From: Mesostigma viride
Lineage: Eukaryota > Streptophyta > Mesostigmatophyceae > Mesostigmatales > Mesostigmataceae
Direction: 5' to 3'
Length of the DNA: 64,000 nucleotides
Assembly: GCA_009746045.1 (NCBI GenBank)
Contig: RPFO01000434.1
Location: 107,001-171,000 of the forward strand
Made by a program: the position numbers and the translations under genes. Positions 1 to 64,000 of the stretch are shown here, piece by piece (position 1 is the stretch's first letter; every line of letters starts with the position of its first letter). The notes beneath the pieces are model-generated. The model made no database searches. It was not told the DNA's origin and saw nothing but the letters and a program-made list of their open reading frames with translations.

Positions 1-878
1 GCTGGTGTTAAAGAAAGCGCGCTGGCCAAGTGCAGAAGAAAAACGTGTCCCAGCCCTCCTTAGCGACATGCAGTCTTAAATTGACATGTAACCAGAAATG
101 AGGGAGCCTTTTTGTGTGTTGCGTCGAGTTCATCCACCTGAAATCGCCAACAAAACCATTGCTGTCGTCGAAAACATCATTTCATGAACAATTCCGCGAT
201 CGATTGCCAATCGGCTTTCGGACAAGACACTTAAACTAGCAAGCTCGACCTGAACCGGAAATTTACGGAACAGAAACCAGAGCGAGGCCCTTTACATATG
301 ATTGACAAGCAGACGTTTTCTCACAGGCAGGCAAAGAGAACACAGCGTTCTAGATTGTATGCCGGAATATGGCTTCGCAAGGCCCCCGCTCGCCACTTCT
401 AACCCAACTTCACTCAAACTAGTTGAATCTCCTCCCTATCAAATGCTTCCCCATCTTGTCCCCCCATTACTACCTCAAAAACGGTTTCGAGATGACCATT
501 ACTCAATAAGCACGTGACCGCGTCACGTGGGTGCCAATACAAAGTAAAGGAACCTCCGACCCCTATCCACAAGTAAAGGAACCTCCGACCCCTATCCACA
601 AGTAAAGGAACCTCCGACCCCTATCCACAAGTAAAGGAACCTCCGACCCCTATCCGCAAGTAGAGGAACCTCCGACCCCTATCCACAAGTAAAGGAACCT
701 CCGACCCCTATCTACAAGTAGAGGAACCTCCGACCCCTATCCACAAGTAGAGGAACCTCCGACCCCAATGCACAACAAGGAGGGAGGTTTGAGATAGCCG
801 TGGATTGATCTTTCCCACCTTCTCCCGATTCGACTGGATTCTGACTCTTATTCTAATTCTAAGTGATAATTTTCTCAC
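1..878 (-). other. Partial intron after exon 41
   Basis: No exon with an ankyrin motif or acceptor/donor pair was found here. It holds the CACGTG-flanked leader and 29-bp minisatellite described separately and otherwise nothing recognised. Confidence 0.6.
497..771. repeat. Leader with inverted CACGTGAC arms plus 29-bp minisatellite (8 copies)
   Basis: Eight units of a 29-bp repeat (core GGAACCTCCGACCCCTATCC, cores starting near 549, 578, 607, 636, 665, 694, 723 and 752). It is preceded by a leader with an inverted repeat, CACGTGAC-CGC-GTCACGTG (about 511-529), and GGGTGCCAATACAAAG. The same leader and repeat recur at 46420-46545. Confidence 0.93.
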
Positions 879-1706
879 CTTATCCCTCGCGTCCACGAGC
901 GCCTTCCCCTCGAGCACGAGCAGCCGCACCACCTCGGCGTGCCCCCGCGCCGCGGCCACGTGCAGCGCCACGCGGCCGAGCTCGTCCACCGCGCGCACGT
1001 CCACGCGCACGACCGACTTCTGCAGCAGCGACTGGACAACCTTGGCATGGCCCTTCTCCACCGCGACCATGAAAGGCACCAGACCCGAGCTGTCGTCCCT
1101 ATGCATCGGGTCCGCCCTCGCCGCCATGAGCTCATTCACCGCACCCACGTCTCCCACCGCGCACGCCGAGCACAGCTGCGCCGCCAGGGACGCCTCCAGG
1201 TCGAGCTTGACGGGCGAGACCGCTGCCGAGGAGGCCGTGAGCGAGGCTGGCGTGTGGGGGGACGCGGGGTCCAGGGGCTTTTGGCCCGCCTGGGACCCTG
1301 CGGGTGAGGCTGGGACGGGCTTGCCTGTGGTCAAGCCAGAGTCGTCATCGTTGCTGCCCCCGCGGGGGGATCCGGTTGGCAGCTTGCTGCCCGCCAGCAC
1401 AATGCCCAAGGGGCTCGAGCTAGGCGACGGTGGCCCTTTACTAGGGCTGGTCAACTGTGTTTCGTGTTGGCTGCTCGGTCCCAAGGGGCTCTTGGCTCGC
1501 CGACCCGTGGGCGTGCTCGGGTTTGAAACCCGGTCGCGGTCGCGCGCTGCGCTCGCTCCTCCCGTCGAGAGGCCAGAGTGGCGACCATCACTGCCGCGGG
1601 GTGTGCTGACGCGATCAGGCGGGGCGGTCGCGTTGACGGCGGCCAGCTCCTTGAGCAGCTGCCGGACCTCGTCGGTGGCCGCCAGGTCCAACGGTGTCTT
1701 TCCGTC
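879..1706 (-). CDS. Exon 41: last ankyrin module in the window
   Basis: 276 codons, phase 0-0, acceptor CCACAG|GACGGA, donor AAG|GTGAGA. The longest module linker is Ser/Pro/Gly/Arg-rich (TPRGSDGRHSG, SPLGPSSQHE). Repeats LCSACAVGDVGAVNELM, LVPFMVAVEKGHAKVV and LGRVALHVAAARGHAEVV follow. The open donor shows that at least one more exon lies beyond the left edge. Confidence 0.92.
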
Positions 1707-4700
1707 CTGTGGGGTTGGGTGGAGGAAAAGGTTGGTGGCAGAAAATAGTAATTCAGACACTCCTGAGGATATCAAAAGGGGCTGGTGCAACAGAGATAGT
1801 TCTTCATCAACCAGGGTCAGTGAGTTAGGGGCGGCAGGTCAAGTGTTGCCTTGCCATGCTGTCAGCGCATCAGGACACAATGACTTAGACAGACACGTAC
1901 AGATAGGGTTGGCCTAACTTAATCGGTGTTGAAAATCACCTAAGATTGGGTTTGCAGGTGCAACAGGGGGGCCAGGAGCTGAGCCATACGCCAGTCAGCG
2001 TTGCAGGGTGTGGGTTGATTTGGAGTATAAAGAGATGGGGTTTGAAGGACCAAGACGCTTTAGGACAACAGCCAACTCTCACGCTCAAAACAAGACAAGG
2101 ATGACAGCTAACCCTCACGCTAGAAAGTAGACAAGGATGATAGCTAACCCTCACGCTAGAAAGTAGACAAGGATGATAGCTAACCCTCACGCTAGAAAGT
2201 AGACAAGGATGATAGCTAACCCTCACGCTAGAAAGTAGACAAGGATAGCGGCGCCCCATGCAAAAAGCTCCCCAAAGGCATTTGACGTCAATGTCAGCTG
2301 TCTCCACTTTGCTACAGCACTTTGCTGTACATGTGTTCTCTGGCGAATCCATTAACAGACCTACCCTTCCCTCCCTTCACATGCTCAAGCAGCACCACCC
2401 ACACTCACCTTATCCCTGAGGCTAAGGAGCGCCTTGCCCTCCAGCACAAGGATCCGGACCACCTCCGCGTGCCCCATTGCGGCTGCCAGGTGCACCGCCG
2501 TGCGCCCCTTATCGTCCATCTGGCTCACGTTCACCGGCAGGACGCTCTTCTCCAGGAGCGCCCTCACGATGACCGCGTGGCCACTCTCCGCGGCCACATG
2601 GAACGAGACCAGCCCCTTCTCGTCGCGGTTCATCGGGTCCGCGCGAGATGCCAGTAGCTCCTCCACCGTGGCCAGGTCCCCCGCCGCGCACGCCGCCGAG
2701 AGCTTCCCTGCGGTGGCGAGCTTGGACTCCTTTTTTTGCTTTGAGACCATCTGGACCGCCTCACGCAGGCGCGCGGCGGCCGCCGGCTTGGGGACTCTGC
2801 GCGCGCCCATGCGGGGACTGCCAGGGGGGCGGGGACTGCCAGGAGGGCGGGGACTGCCAGGAGGGCGGGGACTGCCAGGAGGGCGGGGACTGCCGGGGGA
2901 ACGGGGGCTCCCGGGGATGTGAGTGGCGCTGCGGGGGCTGATGGAGGCGGTGGTGATTGTCGCCAGCTCGCGTAGCAGGTTTCGGACTGTGTCGCCTGCA
3001 GCCACGTCCGCCGCTGTTTTCCCCGCCTGAGGAGAAGGAATGATAGGGACACCGGAGGTTTGGATGGCAGAGATTGTTTGGGTGGATGTTACAAAGGCAT
3101 TGTTGGCTTGCAGCACGCGTGCCTATAAATCGAACTCATGGGTGGTATGAGCGAGAGGTGATTTTGTCTCACAAGGCAGGAACACACTTGACGTGGGTGT
3201 TAAAAGAAACAAACTAGCAACAAACGAATATAGATGTTTGCGCAAGCATGCTGGATGTGGGCAGTACATACACCTGCCTACTTGCCAAACCTGACGCTTG
3301 GATTAGTTAACCACCAACCAGGCTAACATGACCCAGGCGCCAACGCCCAGCAAAGAGGTGCGGCATGGCGACGTCTGTCCACCCAGGCAACCAACTAGCG
3401 AGAACTCCACAACTTGACGAAGCAACCAACTTTGACAGACCAGGGAGCCAAGCAGCACCATCTTCCCTTGCCCCCACGTATCTCACCAGTCATGCACCCC
3501 AGCATTCACTGTCTCATGCTCACATGATGCACTACTCTCTTTGAAATAGCTAATATCCAAGCACCTGACAGCCCCCCTGCCCGCCCGCCCACCCACCTTG
3601 TCCTTGACATCCACTAGCGCCTTCCCCTCCAGCACCAGCAGCTTGACGACATCTGCATGGCCCCTCAGCGCCGCCACGTGAACGGCGGTCCGGCCCAACT
3701 CATCCACGGCGTTCACGTTGACCGGCAGGATCGACTTCTCCAACAGCGCCCTCACGACCCCCGCGTGGCCATGCTCCACCGCCACCAGGAATGGGACCAG
3801 CGCCGTGCCCTCCTCGCCCTTCATGGGGTCTGCCCCGGACGCCAGCAACAGCTCCACCGCTTTGACATCCCCCAGCGCGCATGCCTGCTGCATCTGGACC
3901 GCCATCGCCGCCGTGCCCACCGCCACCGCCACCTTGGGCGTTGTCTTCCCCGTCGCCACCGCCTGGATGGCGTCGGCAGGGACCAGCACGGCGCGGTGGG
4001 CTTGCTGCTCCGGCTGGCGGCTGGCAGATGTCACCGAGGTGGAAACCGCGGCACTCGAAGCTGGCGCTGGTACAGCTGGTTGAGCAACCTGCATTTCCGT
4101 GCCCGACGTGACCACTTCTTCTGCAGGAGCCGTACGCAAAGGCACGGCCTTGATGGCTTCCGCGCGCATCGCCACCGTCCGTGTGCCGTGCTCGACCTTG
4201 CTGGCCACTGCCGCATGTCCCTGGTGGTTACCGGCGGATGTCACGAACGAGATGGTGGTGGTCTCTGGGATGGCGGCGGTGGCGGATGTCAGCTCCTTGA
4301 GCAGCTGCCGCACCTCATCGGTGGCCGCCAGGTCCAGGGGGGTCTTGCCGTCCTGTGGGGGGGTGGATGGAGGGCAGGAGAGGGTGGCTGAGATAATCAG
4401 TCAAGAAAGCTAGGTGAACGAGGGTGGGTCAATGCAGGTTTCAGAGGCAAGATTTGACAACGTAGCAACTGCACTCTGTGGATGCTTTGAAACTGGGTTA
4501 TCTGGAATCACGCCAGCAGGTGGGATGACGCACGCCAGAGGGAGGGGCAGGTACCAGCCACCAACCATGAGCAAATAAGGCGGATACGGGGCAGTGCGTC
4601 TTACTGGGAATTCAACAAACGCATTCATGCCACATCGCGGCCGATGCAACACTGGCATCGTTAACTTACATGGGCAAAAAAGAAAGAAAAAAGAATTGAA

Positions 4701-7700
4701 GTACAAACAAGATAAAAAACATGAATGTGCACCTCTCGTGCGAGATCATGGTATAGAAACATAGGTGCCATGTCAACTGTGCGGGCATGTCGCAGTCTCA
4801 CGGGCCGTTACGTACGCAGACGTGTGAGCAATCAGGTAAGATTAAAGCCGACAATGCAACTATGAAAAGAAAAGTGACTGACTAGGATGTGATGTGACCA
4901 GTTTACGCATAGGATCAAGTGCAGCCCTTCATGACCGCTGGTGTTCCCATTCATGAAAAGCACATATAAAATATCTGCTGACACCATTTGCCATGAGCAC
5001 AAACACATACGATCACGTCGCAACTATCCATCTACGCTGCAGGCAGGCACACGGTTCCGCCGCAAGTCATTGCCGCCTGCAGCGGCAGAGCATGCCCTAG
5101 TCAGTTCCATCCCTGGCGCAATCGACATGAAACTGGGGGCCCAAACAATGCACACATGCACACATGCACACATGCACACATGCACACATGCACACATGCA
5201 AACACGCAAACTCTGCGACGCAAGCATGCATACGTGTTCAGGACCAGACCTTACAGTCATTCACGCCCTCCATTGGGTTTGAGGTTTTCGAGGGGTCAAC
5301 CCAACTTACGGCGTGAAGGGCTCTACATAATTGTACTAATTTGAGTAAAGATACTTAAATATACTATTCTGAACTACTTTGAACTTAGAATGCGGAAATC
5401 CTATGCGACCCAACTTCAGGCGTGACTGCCTGTACCTTCTCCGTGACACCGATAGAGACTTCCCCTCAACTGTCATCACGTCTCCGACCTCGTCCCTTTT
5501 GGCGGGATTCCACGAGTATTACGAAGGTTCCACACAGAAAGTTTTCTCTCACCTTGTCCCTCACGTCCACGAGCGCCTTCCCCTCGAGCACGAGCAGCCG
5601 CACCACCTCGGCGTGCCCCCGCGCCGCGGCCACATGCAGCGCCACGCGCCCTCGCTCGTCCACCACGTCCACGCGTACGACCGACTTCTGTAGCACCGAC
5701 TGGACAACCTTGGCGTGGCCCTTCTCCACCGCGACAAGGAAGGGAGTAATCCCGCCACCCTCATCACTGCCACTGGCCTCATCATCATCCAACCGTTGCA
5801 TCGGGTCCGCCCCTGCCACCAGCAGCTGCTCGACCGCCTTTGCGTCCCCGATTGCGCACGCCTGCCGCAGCTGGGTCGCCATTGACGCCTTGTCCGCCGT
5901 CATGGCAAAACGTGGCGCCGTCTTGCCCACATGCACCGCCGTGCCGGGTTCTGAGGACACCGAGACTTGCGCGATGTTCTCATGCGCCACTGTGGAGGAT
6001 TCCGCCCTAGCCGTCCAATCCTGGCTGATGGCAGGGGCCACAAAGGCGGCAACGGGCCCTGGTGCGGCAGAGCTTACGGTGGCAGCAGCGGTGGTGTCTG
6101 GGATGGAGGCACTCCCGGCGGCCAGGTCCTTGAGCAGTTGCCGCACCTCGTTCGACATGGCCACGTCCAGGGGGGTCTTGCCGCCCTGTGGAACGAGAAC
6201 AACATGCACGGCGGTGGCCCTTTGTTTCAAAATGGCTGTATGAATCCTTCCATCCAATAGTGCAAAAGCTTCTGCTCAGAACAAAACACAGTATTGTGAC
6301 GTGTCCAGGAAATACCGCCAACGATTCTATATGTTCATTATTCCTTCCTGCTGGGAACAAAACAAAGTATCGTGACGTGTCCAGGAAGTATGGCCCAGGG
6401 CCGTTCCGGACACCATGAAGAGCAGCCGAACGCTACCTGGCCGTTACAAAACAGGCGCCCGTCAGAGTCTTCATAGTCGGGTTTCGCATCGCACAAATAG
6501 TACGGCTGCCACACATGTCCACATGGAATGATCCCTTTACCTACATGCGCAGTCACGAGATTCAAGTAGCCTATGATAGAGTATGCGCAGTGCCAAAAGA
6601 TACTGTACTACCATAGCTAAGCACTATAGCTATAATAGTATAAAGACTACAAACTATGGCACTTCCACGAATGATGTTGATGGCTACAAGTTTCATAGTG
6701 ACCCTTGAGAACCTCGTTATAGCAAAGGACGAGAATTCACCCTAGTTCATACCCACCTTGCCTTGGCTCCCAGCGGAGCCTTGGCTTTCAATCAAAGAGA
6801 CCGCGACGACCCAATTATTCTTAGCAACAAGACCCACCTTGTCCTTGGCTCCCAACAGAGCCTTGGCTTCCAGCGAGAGGACTTTGACCAACTCCGCGTG
6901 CCCCTGCGACGCGGCCACGTGCAGCGCCGTGCGCCCCGACTCATCCGCCACGTTCACGTCCACCGGCACGACTGACTTATGCAGCAGCGCCCTCACAACC
7001 CCCGCGTGCCCCTTCTCCACCGCCACATGCAGCGCCGTCAGCCCGCTGCCCTCATTGCGGTGGGCTGGGTCAGCCCCCGCCACCAGCAGCTGCTCGACCG
7101 CCTTTGCATCCCCGATCGCACACGCCTGCCGCAGCTGGGTCGCCATCGATGCCTTGTCCGCCGTCATGGCAAACCGCGGCGCCGTCTTGCCCACGTGCAC
7201 CGCCTTGCCTGGTTCTGAGGACACCAAGACTTGCGCGATGCTCTCGTCGGCTGCTGCCGCTGTGGAGGATATTGCCCTAGCTGTCCCACCCTGGGTGATG
7301 GCAGAGGCAGCCATGGGCACTGGGATGGCAGTGCCCGTGCTCGCAGTGGTGGCGATTGCAGTTTGCGGGCGGCTGGCAGAGCTAAAGGTGTCAGCGGGGG
7401 TGGTGCCTGGAATGGCGGCACTCCCGGCGGCCAGGTCCTTGAGCAGTTGCCGCACCTCGTTCGACATGGCCACGTCCAGGGGGGTCTTGCCACCCTGTGG
7501 AAGGAGGACAACATGCACGGTGGTGACCCTTTGTTTGTGACTAAGCATGCGCTTATGAGTCCTTCCCATAAATAGCGCAAAAGCTTCTGTTTGGATAAAA
7601 GTACAGTATTGTCATGTGCTCAGGAAATATGGCCAACGGCCGTTCAGGAAACGATGAAGAGCAGCATAGGGACAAAGCTAAGTGCGAGCACAAAAGGAAT

Positions 7701-10700
7701 GTCGGTAAAAGCCTTCATGCCAGGTCTTGCATCGCACACATAGGAGAGCTGAAACACAAGTCTGCACGTAATGCTCCCTTTACCAAGTCACCCGATTCAG
7801 TTTGCGAACATGACAGGGCATGGGCAGTGCCGATCGATTGGGTGATACTATAGATAAGTACTGTAGCTAGTCAAGGACTGCAAACTATGGCAACTGCCAA
7901 ATCGACCATCTTGTTGACTACATGATTGAATGGAGTGAATATTCTCCTGAGTGACCATTGAGAACCTTGCTCTAGCAAAGGATGAGTGATTACGCTCAAG
8001 CTCATACCCATCTTGCCTTGGCTCCCAGCAGAGCCACGGCTTTCAAAGAAAGACACTGCAACGACCCAAATATCCTACGCAACAAGGCCCACCTTGTCCT
8101 TGGCTCCCAACAGAGCCTTGGCTTCCAGCGAGAGGACTTTGACCAACTCCGCGTGCCCCTGCGACGCGGCCACGTGCAGCGCCGTGCGCCCCGACTCATC
8201 CGCCACGTTCACGTCCACCGGCACGACTGACTTATGCAGCAGCGCCCTCACAACCCCCGCGTGCCCCTTCTCCACCGCCACATGCAGCGCCGTCAGCCCG
8301 CTGCCCTCATCGCGGTGGGCTGGGTCAGCCCCCGCCACCAGCAGCTGCTCGACCGCCTTTGCATCCCCGATCGCACACGCCTGCCGCAGCTGGGTCGCCA
8401 TCGATGCCTTGTCCGCCGTCATGGCCGACCGCGGCGCCGTCTTGCCCACGTGCACCGCCTTGCCTGGTTCTAAGGACACCAAGACTTGCGCGATGCTCTC
8501 GTCGGCTGCTGCCGCTGTGGAGGATATTGCCCTAGCTGTCCCACCCTGGGTGATGGCAGAGGCAGCCATGGGCACTGGGATGGCAGTGCCCGTGCTCGCA
8601 GTGGTGGCGATTGCAGTTTGCGGGCGGCTGGCAGAGCTAAAGGTGGCAGCGGGGGTGGTGCCTGGAATGGCGGCACTCCCGGCGGCCAGGTCCTTGAGCA
8701 GTTGCCGCACCTCGTTCGACATGGCCACGTCCAGGGGGGTCTTGCCACCCTGTGGAAGGAGGACAACATGCACGGTGGTGACCCTTTGTTTGTGACTAAG
8801 CATGCGCTTATGAGTCCTTCCCACAAATAGCGCAAAAGCTTCTGCTTGGATAAAAGTACAGTATTGTCATGTGCTCAGGAAATATGGCCAACGGCCGTTC
8901 AGGGAACGATGAAGAGCAGCATAGGGACAAAGCTAAGTGCGAGCACAAAAGGAATGTCGGTAAAAGCCTTCATGCCAGGTCTTGCATCGCACACATAGGA
9001 GAGCTGAAACACAAGTCTGCATGTAATGCTCCCTTTGCCAAGTCACCCGATTCAGTTTGCGAACAGGACAGGGCATGGGCAGTGCCGATCGATTGGGTGA
9101 TACTATAGATAAGTACTGTAGCTAGTCAAGGACTGCAAACTATGGCAACTGCCAAATCGACCATCTTGTTGACTACATGATTGAATGGAGTGAACATTCT
9201 CCTGAGTGACCATTGAGAACCTTGCTCTAGCAAAGGATGAGTGATTACGCTCAAGCTCATACCCATCTTGCCTTGGCTCCCAGCAGAGCCACGGCTTTCA
9301 AAGAAAGACACTGCAACGACCCAAGTATTCTTAGCAACAAGGCCCACCTTGTCCTTGGCTCCCAACAGAGCCTTGGCTTCCAGCGAGAGGACTTTGACCA
9401 ACTCCGCGTGCCCCTGCGACGCGGCCACGTGCAGCGCCGTGCGCCCCGACTCATCCGCCACGTTCACGTCCACCGGCACGACTGACTTATGCAGCAGCGC
9501 CCTCACAACCCCCGCGTGCCCCTTCTCCACCGCCACATGCAGCGCCGTCAGCCCGCTGCCCTCATCGCGGTGGGCTGGGTCAGCCCCCGCCACCAGCAGC
9601 TGCTCGACCGCCTTTGCATCCCCGATCGCACACGCCTGCCGCAGCTGGGTCGCCATCGATGCCTTGTCCGCCGTCATGGCCGACCGCGGCGCCGTCTTGC
9701 CCACGTGCACCGCCTTGCCTGGTTCTAAGGACACCAAGACTTGCGCGATGCTCTCGTCGGCTGCTGCCGCTGTGGAGGATATTGCCCTAGCTGTCCCACC
9801 CTGGGTGATGGCAGAGGCAGCCATGGGCACTGGGATGGCAGTGCCCGTGCTCGCAGTGGTGGCGATTGCAGTTTGCGGGCGGCTGGCAGAGCTAAAGGTG
9901 GCAGCGGGGGTGGTGCCTGGAATGGCGGCACTCCCGGCGGCCAGGTCCTTGAGCAGTTGCCGCACCTCGTTCGACATGGCCACGTCCAGGGGGGTCTTGC
10001 CACCCTGTGGAAGGAGGACAACATGCACGGTGGTGACCCTTTGTTTGTGACTAAGCATGCGCTTATGAGTCCTTCCCACAAATAGCGCAAAAGCTTCTGC
10101 TTGGATAAAAGTACAGTATTGTCATGTGCTCAGGAAATATGGCCAACGGCCGTTCAGGAAACGATGAAGAGCAGCATAGGGACAAAGCTAAGTGCGAGCA
10201 CAAAAGGAATGTCGGTAAAAGCCTTCATGCCAGGTCTTGCATCGCACACATAGGAGAGCTGAAACACAAGTCTGCATGTAATGCTCCCTTTGCCAAGTCA
10301 CCCGATTCAGTTTGCGAACATGACAGGGCATGGGCAGTGCCGATCGATTGGGTGATACTATAGATAAGTACTGTAGCTAGTCAAGGACTGCAAACTATGG
10401 CAACTGCCAAATCGACCATCTTGTTGACTACATGATTGAATGGAGTGAACATTCTCCTGAGTGACCATTGAGAACCTTGCTCTAGCAAAGGATGAGTGAT
10501 TACGCTCAAGCTCATACCCATCTTGCCTTGGCTCCCAGCAGAGCCACGGCTTTCAAAGAAAGACACTGCAACGACCCAAGTATTCTTAGCAACAAGGCCC
10601 ACCTTGTCCTTGGCTCCCAACAGAGCCTTGGCTTCCAGCGAGAGAACTTTGACCAACTCCGCGTGCCCCTGCGACGCGGCCACGTGCAGCGCCGTGCGCC

Positions 10701-13700
10701 CCGACTCATCCGCCACGTTCACGTCCACCGGCACGACTGACTTATGCAGCAGCGCCCTCACAACCCCCGCGTGCCCCTTCTCCACCGCCACATGCAGCGC
10801 CGTCAGCCCGCTGCCCTCATCGCGGTGGGCTGGGTCAGCCCCCGCCACCAGCAGCTGCTCGACCGCCTTTGCATCCCCGATCGCACACGCCTGCCGCAGC
10901 TGGGTCGCCATCGATGCCTTGTCCGCCGTCATGGCAAACCGCGGCGCCGTCTTGCCCACGTGCACCGCCTTGCCTGGTTCTAAGGACACCAAGACTTGCG
11001 CGATGCTCTCGTCGGCTGCTGCCGCTGTGGAGGATATTGCCCTAGCTGTCCCACCCTGGGTGATGGCAGAGGCAGCCATGGGCACTGGGATGGCAGTGCC
11101 CGTGCTCGCAGTGGTGGCGATTGCAGTTTGCGGGCGGCTGGCAGAGCTAAAGGTGGCAGCGGGGGTGGTGCCTGGAATGGCGGCACTCCCGGCGGCCAGG
11201 TCCTTGAGCAGTTGCCGCACCTCGTTCGACATGGCCACGTCCAGGGGGGTCTTGCCACCCTGTGGAAGGAGGACAACATGCACGGTGGTGACCCTTTGTT
11301 TGTGACAAAGCATGCGCTTATGAGTCCTTCCCACAAATAGCGCAAAAGCTTCTGCTTGGATAAAAGTACAGTATTGTCATGTGCTCAGGAAACATGGCCA
11401 ACGGCCGTTCAGGAAACGATGAAGAGCAGCATAGGGACAAGCTAAGTGCGAGCACAAAAGGAATGTCGGTAAAAGCCTTCATGCCAGGTCTTGCATCGCA
11501 CACATAGGAGAGCTGAAACACAAGTCTGCATGTAATGCTCCCTTTACCAAGTCACCCGATTCAGTTTGCGAACAGGACAGGGCATGGGCAGTGCCGATCG
11601 ATTGGGTGATACTATAGATAAGTACTGTAGCTAGTCAAGGACTGCAAACTATGGCAACTGCCAAATCGACCATCTTGTTGACTACACGATTGAATGGACT
11701 GAACATTCTCCTGAGTGACCATTGAGAACCTTGCTCTAGCAAAGGATGAGTGATTACGCTCAAGCTCATACCCATCTTGCCTTGGCTCCCAGCAGAGCCA
11801 CGGCTTTCAAAGAAAGACACTGCAACGACCCAAGTATTCTTAGCAACAAGGCCCACCTTGTCCTTGGCTCCCAACAGAGCCTTGGCTTCCAGCGAGAGAA
11901 CTTTGACCAACTCCGCGTGCCCCTGCGACGCGGCCACGTGCAGCGCCGTGCGCCCCGACTCATCCGCCACGTTCACGTCCACCGGCACGACTGACTTATG
12001 CAGCAGCGCCCTCACAACCCCCGCGTGCCCCTTCTCCACCGCCACATGCAGCGCCGTCAGCCCGCTGCCCTCATCGCGGTGGGCTGGGTCAGCCCCCGCC
12101 ACCAGCAGCTGCTCGACCGCCTTTGCATCCCCGATCGCACACGCCTGCCGCAGCTGGGTCGCCATCGATGCCTTGTCCGCCGTCATGGCAAACCGCGGCG
12201 CCGTCTTGCCCACGTGCACCGCCTTGCCTGGTTCTAAGGACACCAAGACTTGCGCGATGCTCTCGTCGGCTGCTGCCGCTGTGGAGGATATTGCCCTAGC
12301 TGTCCCACCCTGGGTGATGGCAGAGGCAGCCATGGGCACTGGGATGGCAGTGCCCGTGCTCGCAGTGGTGGCGATTGCAGTTTGCGGGCGGCTGGCAGAG
12401 CTAAAGGTGGCAGCGGGGGTGGTGCCTGGAATGGCGGCACTCCCGGCGGCCAGGTCCTTGAGCAGTTGCCGCACCTCGTTCGACATGGCCACGTCCAGGG
12501 GGGTCTTGCCGCCCTGTGGAACGAGAACAACATGCACGGTGGTGGCCCTTTGTTTGTGACAAAGCATGCGCTTATGAGTCCTTCCCACAAATAGCGCAAA
12601 AGCTTCTGCTTGGATAAAAGTACAGTATTGTCATGTGCTCAGGAAACATGGCCAACGGCCGTTCAGGAAACGATGAAGAGCAGCATAGGGACAAGCTAAG
12701 TGCGAGCACAAAAGGAATGTCGGTAAAAGCCTTCATGCCAGGTCTTGCATCGCACACATAGGAGAGCTGAAACACAAGTCTGCATGTAATGCTCCCTTTA
12801 CCAAGTCACCCGATTCAGTTTGCGAACAGGACAGGGCATGGGCAGTGCCGATCGATTGGGTGATACTATAGATAAGTACTGTAGCTAGTCAAGGACTGCA
12901 AACTATGGCAACTGCCAAATCGACCATCTTGTTGACTACACGATTGAATGGACTGAACATTCTCCTGAGTGACCATTGAGAACCTTGCTCTAGCAAAGGA
13001 TGAGTGATTACGCTCAAGCTCATACCCATCTTGCCTTGGCTCCCAGCAGAGCCACGGCTTTCAAAGAAAGACACTGCAACGACCCAAGTATTCTTAGCAA
13101 CAAGGCCCACCTTGTCCTTGGCTCCCAACTGAGCCTTGGCTTCCAGCGAGAGGACTTTGACCAGCTCCGCGTGCCCCTGCGACGCGGCCACGTGCAGCGC
13201 CGTGCGCCCCGACTCATCCGCCACGTTCACGTCCACCGGCACGACTGACTTATGCAGCAGCGCCCTCACAACCCCCGCGTGCCCCTTCTCCACCGCCACA
13301 TGCAGCGCCGTCAGCCCGCTGCCCTCATCGCGGTGGGCTGGGTCAGCCCCCGCCACCAGCAGCTGCTCGACCGCCTTTGCATCCCCGATCGCACACGCCT
13401 GCCGCAGCTGGGTCGCCATCGATGCCTTGTCCGCCGTCATGGCAAACCGCGGCGCCGTCTTGCCCACGTGCACCACCTTGCCTGGTTCTGAGGACACCAA
13501 GACTTGCGCGATGCTCTCGTCGGCTGCTGCCGCTGTGGAGGATATTGCCCTAGCTGTCCCACCCTGGGTGATGGCAGAGGCAGCCATGGGCACTGGGATG
13601 GCAGTGCCCGTGCTCGCAGTGGTGGCGATTGCAGTTTGCGGGCGGCTGGCAGAGCTAAAGGTGGCAGCAGCGGTGGTGTCTGGGATGGACGCACTCCCGG

Positions 13701-16700
13701 CGACCAGGTCCTTGAGCAGTTGCCGCACCTCGTTCGACATGGCCACGTCCAGGGGGGTCTTGCCACCCTGTGGAACGAGAACAACATGCACGGCGGTGAC
13801 TCTTTGTTTGTGACTAAGCATGCCCTTATGAATTCTTCCCACAAATAGCGCAAAAGCTTCTGCTTGGATAAAAGTACAGTATTGTCATGTGCTCAGGAAA
13901 CATGGCCAGCGGACGTTCAGGAAACGATGAAGAGCAGCATAGCGACAAAGCTAAGTGCGAGCACAAAAGGAATGTCAGTAAAAGCCTTCATGCCAGGTCT
14001 TGCATCGCACACATAGGAGAGCTGAAACACAAGTCTGCACGTAATGCTCCCTTTACCAAGTCACCCGATTCAGTTTGCGTACATGACAGGGCATGGGCAG
14101 TGCCGATCGATTGGGTGATACTATAGATAAGTACTGTAGCTATTAAAGGACTGCAAACTATGGCAACTGCCAAATCGACCATCTTGTTGACTACACGATT
14201 GAATTAACTGAGCACTCTCCTGAGTGACCCTTGAGAACCTCGCTAGTGCCAAGGATGGAAATTCACCCTAGTTCATACCCACCTTGCCTTGGCTCCCAGC
14301 AGAGCCATGGCTTTCAAAGAAAGACACTGCAACGGCCCAAGTATTCTTAGCAACAAGGCCCACCTTGTCCTTGGCTCCCAACTGAGCCTTGGCTTCCAGC
14401 GAGAGAACTTTGACCAACTCCGCGTGCCCCTGCGACGCGGCCACGTGCAGCGCCGTGCGCCCCGACTCATCCGCCACGTTCACGTCCACCGGCACGACTG
14501 ACTTTTGCAGCAGCGCCCTCACAACCCCCGCGTGCCCCTTCTCCACCGACACATGCAGCGCCGTCAGCCCGCTGCCCTCATCGCGGTGGGCTGGGTCAGC
14601 CCCTGCCACCAGCAGCTGCTCGACCGCCTTTGCATCCCCGATCGCACACGCCTGCCGCAGCTGGGTCGCCATCGATGCCTTGTCCGCCGTCATGGCAAAC
14701 CACGGCGCCGTCTTGCCCACGTGCACCGCCTTGCCTGGCTCTGAGGACACCAAGACTTGCGCGATGCTCTCCTCGGCCGCTGCCGCTGTGGAGGATACTG
14801 CCCTAGCTGTCCCACCCTGGGTGGTGGCAGAGGCAGCCATGGGCACTGCGATGGCAGTGTCCGTGCTCGCAGTGGTGGCGATTGCGGTTTGCGGGCGGCT
14901 GGCAGAGCTTAAGGTGGCAGCAGCCGTGGTGTCTGGAATGGCGGCACTTCCGGCGGCGAGGTCCTTGAGCAGTTGCCGCACCTCGTTCGACATGGCCACG
15001 TCCAGGGGGGTCTTGCCGCCCTGTGGAACGAGAAAAACATGCACGGCGGTGGCCCTTTGTTTCAAATGGCTGTATGAATCATTCCATCCAATAGCGCAAA
15101 AGCTTCTGCTCGGAACCAAACACAGTATTTTGACGTGTCCAGGAAATACCGCCAACGATTCTATATTTTCATTAGTCCTTCCTGCTGGGAACAAAACAAA
15201 GTATGGTGACGTGTCCAGGAAGTATGGCCAAGGGCCGTTCCGGACACCATGAAGAGCAGCCGAAGGCTACCTGGCGGTTACAAAACAAGCGTCCGTCAGG
15301 GTCTTCATAGTCGGGTTTCGCATCGCACAAATAGTACGGCTGACACACATGTCCACATGTAACGCTCCATTTGCCTACATGCGCAGTGATGCGATTCACT
15401 TTTGGCTACATAATAGAACATGGGCAGTGCCAATAGATACTGTCGTACTACAGCTAAGAACTCTTTTAAAAACACTACGAGCTATGGCACTTCCACGAAT
15501 GGCCACGTTGATGGCAACAAGTTTCATAGTGACCCTTGAGAACCTCGCTAGTGCCAAGGATGGAAATTCACCCTAGTTCATACAGCCCTTGTCCTTGGCT
15601 CCCAGCAGAGCCACGACTTTCAAAGGAAGACACTGCAACGACCCAAGTATTCTTAGCAACAAGGCCCACCTTGTCCTTGGCTCCCAACAGAGCCTTGGCT
15701 TCCAGCGAGAGGACTTTGACCAGCTCCGCGTGCCCCCGCGACGCGGCCACGCGCAGCGCCGTGCGCCCCGACTCATCCGCCACGTTCACGTCCACCGGCA
15801 CGACTGACTTTTGCAGCAGCGCCCTCACAACCCCCGCGTGGCCCTTCTCCACCGCCACATGCAGCGCCGTCAGCCCGCTGCCCTCATCGCGGTGGGCTGG
15901 GTCAGCCCCCGCCACCAGCAGCTGCTCGACCGCCTTTGCATCCCCGATCGCACACGCCTGCCGCAGCTGGGTCGCCATCGATGCCTTGTCCGCCGTCATG
16001 GCAAACCGCGGCGCCGTCTTGCCCACGTGCACCGCCTTGCCTGGTTCTGAGGACACCAAGACTTGCGCGATGCTCTCGTCCGCCGCTGCCGCTGTGGAGG
16101 ATACTGCCCTAGCTGTCGCACCCTGGGTGGTGGCAGAGGCAGCCATGGGCACTGCGATGGCAGTGTCCGTGCTCGCAGTGGTGGCGATTGCGGTTTGCGG
16201 GCGGCTGGCAGAATTTAAGGTGGCAGCAGCCGTGGTGTCTGGAATGGCGGCACTCCCGGCGGCCAGGTCCTTGAGCAGTTGCCGCACCTCGTTCGACATG
16301 GCCACGTCCAGGGGGGTCTTGCCGCCCTGTGGAAGGAGAACAACATGCACGGCGGTGGCCCTTTGTTTCAAAATGGCTGTATGAATCCTTCCATCCAAAA
16401 GCGCAAAAGCTTCTGCTCGGAACCAAACACAGTATTGTGACGTGTCCAGGAAATACCGCAAACGATTCTATATTTTCATTAGTCCTTCCTGCTGGGAACA
16501 AAACAAAGTATGGTGACGTGTCCAGGAAGTATGGCCCAGGGCCGTGCCGGACACCATGAAGAGCAGCCGAAGGCTACCTGGCGGTTACAAAACAAGCGTC
16601 CGTCAGGGTCTTCATAGTCGGGTTTCGCATCGCACAAATAGTACGGCTGACACACATGTCCACATGGAATGATCCCTTTACCTACATGCCCAGTCACGAG

Positions 16701-19700
16701 ATTCAAGTAGCCTATGATAGAGTATGCGCAGTGCCAAAAGATACTGTACTACCATAGCTAAGCACTATAGCTAGAATAGTATAAAGACTACAAACTATGG
16801 CACTTCCACGAGTGGCCACGTTGATGGCAACAAGTTTCATGGTGGCCTTTGAGAACCTTGCTAGTGCCCAGGATGAGAATTCACCCTAGTTCATACCCAC
16901 CTTGCCTTGGCTCCCAGCAGAGCCTCGGCTTTCAAAGAAAGACACTGCAACCACCCAAGTATTCTTAGCAACAAGGCCCACCTTGTCCTTGGCTCCCAAC
17001 AGAGCCTTGGCTTCCAGCGAGAGGACTTTGACCAGCTCCGCGTGCCCCCGCGACGCGGCCACGTGCAGCGCCGTGCGCCCCGACTCATCCGCCACGTTCA
17101 CGTCCACCGGCACGACTGACTTTTGCAGCAGCGCCCTCACAACCCCCGCGTGCCCCTTCTCCACCGCCACATGCAGCGCCGTCAGCCCGCTGCCCTCATC
17201 GCGGTGGGCTGGGTCAGCCCCCGCCACCAGCAGCTGCTCGACCGCCTTTGCATCCCCGATCGCACACGCCTGCCGCAGCTGGGTCGCCATCGATGCCTTG
17301 TCCGCCGTCATGGCCGACCGCGGCGCCGTCTTGCCCACGTGCACCGCCTTGCCTGGTTCTGAGGACACCAAGACTTGCGCGATGCTCTCGTCGACCGCTG
17401 CCGCTGTGGAGGATACCTCCCTAGCTGTCCCACCCTGGGTGATGGCAGAGGCAGCCATGGGCACTGGGATGGCAGTGCCCGTGCTCGCAGTGGTGGCGAT
17501 TGCAGTTTGCGGGCGGCTGGCAGAGCTTAAGGTGGCAGCGGCGGTGGTGTCTGGAATGGCGGCACTCCCGGCGGCCAGGTCCTTGAGCAGTTGCCGCACC
17601 TCGTTCGACATGGCCACGTCCAGGGGGGTCTTGCCACCCTGTGGAAGGAGGACAACATGCACGGTGGTGACCCTTTGTTTGTGACTAAGCATGCGCTTAT
17701 GAGTCCTTCCCACAAATAGCGCAAAAGCTTCTGCTTGGAAGTACAGTATTGTCATGTGCTCAGGAAATATGGCCAACGGCCGTTCAGGAAACGATGAAGA
17801 GCAGCATAGGGACAAAGCTAAGTGCGAGCACAAAAGGAATGTCGGTAAAAGCCTTCATGCCAGGTCTTGCATCGCACACATAGGAGAGCTGAAACACAAG
17901 TCTGCATGTAATGCTCCCTTTGCCAAGTCACCCGATTCAGTTTGCGAACATGACAGGGCATGGGCAGTGCCGATCGATTGGGTGATACTATAGATAAGTA
18001 CTGTAGCTAGTCAAGTACTGCAAACTATGGCAACTGCCAAATCGACCATCTTGTTGACTACACGATTGAATGGACTGACCACTCTCCTGAGTGACCATTG
18101 AGAACCTTGCTCTAGCAAAGGATGAGTGATTACGCTCAAGCTCATACCCATCTTGCCTTGGCTCCCAGCAGAGCCACGGCTTTCAAAGAAAGACACTGCA
18201 ACGACCCAAGTATTCCAAGTATTCTTAGCAACAAGGCCCACCTTGTCCTTGGCTCCCAACAGAGCCTTGGCTTCCAGCGAGAGAACTTTGACCAACTCCG
18301 CGTGCCCCTGCGACGCGGCCACGTGCAGCGCCGTGCGCCCCGACTCATCCGCCACGTTCACGTCCACCGGCACGACTGACTTTTGCAGCAGCGCCCTCAC
18401 AACCCCCGCGTGGCCCTTCTCCACCGCCACATGCAGTGCCGTCAGCCCGCTGCCCTCATCGCGGTGGGCTGGGTCAGCCCCTGCCACCAGCAGCTGCTCG
18501 ACCGCCTTTGCATCCCCGATCGCACACGCCTGCCGCAGCTGGGTCGCCATCGATGCCTTGTCCGCCGTCATGGCAAACCGCGGCGCCGTCTTGCCCACGT
18601 GCACCGCCTTGCCTGGCTCTGAGGACACCAAGACTTGCGCGATGCTTTCCTCGGCCGCTGCCGCTGTGGAGGATACTGCCCTAGCTGTCCCACCCTGGGT
18701 GGTGGCAGAGGCAGCCATGGGCACTGCGATGGCAGTGTCCGTGCTCGCAGTGGTGGCGATTGCAGTTTGCGGGCGGCTGGCAGAGCTAAAGGTGGCAGCA
18801 GCGGTGGTGTCTGGAATGTCGGCACTTCCGGCGGCGAGGTCCTTGAGCAGTTGCCGCACCTCGTTCGACATGGCCACGTCCAGGGGGGTCTTGCCGCCCT
18901 GTGGAACGAGAACAACATGCACGGCGGTGGCCCTTTGTTTCAAATGGCTGTATGAATCTTTCCATCCAATAGCGCAAAAGCTTCTGCTCGGAACCAAACA
19001 CAGTATTGTGACGTGTCCAGGAAATACCGCCAACGATTCTATATGTTCATTAGTCCCTCCTGCTGGGAACAAAACAAAGTATGGTGACGTGTCCAGGAAG
19101 TATGGCCAAGGGCCGTTCCGGACACCATGAAGAGCAGCCGAAGGCTACCTGGCGGTTACAAAACAAGCGTCCGTCAGGGTCTTCATAGTCGGGTTTCGCA
19201 TCGCACAAATAGTACGGCTGACACACATGTCCACATGGAACGCTCCATTTGCCTACATGCGCAGTGATGCGATTCAATTTTGGCTACATAATAGAACATG
19301 GGCAGTGCAAATAGATACTGTCGTACTACAGCTAAGCACTTTAGTAAAAAGACTAAGAGCTATGGCACTTCCACGAATGGCCACGTTGATGGCAACAAGT
19401 TTCATAGTGACCCTTGAGAACCTCGCTAGTGCCAAGGACGAGAATTCACCCTAGTTCATACCCACCTTGCCTTGGCTCCCAGCAGAGCCATGGCTTTCAA
19501 AGAAAGACACTGCAACGACCCAAGTATTCTTAGCAACAAGGCCCACCTTGTCCTTGGCTCCCAACAGAGCCTTGGCTTCCAGCGAGAGGACTTTGACCAA
19601 CTCCGCGTGCCCCCGCGACGCGGCCACGTGCAGCGCCGTGCGCCCCGACTCATCCGCCACGTTCACGTCCACCGGCACGACTGACTTATGCAGCAGCGCC

Positions 19701-22700
19701 CTCACAACCCCCGCATGCCCCTTCTCCACCGCCACATGCAGGGCCGTCAGCCCGCTGCCCTCATCGCGGTGGGCTGGGTCAGCCGCCGCCACCAGCAGCT
19801 GCTCGACTGTCTTTGCATCCCCGATCGCACACGCCTGCCGCAGCTGGGACGCCATCGATGCCTTGTCCGCCGTCATGGCAAACCGCGGCGCCGTCTTGCC
19901 CACGTGCACCGCCTTGCCTGGTTCTGAGGACACTGAGACCTGCGCGATGCTCTCGTCGGCCGCTGCCGCTGTGGAGGGTGCCGCCCTAGCCGTCCCATTC
20001 TGGGTGATGGCAGGGGCCACAGAGGTGGCACCGGGGCCCGTTGCCGCAGAGGTTGCAGAGGCAGTGGTGCTGGTGTCTGGAATGGCGGCACTCCCGGCGG
20101 CCAGGTCCTTGAGCAGTTGCCGCACCTCATTCGACGTTGCCAGGTCCAAGGGGGTCTTGCCACCCTGGTGTGTGAGAGGGGACACATTGTGTGGTGGCGT
20201 TGACGAGAGCATCTGAATGAGCAGAGCGCCACTACAAGGTCAAGGTCAGCATCTTGGGCTAGAAATCAGGAAAGCAGACAGGCAAGGGCCGTAACACTAT
20301 TCGAGACGATGATGAGGAAAGGGGAGAGGGAGAGTAAGATTCTTCCCACTTCACACCATAGGTCGCAAGGCGGCTGATCCCTCACCTTGTCCTTGATTCC
20401 CGGCAGCGCCTTCCCCTCCATCACCAGCAGCCGCACCACCTCGGCGTGCCCCCGCGATGCGGCCATGTGCAGCGCCGTGCGCCCCGACTCATCCGCCACG
20501 TTCACGTCCACTGGCACGATCGCCTTTTTCAGCAGCGCCCTCACGACCCCCGCGTGGCCACCCTCCACCGCCACCAGCAGGGGCACGAGAGCCGTGCTGT
20601 TATCTATACCACTCGGCTCCGCGCCCGCCGACAACAGCTCGTTCACTGCGGCCACGTCGCCCAGAGCACATGCAGCACACAGCTGGCGCATGACCACAGC
20701 GCGCCTGGCCATCAGCTCGTTGCGCGGCGTTGTCCTGCCCATGTGCACAGTGCGGCTGGCAGCATCGGTGGGAAGGGCCACTACTTGTGCTGCCTCAGTC
20801 GTTGCACTCATGGTGGTGGCGATTGCTGTTTGCGGGCGGCTGGCAGAGCTTACGGCGGCAGCAGCGGTGGTGTCTGGAATGGCGGCACTTGCGGCGGCCA
20901 GGTCCTTGAGCAGTTGCCGCACCTCGTTGGACATGGCCACGTCCAGGGGGGTCTTGCCGTCCTGATGAGGCATAACAACAGTTTTGGTAATGAGTTAGAG
21001 GTGGAAGTCAGGGAGCAGTCGCGTGGTCACTGGTCAGGATCCTGCCAAACAGTCATGTGCTACTTGCCCCCATACACAAGACTGTTTTTGCATGCTTTCT
21101 TACAGATAAGTTATCATTATCCTTTCGATAATGGTGTCCAAAACCCAGGCAAACCCGGGCAATCAAGAGGAGGCCAAGCAGCCAAGAAGAAATGCATCAC
21201 AAGGTGGCAGTAACAACTGACACAGGCAGCTGTAACAAGGCTCCACAATGGTCTGTGGCTGAAACAGTGTAGTGCTCAATACTAGGATGCCTTCAGTATG
21301 CTGCAGCCAGCTCGATATGCGACTAAGTTTAGGATGAGCCACAAGCCAGGGGAGGCATGCCTAGCTTGGCATGGACAAGCTCTGTCGCTTTAAGACTCTA
21401 TTCACACACAGAAGCGCACTGGCAACTTTTATAGCCATGTCCATAGAGAGCGCCCCCATTCCACCCGCCCCAGGCCCACGGCGCAGGAGCATCATAATGG
21501 CCGAGTACGCTGTTTGGTACAAACATTTTTCAACGCAACCAAGGATCGAGTATCTTTCCAAACGTACACAGTTTGCTAAGAACACTCTTCAAAGCAAGAA
21601 AGCATGGATAATCTTATAAAAGTAGCCAAGTCCAACGGCTAGAGAGAGGAATGACAAATGCTTTCACGCTGTGAGACGACTGAAACTGAATCAGAGGCAT
21701 AGTAAAACAAAAAGGTGTTCTGCACACAACAAACATGTACATGAAATGCTCTGCATACCATGCGCACCTACAAAGGTTCAGAAAAGAAGTGACAATGTGC
21801 AGCACGTGCCCACGTGCCCACGGGTGCGGATTCTTTTCCCCTTCAAGAAAAATTTTGCGCTTGCACATTCAGCCAGCTGAGAAAGCAGAAAAGATTGCCT
21901 TGCTGAAGGTTAGCCTTGCCAACTCCCGCAAATATCAAGCACAAGGCACCCTCTCACCTTGTCCTTGACGCCTGCCAGTGCCTTCCCCTCCATCACCAGC
22001 ACCCGCACTACCTCGGCGTGCCCCCGCGACGCGGCCACATGCAGTGCCGTGCGCCCCGACTCATCCGCCACATTCACGTCCACCGGCACGACCGACTTTT
22101 GCAGCAGCGACTTGACAACTCCCGCGTGGCCGCCCTCCGCCGCCACCAGCAGAGGCACCGTCCCGCTGGCGTCGTCCCTTAGGGTCGGGTCAGCACGCAG
22201 AGCAAGCAGCTCCTCGGCCGCTGCCACCTGTCCCACGGAGCATGCCTGGCACAGCTGCGCCGCCAAGGATGCCTTTGCCACCTTGATCGGGGAATGTGGG
22301 GCGGTTTTCCCCACGTGCACCGCATGGCTACTTGAGGCACTTAACGGGAGAGACACGACTTGCGCCACCTCAGACTTTGCGCTTGCGGTGGTGGCAACGG
22401 TGGCAGTGTGTTGGCGGCTGGCAGGGGTCAAGGTGGCAGCGGCAGAGGTATCTGGTGTGGCGGCACTCGCGGGCGCCAGGTCCTGGAGCAGTTGACGCAC
22501 CTTGTTTGACGTGGCCAGGTCCAGGGGGGTCTTGCCACTCTGCAGGTGGTTAGGGTTGGCAGCATCTTAGGTCTGGTTAGCTTGACAAGCAGAATGGCCT
22601 TCGTTTGGAAGACCTTGCTTACTGGCATGCATGGTGCAGGGTCGTGTATAACAATGCAGTAAGGTGGGTCCAAGCCTATTCAAAACTGCATTCTAGGTGG

Positions 22701-25700
22701 GAGGGAGGTAAGGTCTACTATGAATGGCCACCGCGCATGATGCTTGGCCAACCTCACAAGGTTTGAACTTTGCACTTCTGATCAATCAATGACTGCAATC
22801 CATTTCCCTAAGTAACAAAGAATCATTGTTCATCCTGTCGAGCCAAACTTTCATAACCGCCAGAAATTGAATGCAAACCTGGGCATTATTTAAAAAAACG
22901 ACACGAGCGGATATACTGGTTCAAAAGAAGTTTAACTCATCGCAGTGACGTCATGATACTCAGTAAGGCAGATTGAGGCGTTTTAACGACTACTATATCG
23001 ATTCAGCAGTAATTGATGATGTTTCAAAAGCTGCCTGATCTTTCCCATGTCATCGTTTCCACATCATGTCGACCCTTTGATTCATGTCCCAACGCTAGTC
23101 TATTGCATCCTCCCTTTCCCGCTCTCCAACTTCCTAACACTACGTACAGTAACTGAGATTAATTTTGCCACAAAGAATCTCGTGCAAAGCCACAGCATTT
23201 CTCAACCTTATGCCGCCCTGTCACAAAAGCCGATCTGCATTCAGCACAACCCCACCCTCGCTTACCATCTTCCCACTTCACACCATAGGTCGCAAGGCGG
23301 CTGATCCCTCACCTTGTCCTTGATTCCCGGCAGCGCCTTCCCCTCCACCACCAGCAGCCGCACCACCTCGGCGTGCCCCCGCGATGCGGCCACATGCAGC
23401 GCCGTGCGCCCCGATTCATCCACCACATTCACGTCCACCGGCACAACCGACTTCTGCAGCAGCGACTTGACCACAACCGCGTGGCCGCCCTCCGCCGCCA
23501 CTAGCAGGGGCACGAGCATACTGCTGTCATCCCGACTGCTGGGCTCTGCCCCCGCCATCAACAGCTGCTCGACCGCCGTTGCGTCCCCGATCGCACACGC
23601 ACGGCACAGCTGGCTCGTGCGGCTCGCCCTCCCCGCGCTGTCCTCCAACCGCGGCCCCGTCTTGGGGAGGTGCACCGCTTGGCTGGCGTCCGGCACGGGC
23701 ACCGCGACCACTGTCACCGCCTGCTGCCCGGCCACCTTGGCAGTGACAGTGGCTGGTGATGTCCCGGCGGCTTGGCTTGAACCTCTGGCTGTCGCAGAGG
23801 CAGCGGCCGTGGTCTCTGGTATGGCGGCACTGGCGGCGGCCAGGTCCTTGAGCAGCTGCCGCACCTCGTTGGACATTGCCAAGTCCAGGGGAGTCTTGCC
23901 GTCCTGCAGGTGGTAATGGTTGTCAAAAGTCCGCTGTGTCAAAAGTTGCTGGTTAGCAGTTAGGCATGACAAATACGATGGTCTGTGTTGGGTAGACAGT
24001 ACCATTGGCATGCGTAAATTCTGAATAGGCGAGATCGCACAACAAACTCAGCAACGCAGCTTCAAGCTTCCAGTCGGTTTCTGGTCGGTCTCGGTTTCAA
24101 GCTTCAGGTCTCAAGCTCCCTGAGAACTGCATTCTTTGTGGGAAGGCAGGTAAGATTTGTTAATAGCGGCCACTCGGCGCAATGCTGGGTCGATTGCACA
24201 CATTCTTGAACTTTACCGCACCACAAAGTACCATGTACTCTTACCAGTACCATAGCACTCGGAACGCTGTCGAGCAACACTTGCAAGCCAACAGGGGGAG
24301 CTAGCCAACAGAGGAGGAATGCAAATCTGGCCGTCTCTCAGGACGAGACACGTGGAAACAGGATTTGAAGACGCTCACAATGAAAGCAGTGACATTCTAG
24401 ATTTGAAGTCAATTGTGTGGTGTTAAAGAGACTAAAGTGGTGCTGTAGCAGCAGCAGCAGCAGCGAATATTGCAGCTTGGATACCTACCACATCTTTATT
24501 ATGCTGCGGCCAGCGCCCTTGCCGCTTCCATTATGTCCCATGCATGCACTTCCCTTGCTCCCCTTCTTCATTGCCAAGCTCCCAGATCCTTCCGTTGTTG
24601 TAAGTTGTCGTGCAACTGACAGCCAGTGAGGACACGCCGCAAAGAAATACAGGTGCAGGCAATGCCACCAACAAAATGCCACAAGGAAACCTAGGGGAAA
24701 CCGCAGCAGGGCTCACCCATATGCCCCCTCCCCCATATCCCTGATCAGCTTCCTGTATGTTCGATCTCTCTCCCCAGCATAGGTAGCAAGGCAGCTGACC
24801 CCTCACCTTGTCCTTGATTCCCGGCAGCGCCTTCCCCTCCACCACCAGCAGCCGCACCACCTCGGCGTGCCCCCGCGACGCAGCCACATGCAGCGCCGTG
24901 CGACCCGACTCATCCGCCACGTTCACGTCCACCGGCACGACCGACTTCTGCAGCAGCGACTTGACCACCCCCGCGTGGCCGCCCTCCGCCGCCAACAGCA
25001 GGGGCACGAGCGTACTGCTGTCATCCCGACCGCTGGGCTCTGCCCCCGCCACCAGCAGCTGCTCGACCGCCCTTGCGTCCCCGATCGCGCACGCCTGTCG
25101 CAGCTGGGTCGCCATCGATGCCTTGTCCGCCGTCGTGGCAAACCGCGGCGCCGTCTTGCCCACGTGCACTGCCTCTGCGGCCCCGATACTCCCAACCGAC
25201 AGCACCTCGGCCACAATAGGCTGAGCTGTCACAGACTGCGCTGTCATCGCCTGCTTGGCGGCCGGCTGGGCTCTACTGAGGTCTGCAGCAGCAGCAGCAG
25301 CAGCAGCAGCACCGGATTGTCTGGCTTTGGGGATGGCAGCACTGGAGGCGGCCAGGTCCTTCAGGAGCTGCGCCATCTCGTCTGAGATGGCCAGGTCCAG
25401 GGGGGTCTTTTGACCCTGGGGGGAGGCATCAAAGCAAGGGAATGACAGGTGGAAGAAGAGACACGATAAAATAATCAGTGAAGCACAAGCTAACCAGGCC
25501 ATCAAGTTTGCAGTGACAACCATTCACCTGCCAGCGGCTGAATTTTTTTTTAACGTCCACCACTGGCATATGTACCCAGAACACAGCAGCACCACAGCAT
25601 GACCGGCAAGTTTACTTACTTTTGGGTGATAGTGCAGGATAGCCAAGGGCACGACACCAATGCTAGCCAAACTTGCAATCGAGAAATGGGCGTAAAACCT

Positions 25701-28700
25701 TACTGGCAAATTTTGGAACTCACCGCTACACATGTCCCGCCACCACTGCACTGTAGGTCAGGCATGGCATACAAACACGCAGCTAGAGTCGCAAACCTCA
25801 CAAGAAGCTTTGCGGGATCCACAAAAACTTGAACAGGACAAAAAGGGAAGCTTTCTAATGATAAGATACCAACGTAAATGTCTAACGCACACTTTGCACC
25901 CTAGCCACGGGGAAAGCCGATTTCAGTAGTGTTCTTAAAGACGTTGACAGGGTCAACCAGGCAGCCTGGAAAAAATATTGAGGAAATGATTTCTTATTAA
26001 AACCAAGCAGCGCCTCACCAGGTCCACGGACCTTATCTCATCTCATCTAATCCTATTATTGGCAAACCAAACAGCACCTCACCAGGTTGACGAGCTTAAT
26101 TTAACTTATCTCAAGTTCTTATTAAACCTCAACACCAAGCGCTTTATCTTATGTCCTTATTAACCTCAATACTAAGTGCTTATCTTGTGTTCTTATCTTG
26201 CGTATTTATTGACCCCACCAGATCACAAATCTTACCTTCTCTGGTGTTCTTATTAACCTCAATATTAAGCGCTTATGTTGTGCACTTATCTTGCTTATTC
26301 ACTAACCTCACCAGGTCACGAATATGAACTTATCTGATTTAATAACCTCAATACTAGGCGTTTATCTTGCGTATCCATTAAGCTCACCAAGTCACGGATC
26401 TCCACGCGCGCCTTGCGCTCCCTCACGAGCACCGTGGCCACCTCGGCGTGCCCCAGCAGCGACGCCGCATGCAGCGCCGTGCGGCCAAAGTCGTCTGTCT
26501 GGTTCACGTCCACCCTTGGCGTTACATGCGCCAGCAATACCCGCACCACCTCCACGTGCCCCCCCTCTGCCGCAAAATGCAATGGTGCCAGGCCAGTCTT
26601 CTTGTCGCGGATCGTGGGATCCGCCCCGGATGCCAGCAGCTCCTTGACAAGCTTCACATCCCCATTCGCGCACGCCTCACACAGCTGGGCCACCAAAGAT
26701 GCCTTGGCCGCCTTGGCTGCAGCCATCGAGGCAGTTCGACCGAGTAGGGCCGCCCTGCTGGCGTCCGCGGGTACTGAGACACTCTGGGGGCGCTCATCAG
26801 GGGGGGACTTGGTGGTGGGTGCAGCGGATGCGGGCTGGTAGGGGATTGGGTCGGGAAACGCGCTGTTGGCGAGCGCGAGGTCGATGATGAGCTGGCGAAG
26901 GTCGTCGTCGAGCGCGAGGTCCTGCGGTGCCTTCCCGCCCTGTGGGTTTCATGAAAACATATGATCGACGTTTGAAGATTAAACGGGGTTGCCGGGGATG
27001 TCAGCGACATTGGTGGCATCGTTGGGACCGACCTGGTGCAGTCATGAGCATCATCATTGCTATTATCATTGATATCATGATCGGTATCATCATACTTGAA
27101 ATTCCTACACAAATCCAGGTAGCCCGCCTGGTCCTTAATCCCCATACGCTCATTCACCCCCACCATGTCCTTACTTAACCACCTAAGCAGACGCACGCAG
27201 CCCACCTTATCCTTGATCCCCATATTCGCCTTCCCCTCGAGAGCCAGTATCTTGACGACCTTGGCATGTCCATGCAGCGCAGCCGCGTGCACCGCCGTCC
27301 GTCCCCACTCATCCACCTGGTTGACGTTCAACGGGAGCACCGACTTCTCCAACAGGGCCCGCACGACCACCGCGTGGCCATGCTCCGCCGCCACATGCAG
27401 CGGGTACAGCCCGCTCTCCTCATCCCGGTGGGCTGGGTCAGCCCGCTGGGCCAATAGCTCCTCCACCGCCCTCACGTCCCCCTGGGCGCACGCGGCGGCC
27501 AGCTGTGCCGCCATCGACGTCTCGATGTTTAGCTTCACGGGGGACACCGCGGCTGAGGACGCGTAGGGGGACCCAAACCCCTCGGAGCTGGAGCGGGAGC
27601 GAGCCGATTGGTGCGACACAGTAGACAGCCACGTGGCCGGCGACGGCACCGATTGCGGCGTGCTCATGAGGGAGTCGACGTCATCGTCCCCCGATAAAGG
27701 GGTCCCCGGGAACAAGTCCACCGCTCGCAGCGCGCCCGACGAGGACGCCTTCTTCTCCACCAGCCCGTGCTCGGCGATGTACTTTGTGATGGCAACCCGC
27801 GTGGCCTCGTTGCAGCAGACATCCGTCACGCTGCTCCCATCCTTGTCGTTCACAAACGCGCTCGCGCCCAGCTCCAGCAGTAACGTCGCGACCGCGCCGC
27901 GACCGGCGACGGCCGCGAAGTGGAGCGGGGTCTCCCCACTCCAGCTGCGGGCATCCAGGGGGGCGCCCAGGGACACGAGCGCCCGGACCACCTCCTCCCG
28001 GCCCCTTGCCGCCGCCCGATGCAATGGCGTCTCCCCTCGTTCGTCCGAGAACGCGGGATTCGCGCCCTGTTCGATGAGCGAGCGGACAGACTTGGCGTCC
28101 CCTTTGGTCGCGGCTCGCATGAGGTCCTCGTTCAGCGTGCCGGAATACGGTGTTCCGCCGGGGCTGGCCGCCCGCCCGGGGAGCGGCTGCGGCGTCCGCT
28201 CTGCCCTCGGCTGCTTCTGCTTCAGATTCTTCAAGTAGCTGCGCTGCTCCAGCAGGTCACGAATATCCGAGTTCCCCGAGGCCATGTCCATCGGCGTGGC
28301 CCCCGACTTATCCTGCGCGCCCACGTCCGCGCCATGCTGGAGCAGCAGCGAGGCGATATGGTCCTGCCCGGCAGCGACCGCGTAGTGGAGCGGCGTGTAC
28401 CCCCGCTTGTCCACGAAGCACGCGTCCGCGCCGGCGTCTAGCATCAACCTCACCGCGACCAAGTCCCCCTTCACGCACGCTTTCAACAGCTTGGCGTTCA
28501 CCGCTTCTTCCCCGGGCTCCCCGGATGACGTCGCAAACGATGAGGCGCCAAAGGACATGGTCGATGCCTCTGAGGCTGCGATTGAGCTCCTCGCGGAGCC
28601 CGACTGGACCGCGTCCGAGGATGCTGCCATCCGCGCCCGGTCCAGCGCGCGCAGGGACCCTGGCGCCGCGGCCGCCTTCCCCGTCGACGACTTCAACCGC

Positions 28701-31700
28701 TGTGCCACGTGGAGCAGGTTGGCTATGTCGGGCCCACTGGCCACGTCGGCTGGGGTGCGCCCGTTCTTGTCCCGCGCGGTTAAACTGGCCCCCGCGGCCA
28801 CGAGCACGTTGACCACAGGCTGGTACCCTCGCGCGGCCGACTTGTGGAGTGACGTCCGGCCGTACTTGTCGGCATAATCCACATTCGCGCCCGAGTCCAG
28901 CAGAGCCTCCACACGCTCCAGGCTGCCCACCTTTGCCGCGCGCAACAGCTCCAAGTTGAGCCGTTCCTGCCCATCCACCACCTCACTGCTCCCTCCCTCC
29001 TTGCCGCCATTCCCTTGTGCTCCAAACGACGTCACGGTGCCGGATTTACGGCCCGTCGCCTTCTGTCCCACGTCCTCGGTGGCCTTTCCGCCCACCCGCG
29101 GCTCCACAGCCGCGTCGGCGCGATCCGCCGTAGCGACCCCCAACCCCTTCTTGGATTTGCTGCGGCTCGTGCTCGTGGCGGTGTCGGCAGCAGAGCCACC
29201 ACCGAGGCCCGGCATCACCCCGGCTTGTTTGCTGCCTCTCTGGCCAGCCCCCTCGGCCCCCGTCTTGTCTTGCGGTGAGTCGCCCTTGGCACAAGGGCCT
29301 CCCCTGGGGGACAATGCCCCTGGAGATAAGCCCGACTTCTTGGCCGAGGCAGGCGAGTCGGGCTTCCCTCGCAGCGACGCGGCCCACGTGAGGGTCGGGC
29401 TGGACAGCTTCTGCGAGGACGCGCCCGCCGGGGCCGCGGTGCCAGCGTTCGCCCGCTCGTGGAGCGCGCTGGCGGAGAGAGGCGCGCTCATGCTGGCGAC
29501 CGCGGCCGTCTCCACCGCCATGGTCCCGTCCACCACCTCGCCCTTGCGCTGCGTGGGGGGCAGAGAGCCTGTGGCACCCGAGGTCTTGTCGGATGCATTA
29601 TTCGGCGTGCCCACGGCTGCCGTCGACCCCGACAAAGAACCCACTGCAGAGGATGCTGCTCCGTCCGCCCCTGCGGGCAGCGAGGCAACACTGGCATCCG
29701 TCCCTGGCAACGCGCTGGATGCTGGCGCACCAGCGGGCGTGCCGGTAGCAGCCGCGGGCAAGGGGGTGGGGACGGACGGCGACGGGGCGCGAGTCTTCTT
29801 GGACGACTTGGGCGCATCGGTCTTCGAAGATGAGGCCACGCTCTCAGAACCCTTGAGGAGTTCCTTGGCGGCAGAGATGGTCCGCTGTAGGAAACCGCCC
29901 CGCGGCTGCTGCGGCGGAGTTGGCTGCGACAGTGGCTGATCCTCTTTGCTCGCCTCGCTGGCCCCTTGCTTGCTCATGGCTGTGACGCCTTCGCGTCCCT
30001 TTTTTCCCGGGACCTTCTGGGCCACATCGGCCATGGAAGAGACCGACACGGTCCCTGGCTGGCCGCCGGACGACGACCCAGGGAGCAGCTGCGCGATCTC
30101 AGCCGCTCCCAGACCAGGCATAGTCACGGGCTCCGCCTTGACCCCGTCATCATCGACCCTTGACGAGGACCCTGGGAGGCGTAGCGCCAGGTCATCGTGG
30201 CCCGCGTCGTCAAACGCGGGGGCAGGGAGCGCGATGCCACCGCCGCCGTCGCTGCTTATCCCACCTTGCGCCGCAACCTCCTCGGCCGTGCCAGCGAATT
30301 GGACCTTTCGGCGCGCGTGCTGGACCACCGGTGCCGAGCTCAGCGACTGCATGAACAGGGCCGGCTCCGCCATGGCCGCGGTGACCTTGGCGGTGATCGA
30401 CTGGAACTTGCCGATGGCTGGGCTCCTGCTCCCCTCTGCGGGGCTCATGGGCCCCTTGTCCTTTCCTTGCCCGCTGTCACCCCTCGTCCCTCGCGCGCTC
30501 GCAGCCGCCCAATCGCCCCCCCCCTTCCCTTGCGTGTCCGCGTCGCGGCTACCTACACCCTCGATATCCCCGTAACGAGACGCGGCGTCCTCCCCGGATG
30601 CCTTGCCCAGGAGCGAGTTGATGTCCCAGGTCCTGCCCGAGGTGTTCGCGACCGCGTCCTCGGGGAGACTGGCCAAGTCCGCGCCTCGTTCGGCCTCGGA
30701 CGAAAACACGCTGGGCTTCATGAACGAGGGCGACTTGTCCATCTTGCTGCTGAGTGACGTGCCCAGGTCAGTCGTGTTCGACAACCGGGACATGACCTTG
30801 AGGAATCCGGGCGACACAGCCATCATCTGCTGGTACATGCGGTCAATCAGCAGGTTCTGGGCCTCCTTGGTGCCGGCCACATCAAGGGGGGTCGCGCCGC
30901 TCTGTTTGGGGTAGTGGGTTGATTAAGTGTATTATGTAGTTGGCCCATTGGTCGGTCGGTCGGTCGGTCGGTCGGTCGGTCGGTCGGTCGGTCGGTCGGT
31001 CGGTCGGTCGGTCGGTCGGTCGGTCGGTCGGTCGGTCGGTCGGTCGGTCGGTCGGTCGGTCGGTCGGTCGGTCGGTCGGTCGGTCGGTCGGTCGGTCGGT
31101 CGGTCGGTCGGTCGGTCGGTCGGTCGGTCGGTCGGTCGGTCGGTCGGTCGGTCGGTCGGTCGGTCGGTCGGCCGGCCGGTCGGCCGGGGTGTCGGTGGGT
31201 GGGTGGGTGGGTGGGTGGGTGGGTGGGTGGGTGGGTGGGTGGGTGGGTGGGTGGGTGGGTGGGTGGGTGGGTGGGTGGGTGGGTGGGTGGGTGGGTGGGT
31301 GGGTGGGTGGGTGGGTCGGTCCGTCGGTCGGTCGGTCGGTCGGTCGGTCGGTCCGTCGGTTGGTCGGACAGTCGGTCGGTCGGTCGGACAGTCGGTCGGT
31401 CAGTCGGTCAGTGGAGCCGTCGGTCGGCTCATCGGTTGGGTGGGTGGGTGGGTGGGAAGCAGGGCATTGGGATGCGGCAATTGGGAGAGAAGCGGAAGAG
31501 AGATGGCACAATGGGGAAGGCAGAAAGACAGTGAGTGAATGGTCAAGGCTCAACAACCTGCGCCTCAAGCAACCCTACCAACGCAGTCAACATGAGTTGC
31601 GCCCCCCCACAAGACTAGGATGGCCTGGCCGACCATTCACCGCACATTGAAGAGAAAGAAGAAGAAGACGGGACAGTGGCCAGGTGCCCTTCAACTGGCA

Positions 31701-34700
31701 TCTGGCCACAAACAGATTTCAAAGCCGTATCCATAACCAATAGCCTTTTGCAAGACCAGCCGCTCCTCCAGATGCCAGATTTCAACCTGGTGATGGGCAA
31801 GGGCTTCTCGACAGCTGGGCGCTGTCGAGAGGCCAGTGGCTTCTCAACAAAACAAAAATGCCATTCCAGCCGGCCTTCCAACAGGTGGCATTCCAACAAC
31901 AAGACCCAGCAGTTCTTACCCACCAAGCATCCCCTGTCGTCAAACTGGGGCCTCTCAATGAGTCCCAAGCCTGATTAATGAATCGTCCCTTGTATATTTC
32001 TTGCATCCCCGGTACCCACAGCATTGCACAGACCGCACCCCTAGTTCTGCATATCCATCCTGCGCCCCCTTATCCAACTGGCCCAAGCACTCACGGTATC
32101 CAAGTGGTCCACATCGGCGCGCCAGAGCAGCAGCAGGTTCATCATTGCCAGCTGGCCATGCCGAGCCGCCTCGTGGAGGGGCGTGCGGCCCAGCTGAAGC
32201 GTCCGCCATCAACCAACAACCGCAACCGACAACAGCCCACCCCCCCCCAAAAAAGCAGGAAAACCAAGAGGCGCATTAAAGTGGATGCCAGTGCTCTGAG
32301 AGTTGGGGTGATTGGCATCCGATGCATTTAGTTCAGTTCCACTAGATAGGTTACTGCAGAATAATCGCCGGCCCCACAAGACAGTATGGCTCTGTTTTGC
32401 GCAGCCATCGAAGTAGATTAGCCTTACTATCTTATATGCTGTTAAGGGCGAAACAAGCCAGGGCAAGCAAGAGGTAAACTGGTTTCGGTGTTCTTGCTCG
32501 CTTACGATTGTGGTAACAAGGACAGAACTTCCTAACAGGAACCAGCCCCAACAGGGCCATGCTTCAGCCCTCCACCCGCCCCACGCATACTGGGCTCCGA
32601 CCGTAATCTCTTCCTGCGCCGTGTGTGTGTCATGGCTATATTTCAAACCTAACATTGGCCCTGTTCCTACCGGATTACCCACTCCTTTCCTACCATTACC
32701 TTGTTCCCGGGCACTGGCATCCACGCTCCAGCCATGCCTGAACAGCAGCCTGACCCTGCTTGAATCCTACCTTACTCCCAACTCCATTCCTACCTTATTC
32801 ATGGCTTTATTCCTACCTTATTCGCGGCGTTCATGCCCCAGCCATGCTTGTGCAAGATCTTGGCAGCTTCCAAAGTCCGTTCCTAGCTTACATTGCTTTA
32901 TGCCTACCTTATTCGAAGCGTTCACGCCCCAGCCATGCTTGAGCAGCACCTTGGCGGCTTCCACGTGTCCCCGGTGCGCTGCGTGGTGCAGCGCCGTTCG
33001 TTTATCCTGTGTGCACGTGTAACCGTCCACAACAGCCATACAGGGCCGCATAGGAAGGCAAAGGGGAAATAATCCAGGGTGAACACTCCAGCCAAGAAAG
33101 TGCACGCTCCGCGTCAGGTCTCTTTAACTAGATAGCTGACATACTCCAGCACACGATAGAGTAGTATTCTCCAGCTACGATAGACCCGCACTCCCCTATT
33201 AGGAATGCATCCTTTCATCTGGCAGCGTTCGGTGATGCGCTAATTTCTAGCTACCAAAATGGCTGCCAGCAGGAAACCCGCACCATGCAGTGAATATGCT
33301 GTGAATGTGCTGTTATATATTTTGCAGAAAACCACAGCTCCCTGTCGCAAGTAACGTGCTTGGCCACACGGCACATATGAGGGCAACCCCCAGAATAGAT
33401 TAAGGGCAGCCCAAGACCGGGAAATGCCAAAAACAGAAGAGGTCAAGACCCAAACAGGCAAAGACAAGACGTCGAGAACAGCTCCAAGAACAACCCAGGC
33501 AAGACGGCAAGAACAGCTCCAACAACAGCGCAGACAAGACGGCAAGAACAGCTCCAACAACAGCGCAGACAAGACGGCAAGAACAGCTCCAACAACAGCG
33601 CAGACAAGACGGCAAGAACAGAGATACTCCGCAACGAGACCGCAGTGATCTCCGACCGTGACACCACCAGCCACGTCAGCAAGCGCCCACCATGCTGTGT
33701 CAACTAGTGCTTCGCATGGCAAGCCTGATAAAATACAGCTGCATTCCCAACTTCTGGCAGCAACTGCAGCACGCACCCACCGTGCCGTGACCAGCAACCA
33801 TTTTGGCCAGCACCCCCGCACCCCTACGACGCCACCAGCAACAACAGCCAGCATCCACCATGACACATGCAACCAAAATCAGCAAGCACCCACCGTGCCG
33901 TGACCAGCAACGATGTTGCCCAGCACCCCCCACGACACCACCAGCAACTGCAGCAAGCATCCACCATGACACATGCATCCACACACAGAAAGCGCCCACC
34001 GTTCCGTGACCATCCATGCTACCCAGCACCCACCACCGTAGATGAGCCACCAGCAACAACAGCAAGCATTCGCCATGACCCACGCACCCACCAACAGCAA
34101 GGACCCTGTGCCATGACCAGCATGGTGCCGTGACTGGCAACGGTACCCCGCACCCACCATGTCGGTGAAGTCCACGCTGGCCCCCCCTGCGATCAGCTGC
34201 TCGAGCATGGCCACGTCGTTGTTGTCGGCCGCCAGCAGCAGGTCCGTGTCATTGGAAACCGGCGTGCTGCCGTAGCTCTCCTTGAATGGCTGCTGGTCGT
34301 AGGATGAGAGGGGAAGTAGCGGGGGTTGGGTGCGAGGGGAGGCAGCAGGGGGTCAGGTGAGAGGGGAGGCCGCAGGGGTTGGGTGTGAGGGGGGGGCAGC
34401 GGGGTCGTATTTTATAATGCTTCAAGTATTTTGGTGCACTACCTCATCAACACAACATTGCAGAGTAGTATGAGTGCCGACCATGACTGGGGCCCCAAGA
34501 GAAGTGCCTTAATGAAAAAAATTTCTTCCCACAATGTCCGATTAGTGATGACAAAAGAGTTTCGTTAGGAGAAAGGAGACGAGAGCACCACCTGCAATAC
34601 AGACATAGATCGCAGAACTTCCTGATGCCACGTCGCGGTACCTTATCAATCCTTTGGCATCACACACATTTGCATGAGAAACCCCGCTGTGAAAAGCTAC

Positions 34701-37700
34701 ACTTTCAAGATGTAAAAGCTGTATTTTCAACAAGCTGTAATTCAATACCACCACTCGCTGGCTGTGGCCTCACCTTGCGTGGCTTGCTGCGGACAGGTGG
34801 CAGCATCTCGGCGGGGGTCTCGGTGGCCGTAAATTTCTTGAACATGTCTATATGGAGGACAACGCGGTGTACCAGGGCGTAAAAGGTCAAAGATTTAGCC
34901 AACACATGGAAGCAAAACGAGAAGAGTTAGCAAAATGACTTCCAAGCAAAGTTCTGCGTAGCGCCCCCTGCCACCAACATGTGTGGTCCGAGCCGAAACA
35001 CGACCCCGGACCCCCGAAACAAACCGGGTGGCTACTGTGCATTAGCACCCCGTGGAGTACCCAACTGGAGTGCAGTGCTGCCCACATGCATCACTTCAGA
35101 TGTCATGCATCCCATTCATGGCTCTTATACCTTGCACCAGAATCTAGCTACCAAAGTATGGCCTCCCAGAAGCTTCCGATGCCTAGCTGCCCACCCACCA
35201 AAACGCTACGAACCCGAACGACTACAAGTTGCATGAGCACCCATGTGCAGTATTTGCGGTATTTGCGTTAGGTATTTGCCGTATTTGCGCTAGGGCCCCG
35301 ACCCACCAGGGCTGAGCCTGGATCGCATGCTGGCGGTGCGTGCCGCCGCGGGGGACTCGGGAGGAGATGTCACTGGTGACGTCAAGGGCGACATGGCGGG
35401 GGAGGTGACGGGCGAGGGGCCTTCCATGAGGCGCCGGATGGACTTGGTGGAGGACAGCATGATGGGCGTCTCCCCGTTCTGGTCCCATGAAGGTGGTGTC
35501 ACAGCAAGCGATGACATAGCACCCAGTTGGAAGGGAAGGGAAGGACAGTAGTTGTGTGTTGAGTGCATGACGGGAATCTCCCCATTCCAGTCCCAGGAAG
35601 GTGTCACAGCAAGCGATGACATAGCACCCAGTTGGAAGGGAAGGGAAGGACAGTAGTGTGTTGAGTGCATGACGGGAATCTCCCCATTCCAGTCCCAGGA
35701 AGGTGTCACAGCAAGCGATGACATAGCACCCAGTTGGAAGGGAAGGACAGCAGTTGCCTATTGAGAGCTTTACGCAGGTCTCCCCGAACTGAACACAAGA
35801 TGAGGACGTTGGAGCACGGGATAACAGAAGAGGTGTTGGGGCAAGAGGGGACGCAAGTTGGTTTACGATGTGGTTGGTTGTGTACTTGGTGGTGAATACA
35901 GCAAGATGATTGACGATTTCAGTTGGTTGTGTGCTTGGTGGTGAACACAGCGAGATGATTGACGATTCAGTTGACTATCCTATCTTCGTGGCGCCTACCC
36001 CGGTCTTTGGTTGCATATGGAGTGGGAGCTACAAGATGTCTTGAAAGCAGAGGGGGCGACATATTGAGTGGCAGATTTCAGAGGCAGCATGCCATGATGC
36101 TCTCATAGAAGAAAGCATGACAAAAGCGACATTTAAGACAGCTGCCCTCTGCGCACTACTCCCTTGCGTGATGCCCCCAGCCCAGGGGCATGTCCGGTTG
36201 AAAACGCAGGCTTCATTGCATTTCAGGAATGAGAATAAGAGGATTAAGTCCATGGTGGGATCGGAGTAGAGGGTGCACATGTAGGTGTCGATTGTTTCAT
36301 TGCGATGAACAGCATATTGCGCATCGCTTGCTACTTGCATACTGCGTGTGCACAAATGTGATACCACTGGCACACGTACGTTGTCCAACGCCTCGATGTT
36401 GGCGCCGCTGCGCATGAGGATGGTGGCCACATCGCGGTGCCCGCAGCTGGACGCGATGTGCAGGGGGGTCCGCCCCCTCTGGTGCCAGTAAAGGAATAAC
36501 AGGCAGATGCACAAGTGCATGCCGGTGGGCAAAATGAGATAGATGCACAAGTGCCGGTAGGCAATCAGTGGCAGTTTCACAAATGCCGGTAGGCAATGAG
36601 AGATAGATGCACAAGTGCCAGTAGGCAATAAGCGGCATGAGATGTGGGGAGAACACGCATGACAAGCATGTCACAGCCCCCTCTGGTGCTGGTAGGCACT
36701 ACATATCAAATGCAGGGGCAAAAGGCCAGTGATCGCGTGCTTGGACTATAAATCACGATAACTGATAAAGACATGGGGACACGGAAGGGGTCTCCTTGTC
36801 CACACTATGACAGGCCCATTTGCTTGCAAGGATATATTTGCACCACCGCCGTCATAACAAAAATCTCTCGGCAGAAAAGAAAGCGATACGTATGAAAACC
36901 CAGGCCTCTGTTGAAAACAGCCCACCATGGCTCTGGTGACATCATCTCGCTACTGGTAACAATTATTGCTGCGGACATCATCTCGATACTGTTCTCAATG
37001 GTTGCTGCTGACATCATCTCACTTGGCAACCATCCCCAGACATGCATGACAAAATAATGTTCCCACCATTGAAGGGCGAGGAAGGGAGCGGGCCAAGTCT
37101 AGCTAAGCCGTCAAGATTCTAAGCCAGGCAAGGATGGTGCCAACAATCGGCAGCGCTGCAACCAGCCACTGACAACGTTTCCAGATGCATTTCAAGTTCG
37201 AAGCTGCAGAGTGTGGCTCTAACATGCCACGTGCCACACACCTTATCTGTGGCTTCTATGGAAGCGCCTCGCCGCAGCAGCAGACCTGCGACGTCCACCT
37301 GCCCATACATGGCGGCGACGTGCAGCAACGACTCCCCGTTCTGCGTTTGCGTTCGGGAAGGGTTGCACAGGGTCAAGGTTGCACAGAAGGCCAGGTGCAT
37401 GTGCCAGGATCAACTTCTAGGTCAGCTTCAAGTCGGTCATTCAAAGTCAGAAGCAGGGATTTTAACACTTCTGCTGCAACGAGAAGCCAATGCAGCACAC
37501 ATAGCGGCATGATAACAGATACACGCCTTGCCGACTCCATGGTATGCTTGTTAGAAATCAGCTGCCACCCGCAGCAGAGTCCACTTGCCACATGCTCTAA
37601 GTGGTGACACCGCGGGGGGACAATGTCATGCTATGAGAAGGATACGGGCTGCCCGCTGTGCCTCCTGTACGTCACAACAAGAAGGACCTGGTCGGCGTGG

Positions 37701-40700
37701 AGACGCCTGCATGCAGGGGCCTAGCCTGCATGCAGGTGAAATTAAGTATTATGTAGAAGATTATAGGTAAAATAAGTGAGGAGTATGTCATAATATTGGA
37801 ATATAATAATTTTTTACTACTAAATAAATACTATGCTACTATTACTGTGATATGATAATGTTGGAATATAATATAAAATCTGGACATGTATAAGAAAGGC
37901 TTATGACACAATCTATGAGATGGGCTTTGTCTGCATGGAGATTTGATGATGCATGGATTTGATGATGCATGGATTTGATTATGCATGGATTTGATGACAA
38001 GCGCTTGAAATGAAACCATGAGCCAACACCTCACGTGCCCTACTACGGGTTCATCCCGATGAAACCCGGGTTTTCACCTGTCTACACACATGGGGTTGCA
38101 CATTTACAGCGTTGCCACATGCACAAAACACTTCTGTCACATGATACAGACGTTACTATCAACACACATCAAGGCTAGTAGACATTATCACTAGTAGTAC
38201 TCGGCTCTCTCTGGCTTGTACACATCTTACTCCTGCAATTAACGTTGACTTGACCTCAGGATCAGCCGACATCACTGATAGCCATTAGCATTAGGCACCA
38301 ATACTAGAACGCTGCTCCGCCTGGCTTCACCGCATTCTACTCCTGGCAGGACGCACCTTACTCCGACGGTCCACGTTGCCCCCCGCATCGATAAGATCCC
38401 TCAAGTAGCCAACCTTGCCCTCCTTGGCTGCTTGCACCATCTCCGACGCGTTCTGTGTGATACAATATGCATACCAAGGGGTTTGGTACGCACGAAGGGA
38501 CCGGTGAGTTTGGTATAAAGGGATGGGCGTGCATAGGGACCGAAGAAATATATTAAGGGGGAGCTATAATAATGTGAAGGTCCCCCAAGGACAAAGCAAG
38601 AAGGGAAAAAAGAAAGGAAATGGTCCAACAAGGTGAGCGCAGGCAGGGTTGCATGGGCAACTTGCATAAGGGGTGGGAGGGAAGGATTGTCAGTTAACTT
38701 GGCTGGCCTTGGCTGCTTGCACCATCCTCGGTGCATTCTGCTTGACACGGGGGAAAGTGCTCGACAGTATGGGTATAAAGGCCGGAGGGAGGCTGTCATT
38801 CACTCTCTATGGGACTCTGTAAGCTCAGTACTCACTGTGGAAAGCGATGTGCATGGGACAGGTATGCAGAGAAGGGTATACACCACGGCATACGCAGGCA
38901 TCGGGGTGTGTAGGATGGCATGGGGGTAGGATTGTTGGAGTTGTTGTGATCGAATAGGCAAAGTTGCATACGCAGCATTGCATACCAACGCGTGTCCAGG
39001 GAGGAAAGGACAGGGTTGCATGAGGATCCGCCCCCCAACCCACCTCTGCACTCTCCCTCACGGGACTCTTCCTCGACGTCCGCAGCTTGCCCGGGTTCCT
39101 AGTCACCAACGGGACCCCGTTCTCATCCCGCGGTGGACTAGACGGGCCACTCCACGCCGGGAGGAGCACATCGCCAACCCCTGTGCTATCCCCCAGGGAG
39201 GCCGATAGATCCACGTCGTCGTCCGCGGCGGTCGAGTGCATGTGCATGAGGGGCGACCCGTCGGAGGTCTTCCCGGATGGCAGCTTCCATCCGCCGAGGC
39301 TGAAGAACTTCTCCTCGTCGTTCTCGACGTCGCTGTCGTGGCCGGCCGTGGCGTCGTCGGTGAACAAGACAAGCCGCTGGACGGCCTTGTTCGCGGCAGA
39401 TGGGGTGGTCGCAGTGGGCTGATTGGGAGCTGGATTATTGGCAGGATCCGCGGATGGAAGCTGGGCTGCGGCCACTGTCTGGGGCTGCGAAAGGCGTCGG
39501 AGACATGAGGCACAAATGTGGGACACAAATTAGACGAATATACTGCTATAGATTTATAGGTCATAGGAATAGGATTTATAGGTCATAGACATTAGATATA
39601 TACGTCAAAGGAATAGACGAGGTTTCTTTCAGACCAAAAAGATTGTAAAGAAGAAGCAAGAATGAGATAGATGTGGGTCTATGGACAGGGCTGGATCTGT
39701 CTATTTCGGCAGAAAAGGACCATACCATCCTCCTCCTCCTCCTCCTCCTCCTCCTCCTCCTCCTCCTCCTCCTCCTCCTCCTCCTCCTCCTCCTCCTCCT
39801 CCTCCTCCTCCTCCTCCTCCTCCTCCTCCTCCTCCTCCTCCTCCTCCTCCTCCTCCTCCTCCTCCTCCTCACAAAAATTGTGAACAGACGCACTCACCAG
39901 CGATGCCACGCCCGCGGTCTCCTCGCTCTTGCCCTGGCCCTTGTCCTTGCCTCTCCTCGACACCACGACGGCCTCCTCAAAGTCGGCCTCCTCGGCTGCG
40001 CCCGCAAACACAAACGCGCCCACCGTGCCATCATGCAATACGGGGGACAGCGCCGACGCCGGGGGGGCAGGCAGCACAAACGTTTCCACAACGCTGGCGT
40101 CTGCACCCGGGGAGTCCCCGCCGCCATCCACCCGGACAGGGATGAGCGCCGGATAGACACCCTCACTGCCACTATCGTTCCCCGTGGACCCCTTAGTGCC
40201 ATCAACTGTCACGGATGCCCCCCTTGACGTGCCATCCTTAGCCGCCTCGGACCCCATCACTAGCCCCGCGATGCCAGCAACCGCGGCGGCGGCGGCCACA
40301 GCGGCCTTCTCAGACGCGGATGATGAGGCAGAGCGAAGGATGCTGGACACGGCGGCCTTCTCAGACGCGGATGATGAGGCAGAGCGAAGGATGCTGGACA
40401 CGGCGGCCTTCTCAGACGCGGATGATGAGGCAGAGCGAAGGATGCTGGACGCGGGAGGTAGCGGCAGGTAGAACCCTTTCCTGTTGTTACCGTCATCCGT
40501 GCCCAGGGACCCATCCCCCGACGCCTCTGCCTCGTTAGACACTCCTGCCGGGATGCTCACTTCGGCTTGCTCTGCCGCGGCCACTGTACTCGCTGTCATC
40601 ACCCTCGCTGTCGTTGTTGTTGTTGTTGTGGCAGCAGTCGCTGCGGCCATCAGCTTGGCCAGGTTGACGGATGCCATATCAACTAGCTCCGCACCCCCTG

Positions 40701-43700
40701 CTGGCTGCGACGACGTCGTAACCATTGGCGGGGGCGGAACCGCGACCACGGCGGCTAGACCTGCAGACTCGTGCGGCGTGGCTGCGGTGACCTTGACAGC
40801 AGAAGAGACCGGCGGGACCCGGAGCACTGTAGTAGCTACTCCCACACCAGGGGCACCGGTGACCACTGCGGAGGAAGCCGGGGGGCTCGTGGCCATGTGG
40901 GAGGGGACAGTTCTCGACACGGAGCGCGCCACCATCGCGGCGAGGTCCGCGGCGGAGAGCGTCGCCAAGGCCGGGCCGGGCATGTGGGCCTTGTCCACAT
41001 GGCCCGTCCTGGTGCTCGATGGGGCACTCAGCCCATCGACCCGCTCCAGATGGAACGAGGGGACAGACGAGAGTGACGGCTGCGAGGAGTGCCCGTCCTC
41101 GCGAGCTGGTAGTGCGAGCTGGGGGCGGGCCTCCTCGGGAGGGTAGGGCAGCGTGGACATGGCCGTGGGATCGATCTCCCCCGCGCTGGCCATGGTGGGT
41201 AGCACATTCTCATCCTTGTCGAGTGAGACAGATACTTGTGCGCCAGCTGGCAGCGGGGCAGCCGCCACGCCACTTGCTGCCGTCACCGGTCCCGAGGGAC
41301 GCACGGGATCCTCCCCAGGCACCGGCTTCCCTGTCGCGGGTGCGGCCAGTAGCCCACCCTCATCGATCTCCGCCGCGGTCTCTAACGCTGGGAACGCCCC
41401 CAGACCCCCCACAGAGGCATCCACCCTGGACGCCGCCGTGGCTGCGCTGGATGTCGCAGCATGTCCCGACACTTCCCTCGCCTGCGCCGCCCCGACCACG
41501 TCCACCCGCGCAACCACGGCCTGCTCGCTCGTCTGGTGGGATAGGACCGCCTTGAGTCCTTTACTGCTGGCCTCCGCGGCGAACAAGGCACTCAACCCAC
41601 CCACGGCAGGGGATGCCGCTGACCCAGACAACGCTGGCAGTTTGATACCACCCTCTGCAACACTCGTACTGGTACTACTGCTCGCGCCGGGCCCATCGGG
41701 GAGCGGGAATGCCAACGCACCCTTGCTACTGGCACGCGGCAACGACCCCGCCAAGCCCGATGACCCGATGGCACCTGAGGGCTGCTTCTCGAGATCCCTT
41801 TCGATGAACTCGGCCGCCTCGGAGGCGAGGAATTCGAACCGGCCGACCACCGCGGCCTCTGGGGACAAATCCAATGGTGGCTCCCTGGACGCCACCTGGC
41901 CAGGGGCCTTGCTCGATGCATCCACGCCAGGGGGCTTCCCTGGCTGGGATGGGAGAGAATATGGCGCGATGGGCACCGCTTGGACAGTACTCACAGCGGA
42001 GGTTGTCGCCCGGGCAGCGGAGGTCACAGGCACAGGTTTCGAGGAGGCTTTCATCCCTCCTGCCGACACTGACGCAGCATTCAGATCAGATGGCGACAGG
42101 GATCCTAATGCCTGCGCGCCAGAGTCTCTCTGTGACGACGCCCCATCATCATCTTCGGAAGCGAACGAGGCGTTCATGACCGCCCCCTCCCCGGTCTCCA
42201 CGAACGGGTGAGAGCCCAGCCACGCGTGTGGCGGTGTGATCATTGCCTGCCCTTGCAACGTCGCCACATGCTCCACGCCGGCCGTGGACGCGTCCAGGTG
42301 CACCGTCCCGAGAGGCACGGGGCTGGCGCCGTCACGGCCATGGCTGGGCACCCGGAACAGGACTGGGGAGTGCGAGGGGTACGCGGAGGATGCCTGTGCG
42401 ATGAGCTCCGGGAAGAGGGTCATAGGTGTGGGCTGTTGGGGGCGGTGCTGCGGATGCTGAGGATCTTGTTCAGGCGTCTGCGGTCGTGACTTCTTGGACT
42501 GGGACGACGGCGAGGGCTGCCTTGCCTGCTGCTGCTGCAATTGCTCCGACTTCTGCAATGAACCCCGCCGTTCTAGCTGCTGCTGCTGCTGCGGCGGCGG
42601 CTGTGATGGCGAAGCACGTGAGCTTGCCTCTCCACCCGCTCGTTGGGCTTGGTCTCGGTCGACAGAGCCGGACGACCGGACCTCGTCGGCGACGGCGTCG
42701 AATCGGGCCGAGAGGTCCAAGCTAGTGTCTCCCTGTCATCGGCCCCAGGGACGTGCACCACGCAGAGATCATGCACGCAGAAACAGAAAAGAACGCGTGA
42801 GAGGCTGCTTTTCCGCTCTATGTCTACTAGTAGCAGTTTTTAGCCCAACGGCTGGCTGCCGGCAGCCGCGCCAGCACGTACCCCAAAGGTGGCCATGCAC
42901 GCAATCAGCGATAGATAAGCGATACATACACTCATTCAGGTGGGAGATCGTAAACACTCGCGAATTATACGCAAGGGCACCCAGGGGCAGGCATGCAACC
43001 GATGCACGAACAGGAGAGGAACGCGGAAACATGCTACGGCAACAAGCAGAACGTGCCAGGTCAGTGTTTGCTGTCGTCAGTATTGGGACCCTGCCGTCAA
43101 CCAGGGACTCCCCCCCATACTTATTGATGCCTTCAATGGCTGTCTCGCATCCCCAAGGAACTGCGTACCATACACCATCCGGCAACCGCGATTGATCTAC
43201 ACGTGACGACGATCGCATTATTATTATCATGCAGATGTCATCATCATCATCATCATCATCATTATTATTATTATCATGCAGCTTAATAATGAAGGCAGCT
43301 GACAGGGCTAGCAGCAACATTAATGCAGCGCATGGTGGGAAACTACGACGGTCCATGGTACCACACCACGAGGCCAGGAACGCACGACGACACGTGGCCA
43401 GCAGGCCCTCACGGCATGGCTCCGCGTTGGCGGGCAAAGGCCAACCAGGGACCCACCTGAGAGGCCGACAGCTCCCCCAGCATGTCCTGCACGGAGGAGG
43501 ATGCCGAGGACACGCTTTTGGCCATGTCCAGGGGGGAGACGCCGAGCTGTGACGTGGGCCAGGTTTATGGTGGCACACACACATGAAATTTCTTGAATAT
43601 GTCAGTATTTGGGCGAGGATGGTAGTTGATCATGGTAATCACATGAAGTTTTGTCCTTAGTTTTTGTAGTATGGCAGCAAGCCAGAAGGATGCAAAGGGG

Positions 43701-46700
43701 CGAAGGGCTTCTCAACCACCAATTTGACCATAAGGACAGCCATGCTTGGTATACTGCTAATACTGGGCAATACTTCTATTGGTGACTTGTTTCTGGGGCC
43801 CTTCTTTTTTAGGCCAAGTTGGGTCGATGTCACATGACTCACACAACGCGGAATGAACGACTTCTAGTATTATGGAGACAATACGTAAGAGAGAGAATGA
43901 ATGCGAGGCTCAGCATGGGAGCAGCACAATGGCCAACCCTGACCGTGAGCCCAATCCCTGAACATGCTACGACTAAATGCCAACCTACGGCTGGAACTGC
44001 TAAGGACGGAAAACTGGACACTCCAATGCCATGCTACCACGTCACCTATAACAACGTCCTGTCGGTCCGATATTATCCGGGACCGGCAGGACACTATGCT
44101 ATTAGCACTATAGCTGGCACTGAACTGTCGGTCCACTCGACACCCGAGTACCATACGGGTACTGAGGTGTCCCGCTCAGCCACGGTGGGCAGTACTCGGC
44201 CGGAATCCGTGTGTCAGCCTAAACATCTCGGCTAACTCCTGGCCATGCTAACAAACTGACGCAAGGGCCACACTAACAAGCTGTCAGAAGGGTGCCAACA
44301 GATATGTATGCCTAAGTTGGGATGATTATCATGTTGATGAGAGTCAGACGCGATAGGTACAGACGTCAGTTGCTAAACAAAAACACAGCGTATGCTATCC
44401 ACGACGTGATGACCACTTGCATTGCCCAGCAAGACATATATTGCTTTAGACGCCGCCATCCCCTCGTGTCTGCCCCCTCGGGCCGAGCGGCATGCCAAAC
44501 AACCCATGGTTCGTTGGGACTTTGGTGAGAGGGGTGTGTTCCACCCACAGCACCGTACTGTTTGTACAGTGCACCTGGCAACTAGGGCCTATGACTGCCG
44601 TCTAGCGCCAGTGCCTGCTGTCCGCGGTACCGAGTACCGACGGATAGCTGGCATCTGTCACGGCGCGTCTGCCAAGACCTAGTCAACTTCACTTAACCAC
44701 CGGCCGCGGCCTAGAGGCTAACTACCTCCCAGTGGCACGTCCTACCTTGTCCAGCTTGTTGACGTCGGCGCCCGCCGCCACCAACAGGCGCGCGATGCCG
44801 CCAAACCCCCTCGCCACCGCGTGATGGAGCGCCGTCTTGCCAACCTGTGGGGCACACATGCGGTTTTGGAAACACAGGCACGGGGCAAGCAAATTTAGAT
44901 GGCTGCAACTGCCACACATGGGGTAGGTTTTCTTAGAAGCCCGCTGCCACTGCTACAGTTTTCATCAAGTTATTGGTTCCTGATCCTGCATGGATACTGA
45001 CAATGAATGCATTCTGGACGTCACGATATCAAGGAGACAACCAGCTTAGACACGATATTACTAGAACTTTCACATTTGCTTGGATTCAAGCACATTTCCC
45101 GCAAGCATAATGCGCACATGCAAAGACAGGGAGTATTTTCTGATGGTTATAACAATTCCACAAATTGCGAGCACGCGGGATGAGGGCACGCACCCAACAG
45201 GGTCAGATTAAAGAAGAAGAAACAGGGCCACACACCTTGCACGTCTGGTTGGGTGGCAAGCCGCAGCGGAGGAGGAAGGCCACCAGCTCGGTGTGGCCCT
45301 CGTACGCAGCGATGTGCAGCAGGGTGTTGCCCGTGATCTGGGACCAGGTGGCAAACGTGGATCACCCATACAAGCTGGGCAGGTTAGACTATGGATCAAC
45401 CATACGAGCTTGTCAGGTTAAACACAGCAAGGCATCTATCCGTCCGTAGGAATATATCCGTCACATATGACTCCAACCTGGGGTGTAGGCGGCAAAACGA
45501 CGCTATCAACCACGTTAGCTTACGATGGCAGATTAGCCATGTTAGCTTACTGCCGCGTACTACAGTAAAGTAGGTACCGCACATGATGGAAGATTAGATA
45601 CTAGGACATGAATGCGATATGGGGCGCGGAGGGCAGTGAAAGATAAGGACAGGTGTCGAAAGGCCGGAACAGGACAAGAAAGGGCAGCATGGGCAAGGCA
45701 GGGCAGAGATTACATAACAGGATGGGGTTGTCCCACAAAAAAAGCTTTCCCCCCACCTCCTCGCGCACTCATTCATAACCTCAATCAAGCATTCATGACC
45801 AAACACAACCCTGTAATATTTGCCCCTCACCTCCTCGCGCGCATGATCATGTCAGCTCTTCACTCAGCTTCAAGAGTTGCGCTCCGCGTAAACACGCCTC
45901 TCGCCGCTCATCTCCTTGCGGCCCCACCACGTATAAAAGTAACCACTGTACTAGACAGTACTTGGCACTAAAAGAACACAATACAACACAATGATTTACA
46001 TATTGGCCGATGCCCTGTGTCCGTATCCCAGCAGTGTGCTAATTTCCGTTGCCCCTCTGCTCCGCGTGCCCATGGTCCTCTTGGCTCCTCACAAAACCAC
46101 ACCCTCCCCCCTCACCTCCTCGCGAGTGTTCACGTTGGCGCCCTCCTCCACCAGCGCGATCACACGCTCCACGTCCCCCGCGTACACCGCACCGACCAGC
46201 TGCTCCGACGCCCCCGTCAGCGGGAACGCGACCACCGCGCGCGCGGCCGACGTGGGCGAGGACGGCTCCTGGTCGCTGCCGGCTGGCTGCAGCCCTTGCA
46301 TCGCCGTGAAGATGGGGGCAGCACCGCTCGCGCTGCCACGCCACGCGTCGTTGAAGAACTGTGGGAGAAAGCCTGTCGCGAGGCGGGAGAATGACAGCAC
46401 GGAGAATAATCAATTACTGAATAAGCACGTGAATGCGTCACGTGGGTGCCAATACAAAGTAAAGGAACCTCCGACCCCTATCTACAAGTAAAGGAACCTC
46501 CGACCCCTATCCACAAGTAATGGAACCTCCGACCCCTATCCGCAAGGAGGGAGGGCGCTCTTGACTAGATCACACTAGCTTTTCTCACTGCCGCAAGCGG
46601 GCAGGCCACAGAGCACTCTCTCCGCATCATGGTGCCGGGGCGCAACACTCTGGGTGCAAAGAGGACCAAGTCGTGGGCAATTAGCGAACATGGGTGCAAT

Positions 46701-49700
46701 ACAACGATAGGTAGGCTGACGCTTAGCAGATGCTTTGAAGGTTAGCATGGATATAAATCCTTCTACTATACAAGGTGATACTACAGTACAAGGTGAGCAT
46801 GGAGATACATCCTTCTACTATATAAGGTGATACTACTGTATAAGGTGAGCATGGAGATAGCACACATATATTACTATCCAAGCCATGCATCATGTGGGTG
46901 GGTGAGCACATGATGGTCGCCAGAAAGGTACACATGAAGGTACAACGGGCAAATGGGAATCCCGGGCGGCCAAATGGGCCTGCAAGGATAGGCCGGCAAA
47001 AATTAACTACCCCCCATCAACAAGCCCCAGAGCATCAGCCAACAGCCCGCTCCTGGACGCTACCATCGGCCGGCCAGCTACTCACTCTTGGACGCTTGCT
47101 GCCGTTGCATCCAGCTCAGAAGCAGCGTGAGCACGGCCTCGTTGTGCGCCAGGTCAAAGGGGGTCTTGTCCGCCTGCTCGAGTGCAAGGGTACAGGGAAG
47201 GGTACACGCGGTGAGATTAACGGAAAGGTACAAGAGAAGCGTACAAGGGAAGAGCATTAGGGAAAGATACAACAGAAGGATTAAAGGGAAGACTATTAGA
47301 GAAGGGTACAACGGAAGACTATTAGGGAAAGGTACAAGAGAAGGATTTAAGGGAAAAGGATAAGGGAAGGGTACAAGCAAAAGGATAAAAGGTAAGACTA
47401 TTAGGGAATGGTAGAAGAGAAGGATGAAAGGGAAGACTATTAGGGAATGGTACAAGACAAGGATGAAAGGGAAGACTATAAGAGAAGGGTACAATAGAAG
47501 GATACAACGGAAGACTATTAGGGAAAGGTACAAAAGAAGGATTTAAGGGCAAAGGATTAGGGAAGGGTACAAGAGAAGGATAAAAGGGAAGACTATTAGG
47601 GAAGGGTACAAAAGAAGGATAAAAGGGAAGACTAATAGGGAAGGGTACAAGAGAAGGATTTAAGGGAAAATGATTAGGGAATGGTAGAAGAGAAGGATGA
47701 AAGGGAAGACTATTAGGGAAGGGTACAAGAGAAGGATAAAAGGGAAGACTAATAGGGAAGGGTACAAGAGAAGGATAAAAGGGAAGACTAATAGGGAAGG
47801 GTACAAGAGAAGGATAAAAGGGAAGACTATTAGGGAAGGGTACAAGAGAAGGATAAAAGGGAAGACTATTAGGGAAGGGTACAAGAGAAGGATAAAAGGG
47901 AAGACTAATAGGGAAGGGTACAAGAGAAGGATAAAAGGGAAGACTAATAGGGAAGGGTACAAGAGAAGGATAAAAGGGAAGACTAATAGGGAAGGGTACA
48001 AGAGAAGGATAAATGGAAAAGAGTATTAGATACAAGAGAAGGACACAAGGTTGTACACCTATGTCACCGGCGACGATAACAAGACTTGCAAAACTCTTCA
48101 ACTGTTTCAATGTCGAGCAACCATTCTTGAAACAGACCGTCCGACTCTGCCACCTCCAATGATCTCCCGCCCACTTGCCATGTTGGTGGCGTGCAGGTCG
48201 GCATGGCCCGCCAGCAGCGCCTCGCACACCGAGTAGCGCCCCGCGCCGGCCGCAAAGTGAAGCGGTGTGTTGCCATACTGCAGGAGGGCGGCACCCAAAC
48301 AAGGGAAGGATAAAGCATGGCGACAATAGGGGCCGTCAGGTGGGATCCCTGATTCCCTGGGGCCATCAGGTGGGCTCCCTGATTGCCTGGTGGTCCAACC
48401 CCAGGGCTCCCCAATAGGCCAACCGACAACCATTAAAGCAAGGATAGCCTTGACAGGGTTAATTATGTGCTTGCTTGGTAACGTCCTGGCATGGGCCTGA
48501 CCAAGGTCGAAATCAGCCTGAACTTAACAGAGGCGAGTTGCGCGTACGGTCCGAAAAGATGGCTTTCGGAAGCAGACGGTGGCTCATATTGTGGTAGGAA
48601 CCATCGTCTCATCACGGCCGTAAGCCTCCTGAACTAGAAAAGAGATACTATTCTTGGTTTCTTTAAAAATGGATTATTGATGAACAGAAAACTAATTCCG
48701 GATAGGTGCACGCACTTTTGACAATGCTCAATCAGGCAAAAGATAGCCAATCTTCAGGATCTTCGCCCTCTCCATAATTTTCTCAAGGACCCCTCCCAAC
48801 ACGCCATGTCGCTCCTCACCTCATCCGCACAGTCCACCGGTGCGCCCTTCTGCAGCAGCACAGTCACCGCGTCCAAGTGCCCCTTGACTGCCGCCCAGTG
48901 CAGAGGGGACTCGCCAAACTGGGAGAGTAGAAAAAACAAAAGGCCAGGAACCAGCACCCAGCAAGCGTAGGAGGAAGGGCAAGAAGAAAAGCAGATAAGA
49001 GAGCAGTCCTTCAGAAAAGAAGCTCGCATGATGTGAGATACCAAACATGTCCCAGTGAGTCAAAGTATCAACAAATAGAGCAATCAGCGAGAACAATCAG
49101 GGAGAAGAGTCAGGAGGAACGATCAGGTAGAAAAATCAGGAGGCAGTTCATGGGACAGCGTTTCAAGGTCCACGCGGTGGACTTGTCACGCTGCGGCAAT
49201 GACACCCGCACATTGCCCGACCTTGGGCGTGACACGGGGCTAGCAAATCCCTTGGCATCTGTGCATCAAGTCTGCACCAAGCACATCTTTAGTCTGTCTC
49301 ACTAGCCACAGCTAATGGCCATCCAAATATTCACCATTAATAACAATAATTATTATTATTATCATTATATACATAATAATAGGCTTAGGGCTTAGGGCAA
49401 GTTGAAGGTACCCTGGTTTGCGGGGTGATAAGTGGAAAAGCTCGCATCTTTACAATCCAAGTGTGGAAAGCTTGTCCTGCTTTGCTACCCTCTCTGCGCC
49501 CAGCCATGCTCAGCAACGCCTGAAAGATTGTGGTGTTCGTGGGGAGCCAGGCCGGGAACCGGCACGTGCGTGATTGGGTGGGCTCGCTGCCTGCATGGCT
49601 CAGCCGGTTGATGGGTGGGAGGTCAGGCACGCGGGTGAATGGGCGGGTGGGTTGGTGGCAAGCGTGTGGGTGGTGGGTGGGTGGCTGGCTGCCCAGCAGA

Positions 49701-52492
49701 GGGATGGATGACTGGGTGAAGTAGGACATTGGTTGCGAAGAAAAGAACGATTCTTTCGATCACAACCGCACAGCATATCTCTGGACCCCAGCCAGCCATC
49801 GCATGAAGGCAACAGCACAGCACTAATGATCACAGTTGCCCCCGTGGCCGGGGCCACACAAGCATCCAACATGTCAGCCAGCGAGTAACGAAGAAAAATC
49901 AAAAAATGAGACCAACGATCAATAATATCATGGAAACAAAGCAAGCAGATACCGATTGCTCACGTTCATCCTTACTGGTCAGGCAATCGACCCGGGTACT
50001 GCTTGGAACTAGCGGCGGCATACGATACCACCAGCAGAAAGCCTAGCCTGCTGGCGAGCCTAGAATGCATGGAAGCCAACAAGGAACTATGACATTTGCT
50101 ATATTGCACCTAACAATACCACTGAAGTGATTGCCTGATTCTTCAGTAACTTAATCCAATCGGTCTGATAATTAATTGAAATCCTACTATACTACCATAC
50201 AATCCTCGTTCGAAACTCTTTGCCGAGCACTAGGCACAACGGCTCCAGTCATGCCACGCACGTTATCCTGGGCCTTGACGTCGGCGTCGTGCGCAAGCAG
50301 AAGCTGGATGATCTCTTTATTGCCCGCGTCCGCTGCCCAGTGAAGCGCAGAACGCTTGTTCTGTCCACAAAGAGAAACAAGGTAGTAAAGGAGAAACAAG
50401 GAAGAAGTGGAGGGCGAAGGGTCATGAAAAAAACCTTCCCTTGGATTCTCTGGGCACCACCGTATGATGGAAGGCAAATTATTTCTTTCGTCCACACAGA
50501 CATGACATGTCACGCTCCTTTGACCGCCACATAGCACACCAAAATGTGCGGGCGTAAAAACCCTTGTGCAACTGGGCATAGGAAATGAAGCACAGAAGGG
50601 CTTGAAGCCAAAAATTGCACCCACACAGCACCCATCCCTGTGACTTCTGCCAGCATCCTTACCCTCGCTTTTACCCTAACCCACAAGGTCCACGCCACCT
50701 GGCACAAGGTGGGCCAGTAGAACATATGCTCAGAACTGAAACCTCCTCATCCTCTCCAGTTCCTCTCCTCTCCCTCTCCCTCTTCCTCTCCGTCTCCCTC
50801 TTCCTCTTCCTCTCCCTCTCCCTCTCCCTCTCCCTCTCCCTCTCCCTCTCCCTCTCCCTCTCCCTCTCCCTCTCCCTCTCCCTCTCCCTCTCCCTCTCCC
50901 TCTCCCTCTCCCTCTCCCTCTCCCTCTCCCTCTCCCTCTCCCTCTCCCTCTCCCTCTCCCTCTCCCTCTCCTCTCTCCCTCTCCCGCTACCTCTCCCTCT
51001 CCCTCTTCCTCTCCCTCTCCCTCTCCCTCTCCCTCTCCCTCTCCCTCTCCCTCTCCCTCTCCCTCTCCCTCTCCCTCTCCCTCTCCCTCTCCCTCTCCCT
51101 CTCCCTCTCCCTCTCCCTCTCCCTCCCTCTCCCTCTCCCTCTCCCTCTTCCTCTTCCTCTTCCTCTTCCTCTCCCTCTCCCTCTTCCTCTTCCTCTCCTC
51201 TTCCTCTTCCTCTTCCTCATCCTCTTCCTCTTTCCCCACTTCCTCCTTTTTGACGCAACGGCGGGCATTCTGCATCTGTTCATGCCCTTAAAAGCAAAAA
51301 GGCAAAATGCAAGGTGCGTATTTGTAGATGTGTCTTAATGCCAGACAACGCAGCAAAACTTGTCAGCTGGCTAGGTTGACCACTAGTAAGCATCACGAAC
51401 GCCTTTCTGTGTATTTCCTACACAGCTATAGTCTCAGCACACAAATAACAGAACATGCGAGCTTCGTCAAGGTTGTTATTGGTGGGTCTGCCGAGGGTCT
51501 GCGCTATTATTCAAGGGTCACGACAACGCTGCCAATGCGTAAGTCCAGTTATGCGTATGTGCTCGAACAAGCAACAAGGGGAGCATGCAACTTACCAAGT
51601 CTGATGCATTGGGGTTGGCCCGGTGAGCCAACAATCTTCGCACGCTGGCCACGTCCCCCGCTGCTGCCGCTCGCAACAGTCCGTCGTTTAGTAGCGTCTG
51701 GCGGGATGCCTGGAGATTGCACGTATTCAGGGTTGGCCAGCACACATGCAGTGGCAGTTGAGGATAAGCACAGCATGAGCTGGATGAACGGAAAAGCTTG
51801 TGGATAAGACAGAGCTCATGGCATCTAAAGCGTGCAGAATTTTGAAACGGGGAACACCGCATTTTCTACAAGGCTTCTTCAACAGAGTTCGTGCATAGGC
51901 GCGAGAGCTGGCACGTCATTAAGGCAAGCAAACCATTTGTCATCCTGACCTTCAAAATGCGAGATTGGATTCCCGCCTGCTCCTTGCCCGGATTGAGAAT
52001 CAACGAGGGCTGCTGCTTCTGTTTCGCAGGTGTGGCCCTTTTGGGAGCAGGAACAGGCTGTTCTTGTACCTGCTCTTTTTCCGCAAAAAGTCCGCCTGAA
52101 TTACCTGACAGCATTTTGATAAGCTTGTCAACGCTTTCCAAGACTACGTTATCCGGTGGCAAGGGGCTAGGCTGCTGAGGCGCTGGCCTGTTGGCTGGAA
52201 GAGACGACGGTCCCGACGCTGAGGCTGGGGAGTTTTTTTGCGAGCGGGAAGCTGAATTGGAAAAGGCATTCCGCAACGTGTCAAGGCCACGAGACCCCGC
52301 CGTAGTTTCGGGTTCGACTTCATGTGCAAACTCATCCAGCAGCGAGGGGGACGTTACTGTCAACGGTTCGATCTGTCTCTTCTTACTCGCATTTCCAGCG
52401 GACGGGCTCCTTGTTTCTACCGGGGGAGCCTTGGGCCTAGGGGTTCGGGTAGAACCCGCCCGCTTTTTTCGGGTTTCCTGCGGGGTAGGCAT
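879..52492 (-). CDS. Giant multi-exon ankyrin-repeat protein gene, 41 exons traced, 3' end outside window
   Basis: I see 41 consecutive minus-strand exons, each bounded by an AG acceptor and a GT donor (one GC donor), with all reading frames compatible. By my count they give about 7,454 codons without a stop. Introns are phase 0 except those between exons 6/7 and 16/17 (phase 1). Most introns cut the ankyrin fold at the same point, just before the G-x-T-P-L motif, so exons are symmetrical and can be duplicated without breaking frame. The 5' part has one repeat per exon, the middle has large low-complexity exons, and the 3' part has single-exon modules of three repeats plus a linker. Ankyrin repeats are protein-binding scaffolds; no enzyme domain, signal peptide or membrane segment was seen. 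The last exon seen ends in a good donor, so the gene continues beyond base 1. It could instead be several genes, but no internal start, stop or promoter suggests that. Confidence 0.82.
2066..2247. repeat. 36-bp minisatellite in intron 40
   Basis: About 4-5 copies of a 36-bp unit containing GATAGCTAACCCTCACGC and TAGAAAGTAGACAAG. The first copies are diverged. Confidence 0.9.
2409..3026 (-). CDS. Exon 40: ankyrin module with Pro-Gly-Ser-Pro-Arg repeat linker
   Basis: 206 codons, phase 0-0, acceptor CCTCAG|GCGGGG, donor AAG|GTGAGT. The linker carries a six-residue unit (PGSPRP) repeated about six times, encoded by an 18-bp minisatellite at about 2815-2925. Repeats LSAACAAGDLATVEELL, LVSFHVAAESGHAVIV and KGRTAVHLAAAMGHAEVV follow. 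Confidence 0.92.
3597..4352 (-). CDS. Exon 39: ankyrin module with long linker
   Basis: 252 codons, phase 0-0, acceptor CCACAG|GACGGC, donor AAG|GTGGGT. After the cap (EVRQLLKELTS-like: MRQLLKELTSATAAIPET) comes a linker of roughly 125 residues, then repeats QQACALGDVKAVELLL, LVPFLVAVEHGHAGVV and LGRTAVHVAALRGHADVV. Confidence 0.92.
4353..5552 (-). other. Intron 38 (exons 38/39), largely featureless
   Basis: 1.2 kb between exons with no ankyrin motif in any frame. It holds an (ACACATGC)n microsatellite at about 5147-5200; I see nothing else of note. Confidence 0.7.
5147..5201. repeat. (ACACATGC)n microsatellite
   Basis: About six to seven perfect 8-bp units inside intron 38. Confidence 0.9.
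5553..6185 (-). CDS. Exon 38: ankyrin module with an acidic insert
   Basis: 211 codons, phase 0-0, acceptor CCACAG, donor AAG|GTGAGA. The 5' part matches the 657-nt copies, but the 3' part matches exon 41 (ARGRVALHVAAARGHAEVV-like). Repeat b carries an extra acidic loop (RLDDDEASGSDEGGG). It reads as a recombinant of two module types. Confidence 0.92.
6838..7494 (-). CDS. Exon 37: 657-nt ankyrin module, copy 10 of 10
   Basis: 219 codons, phase 0-0. Copy-specific: AHRNEGSG and PADTFSSAS. A distal in-frame donor is intact at 6756/6757 (AAG|GTGGGT); its use would add 27 codons. Confidence 0.95.
8093..8749 (-). CDS. Exon 36: 657-nt ankyrin module, copy 9 of 10
   Basis: 219 codons, phase 0-0. 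Unlike the other copies, the frame closes six codons past the donor (KDKVGLVA then TAG) because of a small substitution near 8073-8078. Intron retention or a distal donor would therefore truncate the protein here. Confidence 0.95.
9348..10004 (-). CDS. Exon 35: 657-nt ankyrin module, copy 8 of 10
   Basis: 219 codons, phase 0-0. By eye essentially identical to copy 9; both carry APRSAM and LEPGKAV. The distal donor is lost. Confidence 0.95.
10603..11259 (-). CDS. Exon 34: 657-nt ankyrin module, copy 7 of 10
   Basis: 219 codons, phase 0-0. By eye it differs from copies 6 and 8 at only a few bases (for example APRFAM versus APRSAM). The distal donor is lost. Confidence 0.95.
11857..12513 (-). 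CDS. Exon 33: 657-nt ankyrin module, copy 6 of 10
   Basis: 219 codons, phase 0-0, nearly identical to copies 7-9. Its acceptor flank matches the exon 28/31 type (CGTTCCACAG) rather than the CCTTCCACAG of copies 7-9, as expected from exchange between copies. The distal donor is lost. Confidence 0.95.
13111..13767 (-). CDS. Exon 32: 657-nt ankyrin module, copy 5 of 10
   Basis: 219 codons, phase 0-0. Copy-specific: LLKDLVAGSASIPDTT in the cap/linker and KAQLGAKDK at the end. The distal donor is lost (AAGATGGGT). Confidence 0.95.
13768..14363 (-). other. Chimeric intron (class A body, class B 5' end)
   Basis: In transcript direction the first 130 or so bases match class B introns (including the CCTAGTTCATACCCACC side), and the rest matches class A. 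The switch is near 14220-14235, inside a short block shared by both classes (TGAGTGACCCTTGAGAACCT). This looks like a recombination junction. Confidence 0.75.
14364..15020 (-). CDS. Exon 31: 657-nt ankyrin module, copy 4 of 10
   Basis: 219 codons, phase 0-0. Copy-specific: ALHVSVEKG in repeat b, KAQLGAKDK at the 3' end and KTAPWFAM in the linker. The distal donor is intact near 14285. The following intron (13768-14363) is a chimera of the two intron classes. Confidence 0.95.
15670..16326 (-). CDS. Exon 30: 657-nt ankyrin module, copy 3 of 10
   Basis: 219 codons, phase 0-0. Copy-specific: TALRVAAS in repeat c (Arg for the usual His at the conserved TALH position) and a linker of the TASTDTAIAVPMAASATTQG type. 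The distal donor is destroyed (AAGGGCTGT). Confidence 0.95.
16982..17638 (-). CDS. Exon 29: 657-nt ankyrin module, copy 2 of 10
   Basis: 219 codons, phase 0-0. Copy-specific: AASRGHAELV in repeat c, QKSVVP in repeat b, and a linker reading TAREVSSTAAAVDES. The distal donor keeps its GT (AAG|GTGGGT near 16900). Confidence 0.95.
18242..18898 (-). CDS. Exon 28: 657-nt ankyrin module, copy 1 of 10
   Basis: 219 codons, phase 0-0. This describes the shared copy layout: residues 1-22 cap the previous repeat (GGKTPLDVAMSNEVRQLL), 23-116 are an Ala/Thr/Ser/Pro linker, 117-148 repeat a (LRQACAIGDAKAVEQLL), 149-183 repeat b (LTALHVAVEKGHAGVV) and 184-219 repeat c (SGRTALHVAASQGHAELV) ending KDK at the donor. 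Copy-specific: a 9-bp duplication (CCAAGTATT) just inside the intron, and the distal donor GT is mutated to AT. Confidence 0.95.
19547..20164 (-). CDS. Exon 27: ankyrin module, first of the high-similarity series
   Basis: 206 codons, phase 0-0, acceptor CACCAG. It shares the 3' two thirds of the 657-nt copies but has a shorter, diverged linker (residues about 23-100). A second, distal in-frame donor (AAG|GTGGGT) lies about 90 nt downstream. Transitional between the older modules and the amplified array. Confidence 0.92.
20386..20961 (-). CDS. Exon 26: ankyrin module
   Basis: 192 codons, phase 0-0, acceptor CATCAG|GACGGC. Cap DGKTPLDVAMSNEVRQLL, linker, then repeats LCAACALGDVAAVNELL, LVPLLVAVEGGHAGVV and SGRTALHMAASRGHAEVV. 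Donor AAG|GTGAGG. Confidence 0.93.
20962..21957 (-). other. Intron 25 (exons 25/26)
   Basis: About 1 kb with no supportable exon, repeat or RNA gene. Short open frames here lack ankyrin motifs. Confidence 0.6.
21958..22539 (-). CDS. Exon 25: ankyrin module
   Basis: 194 codons, phase 0-0, acceptor CTGCAG|AGTGGC. Cap of the SGKTPLDLA type, linker, then repeats LCQACSVGQVAAAEELL, TVPLLVAAEGGHAGVV and SGRTALHVAASRGHAEVV. Donor AAG|GTGAGA. Confidence 0.93.
22540..24806 (-). other. Introns 23 and 24 around exon 24
   Basis: Apart from exon 24 (23313-23903) nothing is recognised. A short (AGC)n run near 24450 is the only low-complexity tract. The 45 bp flanking the exon 24 donor are duplicated at exon 26. 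Confidence 0.6.
23313..23903 (-). CDS. Exon 24: ankyrin module
   Basis: 197 codons, phase 0-0. Cap DGKTPLDLAMSNEVRQLL, Ala/Ser/Thr/Val linker, and repeats LCRACAIGDATAVEQLL, LVPLLVAAEGGHAVVV and SGRTALHVAASRGHAEVV. About 55 bp at its 3' end and donor flank are essentially identical to exon 26 near 20356-20410. Confidence 0.93.
24807..25415 (-). CDS. Exon 23: ankyrin module with poly-Ala linker
   Basis: 203 codons, phase 0-0, acceptor CCCCAG|GGTCAA. Cap GQKTPLDLAISDEMAQLL, then a linker holding an Ala run encoded by (GCA/GCT)n near 25285-25310, then three repeats including LRQACAIGDARAVEQLL. Donor AAG|GTGAGG. Confidence 0.92.
25416..26387 (-). other. Intron 22 (exons 22/23)
   Basis: About 0.97 kb. 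The part at 26010-26385 is a degenerate tandem of 35-90 bp AT-rich units with recurring TTATCTTGTGTTCTTATT-like and CTCACCAGGTCACGAAT-like phrases. The second resembles the donor end of exon 22, so the tandem may be built partly from decayed exon ends. Confidence 0.65.
26388..26939 (-). CDS. Exon 22: first single-exon ankyrin module
   Basis: 184 codons, phase 0-0, acceptor CCACAG, donor TTG|GTGAGC. Order: ankyrin cap (GGKAPQDLALDDDLRQL), about 60-residue linker, then three repeats (LCEACANGDVKLVKELL; GLAPLHFAAEGGHVEVV; FGRTALHAASLLGHAEVA). This is the most diverged of the modules. Confidence 0.9.
27206..30901 (-). CDS. Exon 21: 1,232-codon exon with four ankyrin clusters and long linkers
   Basis: Acceptor AAACAG|AGCGGC and donor AAG|GTGGGC, phase 0-0. 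It starts with the cap of block 4 (SGATPLDVAGTKEAQNLL), then about 600 residues of Ser/Ala/Gly/Pro/Thr-rich sequence. Ankyrin clusters follow near 28960-28690 (LLRAAKVGSLERVEALL), 28500-28230 (LLKACVKGDLVAVRLML), 28140-27770 (LMRAATKGDAKSVRSLI) and 27515-27206 (QLAAACAQGDVRAVEELL). The first three clusters have no intron at the usual split point; only the last is cut there. It may therefore be a fused or intron-loss intermediate between the split 5' exons and the 3' modules. Confidence 0.88.
30950..31455. repeat. (GGTC)n / (GGGT)n tetranucleotide satellite in intron 20
   Basis: About 55 perfect GGTC units (30950-31170), a short GGCC/GGTC transition, about 30 GGGT units (31196-31316), then interrupted GGTC/GGAC and a final GGGT run. 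On the transcript strand it is (GACC)n and (ACCC)n. It lies between the exon 20 donor and exon 21 acceptor, ending about 50 bp from the acceptor. Confidence 0.97.
32095..32193 (-). CDS. Exon 20: one ankyrin repeat
   Basis: 33 codons, phase 0-0: LGRTPLHEAARHGQLAMM, then LLLWRADVDHLDT. Acceptor CTTCAG, donor ACC|GTGAGT. Confidence 0.92.
32709..32880 (-). pseudogene. Decayed copies of the 3' half of exon 19
   Basis: Two imperfect copies of the exon 19 tail and donor region (around the plus-strand phrase GCCCCAGCCATGCTTG and ACCTTATTCG) lie at about 32820-32878 and 32709-32760. The frame and splice signals are damaged. They look like failed exon duplications. Confidence 0.7.
32908..33006 (-). 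CDS. Exon 19: one ankyrin repeat
   Basis: 33 codons, phase 0-0: DKRTALHHAAHRGHVEAA, then LLKHGWGVNASNK. Acceptor ACACAG, donor AAG|GTAGGC. Two decayed copies of its 3' half and donor lie just downstream in the intron (near 32820-32878 and 32709-32760). Confidence 0.9.
33425..33640. repeat. 35-bp minisatellite in intron 18
   Basis: About four units containing GACGGCAAGAACAGCTCCAA and CAACAGCGCAGACAA, grading into diverged copies on the left. Confidence 0.88.
33650..34140. repeat. Degenerate CA-rich tandem repeat in intron 18
   Basis: Recurring phrases such as CACCCACCGTGCCGTGACCA and CATCCACCATGACACATGCA, spaced roughly 60-110 bp. Unit borders cannot be fixed by eye. Confidence 0.7.
34158..34292 (-). 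CDS. Exon 18: opening ankyrin repeat of block 4
   Basis: 45 codons, phase 0-0. Two tandem acceptors (CAG CAG) allow 45 or 44 codons, a NAGNAG-type choice of one Gln. LLLAADNNDVAMLEQLI then GGASVDFTDM is a clear ankyrin repeat. Donor ATG|GTGGGT. Confidence 0.82.
34293..34773 (-). other. Intron 17 (exons 17/18)
   Basis: Two or three short G-rich duplicated phrases (GTGAGGGGAGGC-like, about 34320-34400) sit close to the exon 18 acceptor. Nothing else is recognised. Confidence 0.6.
34774..34847 (-). CDS. Exon 17: short linker exon
   Basis: 74 nt, phase 1 in (acceptor ATATAG|AC) and phase 0 out (AAG|GTGAGG), which complements the phase 1 donor of exon 16. It encodes DMFKKFTATETPAEM then PPVRSKPRK, a basic linker. 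It is supported mainly by the phase match and splice sites. Confidence 0.7.
35307..35478 (-). CDS. Exon 16: ankyrin cap plus Ser/Pro linker
   Basis: 172 nt, phase 0 in and phase 1 out (CCTG|GTGGGT). NGETPIMLSSTKSIRRLM closes block 3. Then comes a Pro/Ser/Thr repeat-like stretch (SPVTSP units) that looks disordered. Confidence 0.82.
35495..35755. repeat. Tandem repeat of about 95-105 bp in intron 15
   Basis: Three copies of a unit containing GTGTCACAGCAAGCGATGAC and ATAGCACCCAGTTGGAAGGG. Each unit also contains an imperfect copy of the exon 16 acceptor region (CATTCCAGTCCCAGGAAGG on the plus strand), so the exon edge has been co-duplicated. Confidence 0.88.
36380..36478 (-). CDS. Exon 15: one ankyrin repeat
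   Basis: 33 codons, phase 0-0: RGRTPLHIASSCGHRDVA, then LMRSGANIEALDN. Acceptor CACCAG, donor AAC|GTACGT. Confidence 0.92.
36479..38356 (-). other. Introns 13 and 14 around exon 14
   Basis: At 36505-36640, short tandem phrases of about 40 bp (ATAGATGCACAAGTGCC) repeat three to four times. At 37920-37995, GATGATGCATGGATTT repeats about four times. 37740-37900 is strongly AT-rich. No gene seen besides exon 14. Confidence 0.65.
37242..37340 (-). CDS. Exon 14: one ankyrin repeat
   Basis: 33 codons, phase 0-0: NGESLLHVAAMYGQVDVA, then LLRRGASIEATDK. Acceptor ACGCAG, donor AAG|GTGTGT. Confidence 0.92.
38357..38452 (-). CDS. Exon 13: opening ankyrin repeat of block 3
   Basis: 32 codons, phase 0-0: MVQAAKEGKVGYLRDLI, then DAGGNVDRRSK. 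Acceptor ACACAG, donor AAG|GTGCGT. A decayed copy of its 5' end lies about 290 bp upstream in transcript direction (near 38690-38745). Confidence 0.85.
38690..38745 (-). pseudogene. Decayed copy of the 5' part of exon 13
   Basis: The plus-strand phrase CTTGGCTGCTTGCACCATC next to a CTGCTTGACA acceptor-like site copies exon 13 (38425-38455) and its acceptor flank. The copy lacks the second half of the repeat and a donor. A surrounding stretch (about 38480-38530 versus 38760-38790, GGGTATAAAG) is duplicated too. Confidence 0.7.
39044..39478 (-). CDS. Exon 12: acidic, Ser/Pro-rich linker
   Basis: 145 codons, phase 0-0, acceptor CCCCAG and donor GAG|GTGGGT. It continues the disordered spacer of exon 11, with an acidic patch (HDSDVENDEEKFFSLGGW) followed by Ser/Asp-rich sequence. 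No recognised domain. Confidence 0.78.
39728..39870. repeat. (TCC)n / (GGA)n microsatellite in intron 11
   Basis: About 47 uninterrupted trinucleotide units, 27 bp downstream of the exon 11 donor in transcript direction. On the transcript strand the open frame reads GAG, i.e. poly-Glu if the intron were retained. Confidence 0.97.
39898..42732 (-). CDS. Exon 11: 945-codon low-complexity exon
   Basis: Acceptor TGACAG|GGAGAC and donor CTG|GTGAGT, phase 0-0, exactly 2,835 nt. It opens with a half ankyrin cap (GDTSLDLSARFD) and then becomes Ser/Ala/Pro/Val/Thr-rich, with Gln runs near 42530-42600 and a 17-residue unit repeated three times at about 40300-40455. No ankyrin repeat or enzyme domain is visible inside. 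It is probably a long disordered spacer between ankyrin blocks 2 and 3. Past the donor the frame stays open through an intronic GAG microsatellite. Confidence 0.8.
40300..40455 (-). repeat. 51-bp coding repeat in exon 11
   Basis: Three near-perfect 51-bp units encode the 17-residue unit SSILRSASSSASEKAAV. The length is a multiple of three, so frame is kept. Confidence 0.93.
43210..43280. repeat. (ATC)n/(ATT)n microsatellites in intron 10
   Basis: Short perfect runs ATCATCATC and ATTATTATT at about 43236-43275. Confidence 0.85.
43457..43546 (-). CDS. Exon 10: degenerate closing ankyrin repeat
   Basis: 30 codons, phase 0-0. LGVSPLDMAKSVSS keeps the x-G-x-S-P-L-D start of a capping repeat; the rest is Ser-rich with a short helix (VQDMLGELSA). 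Acceptor TCACAG, donor CAG|GTGGGT. Confidence 0.75.
43547..44745 (-). other. Intron 9 (exons 9/10)
   Basis: 1.2 kb without ankyrin motif, tandem repeat or recognisable RNA gene. Open frames of 60-140 codons lack any family signature. Confidence 0.6.
44746..44844 (-). CDS. Exon 9: one ankyrin repeat
   Basis: 33 codons, phase 0-0: VGKTALHHAVARGFGGIA, then LLVAAGADVNKLDK. Acceptor CCACAG, donor AAG|GTAGGA. Confidence 0.92.
45236..45337 (-). CDS. Exon 8: one ankyrin repeat
   Basis: 34 codons, phase 0-0: ITGNTLLHIAAYEGHTELV, then FLLRCGLPPNQTCK. Acceptor GTCCCAG, donor AAG|GTGTGT. One residue longer than the standard 33. Confidence 0.87.
45338..46115 (-). other. Intron 7 (exons 7/8)
   Basis: Contains small direct repeats (TACGAGCTTGTCAGGTTA / ACAAGCTGGGCAGGTTAG near 45370-45425, and GTTAGCTTAC twice near 45513-45550). 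No exon candidate with an ankyrin signature. Confidence 0.6.
46116..46372 (-). CDS. Exon 7: linker and start of ankyrin block 2
   Basis: 257 nt. The phase 1 acceptor GCGACAG|GC fits the phase 1 donor of exon 6; another CACAG twelve bases later would be phase 0 and does not fit. It encodes a linker (FLPQFFNDAWRG and on) and then the opening ankyrin repeat LVGAVYAGDVERVIALVEEG, ending NTREE at donor GAG|GTGAGG. Confidence 0.72.
46420..46548. repeat. Second copy of the CACGTG leader plus 29-bp minisatellite (3 copies)
   Basis: Leader AATAAGCACGTGAATGCGTCACGTG, given here as position 46420-46444, then three 29-bp units of the same GGAACCTCCGACCCC type as at 497-771. The inverted arms are seven bases here. 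It lies in intron 6, directly before exon 7's acceptor side. Confidence 0.92.
46549..47085 (-). other. Remainder of intron 6
   Basis: Holds a pair of 60-bp imperfect direct repeats (ATCCTTCTACTATA, at about 46745-46860). No supportable exon. Confidence 0.6.
47086..47173 (-). CDS. Exon 6: closing half-repeat of ankyrin block 1
   Basis: 29 codons plus one base: phase 0 acceptor (GAGCAG) and phase 1 donor AAGA|GTGAGT. ADKTPFDLAHNEAVLTLLL is a degenerate capping repeat, then a basic/polar helix (WMQRQQASK). It closes a five-repeat cluster made of exons 2-6. Confidence 0.82.
47195..48035. repeat. 39-bp purine-rich minisatellite, about 20 copies, in intron 5
   Basis: Unit of about 39 bp built from GGGAAGACTAATAGGGAAGG and GTACAAGAGAAGGATAAAA. 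The copies at 47700-48010 are nearly perfect and the rest diverged with unit-length changes. The array starts about 20 bp from exon 6. Confidence 0.95.
48179..48277 (-). CDS. Exon 5: one ankyrin repeat with a GC donor
   Basis: 33 codons, phase 0 acceptor CTGCAG. It encodes YGNTPLHFAAGAGRYSVC and ends LHATNM. The only frame-keeping donor is ATG|GCAAGT, a GC-AG intron with otherwise perfect donor consensus. The GT one position along would leave phase 1 and break the join to exon 6. Confidence 0.85.
48820..48918 (-). CDS. Exon 4: one ankyrin repeat
   Basis: 33 codons, phase 0-0, with FGESPLHWAAVKGHLDAV followed by LLQKGAPVDCADE. Acceptor CTCCCAG, donor GAG|GTGAGG. Confidence 0.92.
48919..50261 (-). 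other. Intron 3 (exons 3/4)
   Basis: 1.34 kb. (ATT)n run at about 49344-49370 and GTGGGTGGGTGG-type short repeats at about 49640-49690. No ankyrin motif or RNA gene found. Confidence 0.65.
50262..50360 (-). CDS. Exon 3: one ankyrin repeat
   Basis: Exactly 33 codons, phase 0-0. Motifs NKRSALHWAADAGN and LLLAHDADVKAQDN are canonical ankyrin helices and finger. Acceptor TGGACAG, donor AAC|GTGCGT. Confidence 0.9.
50750..51240. repeat. (CCCTCT)n hexanucleotide array in intron 2
   Basis: About 480 bp of almost pure CTCTCC hexamers with a few TTCCTC interruptions. The transcript strand is (GGGAGA)n, a homopurine tract. Confidence 0.97.
51596..51709 (-). CDS. Exon 2: first ankyrin repeat half
   Basis: 38 codons, phase 0 on both sides, acceptor CTCCAG and donor TTG|GTAAGT. 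It encodes the helix pair and turn of an opening ankyrin repeat (LLRAAAAGDVASVRRLL, then HRANPNASDL). The repeat continues across the intron into exon 3, whose start supplies the next G/R-S-A-L-H motif. Confidence 0.85.
51950..52492 (-). CDS. Exon 1: N-terminal basic, Pro/Ser-rich region with the start codon
   Basis: 181 codons from ATG at 52492. An in-frame TAG lies five codons upstream, which supports this start. The translation begins MPTPQETRKKRAGST and has basic clusters (KKR near residues 9-11, KKRQ further on), then Ser/Pro/Ala/Gln-rich sequence that looks disordered. The basic clusters could be nuclear localisation signals, but that is inference. The exon ends ILK at a donor reading AAG|GTCAGG, weaker than the other donors in this gene. 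Phase 0. Confidence 0.75.
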
Positions 52493-52851
52493 TGCTAATT
52501 CCTCCTAATGAACATGGGAGAGCTCGGCCCTCCACTGTCAAAATGGCTTCCCATTGCTCTGGGCTTCTATTGCCATGCACCGTTACGTCATGTCCCCGTC
52601 ATTATATTATTTTCGCTCACGTCCTGCTCCCGTTTGGATTTTTCATGTCCCGAGCATGGCCGTTGCATTCGGGTTAACAAAAATTCCCATGACCGTCCCC
52701 CTGCACCTGCAGGCTCGCCACGCGTTCAATACCGTTCAGATGATTACCCACGCGTTGCTTTGGCGTGCAACGTCGCTTAACCCGCTTTACCCTGTACATG
52801 TACTCTCTAGGCCTGTCCATTATGCTGCCATCTTTCACTTGGAAAGCTGCC
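52493..52851 (-). promoter_or_regulatory. Presumed promoter/5' UTR of the giant ankyrin gene
   Basis: The 360 bp between the start codon and the hAT-like insertion. No TATA-like box or other recognisable element is visible, so the assignment rests on position only. Confidence 0.35.
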
Positions 52852-52859
52852 ATACATGT

Positions 52860-53523
52860 TAGGGTTGTACCGAATAGTGTTCCGAATACCGAATATCCCC
52901 CGAATACCGAACCGAACACCGAATATGTTCAGTATACGGCGAACGGTCTGTCCGTCTGAACATATTCGGTATCGGTATCGGGAGGCAAGCTCTACTTCCG
53001 AATATGTTCGGTATCGAAATCGGGACACCCTACTATTCGACGAATATATTCGTAGTTCCGAATATCGAATAGTAGTACCCCTACTAGCGGGCGGCGCAGC
53101 CTCCAGCCTCCACTCACCAGCTGGCGCGGTCATGCCTCCGCCGACTCAAGTTAGGCCAACGCCCAAAAGCTGAATGCACTATGCAGGGAAGGCAACTGTG
53201 CTCGTCTAAAGTATTAAACACTAAGTGTATCTCAATATATAATTGATACAAAATAATTAATATAAGTCTCATTAATATAAATGATACAACTCATACAAGT
53301 TGTCTATCTAATACGTTATAGTAGCTACTGTCGTCATTATTCGATCGGCGTCCGAATAGTTCGGAGAACTATTCGGTGTTCGATTCGGGAAGGGCCCTTC
53401 AGCTCCGAACATATTCGGTATCGGTATCGGGAGGCTCCAAATATATTCGGCATCGGGTTCGGGGCACCCCCCTGGTCCGAGTATCCGATTCGGCAAGCCA
53501 AAACGCTATTCGGTACAACCCTA
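52860..53523. mobile_element. Non-autonomous hAT-like element (MITE)
   Basis: 664 bp with inverted ends: left TAGGGTTGTACCGAATAG (52860-52877), right CTATTCGGTACAACCCTA (53506-53523), exact reverse complements over 18 bp. It is flanked by an identical 8-bp duplication ATACATGT (52852-52859 and 53524-53531). An 8-bp target duplication and a TAGGG-type end are hallmarks of the hAT superfamily. The interior is full of CCGAATA/TATTCGG sub-repeats in both orientations and has no transposase frame. It sits about 370 bp upstream of the ankyrin gene start. Confidence 0.88.
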
Positions 53524-53531
53524 ATACATGT

Positions 53532-53986
53532 TCTACGAGCTTACGACATGTCTTCTATTAGTTGATACTACATTATATTTACATGATGACCGGTAATTAC
53601 TTGCGACTGACATTTATCTTTTAAGTACCTTTTTCTTTGGTGTCACGCTGTTCAGGACCCTCGGCCGTTTCCAAATCTCTGCTCTCATGGGGAAAACAAC
53701 AGCAACAGCAACAACGGCCTGCTAGGGATCAAACTTGCCAATTGGCTCGCTCAGAGGTTATGTTATAATTGTATGTAAATCTCTTTGCTCTGATATATAA
53801 ATAGGAGCAGGTGTGACAAGGGTGTGCCGTGTGAGTGTGATTTTCCTTTAGGGATTCACAAATAATTAACCTGAGCTGTGTAGACATAACTATGAAGGGA
53901 TCCCATGCCCGGCCTAGTAAATGAGCTTATTTGATTGTGAAGTTATGATGCCATCCAAGTCACGAGGCGCCATGATTTACAGCTTG
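53532..53986. other. Intergenic spacer
   Basis: No supportable gene. A short (AGCAACA)-like run lies near 53697-53717. Confidence 0.5.
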
Positions 53987-54727
53987 ATTTACTAGAATAT
54001 GTCACATAATGCTCCTTTCTAAACCTTTCACCTATCACACTACCCTCAGTGGGTAACCAGCTGGTCGATACGTCAACTACATTTCGCCGCCTAGGACACC
54101 TTTTTTAGCGGGGAATGTGGTTCGGTCAAGTAGGGGAAAACGGTGGCAGCTCTCCGAGCGTCAGATACTTGAAATTCTCGTTACGTTCGTATCGAGAGTA
54201 GATTTCTGACAATTTTCCTCATTCGGACAGAACCGCAGTGAATTTCAGCATCCGTCCAGTACCAAAGCATGGACCTAGCAGGAATTCCGTCAGACATCTC
54301 GGAAGTAGCAATTTTTAGTATCGACCGGACTTGCGATAGTGTTCAGTACGAATTTGGCCTCCGTCAGGTCAGCAAGCGGCTTGGGAATAAACTGAACTGA
54401 ACTAAACGGTGGACTGTACTAAGAAATTCGTACTCAATTTTCGGAGGGAAATATTCGACCAAGGACTAGAGATTTCATCGAATTTTCAGAACTGGCCAAT
54501 TGATGCCAAATGGCGCGATTCTAGATAACAAGTGTTGCTTTACTGGTATCCGACGGTGCCGAACTTCGAAATTGAATTTGTAACCCCCGCCGTATTGACG
54601 GAACCACATTCTCGCATAAATTGGGTTTCCGCGGTGGCGAAATGTAGTCGGTGGTACCTCTGAACCTAATGATATTCCTATTGCTCAATAAAAATACCCA
54701 TTTACCCGGAAATTTACTAGAATATGT
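53987..54727. mobile_element. Possible foldback element between 16-bp direct repeats
   Basis: ATTTACTAGAATATGT occurs at 53987-54002 and again at 54712-54727, in the same orientation. Inside, two segments are imperfect inverted copies: around 54080-54135 (CTACATTTCGCCGCC, GAATGTGGTTCGGTC) and around 54590-54640 (reverse complement CTACATTTCGCCACC, GAATGTGGTTCCGTC). No transposase is encoded. It may be a mobile element with an unusually long target duplication, or an unrelated hairpin. Confidence 0.45.
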
Positions 54728-54806
54728 ATTGTGCATTAGTTTGCGGATTCTGCGTCGTGGCGACACTGACTGAATTCACGGCATCGCGCCGTGTGACACT
54801 CCATGA

Positions 54807-55076
54807 TTATCCGTCGGTAAAACAGATAACAACACAAGCTCTCCCTAACCTGGCTCGCAAGCTAGTTTGCCATAAAATAGATATGTCGAGGTTGCTGGGG
54901 AGGTTGGAGACGAGCAGCTGACGGAAGTACTTTGCCGCGTCCTTTTGGCCGCAATTAAGTAGACGGTCTACAATTAGGAGTGTCTGATGTCTCCAGCGCT
55001 TCGAAGAGAACGCTAATTGTCTGCTAAGGGAAGTCTGCGCTGTCTGCGCAGCATGTATGTTAATAAATAATTGCAT
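54807..55076 (-). CDS. Unassigned open frame of 89 codons
   Basis: An open frame with ordinary amino-acid composition (for example LLIVDRLLNCGQKDAAKYF) in an AT-richer region. No family recognised and no convincing splice context; it could be an exon fragment, part of a transposon or chance. Confidence 0.2.
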   Translation of the reverse strand: MQLFINIHAAQTAQTSLSRQLAFSSKRWRHQTLLIVDRLLNCGQKDAAKYFRQLLVSNLPSNLDISILWQTSLRARLGRACVVICFTDG

Positions 55077-55483
55077 ACCTCAAAACATATATACGGTTTA
55101 TTAGAGGGTATCGTTGCCTTAGCGAGCATGGGATCACTGTGCCTTCTCCGCCAGCTGCGTTATATAAACAAGGTTGGCTGTCCTGACACTTTTTGGCTGC
55201 ATAGCTCTATATTATTAATGCACTCCTAACCTTACATATATGGCTGAAATAATTTAGTGGATAACACGTGTCCTACTGGCTACTATATGGGTAATGTGTA
55301 ACACATGTATAAGACATGTCCTTCTCGGGAAAGGGTGTCTTCACAACCTCGATAATGTGGGAGTTGCTCAGGCTGTAGAGGCTTTCCACTTTCCTGAGCC
55401 AGTTTGGGCCCTAGCCAGAAACAATGTGCAGTGGGAAGCGGTTCTGCGGCACCGGCGGTAGGACCGGTTCGCTTAGTCGCGCC

Positions 55484-55502
55484 CCCCCCCCCCCCCCCCC
55501 TG
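55484..55502. repeat. Poly-C run
   Basis: About 18 consecutive C residues; the exact length is likely to be error-prone. Confidence 0.9.
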
Positions 55503-55639
55503 TTTGGGCTCAAATACTCATGGCTGCCACAGACTGTGTCCGAGAATTGCACTTGGGAGCGGAAATGCATTATTGTTACGCCCACATGTCTTGGTCCTTA
55601 CTGCCCGCTCATAAATTTCTTACTACCTACACTTGGGCT

Positions 55640-56040
55640 TTACTTCCTTGTTTGTTGCTGCCCAGGTTGTTATTACCCACACTGACTCCTTCCTGCCCGC
55701 TTGCCGCGCATGGCTGTTACTACTACCCACACTGACTCATTACTGCCCCGCTTGCCGCGTATGGCCGTTGCTATGTGTTATACTACCCAGGCTTGGTGAC
55801 TGCTTGGCTGTCACGGTCACCACGTACAGGCTGCTTTGTTTTGCAACAATCAATCGGGAGATTTGACTCTCGGGGTACTCTGCTTGGGTACGATGCGCGA
55901 GTAGTAGCTGTTGGCACCTGCAACAGCACGGTGAAAGTTGCCTCCAGGTTCATGACACGTGCGTGGGTCGTTGCTGCTGGTACCTGCAACAGCACATCGA
56001 GGGTTAATAAACTCCAGGTTCACAACAGGAATGGGGTCTA
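55640..56040. repeat. Two short tandem duplications
   Basis: TACTACCCACACTGACTC-type units of about 58 bp repeat near 55660-55790. A unit of about 78 bp with GGCACCTGCAACAGCAC repeats near 55900-56030. No gene evident. Confidence 0.7.
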
Positions 56041-56389
56041 GTGCCACCAATGCCTCCAGCCACGGCATCGGGCAGATGCCAGCACCTACTGGTACCCCTT
56101 GCCAATGGTTTGATGGTGTGCCAATGGTGGTGTTGGATTCAAACCATACAAAGCATGATAAACTTGAGATGAAGTTGAGGCCAGCATCAAACTAACAATC
56201 TGACCAAGCCAGAAGAGTTAGTAGTGGACTGGTGTACACGGGAAATAAGTACCCACAATTATTATAGTTGTTTCCAGGCTAGTCGTCGCACTTAAGGCTA
56301 TGGGTGCGGCCTGGGTGGTTTCCCTCAGCAGTCAGAAGATCCCGTATAACATTCTGCCATTTTGTGCAATGTCAATCTCGACGTAAAGA

Positions 56390-59221
56390 ATGGATGTGGG
56401 TAGCCCTGGAAATGTCCCCACCCGAGACACGCCAGCTGTCGCGCTCACAGCTCCGCCAGCTGTTGTGCTCGCAGACCTGCCAGCTGTCACGCTCGCAGAC
56501 CTGCTCTCCGTGGCTGGCTTGGGCGCCCAGTTATTTCACCACCTGCCACTGCTGGACCGGGTGCGACTGCGAGGAGTGAGCCGCGGTTTCCGGTCCGCGG
56601 TGGACGATTCATGGGCGTCGTTGACGCGGCTATCTGGCAACGACCTCGCAGCTGTCGACCGCCGTGACAGCTGGCTCTGCGGACTTCTCTGGCTGCTCCC
56701 GCACTGCCCCCACCTGCGTGCCTTTGTCGCGGGCAAGTCCTGGCTGTACCCGTACTTCAAGGAAGATGGGCTCGAGATGTTGGTTGGGGACGAGAGTGAG
56801 GATGTGTTGGATGATGGCGGTGACATCAGCATCGGTGGTGACATCAGCAGCGTAGATCTTTGAGCATGAGGATGACGATGGGGTTTCGGAGGCAGAGGAG
56901 GGGGAGGAGGGCCCCGGGGAGGAGGGAAAGGGGGAGGGGGCAGGGGAGGGGGAGGGGGAAGAAAACAGAAAAGGGGGAGGAAAGGGGACAGGGGCAGGGG
57001 AAGGGGAAGGGGAGAGGGAGGACAAGGCGAAGAGGGAGGGAAAGGGGCCCTTCCGGGTGCACACTATGTGGTGGAATGAGGTGACTGCACCTCAGGTGCT
57101 ACAGAGCCTTGCGGACCATTGCAGAAACCTGTGCCACCTGGACTTGGAGGGCTGTGCAGGCGAGCTCAAAGACGAGGACTTGGCCGCGTTTGTCGTCCAT
57201 TTCCCCCGCCTGCGGCTGCTGAACGTACCCCACTGCCCCGTGGGGGACGGCACGATGGCTGCGCTGGCGTCACACTGCCCAGAGTTGCGGCACCTGCACA
57301 TGTCTTATTCCAGCAACGTCACCGATGACGGCATTCGTTCCATCGCCGTGGGGTGCCCTCATCTGGCCACCCTCAAGGCTGTGTTTTGTTTGCGTGGGGG
57401 TCACCGACGCAGGCATGCTGGCGGTCGCGGAGAACTGGCACCAGCATCTATCACACCTTGACGTGTCTGACGGGTGCGTGACGCTCGCCGGCTGTTACCC
57501 CGTGCTTCAGAATTGCTCGCAGCTTCGCGTGCTCGAATGCGGAGGAAGTGTCGTGGATGAGGCTACTCTTGCCCGTCGCCATGCCACCGGACCGCTGCCA
57601 CAACACCCAACACTAGCGCCGCCACTGCCGTCAGTGCTGCTAAGCGGCACTGTAGAAGCTGAGACCAGCCAGCCCCTTAGGGGGGGGCGCATCGCGGAAC
57701 GGTAGACAAGCTTCCTGGCCACTCCGGCACTGGCACTTGAGGGGCGTGGAAGGTCTCTCGGACGTCCATCTGGCGGCCGTGCTCAAGCGATGCCCGTCCC
57801 TGGAGACCCTGGAGGTGGCGCGCAACTCTCTCGTGACAGATGTGAGCATGATCGCCCTCGCGCACTGCCCCCGCTTGCGCCACCTGGACGTGGGCGACAA
57901 CGCCTGCGTGACGGGGGACGGGATCCGCGCGGTGGCGGCGTGCTGCCCACGGTTGCGTCACCTGGACGTCATGTCGGGATGTGCCAGCGTGACAGACGGC
58001 AGCATCGAGTCGATCGGGGCAAACTGCCCAGGGCTGCAGACCTTGCGTGCAGCCGGCTGTGCGATCGGTGACGCGGCCGTGTCGGCCATAAGGCTGCAAT
58101 TGTCGGGGTCTGCGGACGCTCCAGCTGGCAGGGTGCGCCGCAGTGATCGATGCCAGCATAACCGGCATTACTAGCAAAAGCGGCATGAGCGGCTTTAATA
58201 CCAAAAGCAACATCAGCAGCAAGAGCAGCATGAGTGGGGGCTTCAAACGGCTACGCCATATGGATCTGTCGGGCACGGGCATTGGAGATGTGGGCTGCGC
58301 GCACTTGTTGCGACATTGCCTCAGTCTCTGTGAGCTGGACGTCCATCGCACTGATCTGTCCTCCTTCTCCCATCCATTGAGTCGTCAACACTCCTTTCCA
58401 CAGGATGACATGGTTGTCAATGCTTCCCTCACGGCTTCTGCAGGCTCCGTGCCAGTGATCTCCCCCACGGGCCGGGAATTAAAAAGGGTCGCTTTGCGGT
58501 AGGATCGGATGGGCTGGAAAAGCGGTGGGGTCGGATGTGTTGGTTTTAGAAGAACCGTCCTCACAAAGTGTTTCTGTGGGCCACCAACCTGTGGCTCCGC
58601 TGCGCGTTCATGGGACCAACCCGTCTTCCTTCTCACAGGGTGCTCCTCTCATGGATGATGATACACTCACGCCCGGCCCCTGTGCTTAACACGGTTGGTG
58701 GTCATGGAGGGCCCCCCGTTCGCAGGGATCCTGTTCATGCCTGCCAGCAGACGAATTCCCGGATTTGCGAGCGGTTAGAGAAGTCGGACGTCCGTTTCTG
58801 CCCCCGGTTGACGGAGTCTAGCATTTCCGCGCTGGTGGCGGCGTGTGGTCGCCTGAGGTATCTGGCCATTGTGGGTTGCGCCGCTGCCACGGATGCCAGT
58901 ATGTCCTCAGTGGCGCAGCACTGCCATGAGTTGCGGTTTCTGGATTTACAGGGCTGCAAGGGTGTATCAAATGTCGGCATTAGGGCGATCGCGCAGGGCT
59001 GTTTATGGCTGCGTGAGCTCAGTGTGAAGGGCTGCATAGGGGTGACGGATGACGGAATCGTGGCTGTCGTGAGAGCGTGCGAGCAGCTGCGCGTGTTGAA
59101 CGCGCTGGGTTGTTGCAAAGTGACGGATGCCAGCTTGAGGGTGGTGCGGGACCATGGGCAGCGACTGGAGTATCTCTACCTCTGCAAGCCTGCGGTCCAA
59201 GGTTGCGTATGGCGAAGGTGA
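56390..59221 (+). pseudogene. F-box-like / leucine-rich-repeat (LRR-CC) gene with several frameshifts
   Basis: The N-terminal frame (from ATG 56390) has an F-box-like stretch, LGAQLFHHLPLLDRVRLRGV followed by SRGFRSAVDDSW. About 15 cysteine-containing LRRs follow (HCRNLCHLDLEGC, HCPELRHLHM, CCPRLRHLDV, GCLWLRELSVKGC). This is the GRR1/AMN1/FBXL layout of substrate receptors in SCF ubiquitin ligases. The coding trace changes frame near 56860 (extra T; an acidic Glu/Gly linker follows), near 57400-57405 (G run), near 57680 (run of eight G, repeat continuity also lost) and near 58088 (GCCATAAGG). A possible intron runs from about 58499 (GCG|GTAGGA) to an AG near 58750. The frame errors favour a pseudogene; homopolymer assembly errors are the main alternative. 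Confidence 0.7.
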
Positions 59222-59710
59222 TGGCGGTGGTGACGGGGATGGTGGGGTTGATGGTGACAATGACAGCGATGACGACCATGATGATGTTGACAACAACGAT
59301 GACAATGACAGAGGGGATGACGACGATTACGACAACAAGGACGACAATGGCGACGATGATGGCGACAGCAGTGGTGGCAATAGTGCCAGCAGCCATGGTG
59401 CATGATGATGACGGTGGCAATGGTGGCAATGGTGGCAATGACGACAGTGGAAATGATGATGACAACAATGACAACAGGAATGACGACGTTACCAGAGGCA
59501 TCAGCAGCAACGACGGGAATGACAGTGCATGGTGATGGCAATGATGGTGGCAATGCCGACCATGGCGATGATGACAGTGGCGGCAATGATGGCGGCACCG
59601 AAAATGGCGAGGGTGATGAGAATGATGGTGATTGCGAGCACGCACGTTTGTTGGACAGCATTCTACGCTTTTGCAGCGTCGAGGTTTGGCCATGCAAAAG
59701 GACCAGGTAG
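59222..59710 (+). other. Asp/Asn/Gly-rich (GAT/GAC/AAT/GGC) tract after the LRRs
   Basis: Dense GATGACGAT/GGTGGCAATG trinucleotide-like sequence. Different frames read as DGDNDSDDDHDD, GGNGGNDDSGNDDDNN and then ENGEGDENDGDCEHARLL, ending at a stop at 59708-59710. It could be the frameshifted acidic C-terminus of the LRR gene, since the acidic composition is kept in different frames along the tract. It could also be an expanded non-coding repeat. Confidence 0.5.
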
Positions 59711-62420
59711 CTGCTAGCGCTTTCTCTTGCTAGTTAGGGACATGCGTACCCTAGTATCATGTACCTTAGTATCCTCGGCAGGCTCGAACTACCATGGTCC
59801 AGATTCTCCCGATTTCTGGCCTGCACTGGTTGTCTCCTTGAGATAGTACCGTAGTGGCCATAATCACTTTGCGACAAACTAATTTTGCAAATCGACCTCG
59901 CAAACCGCTTTTGATGGGCTTCATTTTGGGCCGCAAAGTTCAAAGTTACCGCGCCACGCCGCACAGCCCGTCTAGCCAGCGAACCCGTCGGCGCGCCACA
60001 AATTCGCGATATTTATTTGATTAAATGAGACAACTAATATTATTTCATGAAGTATATTATGATCAGTACTACCAAATGACCCAATTGATCAATCAAATCA
60101 CTTATTAGGAAGGTAATCATTAAGGGGACGTGGCGCGCCGAATATTTTCCGCGCCAAAAAATTCGCGGTACCGTCCGTACGGTGTATAATGTGTGCCCGG
60201 ACCGCTCAACCCTCGCGGAAGTGGCCATGGCGGCATGCCTTTATGCAATATTAATCGATATGGCACGTAAACAGCTAGAAAAAATGCTTGAATTTCGCAG
60301 AAGATTAGTTGATGACCTCATTGCGTGGCGGAAAGTTTACGGTTTGCAATATCGCTAATTTCTCGAACGGCTACGGGCGCGGGGGTCCAGGATATATAAT
60401 TTCTCTTGCGGATCATGAAATTTAATGCAGGTTTACGGCAGCTATTGTGAGGCAACGTAGGCTCTAAAGAGCGATTATGAAGCTAACTTAATGGTGTTGT
60501 CGAGTTTGTGCCGAAGCTTCCCGGTTTCTTTTACATTTCCGGCATTCAAGGTAAGAACCTACGCAGGCCTGCGCAGGTCGCCTTCGACGTATTCACGGAA
60601 GGCGCACCTTCCTTGTTCGCCTGATCAATGGATGATGTCTTTTATTGTTCGAGCTTGCGTGCCAGTTTATGCATGAAACATTTCCACGCAGGCAGGTGCA
60701 TTAACGTCGGCCTTTCGCCTTTTTTTCGGGCAGTTTCCCTGCAGGAAGCGCTCCATTTCTTTCGGTTGCATCGTCAGATTCCTAGCTATTTCGTACAATT
60801 TCGTGTAGTTTGTGGCTGGCATGCTAAATGCGCCGAGGTCAAGTTGTTGGTTATGTGTTGACATTTGTTTTCCATAATCCTTTGGACGTGACCTTGCTCA
60901 GACGCTTTGTTATGTGCCGGATCTGACACGCCTGTTTTAGAACGACATCCGGCATGTGCCTACAGGCTAACAAGCTGGCATCAGCTTCTTAGCAAATTGC
61001 CCTATTGGAAAGGAAGGTGAGAGTGGTTCTTTTGCTGGCCATACTGCATGAGTGGCATTGCATTAGATAGGTGTTTCCATTGCTTTCCTTGAGCTATAAC
61101 CATTAAGACTTCCCTGCTATGTGTGCAGCAAGGCAAGCTGGATAGGATGTGAATGCTTGGCATACAACATGTATGATTTGCTGCCAAGTTTGCAGGCTGC
61201 AGTTGCCTCTATTGCTTGGGCAGTCTTTCTAAGGTTTTTACACGTATACTTGCTGAGTTCTTGGCATAAATTTACATGGTAACCTTGGGCTGAGCTTAGT
61301 GTATGCTCTCTTGGTGCGTGTATGCCTAGCGATGGTGTTGCTATTCGCACGCTGGCAAGGCTGGCCATGCTGAGGGCAGGGGAGGGCAGATGAGGTGCCT
61401 AGCCTTTTCTTATGTTGTGTGATCGAGTTGGGCATGTTTTTTGGCTTCTTGGATGGAAAACATGATGCCTAGGTGGCCTTATACACAGAAAAACCTCATT
61501 TAGCGTATGTTCAGGTTTGAGCACGCCAAACGCAATAACTTGAGCTAGACTTGTCGGAATTACCTGGGACTTGGACCACTGCTGTCCCCCTGTTAGCCGG
61601 ATTTTCGCTACATTTTGTTGCCTAATCTGAAGTGTTTATGACATGTTTATTCCCAATGTCCGGTAAAAAAAGGGTACTTTTGCGGGGAAAACAATAACTG
61701 TTCAAGGTTTTGTCATTTTCATGATGTAAATAGCTCAGCAAGCTACAAACTCAGGGAACTATAGACGCTACATTTTTTTTTGCCAACAAATGAGTGCATG
61801 GGCTGGGGCATACATAGCCCTAATTAGCGTCTTTTTCTATTTATAGCGATATATTGGCGTATATGTGGGGGTAGTACCCCCAACAAGTGCATGGACAACT
61901 CACTAGAGATGTTATTTAGTGCCCCCAATCATAATTTAGCATGGTGCAACTGAAATTCAAGTGATATTAGCATGGGTCAAGTTTTAAGGTTTTTGGGGTG
62001 CCACCTCCCCTTAATCGATAAGTAGGTACAAGCCACTGACCATAAACAAGTCGATCGGCTCGCAAACATGAAACTTTGCCTTCATTATGGGTTGCAAACT
62101 ATAAATTTTACCTTTTTGGGGGTCGCAAAGTAGTTGAATCCATTAACCGTGGAACTCCAGGGTAACCAGACTCTTTATTAAAACAATGAGTGGAGCACAT
62201 ACAAAAGGCAGGCCACATCCCGGCCGCCGATGCTCATGCGAACACTTATTGCTTGGCAAAGGCTAGCCTTACCCCCAAACACGCAGGGAGGGTGGGTGGG
62301 AAAAGAAAAGAGGCCGACCTTAGCCAGGTGGGTTTGGTTTTGTCCTTTTTTGTGTATCATGCGGCCTTGGCCCGGACGGCATTTTTTCGCCACACAAATG
62401 TTGCGTGTGAACAAATGACG
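59711..62420. other. Intergenic region without supportable gene
   Basis: AT-richer than the exons. Open frames of 60-85 codons exist on both strands, but none has a domain signature. No tRNA-like cloverleaf or tandem array was noticed. Confidence 0.55.
60667..60864 (-). CDS. Unassigned small open frame (65 codons)
   Basis: Protein-like composition (YTKLYEIARNLTMQPKEMER, then a basic CPKKRRK patch). No family recognised and it may be chance. Listed only because its composition stands out in an otherwise empty stretch. Confidence 0.2.
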   Translation of the reverse strand: MSTHNQQLDLGAFSMPATNYTKLYEIARNLTMQPKEMERFLQGNCPKKRRKADVNAPACVEMFHA

Positions 62421-62423
62421 CAA

Positions 62424-62457
62424 TTAAATTAAATTAAATTAAATTAAATTAAATTAT
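62424..62457. repeat. (AATTA)n pentanucleotide tail
   Basis: About six perfect AATTA units. It lies downstream of the reverse-transcriptase fragment in its own orientation and could be the element's simple-repeat 3' tail; the link is inference. Confidence 0.8.
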
Positions 62458-62589
62458 AACATGCCTCCGTTGGGATATCATGTAGCACATATTCCATGAT
62501 GGATGGGTGGAGTGGAGGAAGCTGCGTAATCGAACTATAACCTATCAGAAAATAACCTAACTCTAAGCTATCTAGTCTAGAAAAGCCTA

Positions 62590-63393
62590 ACTACACTACT
62601 CATCAAAACGCCTCCTCCTCTTGGGGGGAGCCCTGGGGCTTGCCCACAGGGTCTGGCGTGTGAGCCTTGACAATCTTGTGCCACCGCGTCTTGTCCTGCG
62701 GCATGGCAGTCCAAAGACGGGATGGAGAGAGAGTGGATGCGGTGTTCAAACTGGGCTGGGACCACTAGGTCGTCCAGCAACATCTGGATGTAGTTCGTGA
62801 CAGGTTTCCCTACCCTTTTGGGAATGCCCTTGGGGCCAGGCCAGGTCAGAATGTGTCGCCCTGGCTGGCCAAGCCGCTGGGGGCCTGCGCCAGACCAAGG
62901 GCGGTGTCGACCTGGCTGGTGCGAGCAAGGTGTCCTACAAATGCTATCCTACGCTGCCTAATCTCGTCCGCTGCCTAATACGAGGCATACCATGATACAA
63001 AGACTCTGATGACGGGCGCTCGGAAAACCCTACGTCATTAAGGACCTGTCGGAGCATGATTCCTGTAAACCGTGCCGTTGAGCCTAGCTGCCAGTTTGGG
63101 TGTGAGTGTCCACGCCTCAGAGCGCCATACGTGAGCACCGTGAGGACGAGGACCTTGAAGAGCATGCGCTTGCGGTGCTCGCCCAGGCCCTTCAAGCGCC
63201 AGTAGGTCTTGAGCGAACGGAGCCTGGCCCAGGCCAGGCCGATGCGGGTGTCCACATCGTCTGCAGTGTCAGGGAGCCAACTCCCCAACAGTTTGAAGCG
63301 ATTGCGGAACGGGACCTCCGTCCCGTCAAGCAGGCGCGCTGCTGGGGGTCTCTGCCCTTTCTCCTGTTGTGCACACACAGGGATTAAAAGCAC
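62590..63393 (-). mobile_element. Decayed 3' end of a non-LTR (LINE) reverse transcriptase ORF
   Basis: Minus-strand frame with FRNRFKLLGSWLPDTADDVD, IGLAWARLRSLKTYW and LFKVLVLTVLTYGA, the region after the catalytic palm of LINE reverse transcriptases (typical pattern F-K-Y-L-G-S, R-I-x-x-A-W, L-F-x-x-x-V-L-x-x-L-x-Y-G). Downstream pieces continue in other frames: GRHILTWPGPKGIPKRVGKP, then QDKTRWHKIVKAHTPD, matching the usual R-P-x-x-x-W and D-R-x-x-W-R-x-I-V ends. At least two frameshifts and no palm domain: a 5'-truncated dead copy. Clade not resolved. Confidence 0.8.
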
Positions 63394-63566
63394 TTCGGTG
63401 CTCCGTGACTCCCCAACGGGAGCACGAGTTTAATTAATTAAGTAGCTTCCATCATCATTCCGTCATCATTCCGTCATCGCGGCTCACAGAAGGGCACCAG
63501 CCTTATGCTGGCATCTGCCACCCCTATAGTGACCCTATAGTGACCGCGGCCTGGGGTGGGGTATCA

Positions 63567-63593
63567 CCCTAAACCCTAAACCCTAAACCCTAA
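63567..63593. repeat. Interstitial (CCCTAAA)n telomere-like tract
   Basis: Nearly four perfect CCCTAAA units (the Arabidopsis-type telomere repeat, also found in many algae). The C-rich strand is on the plus strand, the wrong way round for a chromosome end lying to the right. Confidence 0.9.
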
Positions 63594-63649
63594 CACCGTC
63601 TCCAGACACCCACGGCATCCCCCCACCCTGGCTATCACCCTCCCACTGT

Positions 63650-64000
63650 GACTAAATTTACTAAGTTTACTATGGTTTTTTGGTTTTTTTTCTAGGAAAT
63701 TCAAGCCAGCTGCCATGAGGTCAAGGTGCTACAGGTGCTGTGTGGTACAGGGTAGCTATAGTGACCTTATAGTGACCATGGTGGTAGACTCTTATGCTGG
63801 CATCCCAGGGTGACTAAATTTACTAAGTTTACTATGGGTTTTGGTTTTTTTTCTAGGAAATTCAAGCCACCTGCCATGAGGTCGAAGTGGTGACATGCCA
63901 CAACTGGGTGAGGGCCATGTGGGATATGGGACTAAGTCATTTCCCGTGGGAGACTATGTTTACTAAGTTTACTATGGGTTTTGGGTTTTATTCCTAGGAA
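63650..64000. repeat. Repeated AT-rich unit at the right edge
   Basis: A unit containing TTTACTAAGTTTACTATGG, TTTTTTTCTAGGAAATTCAAG and CTGCCATGAGGTC occurs at 63650-63722, 63812-63883 and from about 63952 to the edge (truncated by the window). ATAGTGACC and CTTATGCTGGCATC are also repeated around it (63502, 63523-63543, 63762-63800). Array spacing is about 140-162 bp. Confidence 0.85.

What the first reader, a model, noticed from the sequence alone, without database searches (positions are those of the whole stretch)
879..52492. One ankyrin gene of more than 51 kb with at least 41 frame-compatible exons and about 7,450 codons
Every exon I could trace joins the next without a stop or frame break across about 40 introns, including two phase-1 introns matched on both sides. 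Chance or unrelated genes would not give this. The result would be an unusually large ankyrin protein of some 100 repeats in about 25 clusters separated by flexible linkers, still open at the 3' end. The architecture suggests a giant modular scaffold or spring not tied to any family I can name.
Basis: partly seen in the sequence, partly recalled or inferred. Interest (0 to 1): 0.9.

Follow-up and report, generated by a model that had tools for sequence, protein, structure and literature searches.

The report
Giant ankyrin-repeat U-box ubiquitin ligase gene
A very large, many-exon gene encodes a protein built mostly of ankyrin-repeat modules joined by floppy linkers, and sequence beyond the window shows that it ends in a kinase-like domain and a U-box, so it is probably a giant multivalent ubiquitin ligase whose module number can change by copying exons.

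Summary
In detail: on the minus strand 41 exons (52492 to 879; 22,368 nt; 7,456 codons) join without a stop, and 55 of 56 six-frame ankyrin hits fall in them. "Scaffold or spring of no known family" does not hold. The window is C810:107001-171000 of a 440-Mb genome. Left of it the gene runs on to a stop: model of 57 exons, 70.7 kb, 9,463 aa. The last exon encodes an RLK/Pelle/IRAK-type kinase domain with changed catalytic residues (predicted pseudokinase) and a U-box. A paralogue on C1524 has the same order with kinase motifs largely intact. Best reading: an ankyrin-kinase-U-box ubiquitin ligase whose modules multiplied by duplication of phase-0 exons. Array exons 28-37 are 94-97% identical in protein to exon 30; pooled selection is purifying; introns recombined. 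Unity of all 57 exons is unproven: introns 6 and 16 could be gene boundaries. Exons 18-48, about 6,790 codons, need no inter-cluster intron. No RNA; organism unnamed.

The parts
51950..52492 (-). Exon 1: start codon and basic, disordered-looking N-terminus (181 codons)
   Evidence: only 4 codons open upstream of the ATG before an in-frame stop
51596..51709 (-). Exon 2: N-terminal repeat of ankyrin cluster 1
50262..50360 (-). Exon 3: one 33-aa ankyrin repeat
48820..48918 (-). Exon 4: one 33-aa ankyrin repeat
48179..48277 (-). Exon 5: one 33-aa ankyrin repeat; GC donor
47086..47173 (-). Exon 6: C-cap repeat; phase-1 donor; stop after 2 codons beyond the donor (weak joint)
46116..46372 (-). Exon 7: linker and first repeat of cluster 2
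45236..45337 (-). Exon 8: one ankyrin repeat
44746..44844 (-). Exon 9: one ankyrin repeat
43457..43546 (-). Exon 10: C-cap of cluster 2
39898..42732 (-). Exon 11: 945 aa, mostly low-complexity linker, no Pfam family
39044..39484 (-). Exon 12: linker
38357..38452 (-). Exon 13: first repeat of cluster 3
37242..37340 (-). Exon 14: one ankyrin repeat
36380..36478 (-). Exon 15: one ankyrin repeat
35307..35478 (-). Exon 16: C-cap and linker; phase-1 donor; stop after 5 codons beyond (weak joint)
34774..34847 (-). Exon 17: linker; in-frame ATG at its first whole codon
34158..34292 (-). Exon 18: first repeat of cluster 4; from here to exon 48 the linkers between clusters lie inside single exons
32908..33006 (-). 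Exon 19: one ankyrin repeat
32095..32193 (-). Exon 20: one ankyrin repeat
27206..30901 (-). Exon 21: 1,232 aa, C-cap, long linker and ankyrin clusters 5-8
26388..26939 (-). Exon 22: unit = C-cap half + linker + three repeats
24807..25415 (-). Exon 23: unit
23313..23903 (-). Exon 24: unit
21958..22539 (-). Exon 25: unit
20386..20961 (-). Exon 26: unit
19547..20164 (-). Exon 27: unit, intron type B
18242..18898 (-). Exon 28: array unit, intron type A
16982..17638 (-). Exon 29: array unit, intron type B
15670..16326 (-). Exon 30: array unit, intron type B; modelled by AlphaFold2
14364..15020 (-). Exon 31: array unit, mosaic A/B intron
13111..13767 (-). Exon 32: array unit, intron type A
11857..12513 (-). 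Exon 33: array unit, intron type A
10603..11259 (-). Exon 34: array unit, intron type A
9348..10004 (-). Exon 35: array unit, intron type A
8093..8749 (-). Exon 36: array unit, intron type A; exon identical to exon 35
6838..7494 (-). Exon 37: array unit, intron type B
5553..6185 (-). Exon 38: apparent chimera: 5' part like the array, 3' end 90% identical (207 bp) to the end of exon 41
3597..4352 (-). Exon 39: unit
2409..3026 (-). Exon 40: unit
879..1706 (-). Exon 41: last exon in the window; the gene continues left in the contig (exons 42-57, C810:106399-88771, outside the window)
6186..20164 (-). Tandem array of 11 exon-plus-intron units (1,253-1,312 bp each), exons 27-37

Best explanation
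The finding is the 5' four fifths of one giant gene. The modelled protein (9,463 aa, 57 exons) consists of about 34 ankyrin clusters, mostly of four repeats, on low-complexity linkers, then an RLK/Pelle/IRAK-type kinase domain that has probably lost catalysis, then a C-terminal U-box. Shown by sequence: the exons, the ankyrin fold of the unit (predicted model), the domains, the altered kinase motifs, the homogenised array and a paralogue of the same domain order. Inferred: it works as a U-box E3 ubiquitin ligase. The clusters, ten of them near-identical (exons 28-37), would bind the same partner many times over (as tankyrase's ankyrin clusters do, recalled); the pseudokinase would serve as docking or regulatory module; the U-box would recruit an E2 and ubiquitinate what is gathered. 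Because the unit exons start and end in phase 0 at the same point of the repeat, adding or losing an exon by unequal exchange keeps the frame and an intact cluster, so the number of binding modules is easily changed.
For: Gene model and splice signals. Pfam: Ank_2 down to 3e-60; PK_Tyr_Ser-Thr 6.8e-19, Pkinase 4.9e-13, U-box 5.4e-11, each above its curated cut-off. Best PDB relatives of the kinase: PBL2, IRAK3, SymRK, BIK1. Aligned with the paralogue: glycine loop not recognisable, AIKK to AVRR, HRDLKSSN to HRSLRSSK, GDTG to SDIS. Paralogue C1524: 17 ankyrin HMM hits at E<=0.05, all on the + strand, then a kinase with AIKK and HRDLKSSN, then a U-box; Pfam U-box at C1524:1545019-1545183, E 1.8e-10. 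Of three joins tested, two gain: exon 30 to 31 lifts Ank_2 from 64.7 to 90.9 bits, exon 39 to 40 from 54.5 to 89.0. Pooled pN/pS in exons 27-38: 0.38 ankyrin, 0.26 C-cap, 0.78 linker. AlphaFold2 of the unit: residues 33-105 below pLDDT 50, ankyrin part mostly 85 or above; the top Foldseek entries are mostly DARPin or ankyrin structures.
Against: No transcript, protein or activity data. The third join tested, exon 21 to 22, gains nothing (66.0 to 65.0 bits). Inter-cluster introns 6 and 16 can be read as gene ends, and with free boundaries the gene finder does not exclude breaks at introns 9, 12, 13, 15 and 16. The finder also ran past both gene ends (174075 to 84087; to 87558), so the stop at 88771 is my reading of the ORF, and I dropped its 60-nt exon at C810:96548-96489. 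Exons 42-56 come from the finder, so their recovery is not independent. One neighbouring pair, exons 36-37, has more replacement than silent changes (4.5 against 0.5; too few to judge). Ligase activity and ligands are inferred only. The number of near-identical units depends on the assembly.
Confidence: 0.72

Rival explanations
1. Two or three neighbouring genes: exons 1-6 and 7-16 are separate ankyrin genes, and the giant gene begins at exon 17 (first whole codon ATG). The giant would still have 41 exons and about 7,685 aa.
For: A stop is met after 2 codons past the exon-6 donor and after 5 past the exon-16 donor; exon 17 opens with an in-frame ATG. With free gene boundaries the finder starts a 25-exon piece at exactly that ATG (34845), breaking intron 16 costs nothing and intron 6 costs 4.2 nats.
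Against: The gaps (713 and 459 nt) sit inside the intron-length range 221-1,479 (median 690), leaving little room for 3' UTR, promoter and 5' UTR; both sides match in phase 1 with usable splice sites; with ordinary penalties the finder returns one gene; short read-through to a stop is found at exons 7, 9, 13, 36 and 40 too.
Confidence: 0.22
2. A recombining immune-like receptor: single-exon repeats shuffled and alternatively spliced to vary binding specificity, as proposed for brown-algal LRR-ROCO genes (PMC11378527).
For: 12 of 57 exons are 99 nt, one repeat each; 20 symmetric unit exons in the window; recombined introns; RLK/Pelle-type kinase domain.
Against: The array is homogenised, not diversified: pooled ankyrin pN/pS is 0.38 in exons 27-38 and 0.53 in the older units, and none of the five regions exceeds 0.85; the one pair above 1 (exons 36-37) rests on 5 changes. 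No splice data.
Confidence: 0.12
3. Partly dead locus: only the kinase/U-box end and some ankyrin exons are used, and the array is a non-functional by-product of unequal exchange.
For: Predicted pseudokinase; very recent identical copies (exons 35 and 36); degenerate copies of exon ends in introns.
Against: The 20 unit exons of the window are open and symmetric; pooled pN/pS is below 1 in the five regions measured; the U-box is well kept.
Confidence: 0.06

Closest known systems
Plant and algal U-box E3 ligases (PUB), including kinase-U-box (STK) and ankyrin-U-box types
   Same: C-terminal U-box after a kinase domain. PMC4378952 (passages and section 16 seen) reports 30 Chlamydomonas PUBs of 207-4,072 aa, 5 with ankyrin repeats, kinase domains among the extra domains, and STK among the extra domains of Arabidopsis and rice PUBs.
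   Different: 9,463 aa here; about 34 ankyrin clusters, a predicted pseudokinase and an internal array of near-identical exons.
Ankyrin-kinase-U-box paralogue on contig C1524 of the same genome
   Same: Order of ankyrin exons, RLK-type kinase, U-box; 10 of its 32 predicted exons are 99 nt.
   Different: Kinase keeps glycine loop, lysine and HRD; no unit array seen in the 40 kb read; its 5' end was not reached and parts of the model are doubtful.
Tankyrase ankyrin clusters (recalled, not searched)
   Same: Several clusters of ankyrin repeats on linkers, each binding the same kind of peptide, giving multivalency.
   Different: Catalytic part is PARP, not U-box; five clusters, not about 34.
KEG (RING-kinase-ankyrin) and XB3 plant E3 ligases (KEG and XB3's RING recalled; XB3 as ankyrin-containing E3 in a passage of PMC4707873)
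   Same: Ankyrin repeats and ubiquitin ligase in one protein; KEG also has a kinase.
   Different: RING rather than U-box, other order, far fewer repeats.
Brown-algal LRR-ROCO genes (PMC11378527, passages seen)
   Same: One repeat per exon of fixed length and phase, internal duplication of exons.
   Different: LRR in 72-bp phase-2 exons under diversifying selection, against ankyrin in 99-nt phase-0 exons under purifying selection; different catalytic domains.
Apolipoprotein(a) kringle IV-2 array (recalled)
   Same: Tandem genomic unit inside one gene whose copy number sets protein length.
   Different: Different domain and function; variation between individuals not tested here.

Membership tests
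Ankyrin-repeat proteins | Several tandem ~33-residue ankyrin repeats above curated cut-offs | tested here: met
   Pfam in 8 of 9 pieces, the ninth being linker exon 11 with 0 families; predicted fold
U-box E3 ubiquitin ligases | U-box domain above the curated cut-off | tested here: met
   PF04564 42.9 bits against cut-off 21.4, profile 1-63 of 73
U-box E3 ubiquitin ligases | E2-dependent ubiquitin transfer | not testable with these tools
   needs biochemistry
RLK/Pelle/IRAK kinases | Kinase domain closest to this group | tested here: met
   best PDB matches PBL2, IRAK3, SymRK, BIK1; sequence search only, no tree built
RLK/Pelle/IRAK kinases | Catalytic residues (glycine loop, VAIK Lys, HRD Asp, DFG) | tested here: not met
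   loop not recognisable, Lys to Arg, HRD to HRS, DFG position DIS: predicted pseudokinase
Kinase-U-box PUBs | Kinase followed by C-terminal U-box in one reading frame | tested here: met
   both in one exon ORF, C810:90281-88771
One gene from exon 1 to 57 | Continuous transcript | tested here: inconclusive
   repeat logic and gene finder favour it; introns 6 and 16 ambiguous; no RNA
Diversifying repeat-exon receptors (ROCO-like) | Diversifying selection on repeats | tested here: not met
   pooled pN/pS at most 0.85 in five regions; one pair of exons above 1 on 5 changes

The most novel reading that the evidence does not exclude
One transcript encodes a ubiquitin ligase of about 9,500 aa, whose substrate-binding valency is set by a recombining array of frame-neutral exons. 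Copy number, and perhaps inclusion of the symmetric exons, would vary between individuals or isoforms, so that ligase avidity is tuned by exon number while a pseudokinase gates the U-box.
Probability: 0.3. Interest if true: 0.85.

Novelty: new variant of a known kind. Interest (0 to 1): 0.68.

Why it matters
It would be a U-box ligase more than twice as long as the longest of the 30 Chlamydomonas PUBs (4,072 aa, PMC4378952), with about 34 substrate-type modules. That is a natural case in which multivalency of an E3 can be read from exon number. The array, with exons far more alike than introns and two intron types recombined among units, makes the growth of repeat proteins by frame-neutral exon duplication directly testable by comparing individuals.

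Tried and rejected
Close relatives of unit exon 30 in viral contigs: none; of exon 21 in genome contigs: none. The wide protein database was switched off, so that query could not be made. Rfam: 0 matches in the window; tRNA: 0. Idea of a spring or pure scaffold: dropped after the kinase and U-box were found. Idea of a diversifying immune receptor: not supported by pooled pN/pS. Clean clades of intron types A and B in the exon tree: not found; each label needs 3 changes, no fewer than shuffled labels often need (219 and 236 of 500), and exon 37 (type B) groups with exons 33-36 (type A) at support 91/87. Gene finder with free gene ends: too permissive to prove unity. In print: of the five answered full-text searches of an open-access subset I saw listings, cut to 6 of 14 papers and 8 of 45; none of the listed titles or abstract starts describes an ankyrin-kinase-U-box giant. 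That is no proof of absence. Searches of the own genome for relatives of exon 30 and of exons 1-10 did not complete, so paralogues of these parts and a second copy of the array were not sought directly. The organism was not identified.

Full report
What was checked. The window (64,000 bases, 56% GC, no N) holds on its minus strand a series of ankyrin-coding exons. I set the splice sites from the sequence and obtained 41 exons from 52492 to 879, 22,368 nt, 7,456 codons, no stop. Exon edges within clusters lie at one point of the repeat (..DK | xGxTPLH..) in phase 0; introns 6 and 16 are phase 1. Single repeats are often exactly 99-nt exons: 12 of the 57 exons of the full model. Pfam finds ankyrin families in 8 of the 9 pieces given, the ninth being the low-complexity exon 11.

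Is it more than chance? An ankyrin HMM built from nine single-repeat exons of the model, run on 1,514 six-frame ORFs, hits 56 times at E<=0.01; 55 hits lie in modelled exons (the nine seeds included), and the other is a decayed copy of the end of exon 19 in the next intron. A small ab initio gene finder gives one gene with 37 of 41 exons exact when splice profiles come from most introns, though it then adds 25 small exons upstream. With splice profiles from 10 introns, confined to window 1-54000 and held open at the left, it gives one gene with 30-31 of 41 exact. On the wider locus, trained on the window's exons, it gives one gene of 61 exons with 53 of the 57 model exons exact (38 of the first 41; exons 1, 11, 12 and 57 not exact; its end at 87558 lies beyond the stop at 88771), score 4,524, against 982 in antisense (eight genes) and 2-47 on five block-shuffled sequences. 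Limits: with free gene ends it breaks the window's part into 17 pieces, of which the last, 25 exons from 34845 to 879, stays whole. So unity rests on the repeat logic as well. From exon 18 to exon 48 the linkers between clusters lie inside single exons whose two ends are parts of repeats, so a gene end at an intron there would cut a cluster; this stretch is 20,374 nt or about 6,790 codons (exon lengths).

What lies beyond the window. The window's genome (439.9 Mb, 2,243 contigs, unnamed) became searchable; the window is C810:107001-171000. Ankyrin hits continue to the left. I read C810:77001-107000. The gene finder carries the gene on without a break, but it also runs past both ends (174075 and 84087), so it cannot set them. 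I took its exons 42-56, left out its 60-nt exon at 96548-96489 and its exons beyond 88798, and read the last ORF to its stop: 57 exons, C810:159492 to 88771, 70,722 bases, 9,463 aa, 962 kDa, 52 phase-0 and 4 phase-1 introns. By eye there are about 136 repeats in about 34 clusters; the own HMM finds 90 at i-E<=10 and 68 at <=0.01.

The C-terminus. Exon 57 matches PK_Tyr_Ser-Thr (6.8e-19), Pkinase (4.9e-13) and U-box (5.4e-11). The best-scoring solved kinases are PBL2, IRAK3, SymRK and BIK1, that is the RLK/Pelle/IRAK group (grouping recalled). Alignment shows no recognisable glycine loop, Arg for the ATP-binding Lys, HRS for HRD, Lys for the catalytic-loop Asn and DIS for DFG. I call it a predicted pseudokinase. 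The U-box motif (EPFTAEDGYTYERKAIREWM) looks intact.

A paralogue. Exon 57 finds 18 matches in its own genome, itself included (85 of 285 candidates scored); the best other is C1524:1542698-1543642. Reading 40 kb there gave 17 ankyrin HMM hits at E<=0.05, all on one strand, and a gene model of 32 exons, 10 of them 99 nt, with a kinase (glycine loop, AIKK, HRDLKSSN) and then a U-box after the ankyrin exons; Pfam also lists that U-box. Some middle exons and the tail beyond the U-box are doubtful. So ankyrin-kinase-U-box occurs at least twice in this genome, which supports joining exon 56 to exon 57. The genome holds 47 U-box matches at E<=0.001.

How the gene grew. Exons 22-41 are twenty unit exons (half C-cap, linker, three repeats). 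Exons 27-37 form a tandem array of 1,253-1,312 bp units; the proteins of exons 28-37 are 94-97% identical to exon 30. Summed over the ten neighbouring pairs, differences are 1.6, 2.1 and 3.8% at codon positions 1, 2 and 3, and 11.0% in introns. Two intron types (A and B, 23-26% apart plus indels) alternate along the array, and exon 31 carries a mosaic intron. The exon tree disagrees with the intron types: exon 37 (type B) groups with exons 33-36 (type A), support 91/87. Exon 38 looks chimeric, with an end 90% like that of exon 41. I read this as unequal exchange plus conversion tracts centred on exons. Between exons 27 and 28 the two exon indels (27, 12 nt) are multiples of three, against 2 of the 11 intron indels. 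Pooled selection is purifying: pN/pS 0.38 (ankyrin), 0.26 (C-cap), 0.78 (linker) in exons 27-38, and 0.53, 0.49, 0.84 in exons 22-27 and 38-41; the two short regions between linker and ankyrin give 0.37 and 0.32, and 0.64 and 0.85. Pair by pair, 17 of 19 neighbours lie at or below 0.60, one (35-36) has no change, and one, exons 36-37, is above 1 on five changes.

Fold. AlphaFold2 of exon 30 with the 20 unit exons as alignment gives mean pLDDT 67.6: confident ankyrin helices and a linker (residues 33-105) below 50. The top Foldseek entries are mostly DARPin or ankyrin structures.

Mechanism. Best reading: a multivalent U-box ligase. Ankyrin clusters gather partner proteins, the near-identical array clusters probably the same partner many times; the pseudokinase docks or regulates; the U-box ubiquitinates. 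Domains and anatomy are shown; ligase activity, ligands and regulation are inferred. Symmetric phase-0 exons leave the number of clusters free to change without breaking frame or fold; that this happens in populations is untested.

Weak points. Introns 6 and 16 could be gene boundaries; then the giant would start at exon 17 and still have about 7,685 aa. Intron sizes there (713, 459) fit the rest. Of three joins tested by Pfam, one (21-22) gains nothing. The copy number of near-identical units may suffer from assembly. Organism: unnamed; RLK-type kinases, many U-box genes and a CCCTAAA-like tract suggest the green lineage, but this is inference, not a test.

Known ground. Kinase-U-box and ankyrin-U-box proteins are known in plants and Chlamydomonas (PMC4378952: passages, section 16). 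Repeat-per-exon genes with duplication are known from brown algae (PMC11378527: passages). The combination at this size, with a homogenised exon array, was not among the listings seen. I file it as a new variant of a known kind.

Noticed in passing
introns after exons 7, 13, 19, 22, 37, 41, 46 and 54 (e.g. window 32873-32817 and near 26320; L009 after exon 46): Degenerate copies of the exon end plus donor site recur a little way into the same intron: 13 copies in 8 of 47 introns (nine near-identical array introns left out), against a mean of 0.6 and a maximum of 5 in 200 swaps of introns. Local duplication of splice donors; unexplained.
   Followed up: partly
window 6186-20164 (-): Exons of neighbouring units are far more alike than their introns; two intron types are interleaved and recombined, suggesting conversion tracts centred on exons.
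   Followed up: partly
window 498-787 and 46413-46554: A 134-bp dispersed element, 95.5% identical in two places and overlapping a 29-bp minisatellite, lies in introns 41 and 6 of the gene.
   Followed up: partly
window 56387-59218 (+): A divergent neighbouring gene with F-box and leucine-rich repeats.
   Followed up: partly
window 35457-35746: 102-bp tandem repeat of copies resembling the acceptor and start of exon 16, in intron 15 and reaching into exon 16.
   Followed up: no
L010 (C810:96177-96111): Exon 50 has two in-frame donors 66 bp apart because its end is duplicated; either gives an open protein.
   Followed up: no
G000:C1446:810835-818340 (-): A single 2,739-aa open frame with many ankyrin matches: another large ankyrin gene, apparently with few introns.
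   Followed up: no
G000, e.g. C1480:2780993, C2133:6938588, C1106:8474410, C335:5681810: U-box matches lie within about 3-4 kb upstream of ankyrin matches on the same strand: possible U-box-ankyrin genes of the reverse order.
   Followed up: no
window 63566-63593: Four copies of ACCCTAA, a CCCTAAA-type telomere-like tract.
   Followed up: no
window 62947-63429 (-): Open frame that looks by eye like a retrotransposon reverse-transcriptase remnant; Pfam gave 0 families.
   Followed up: partly
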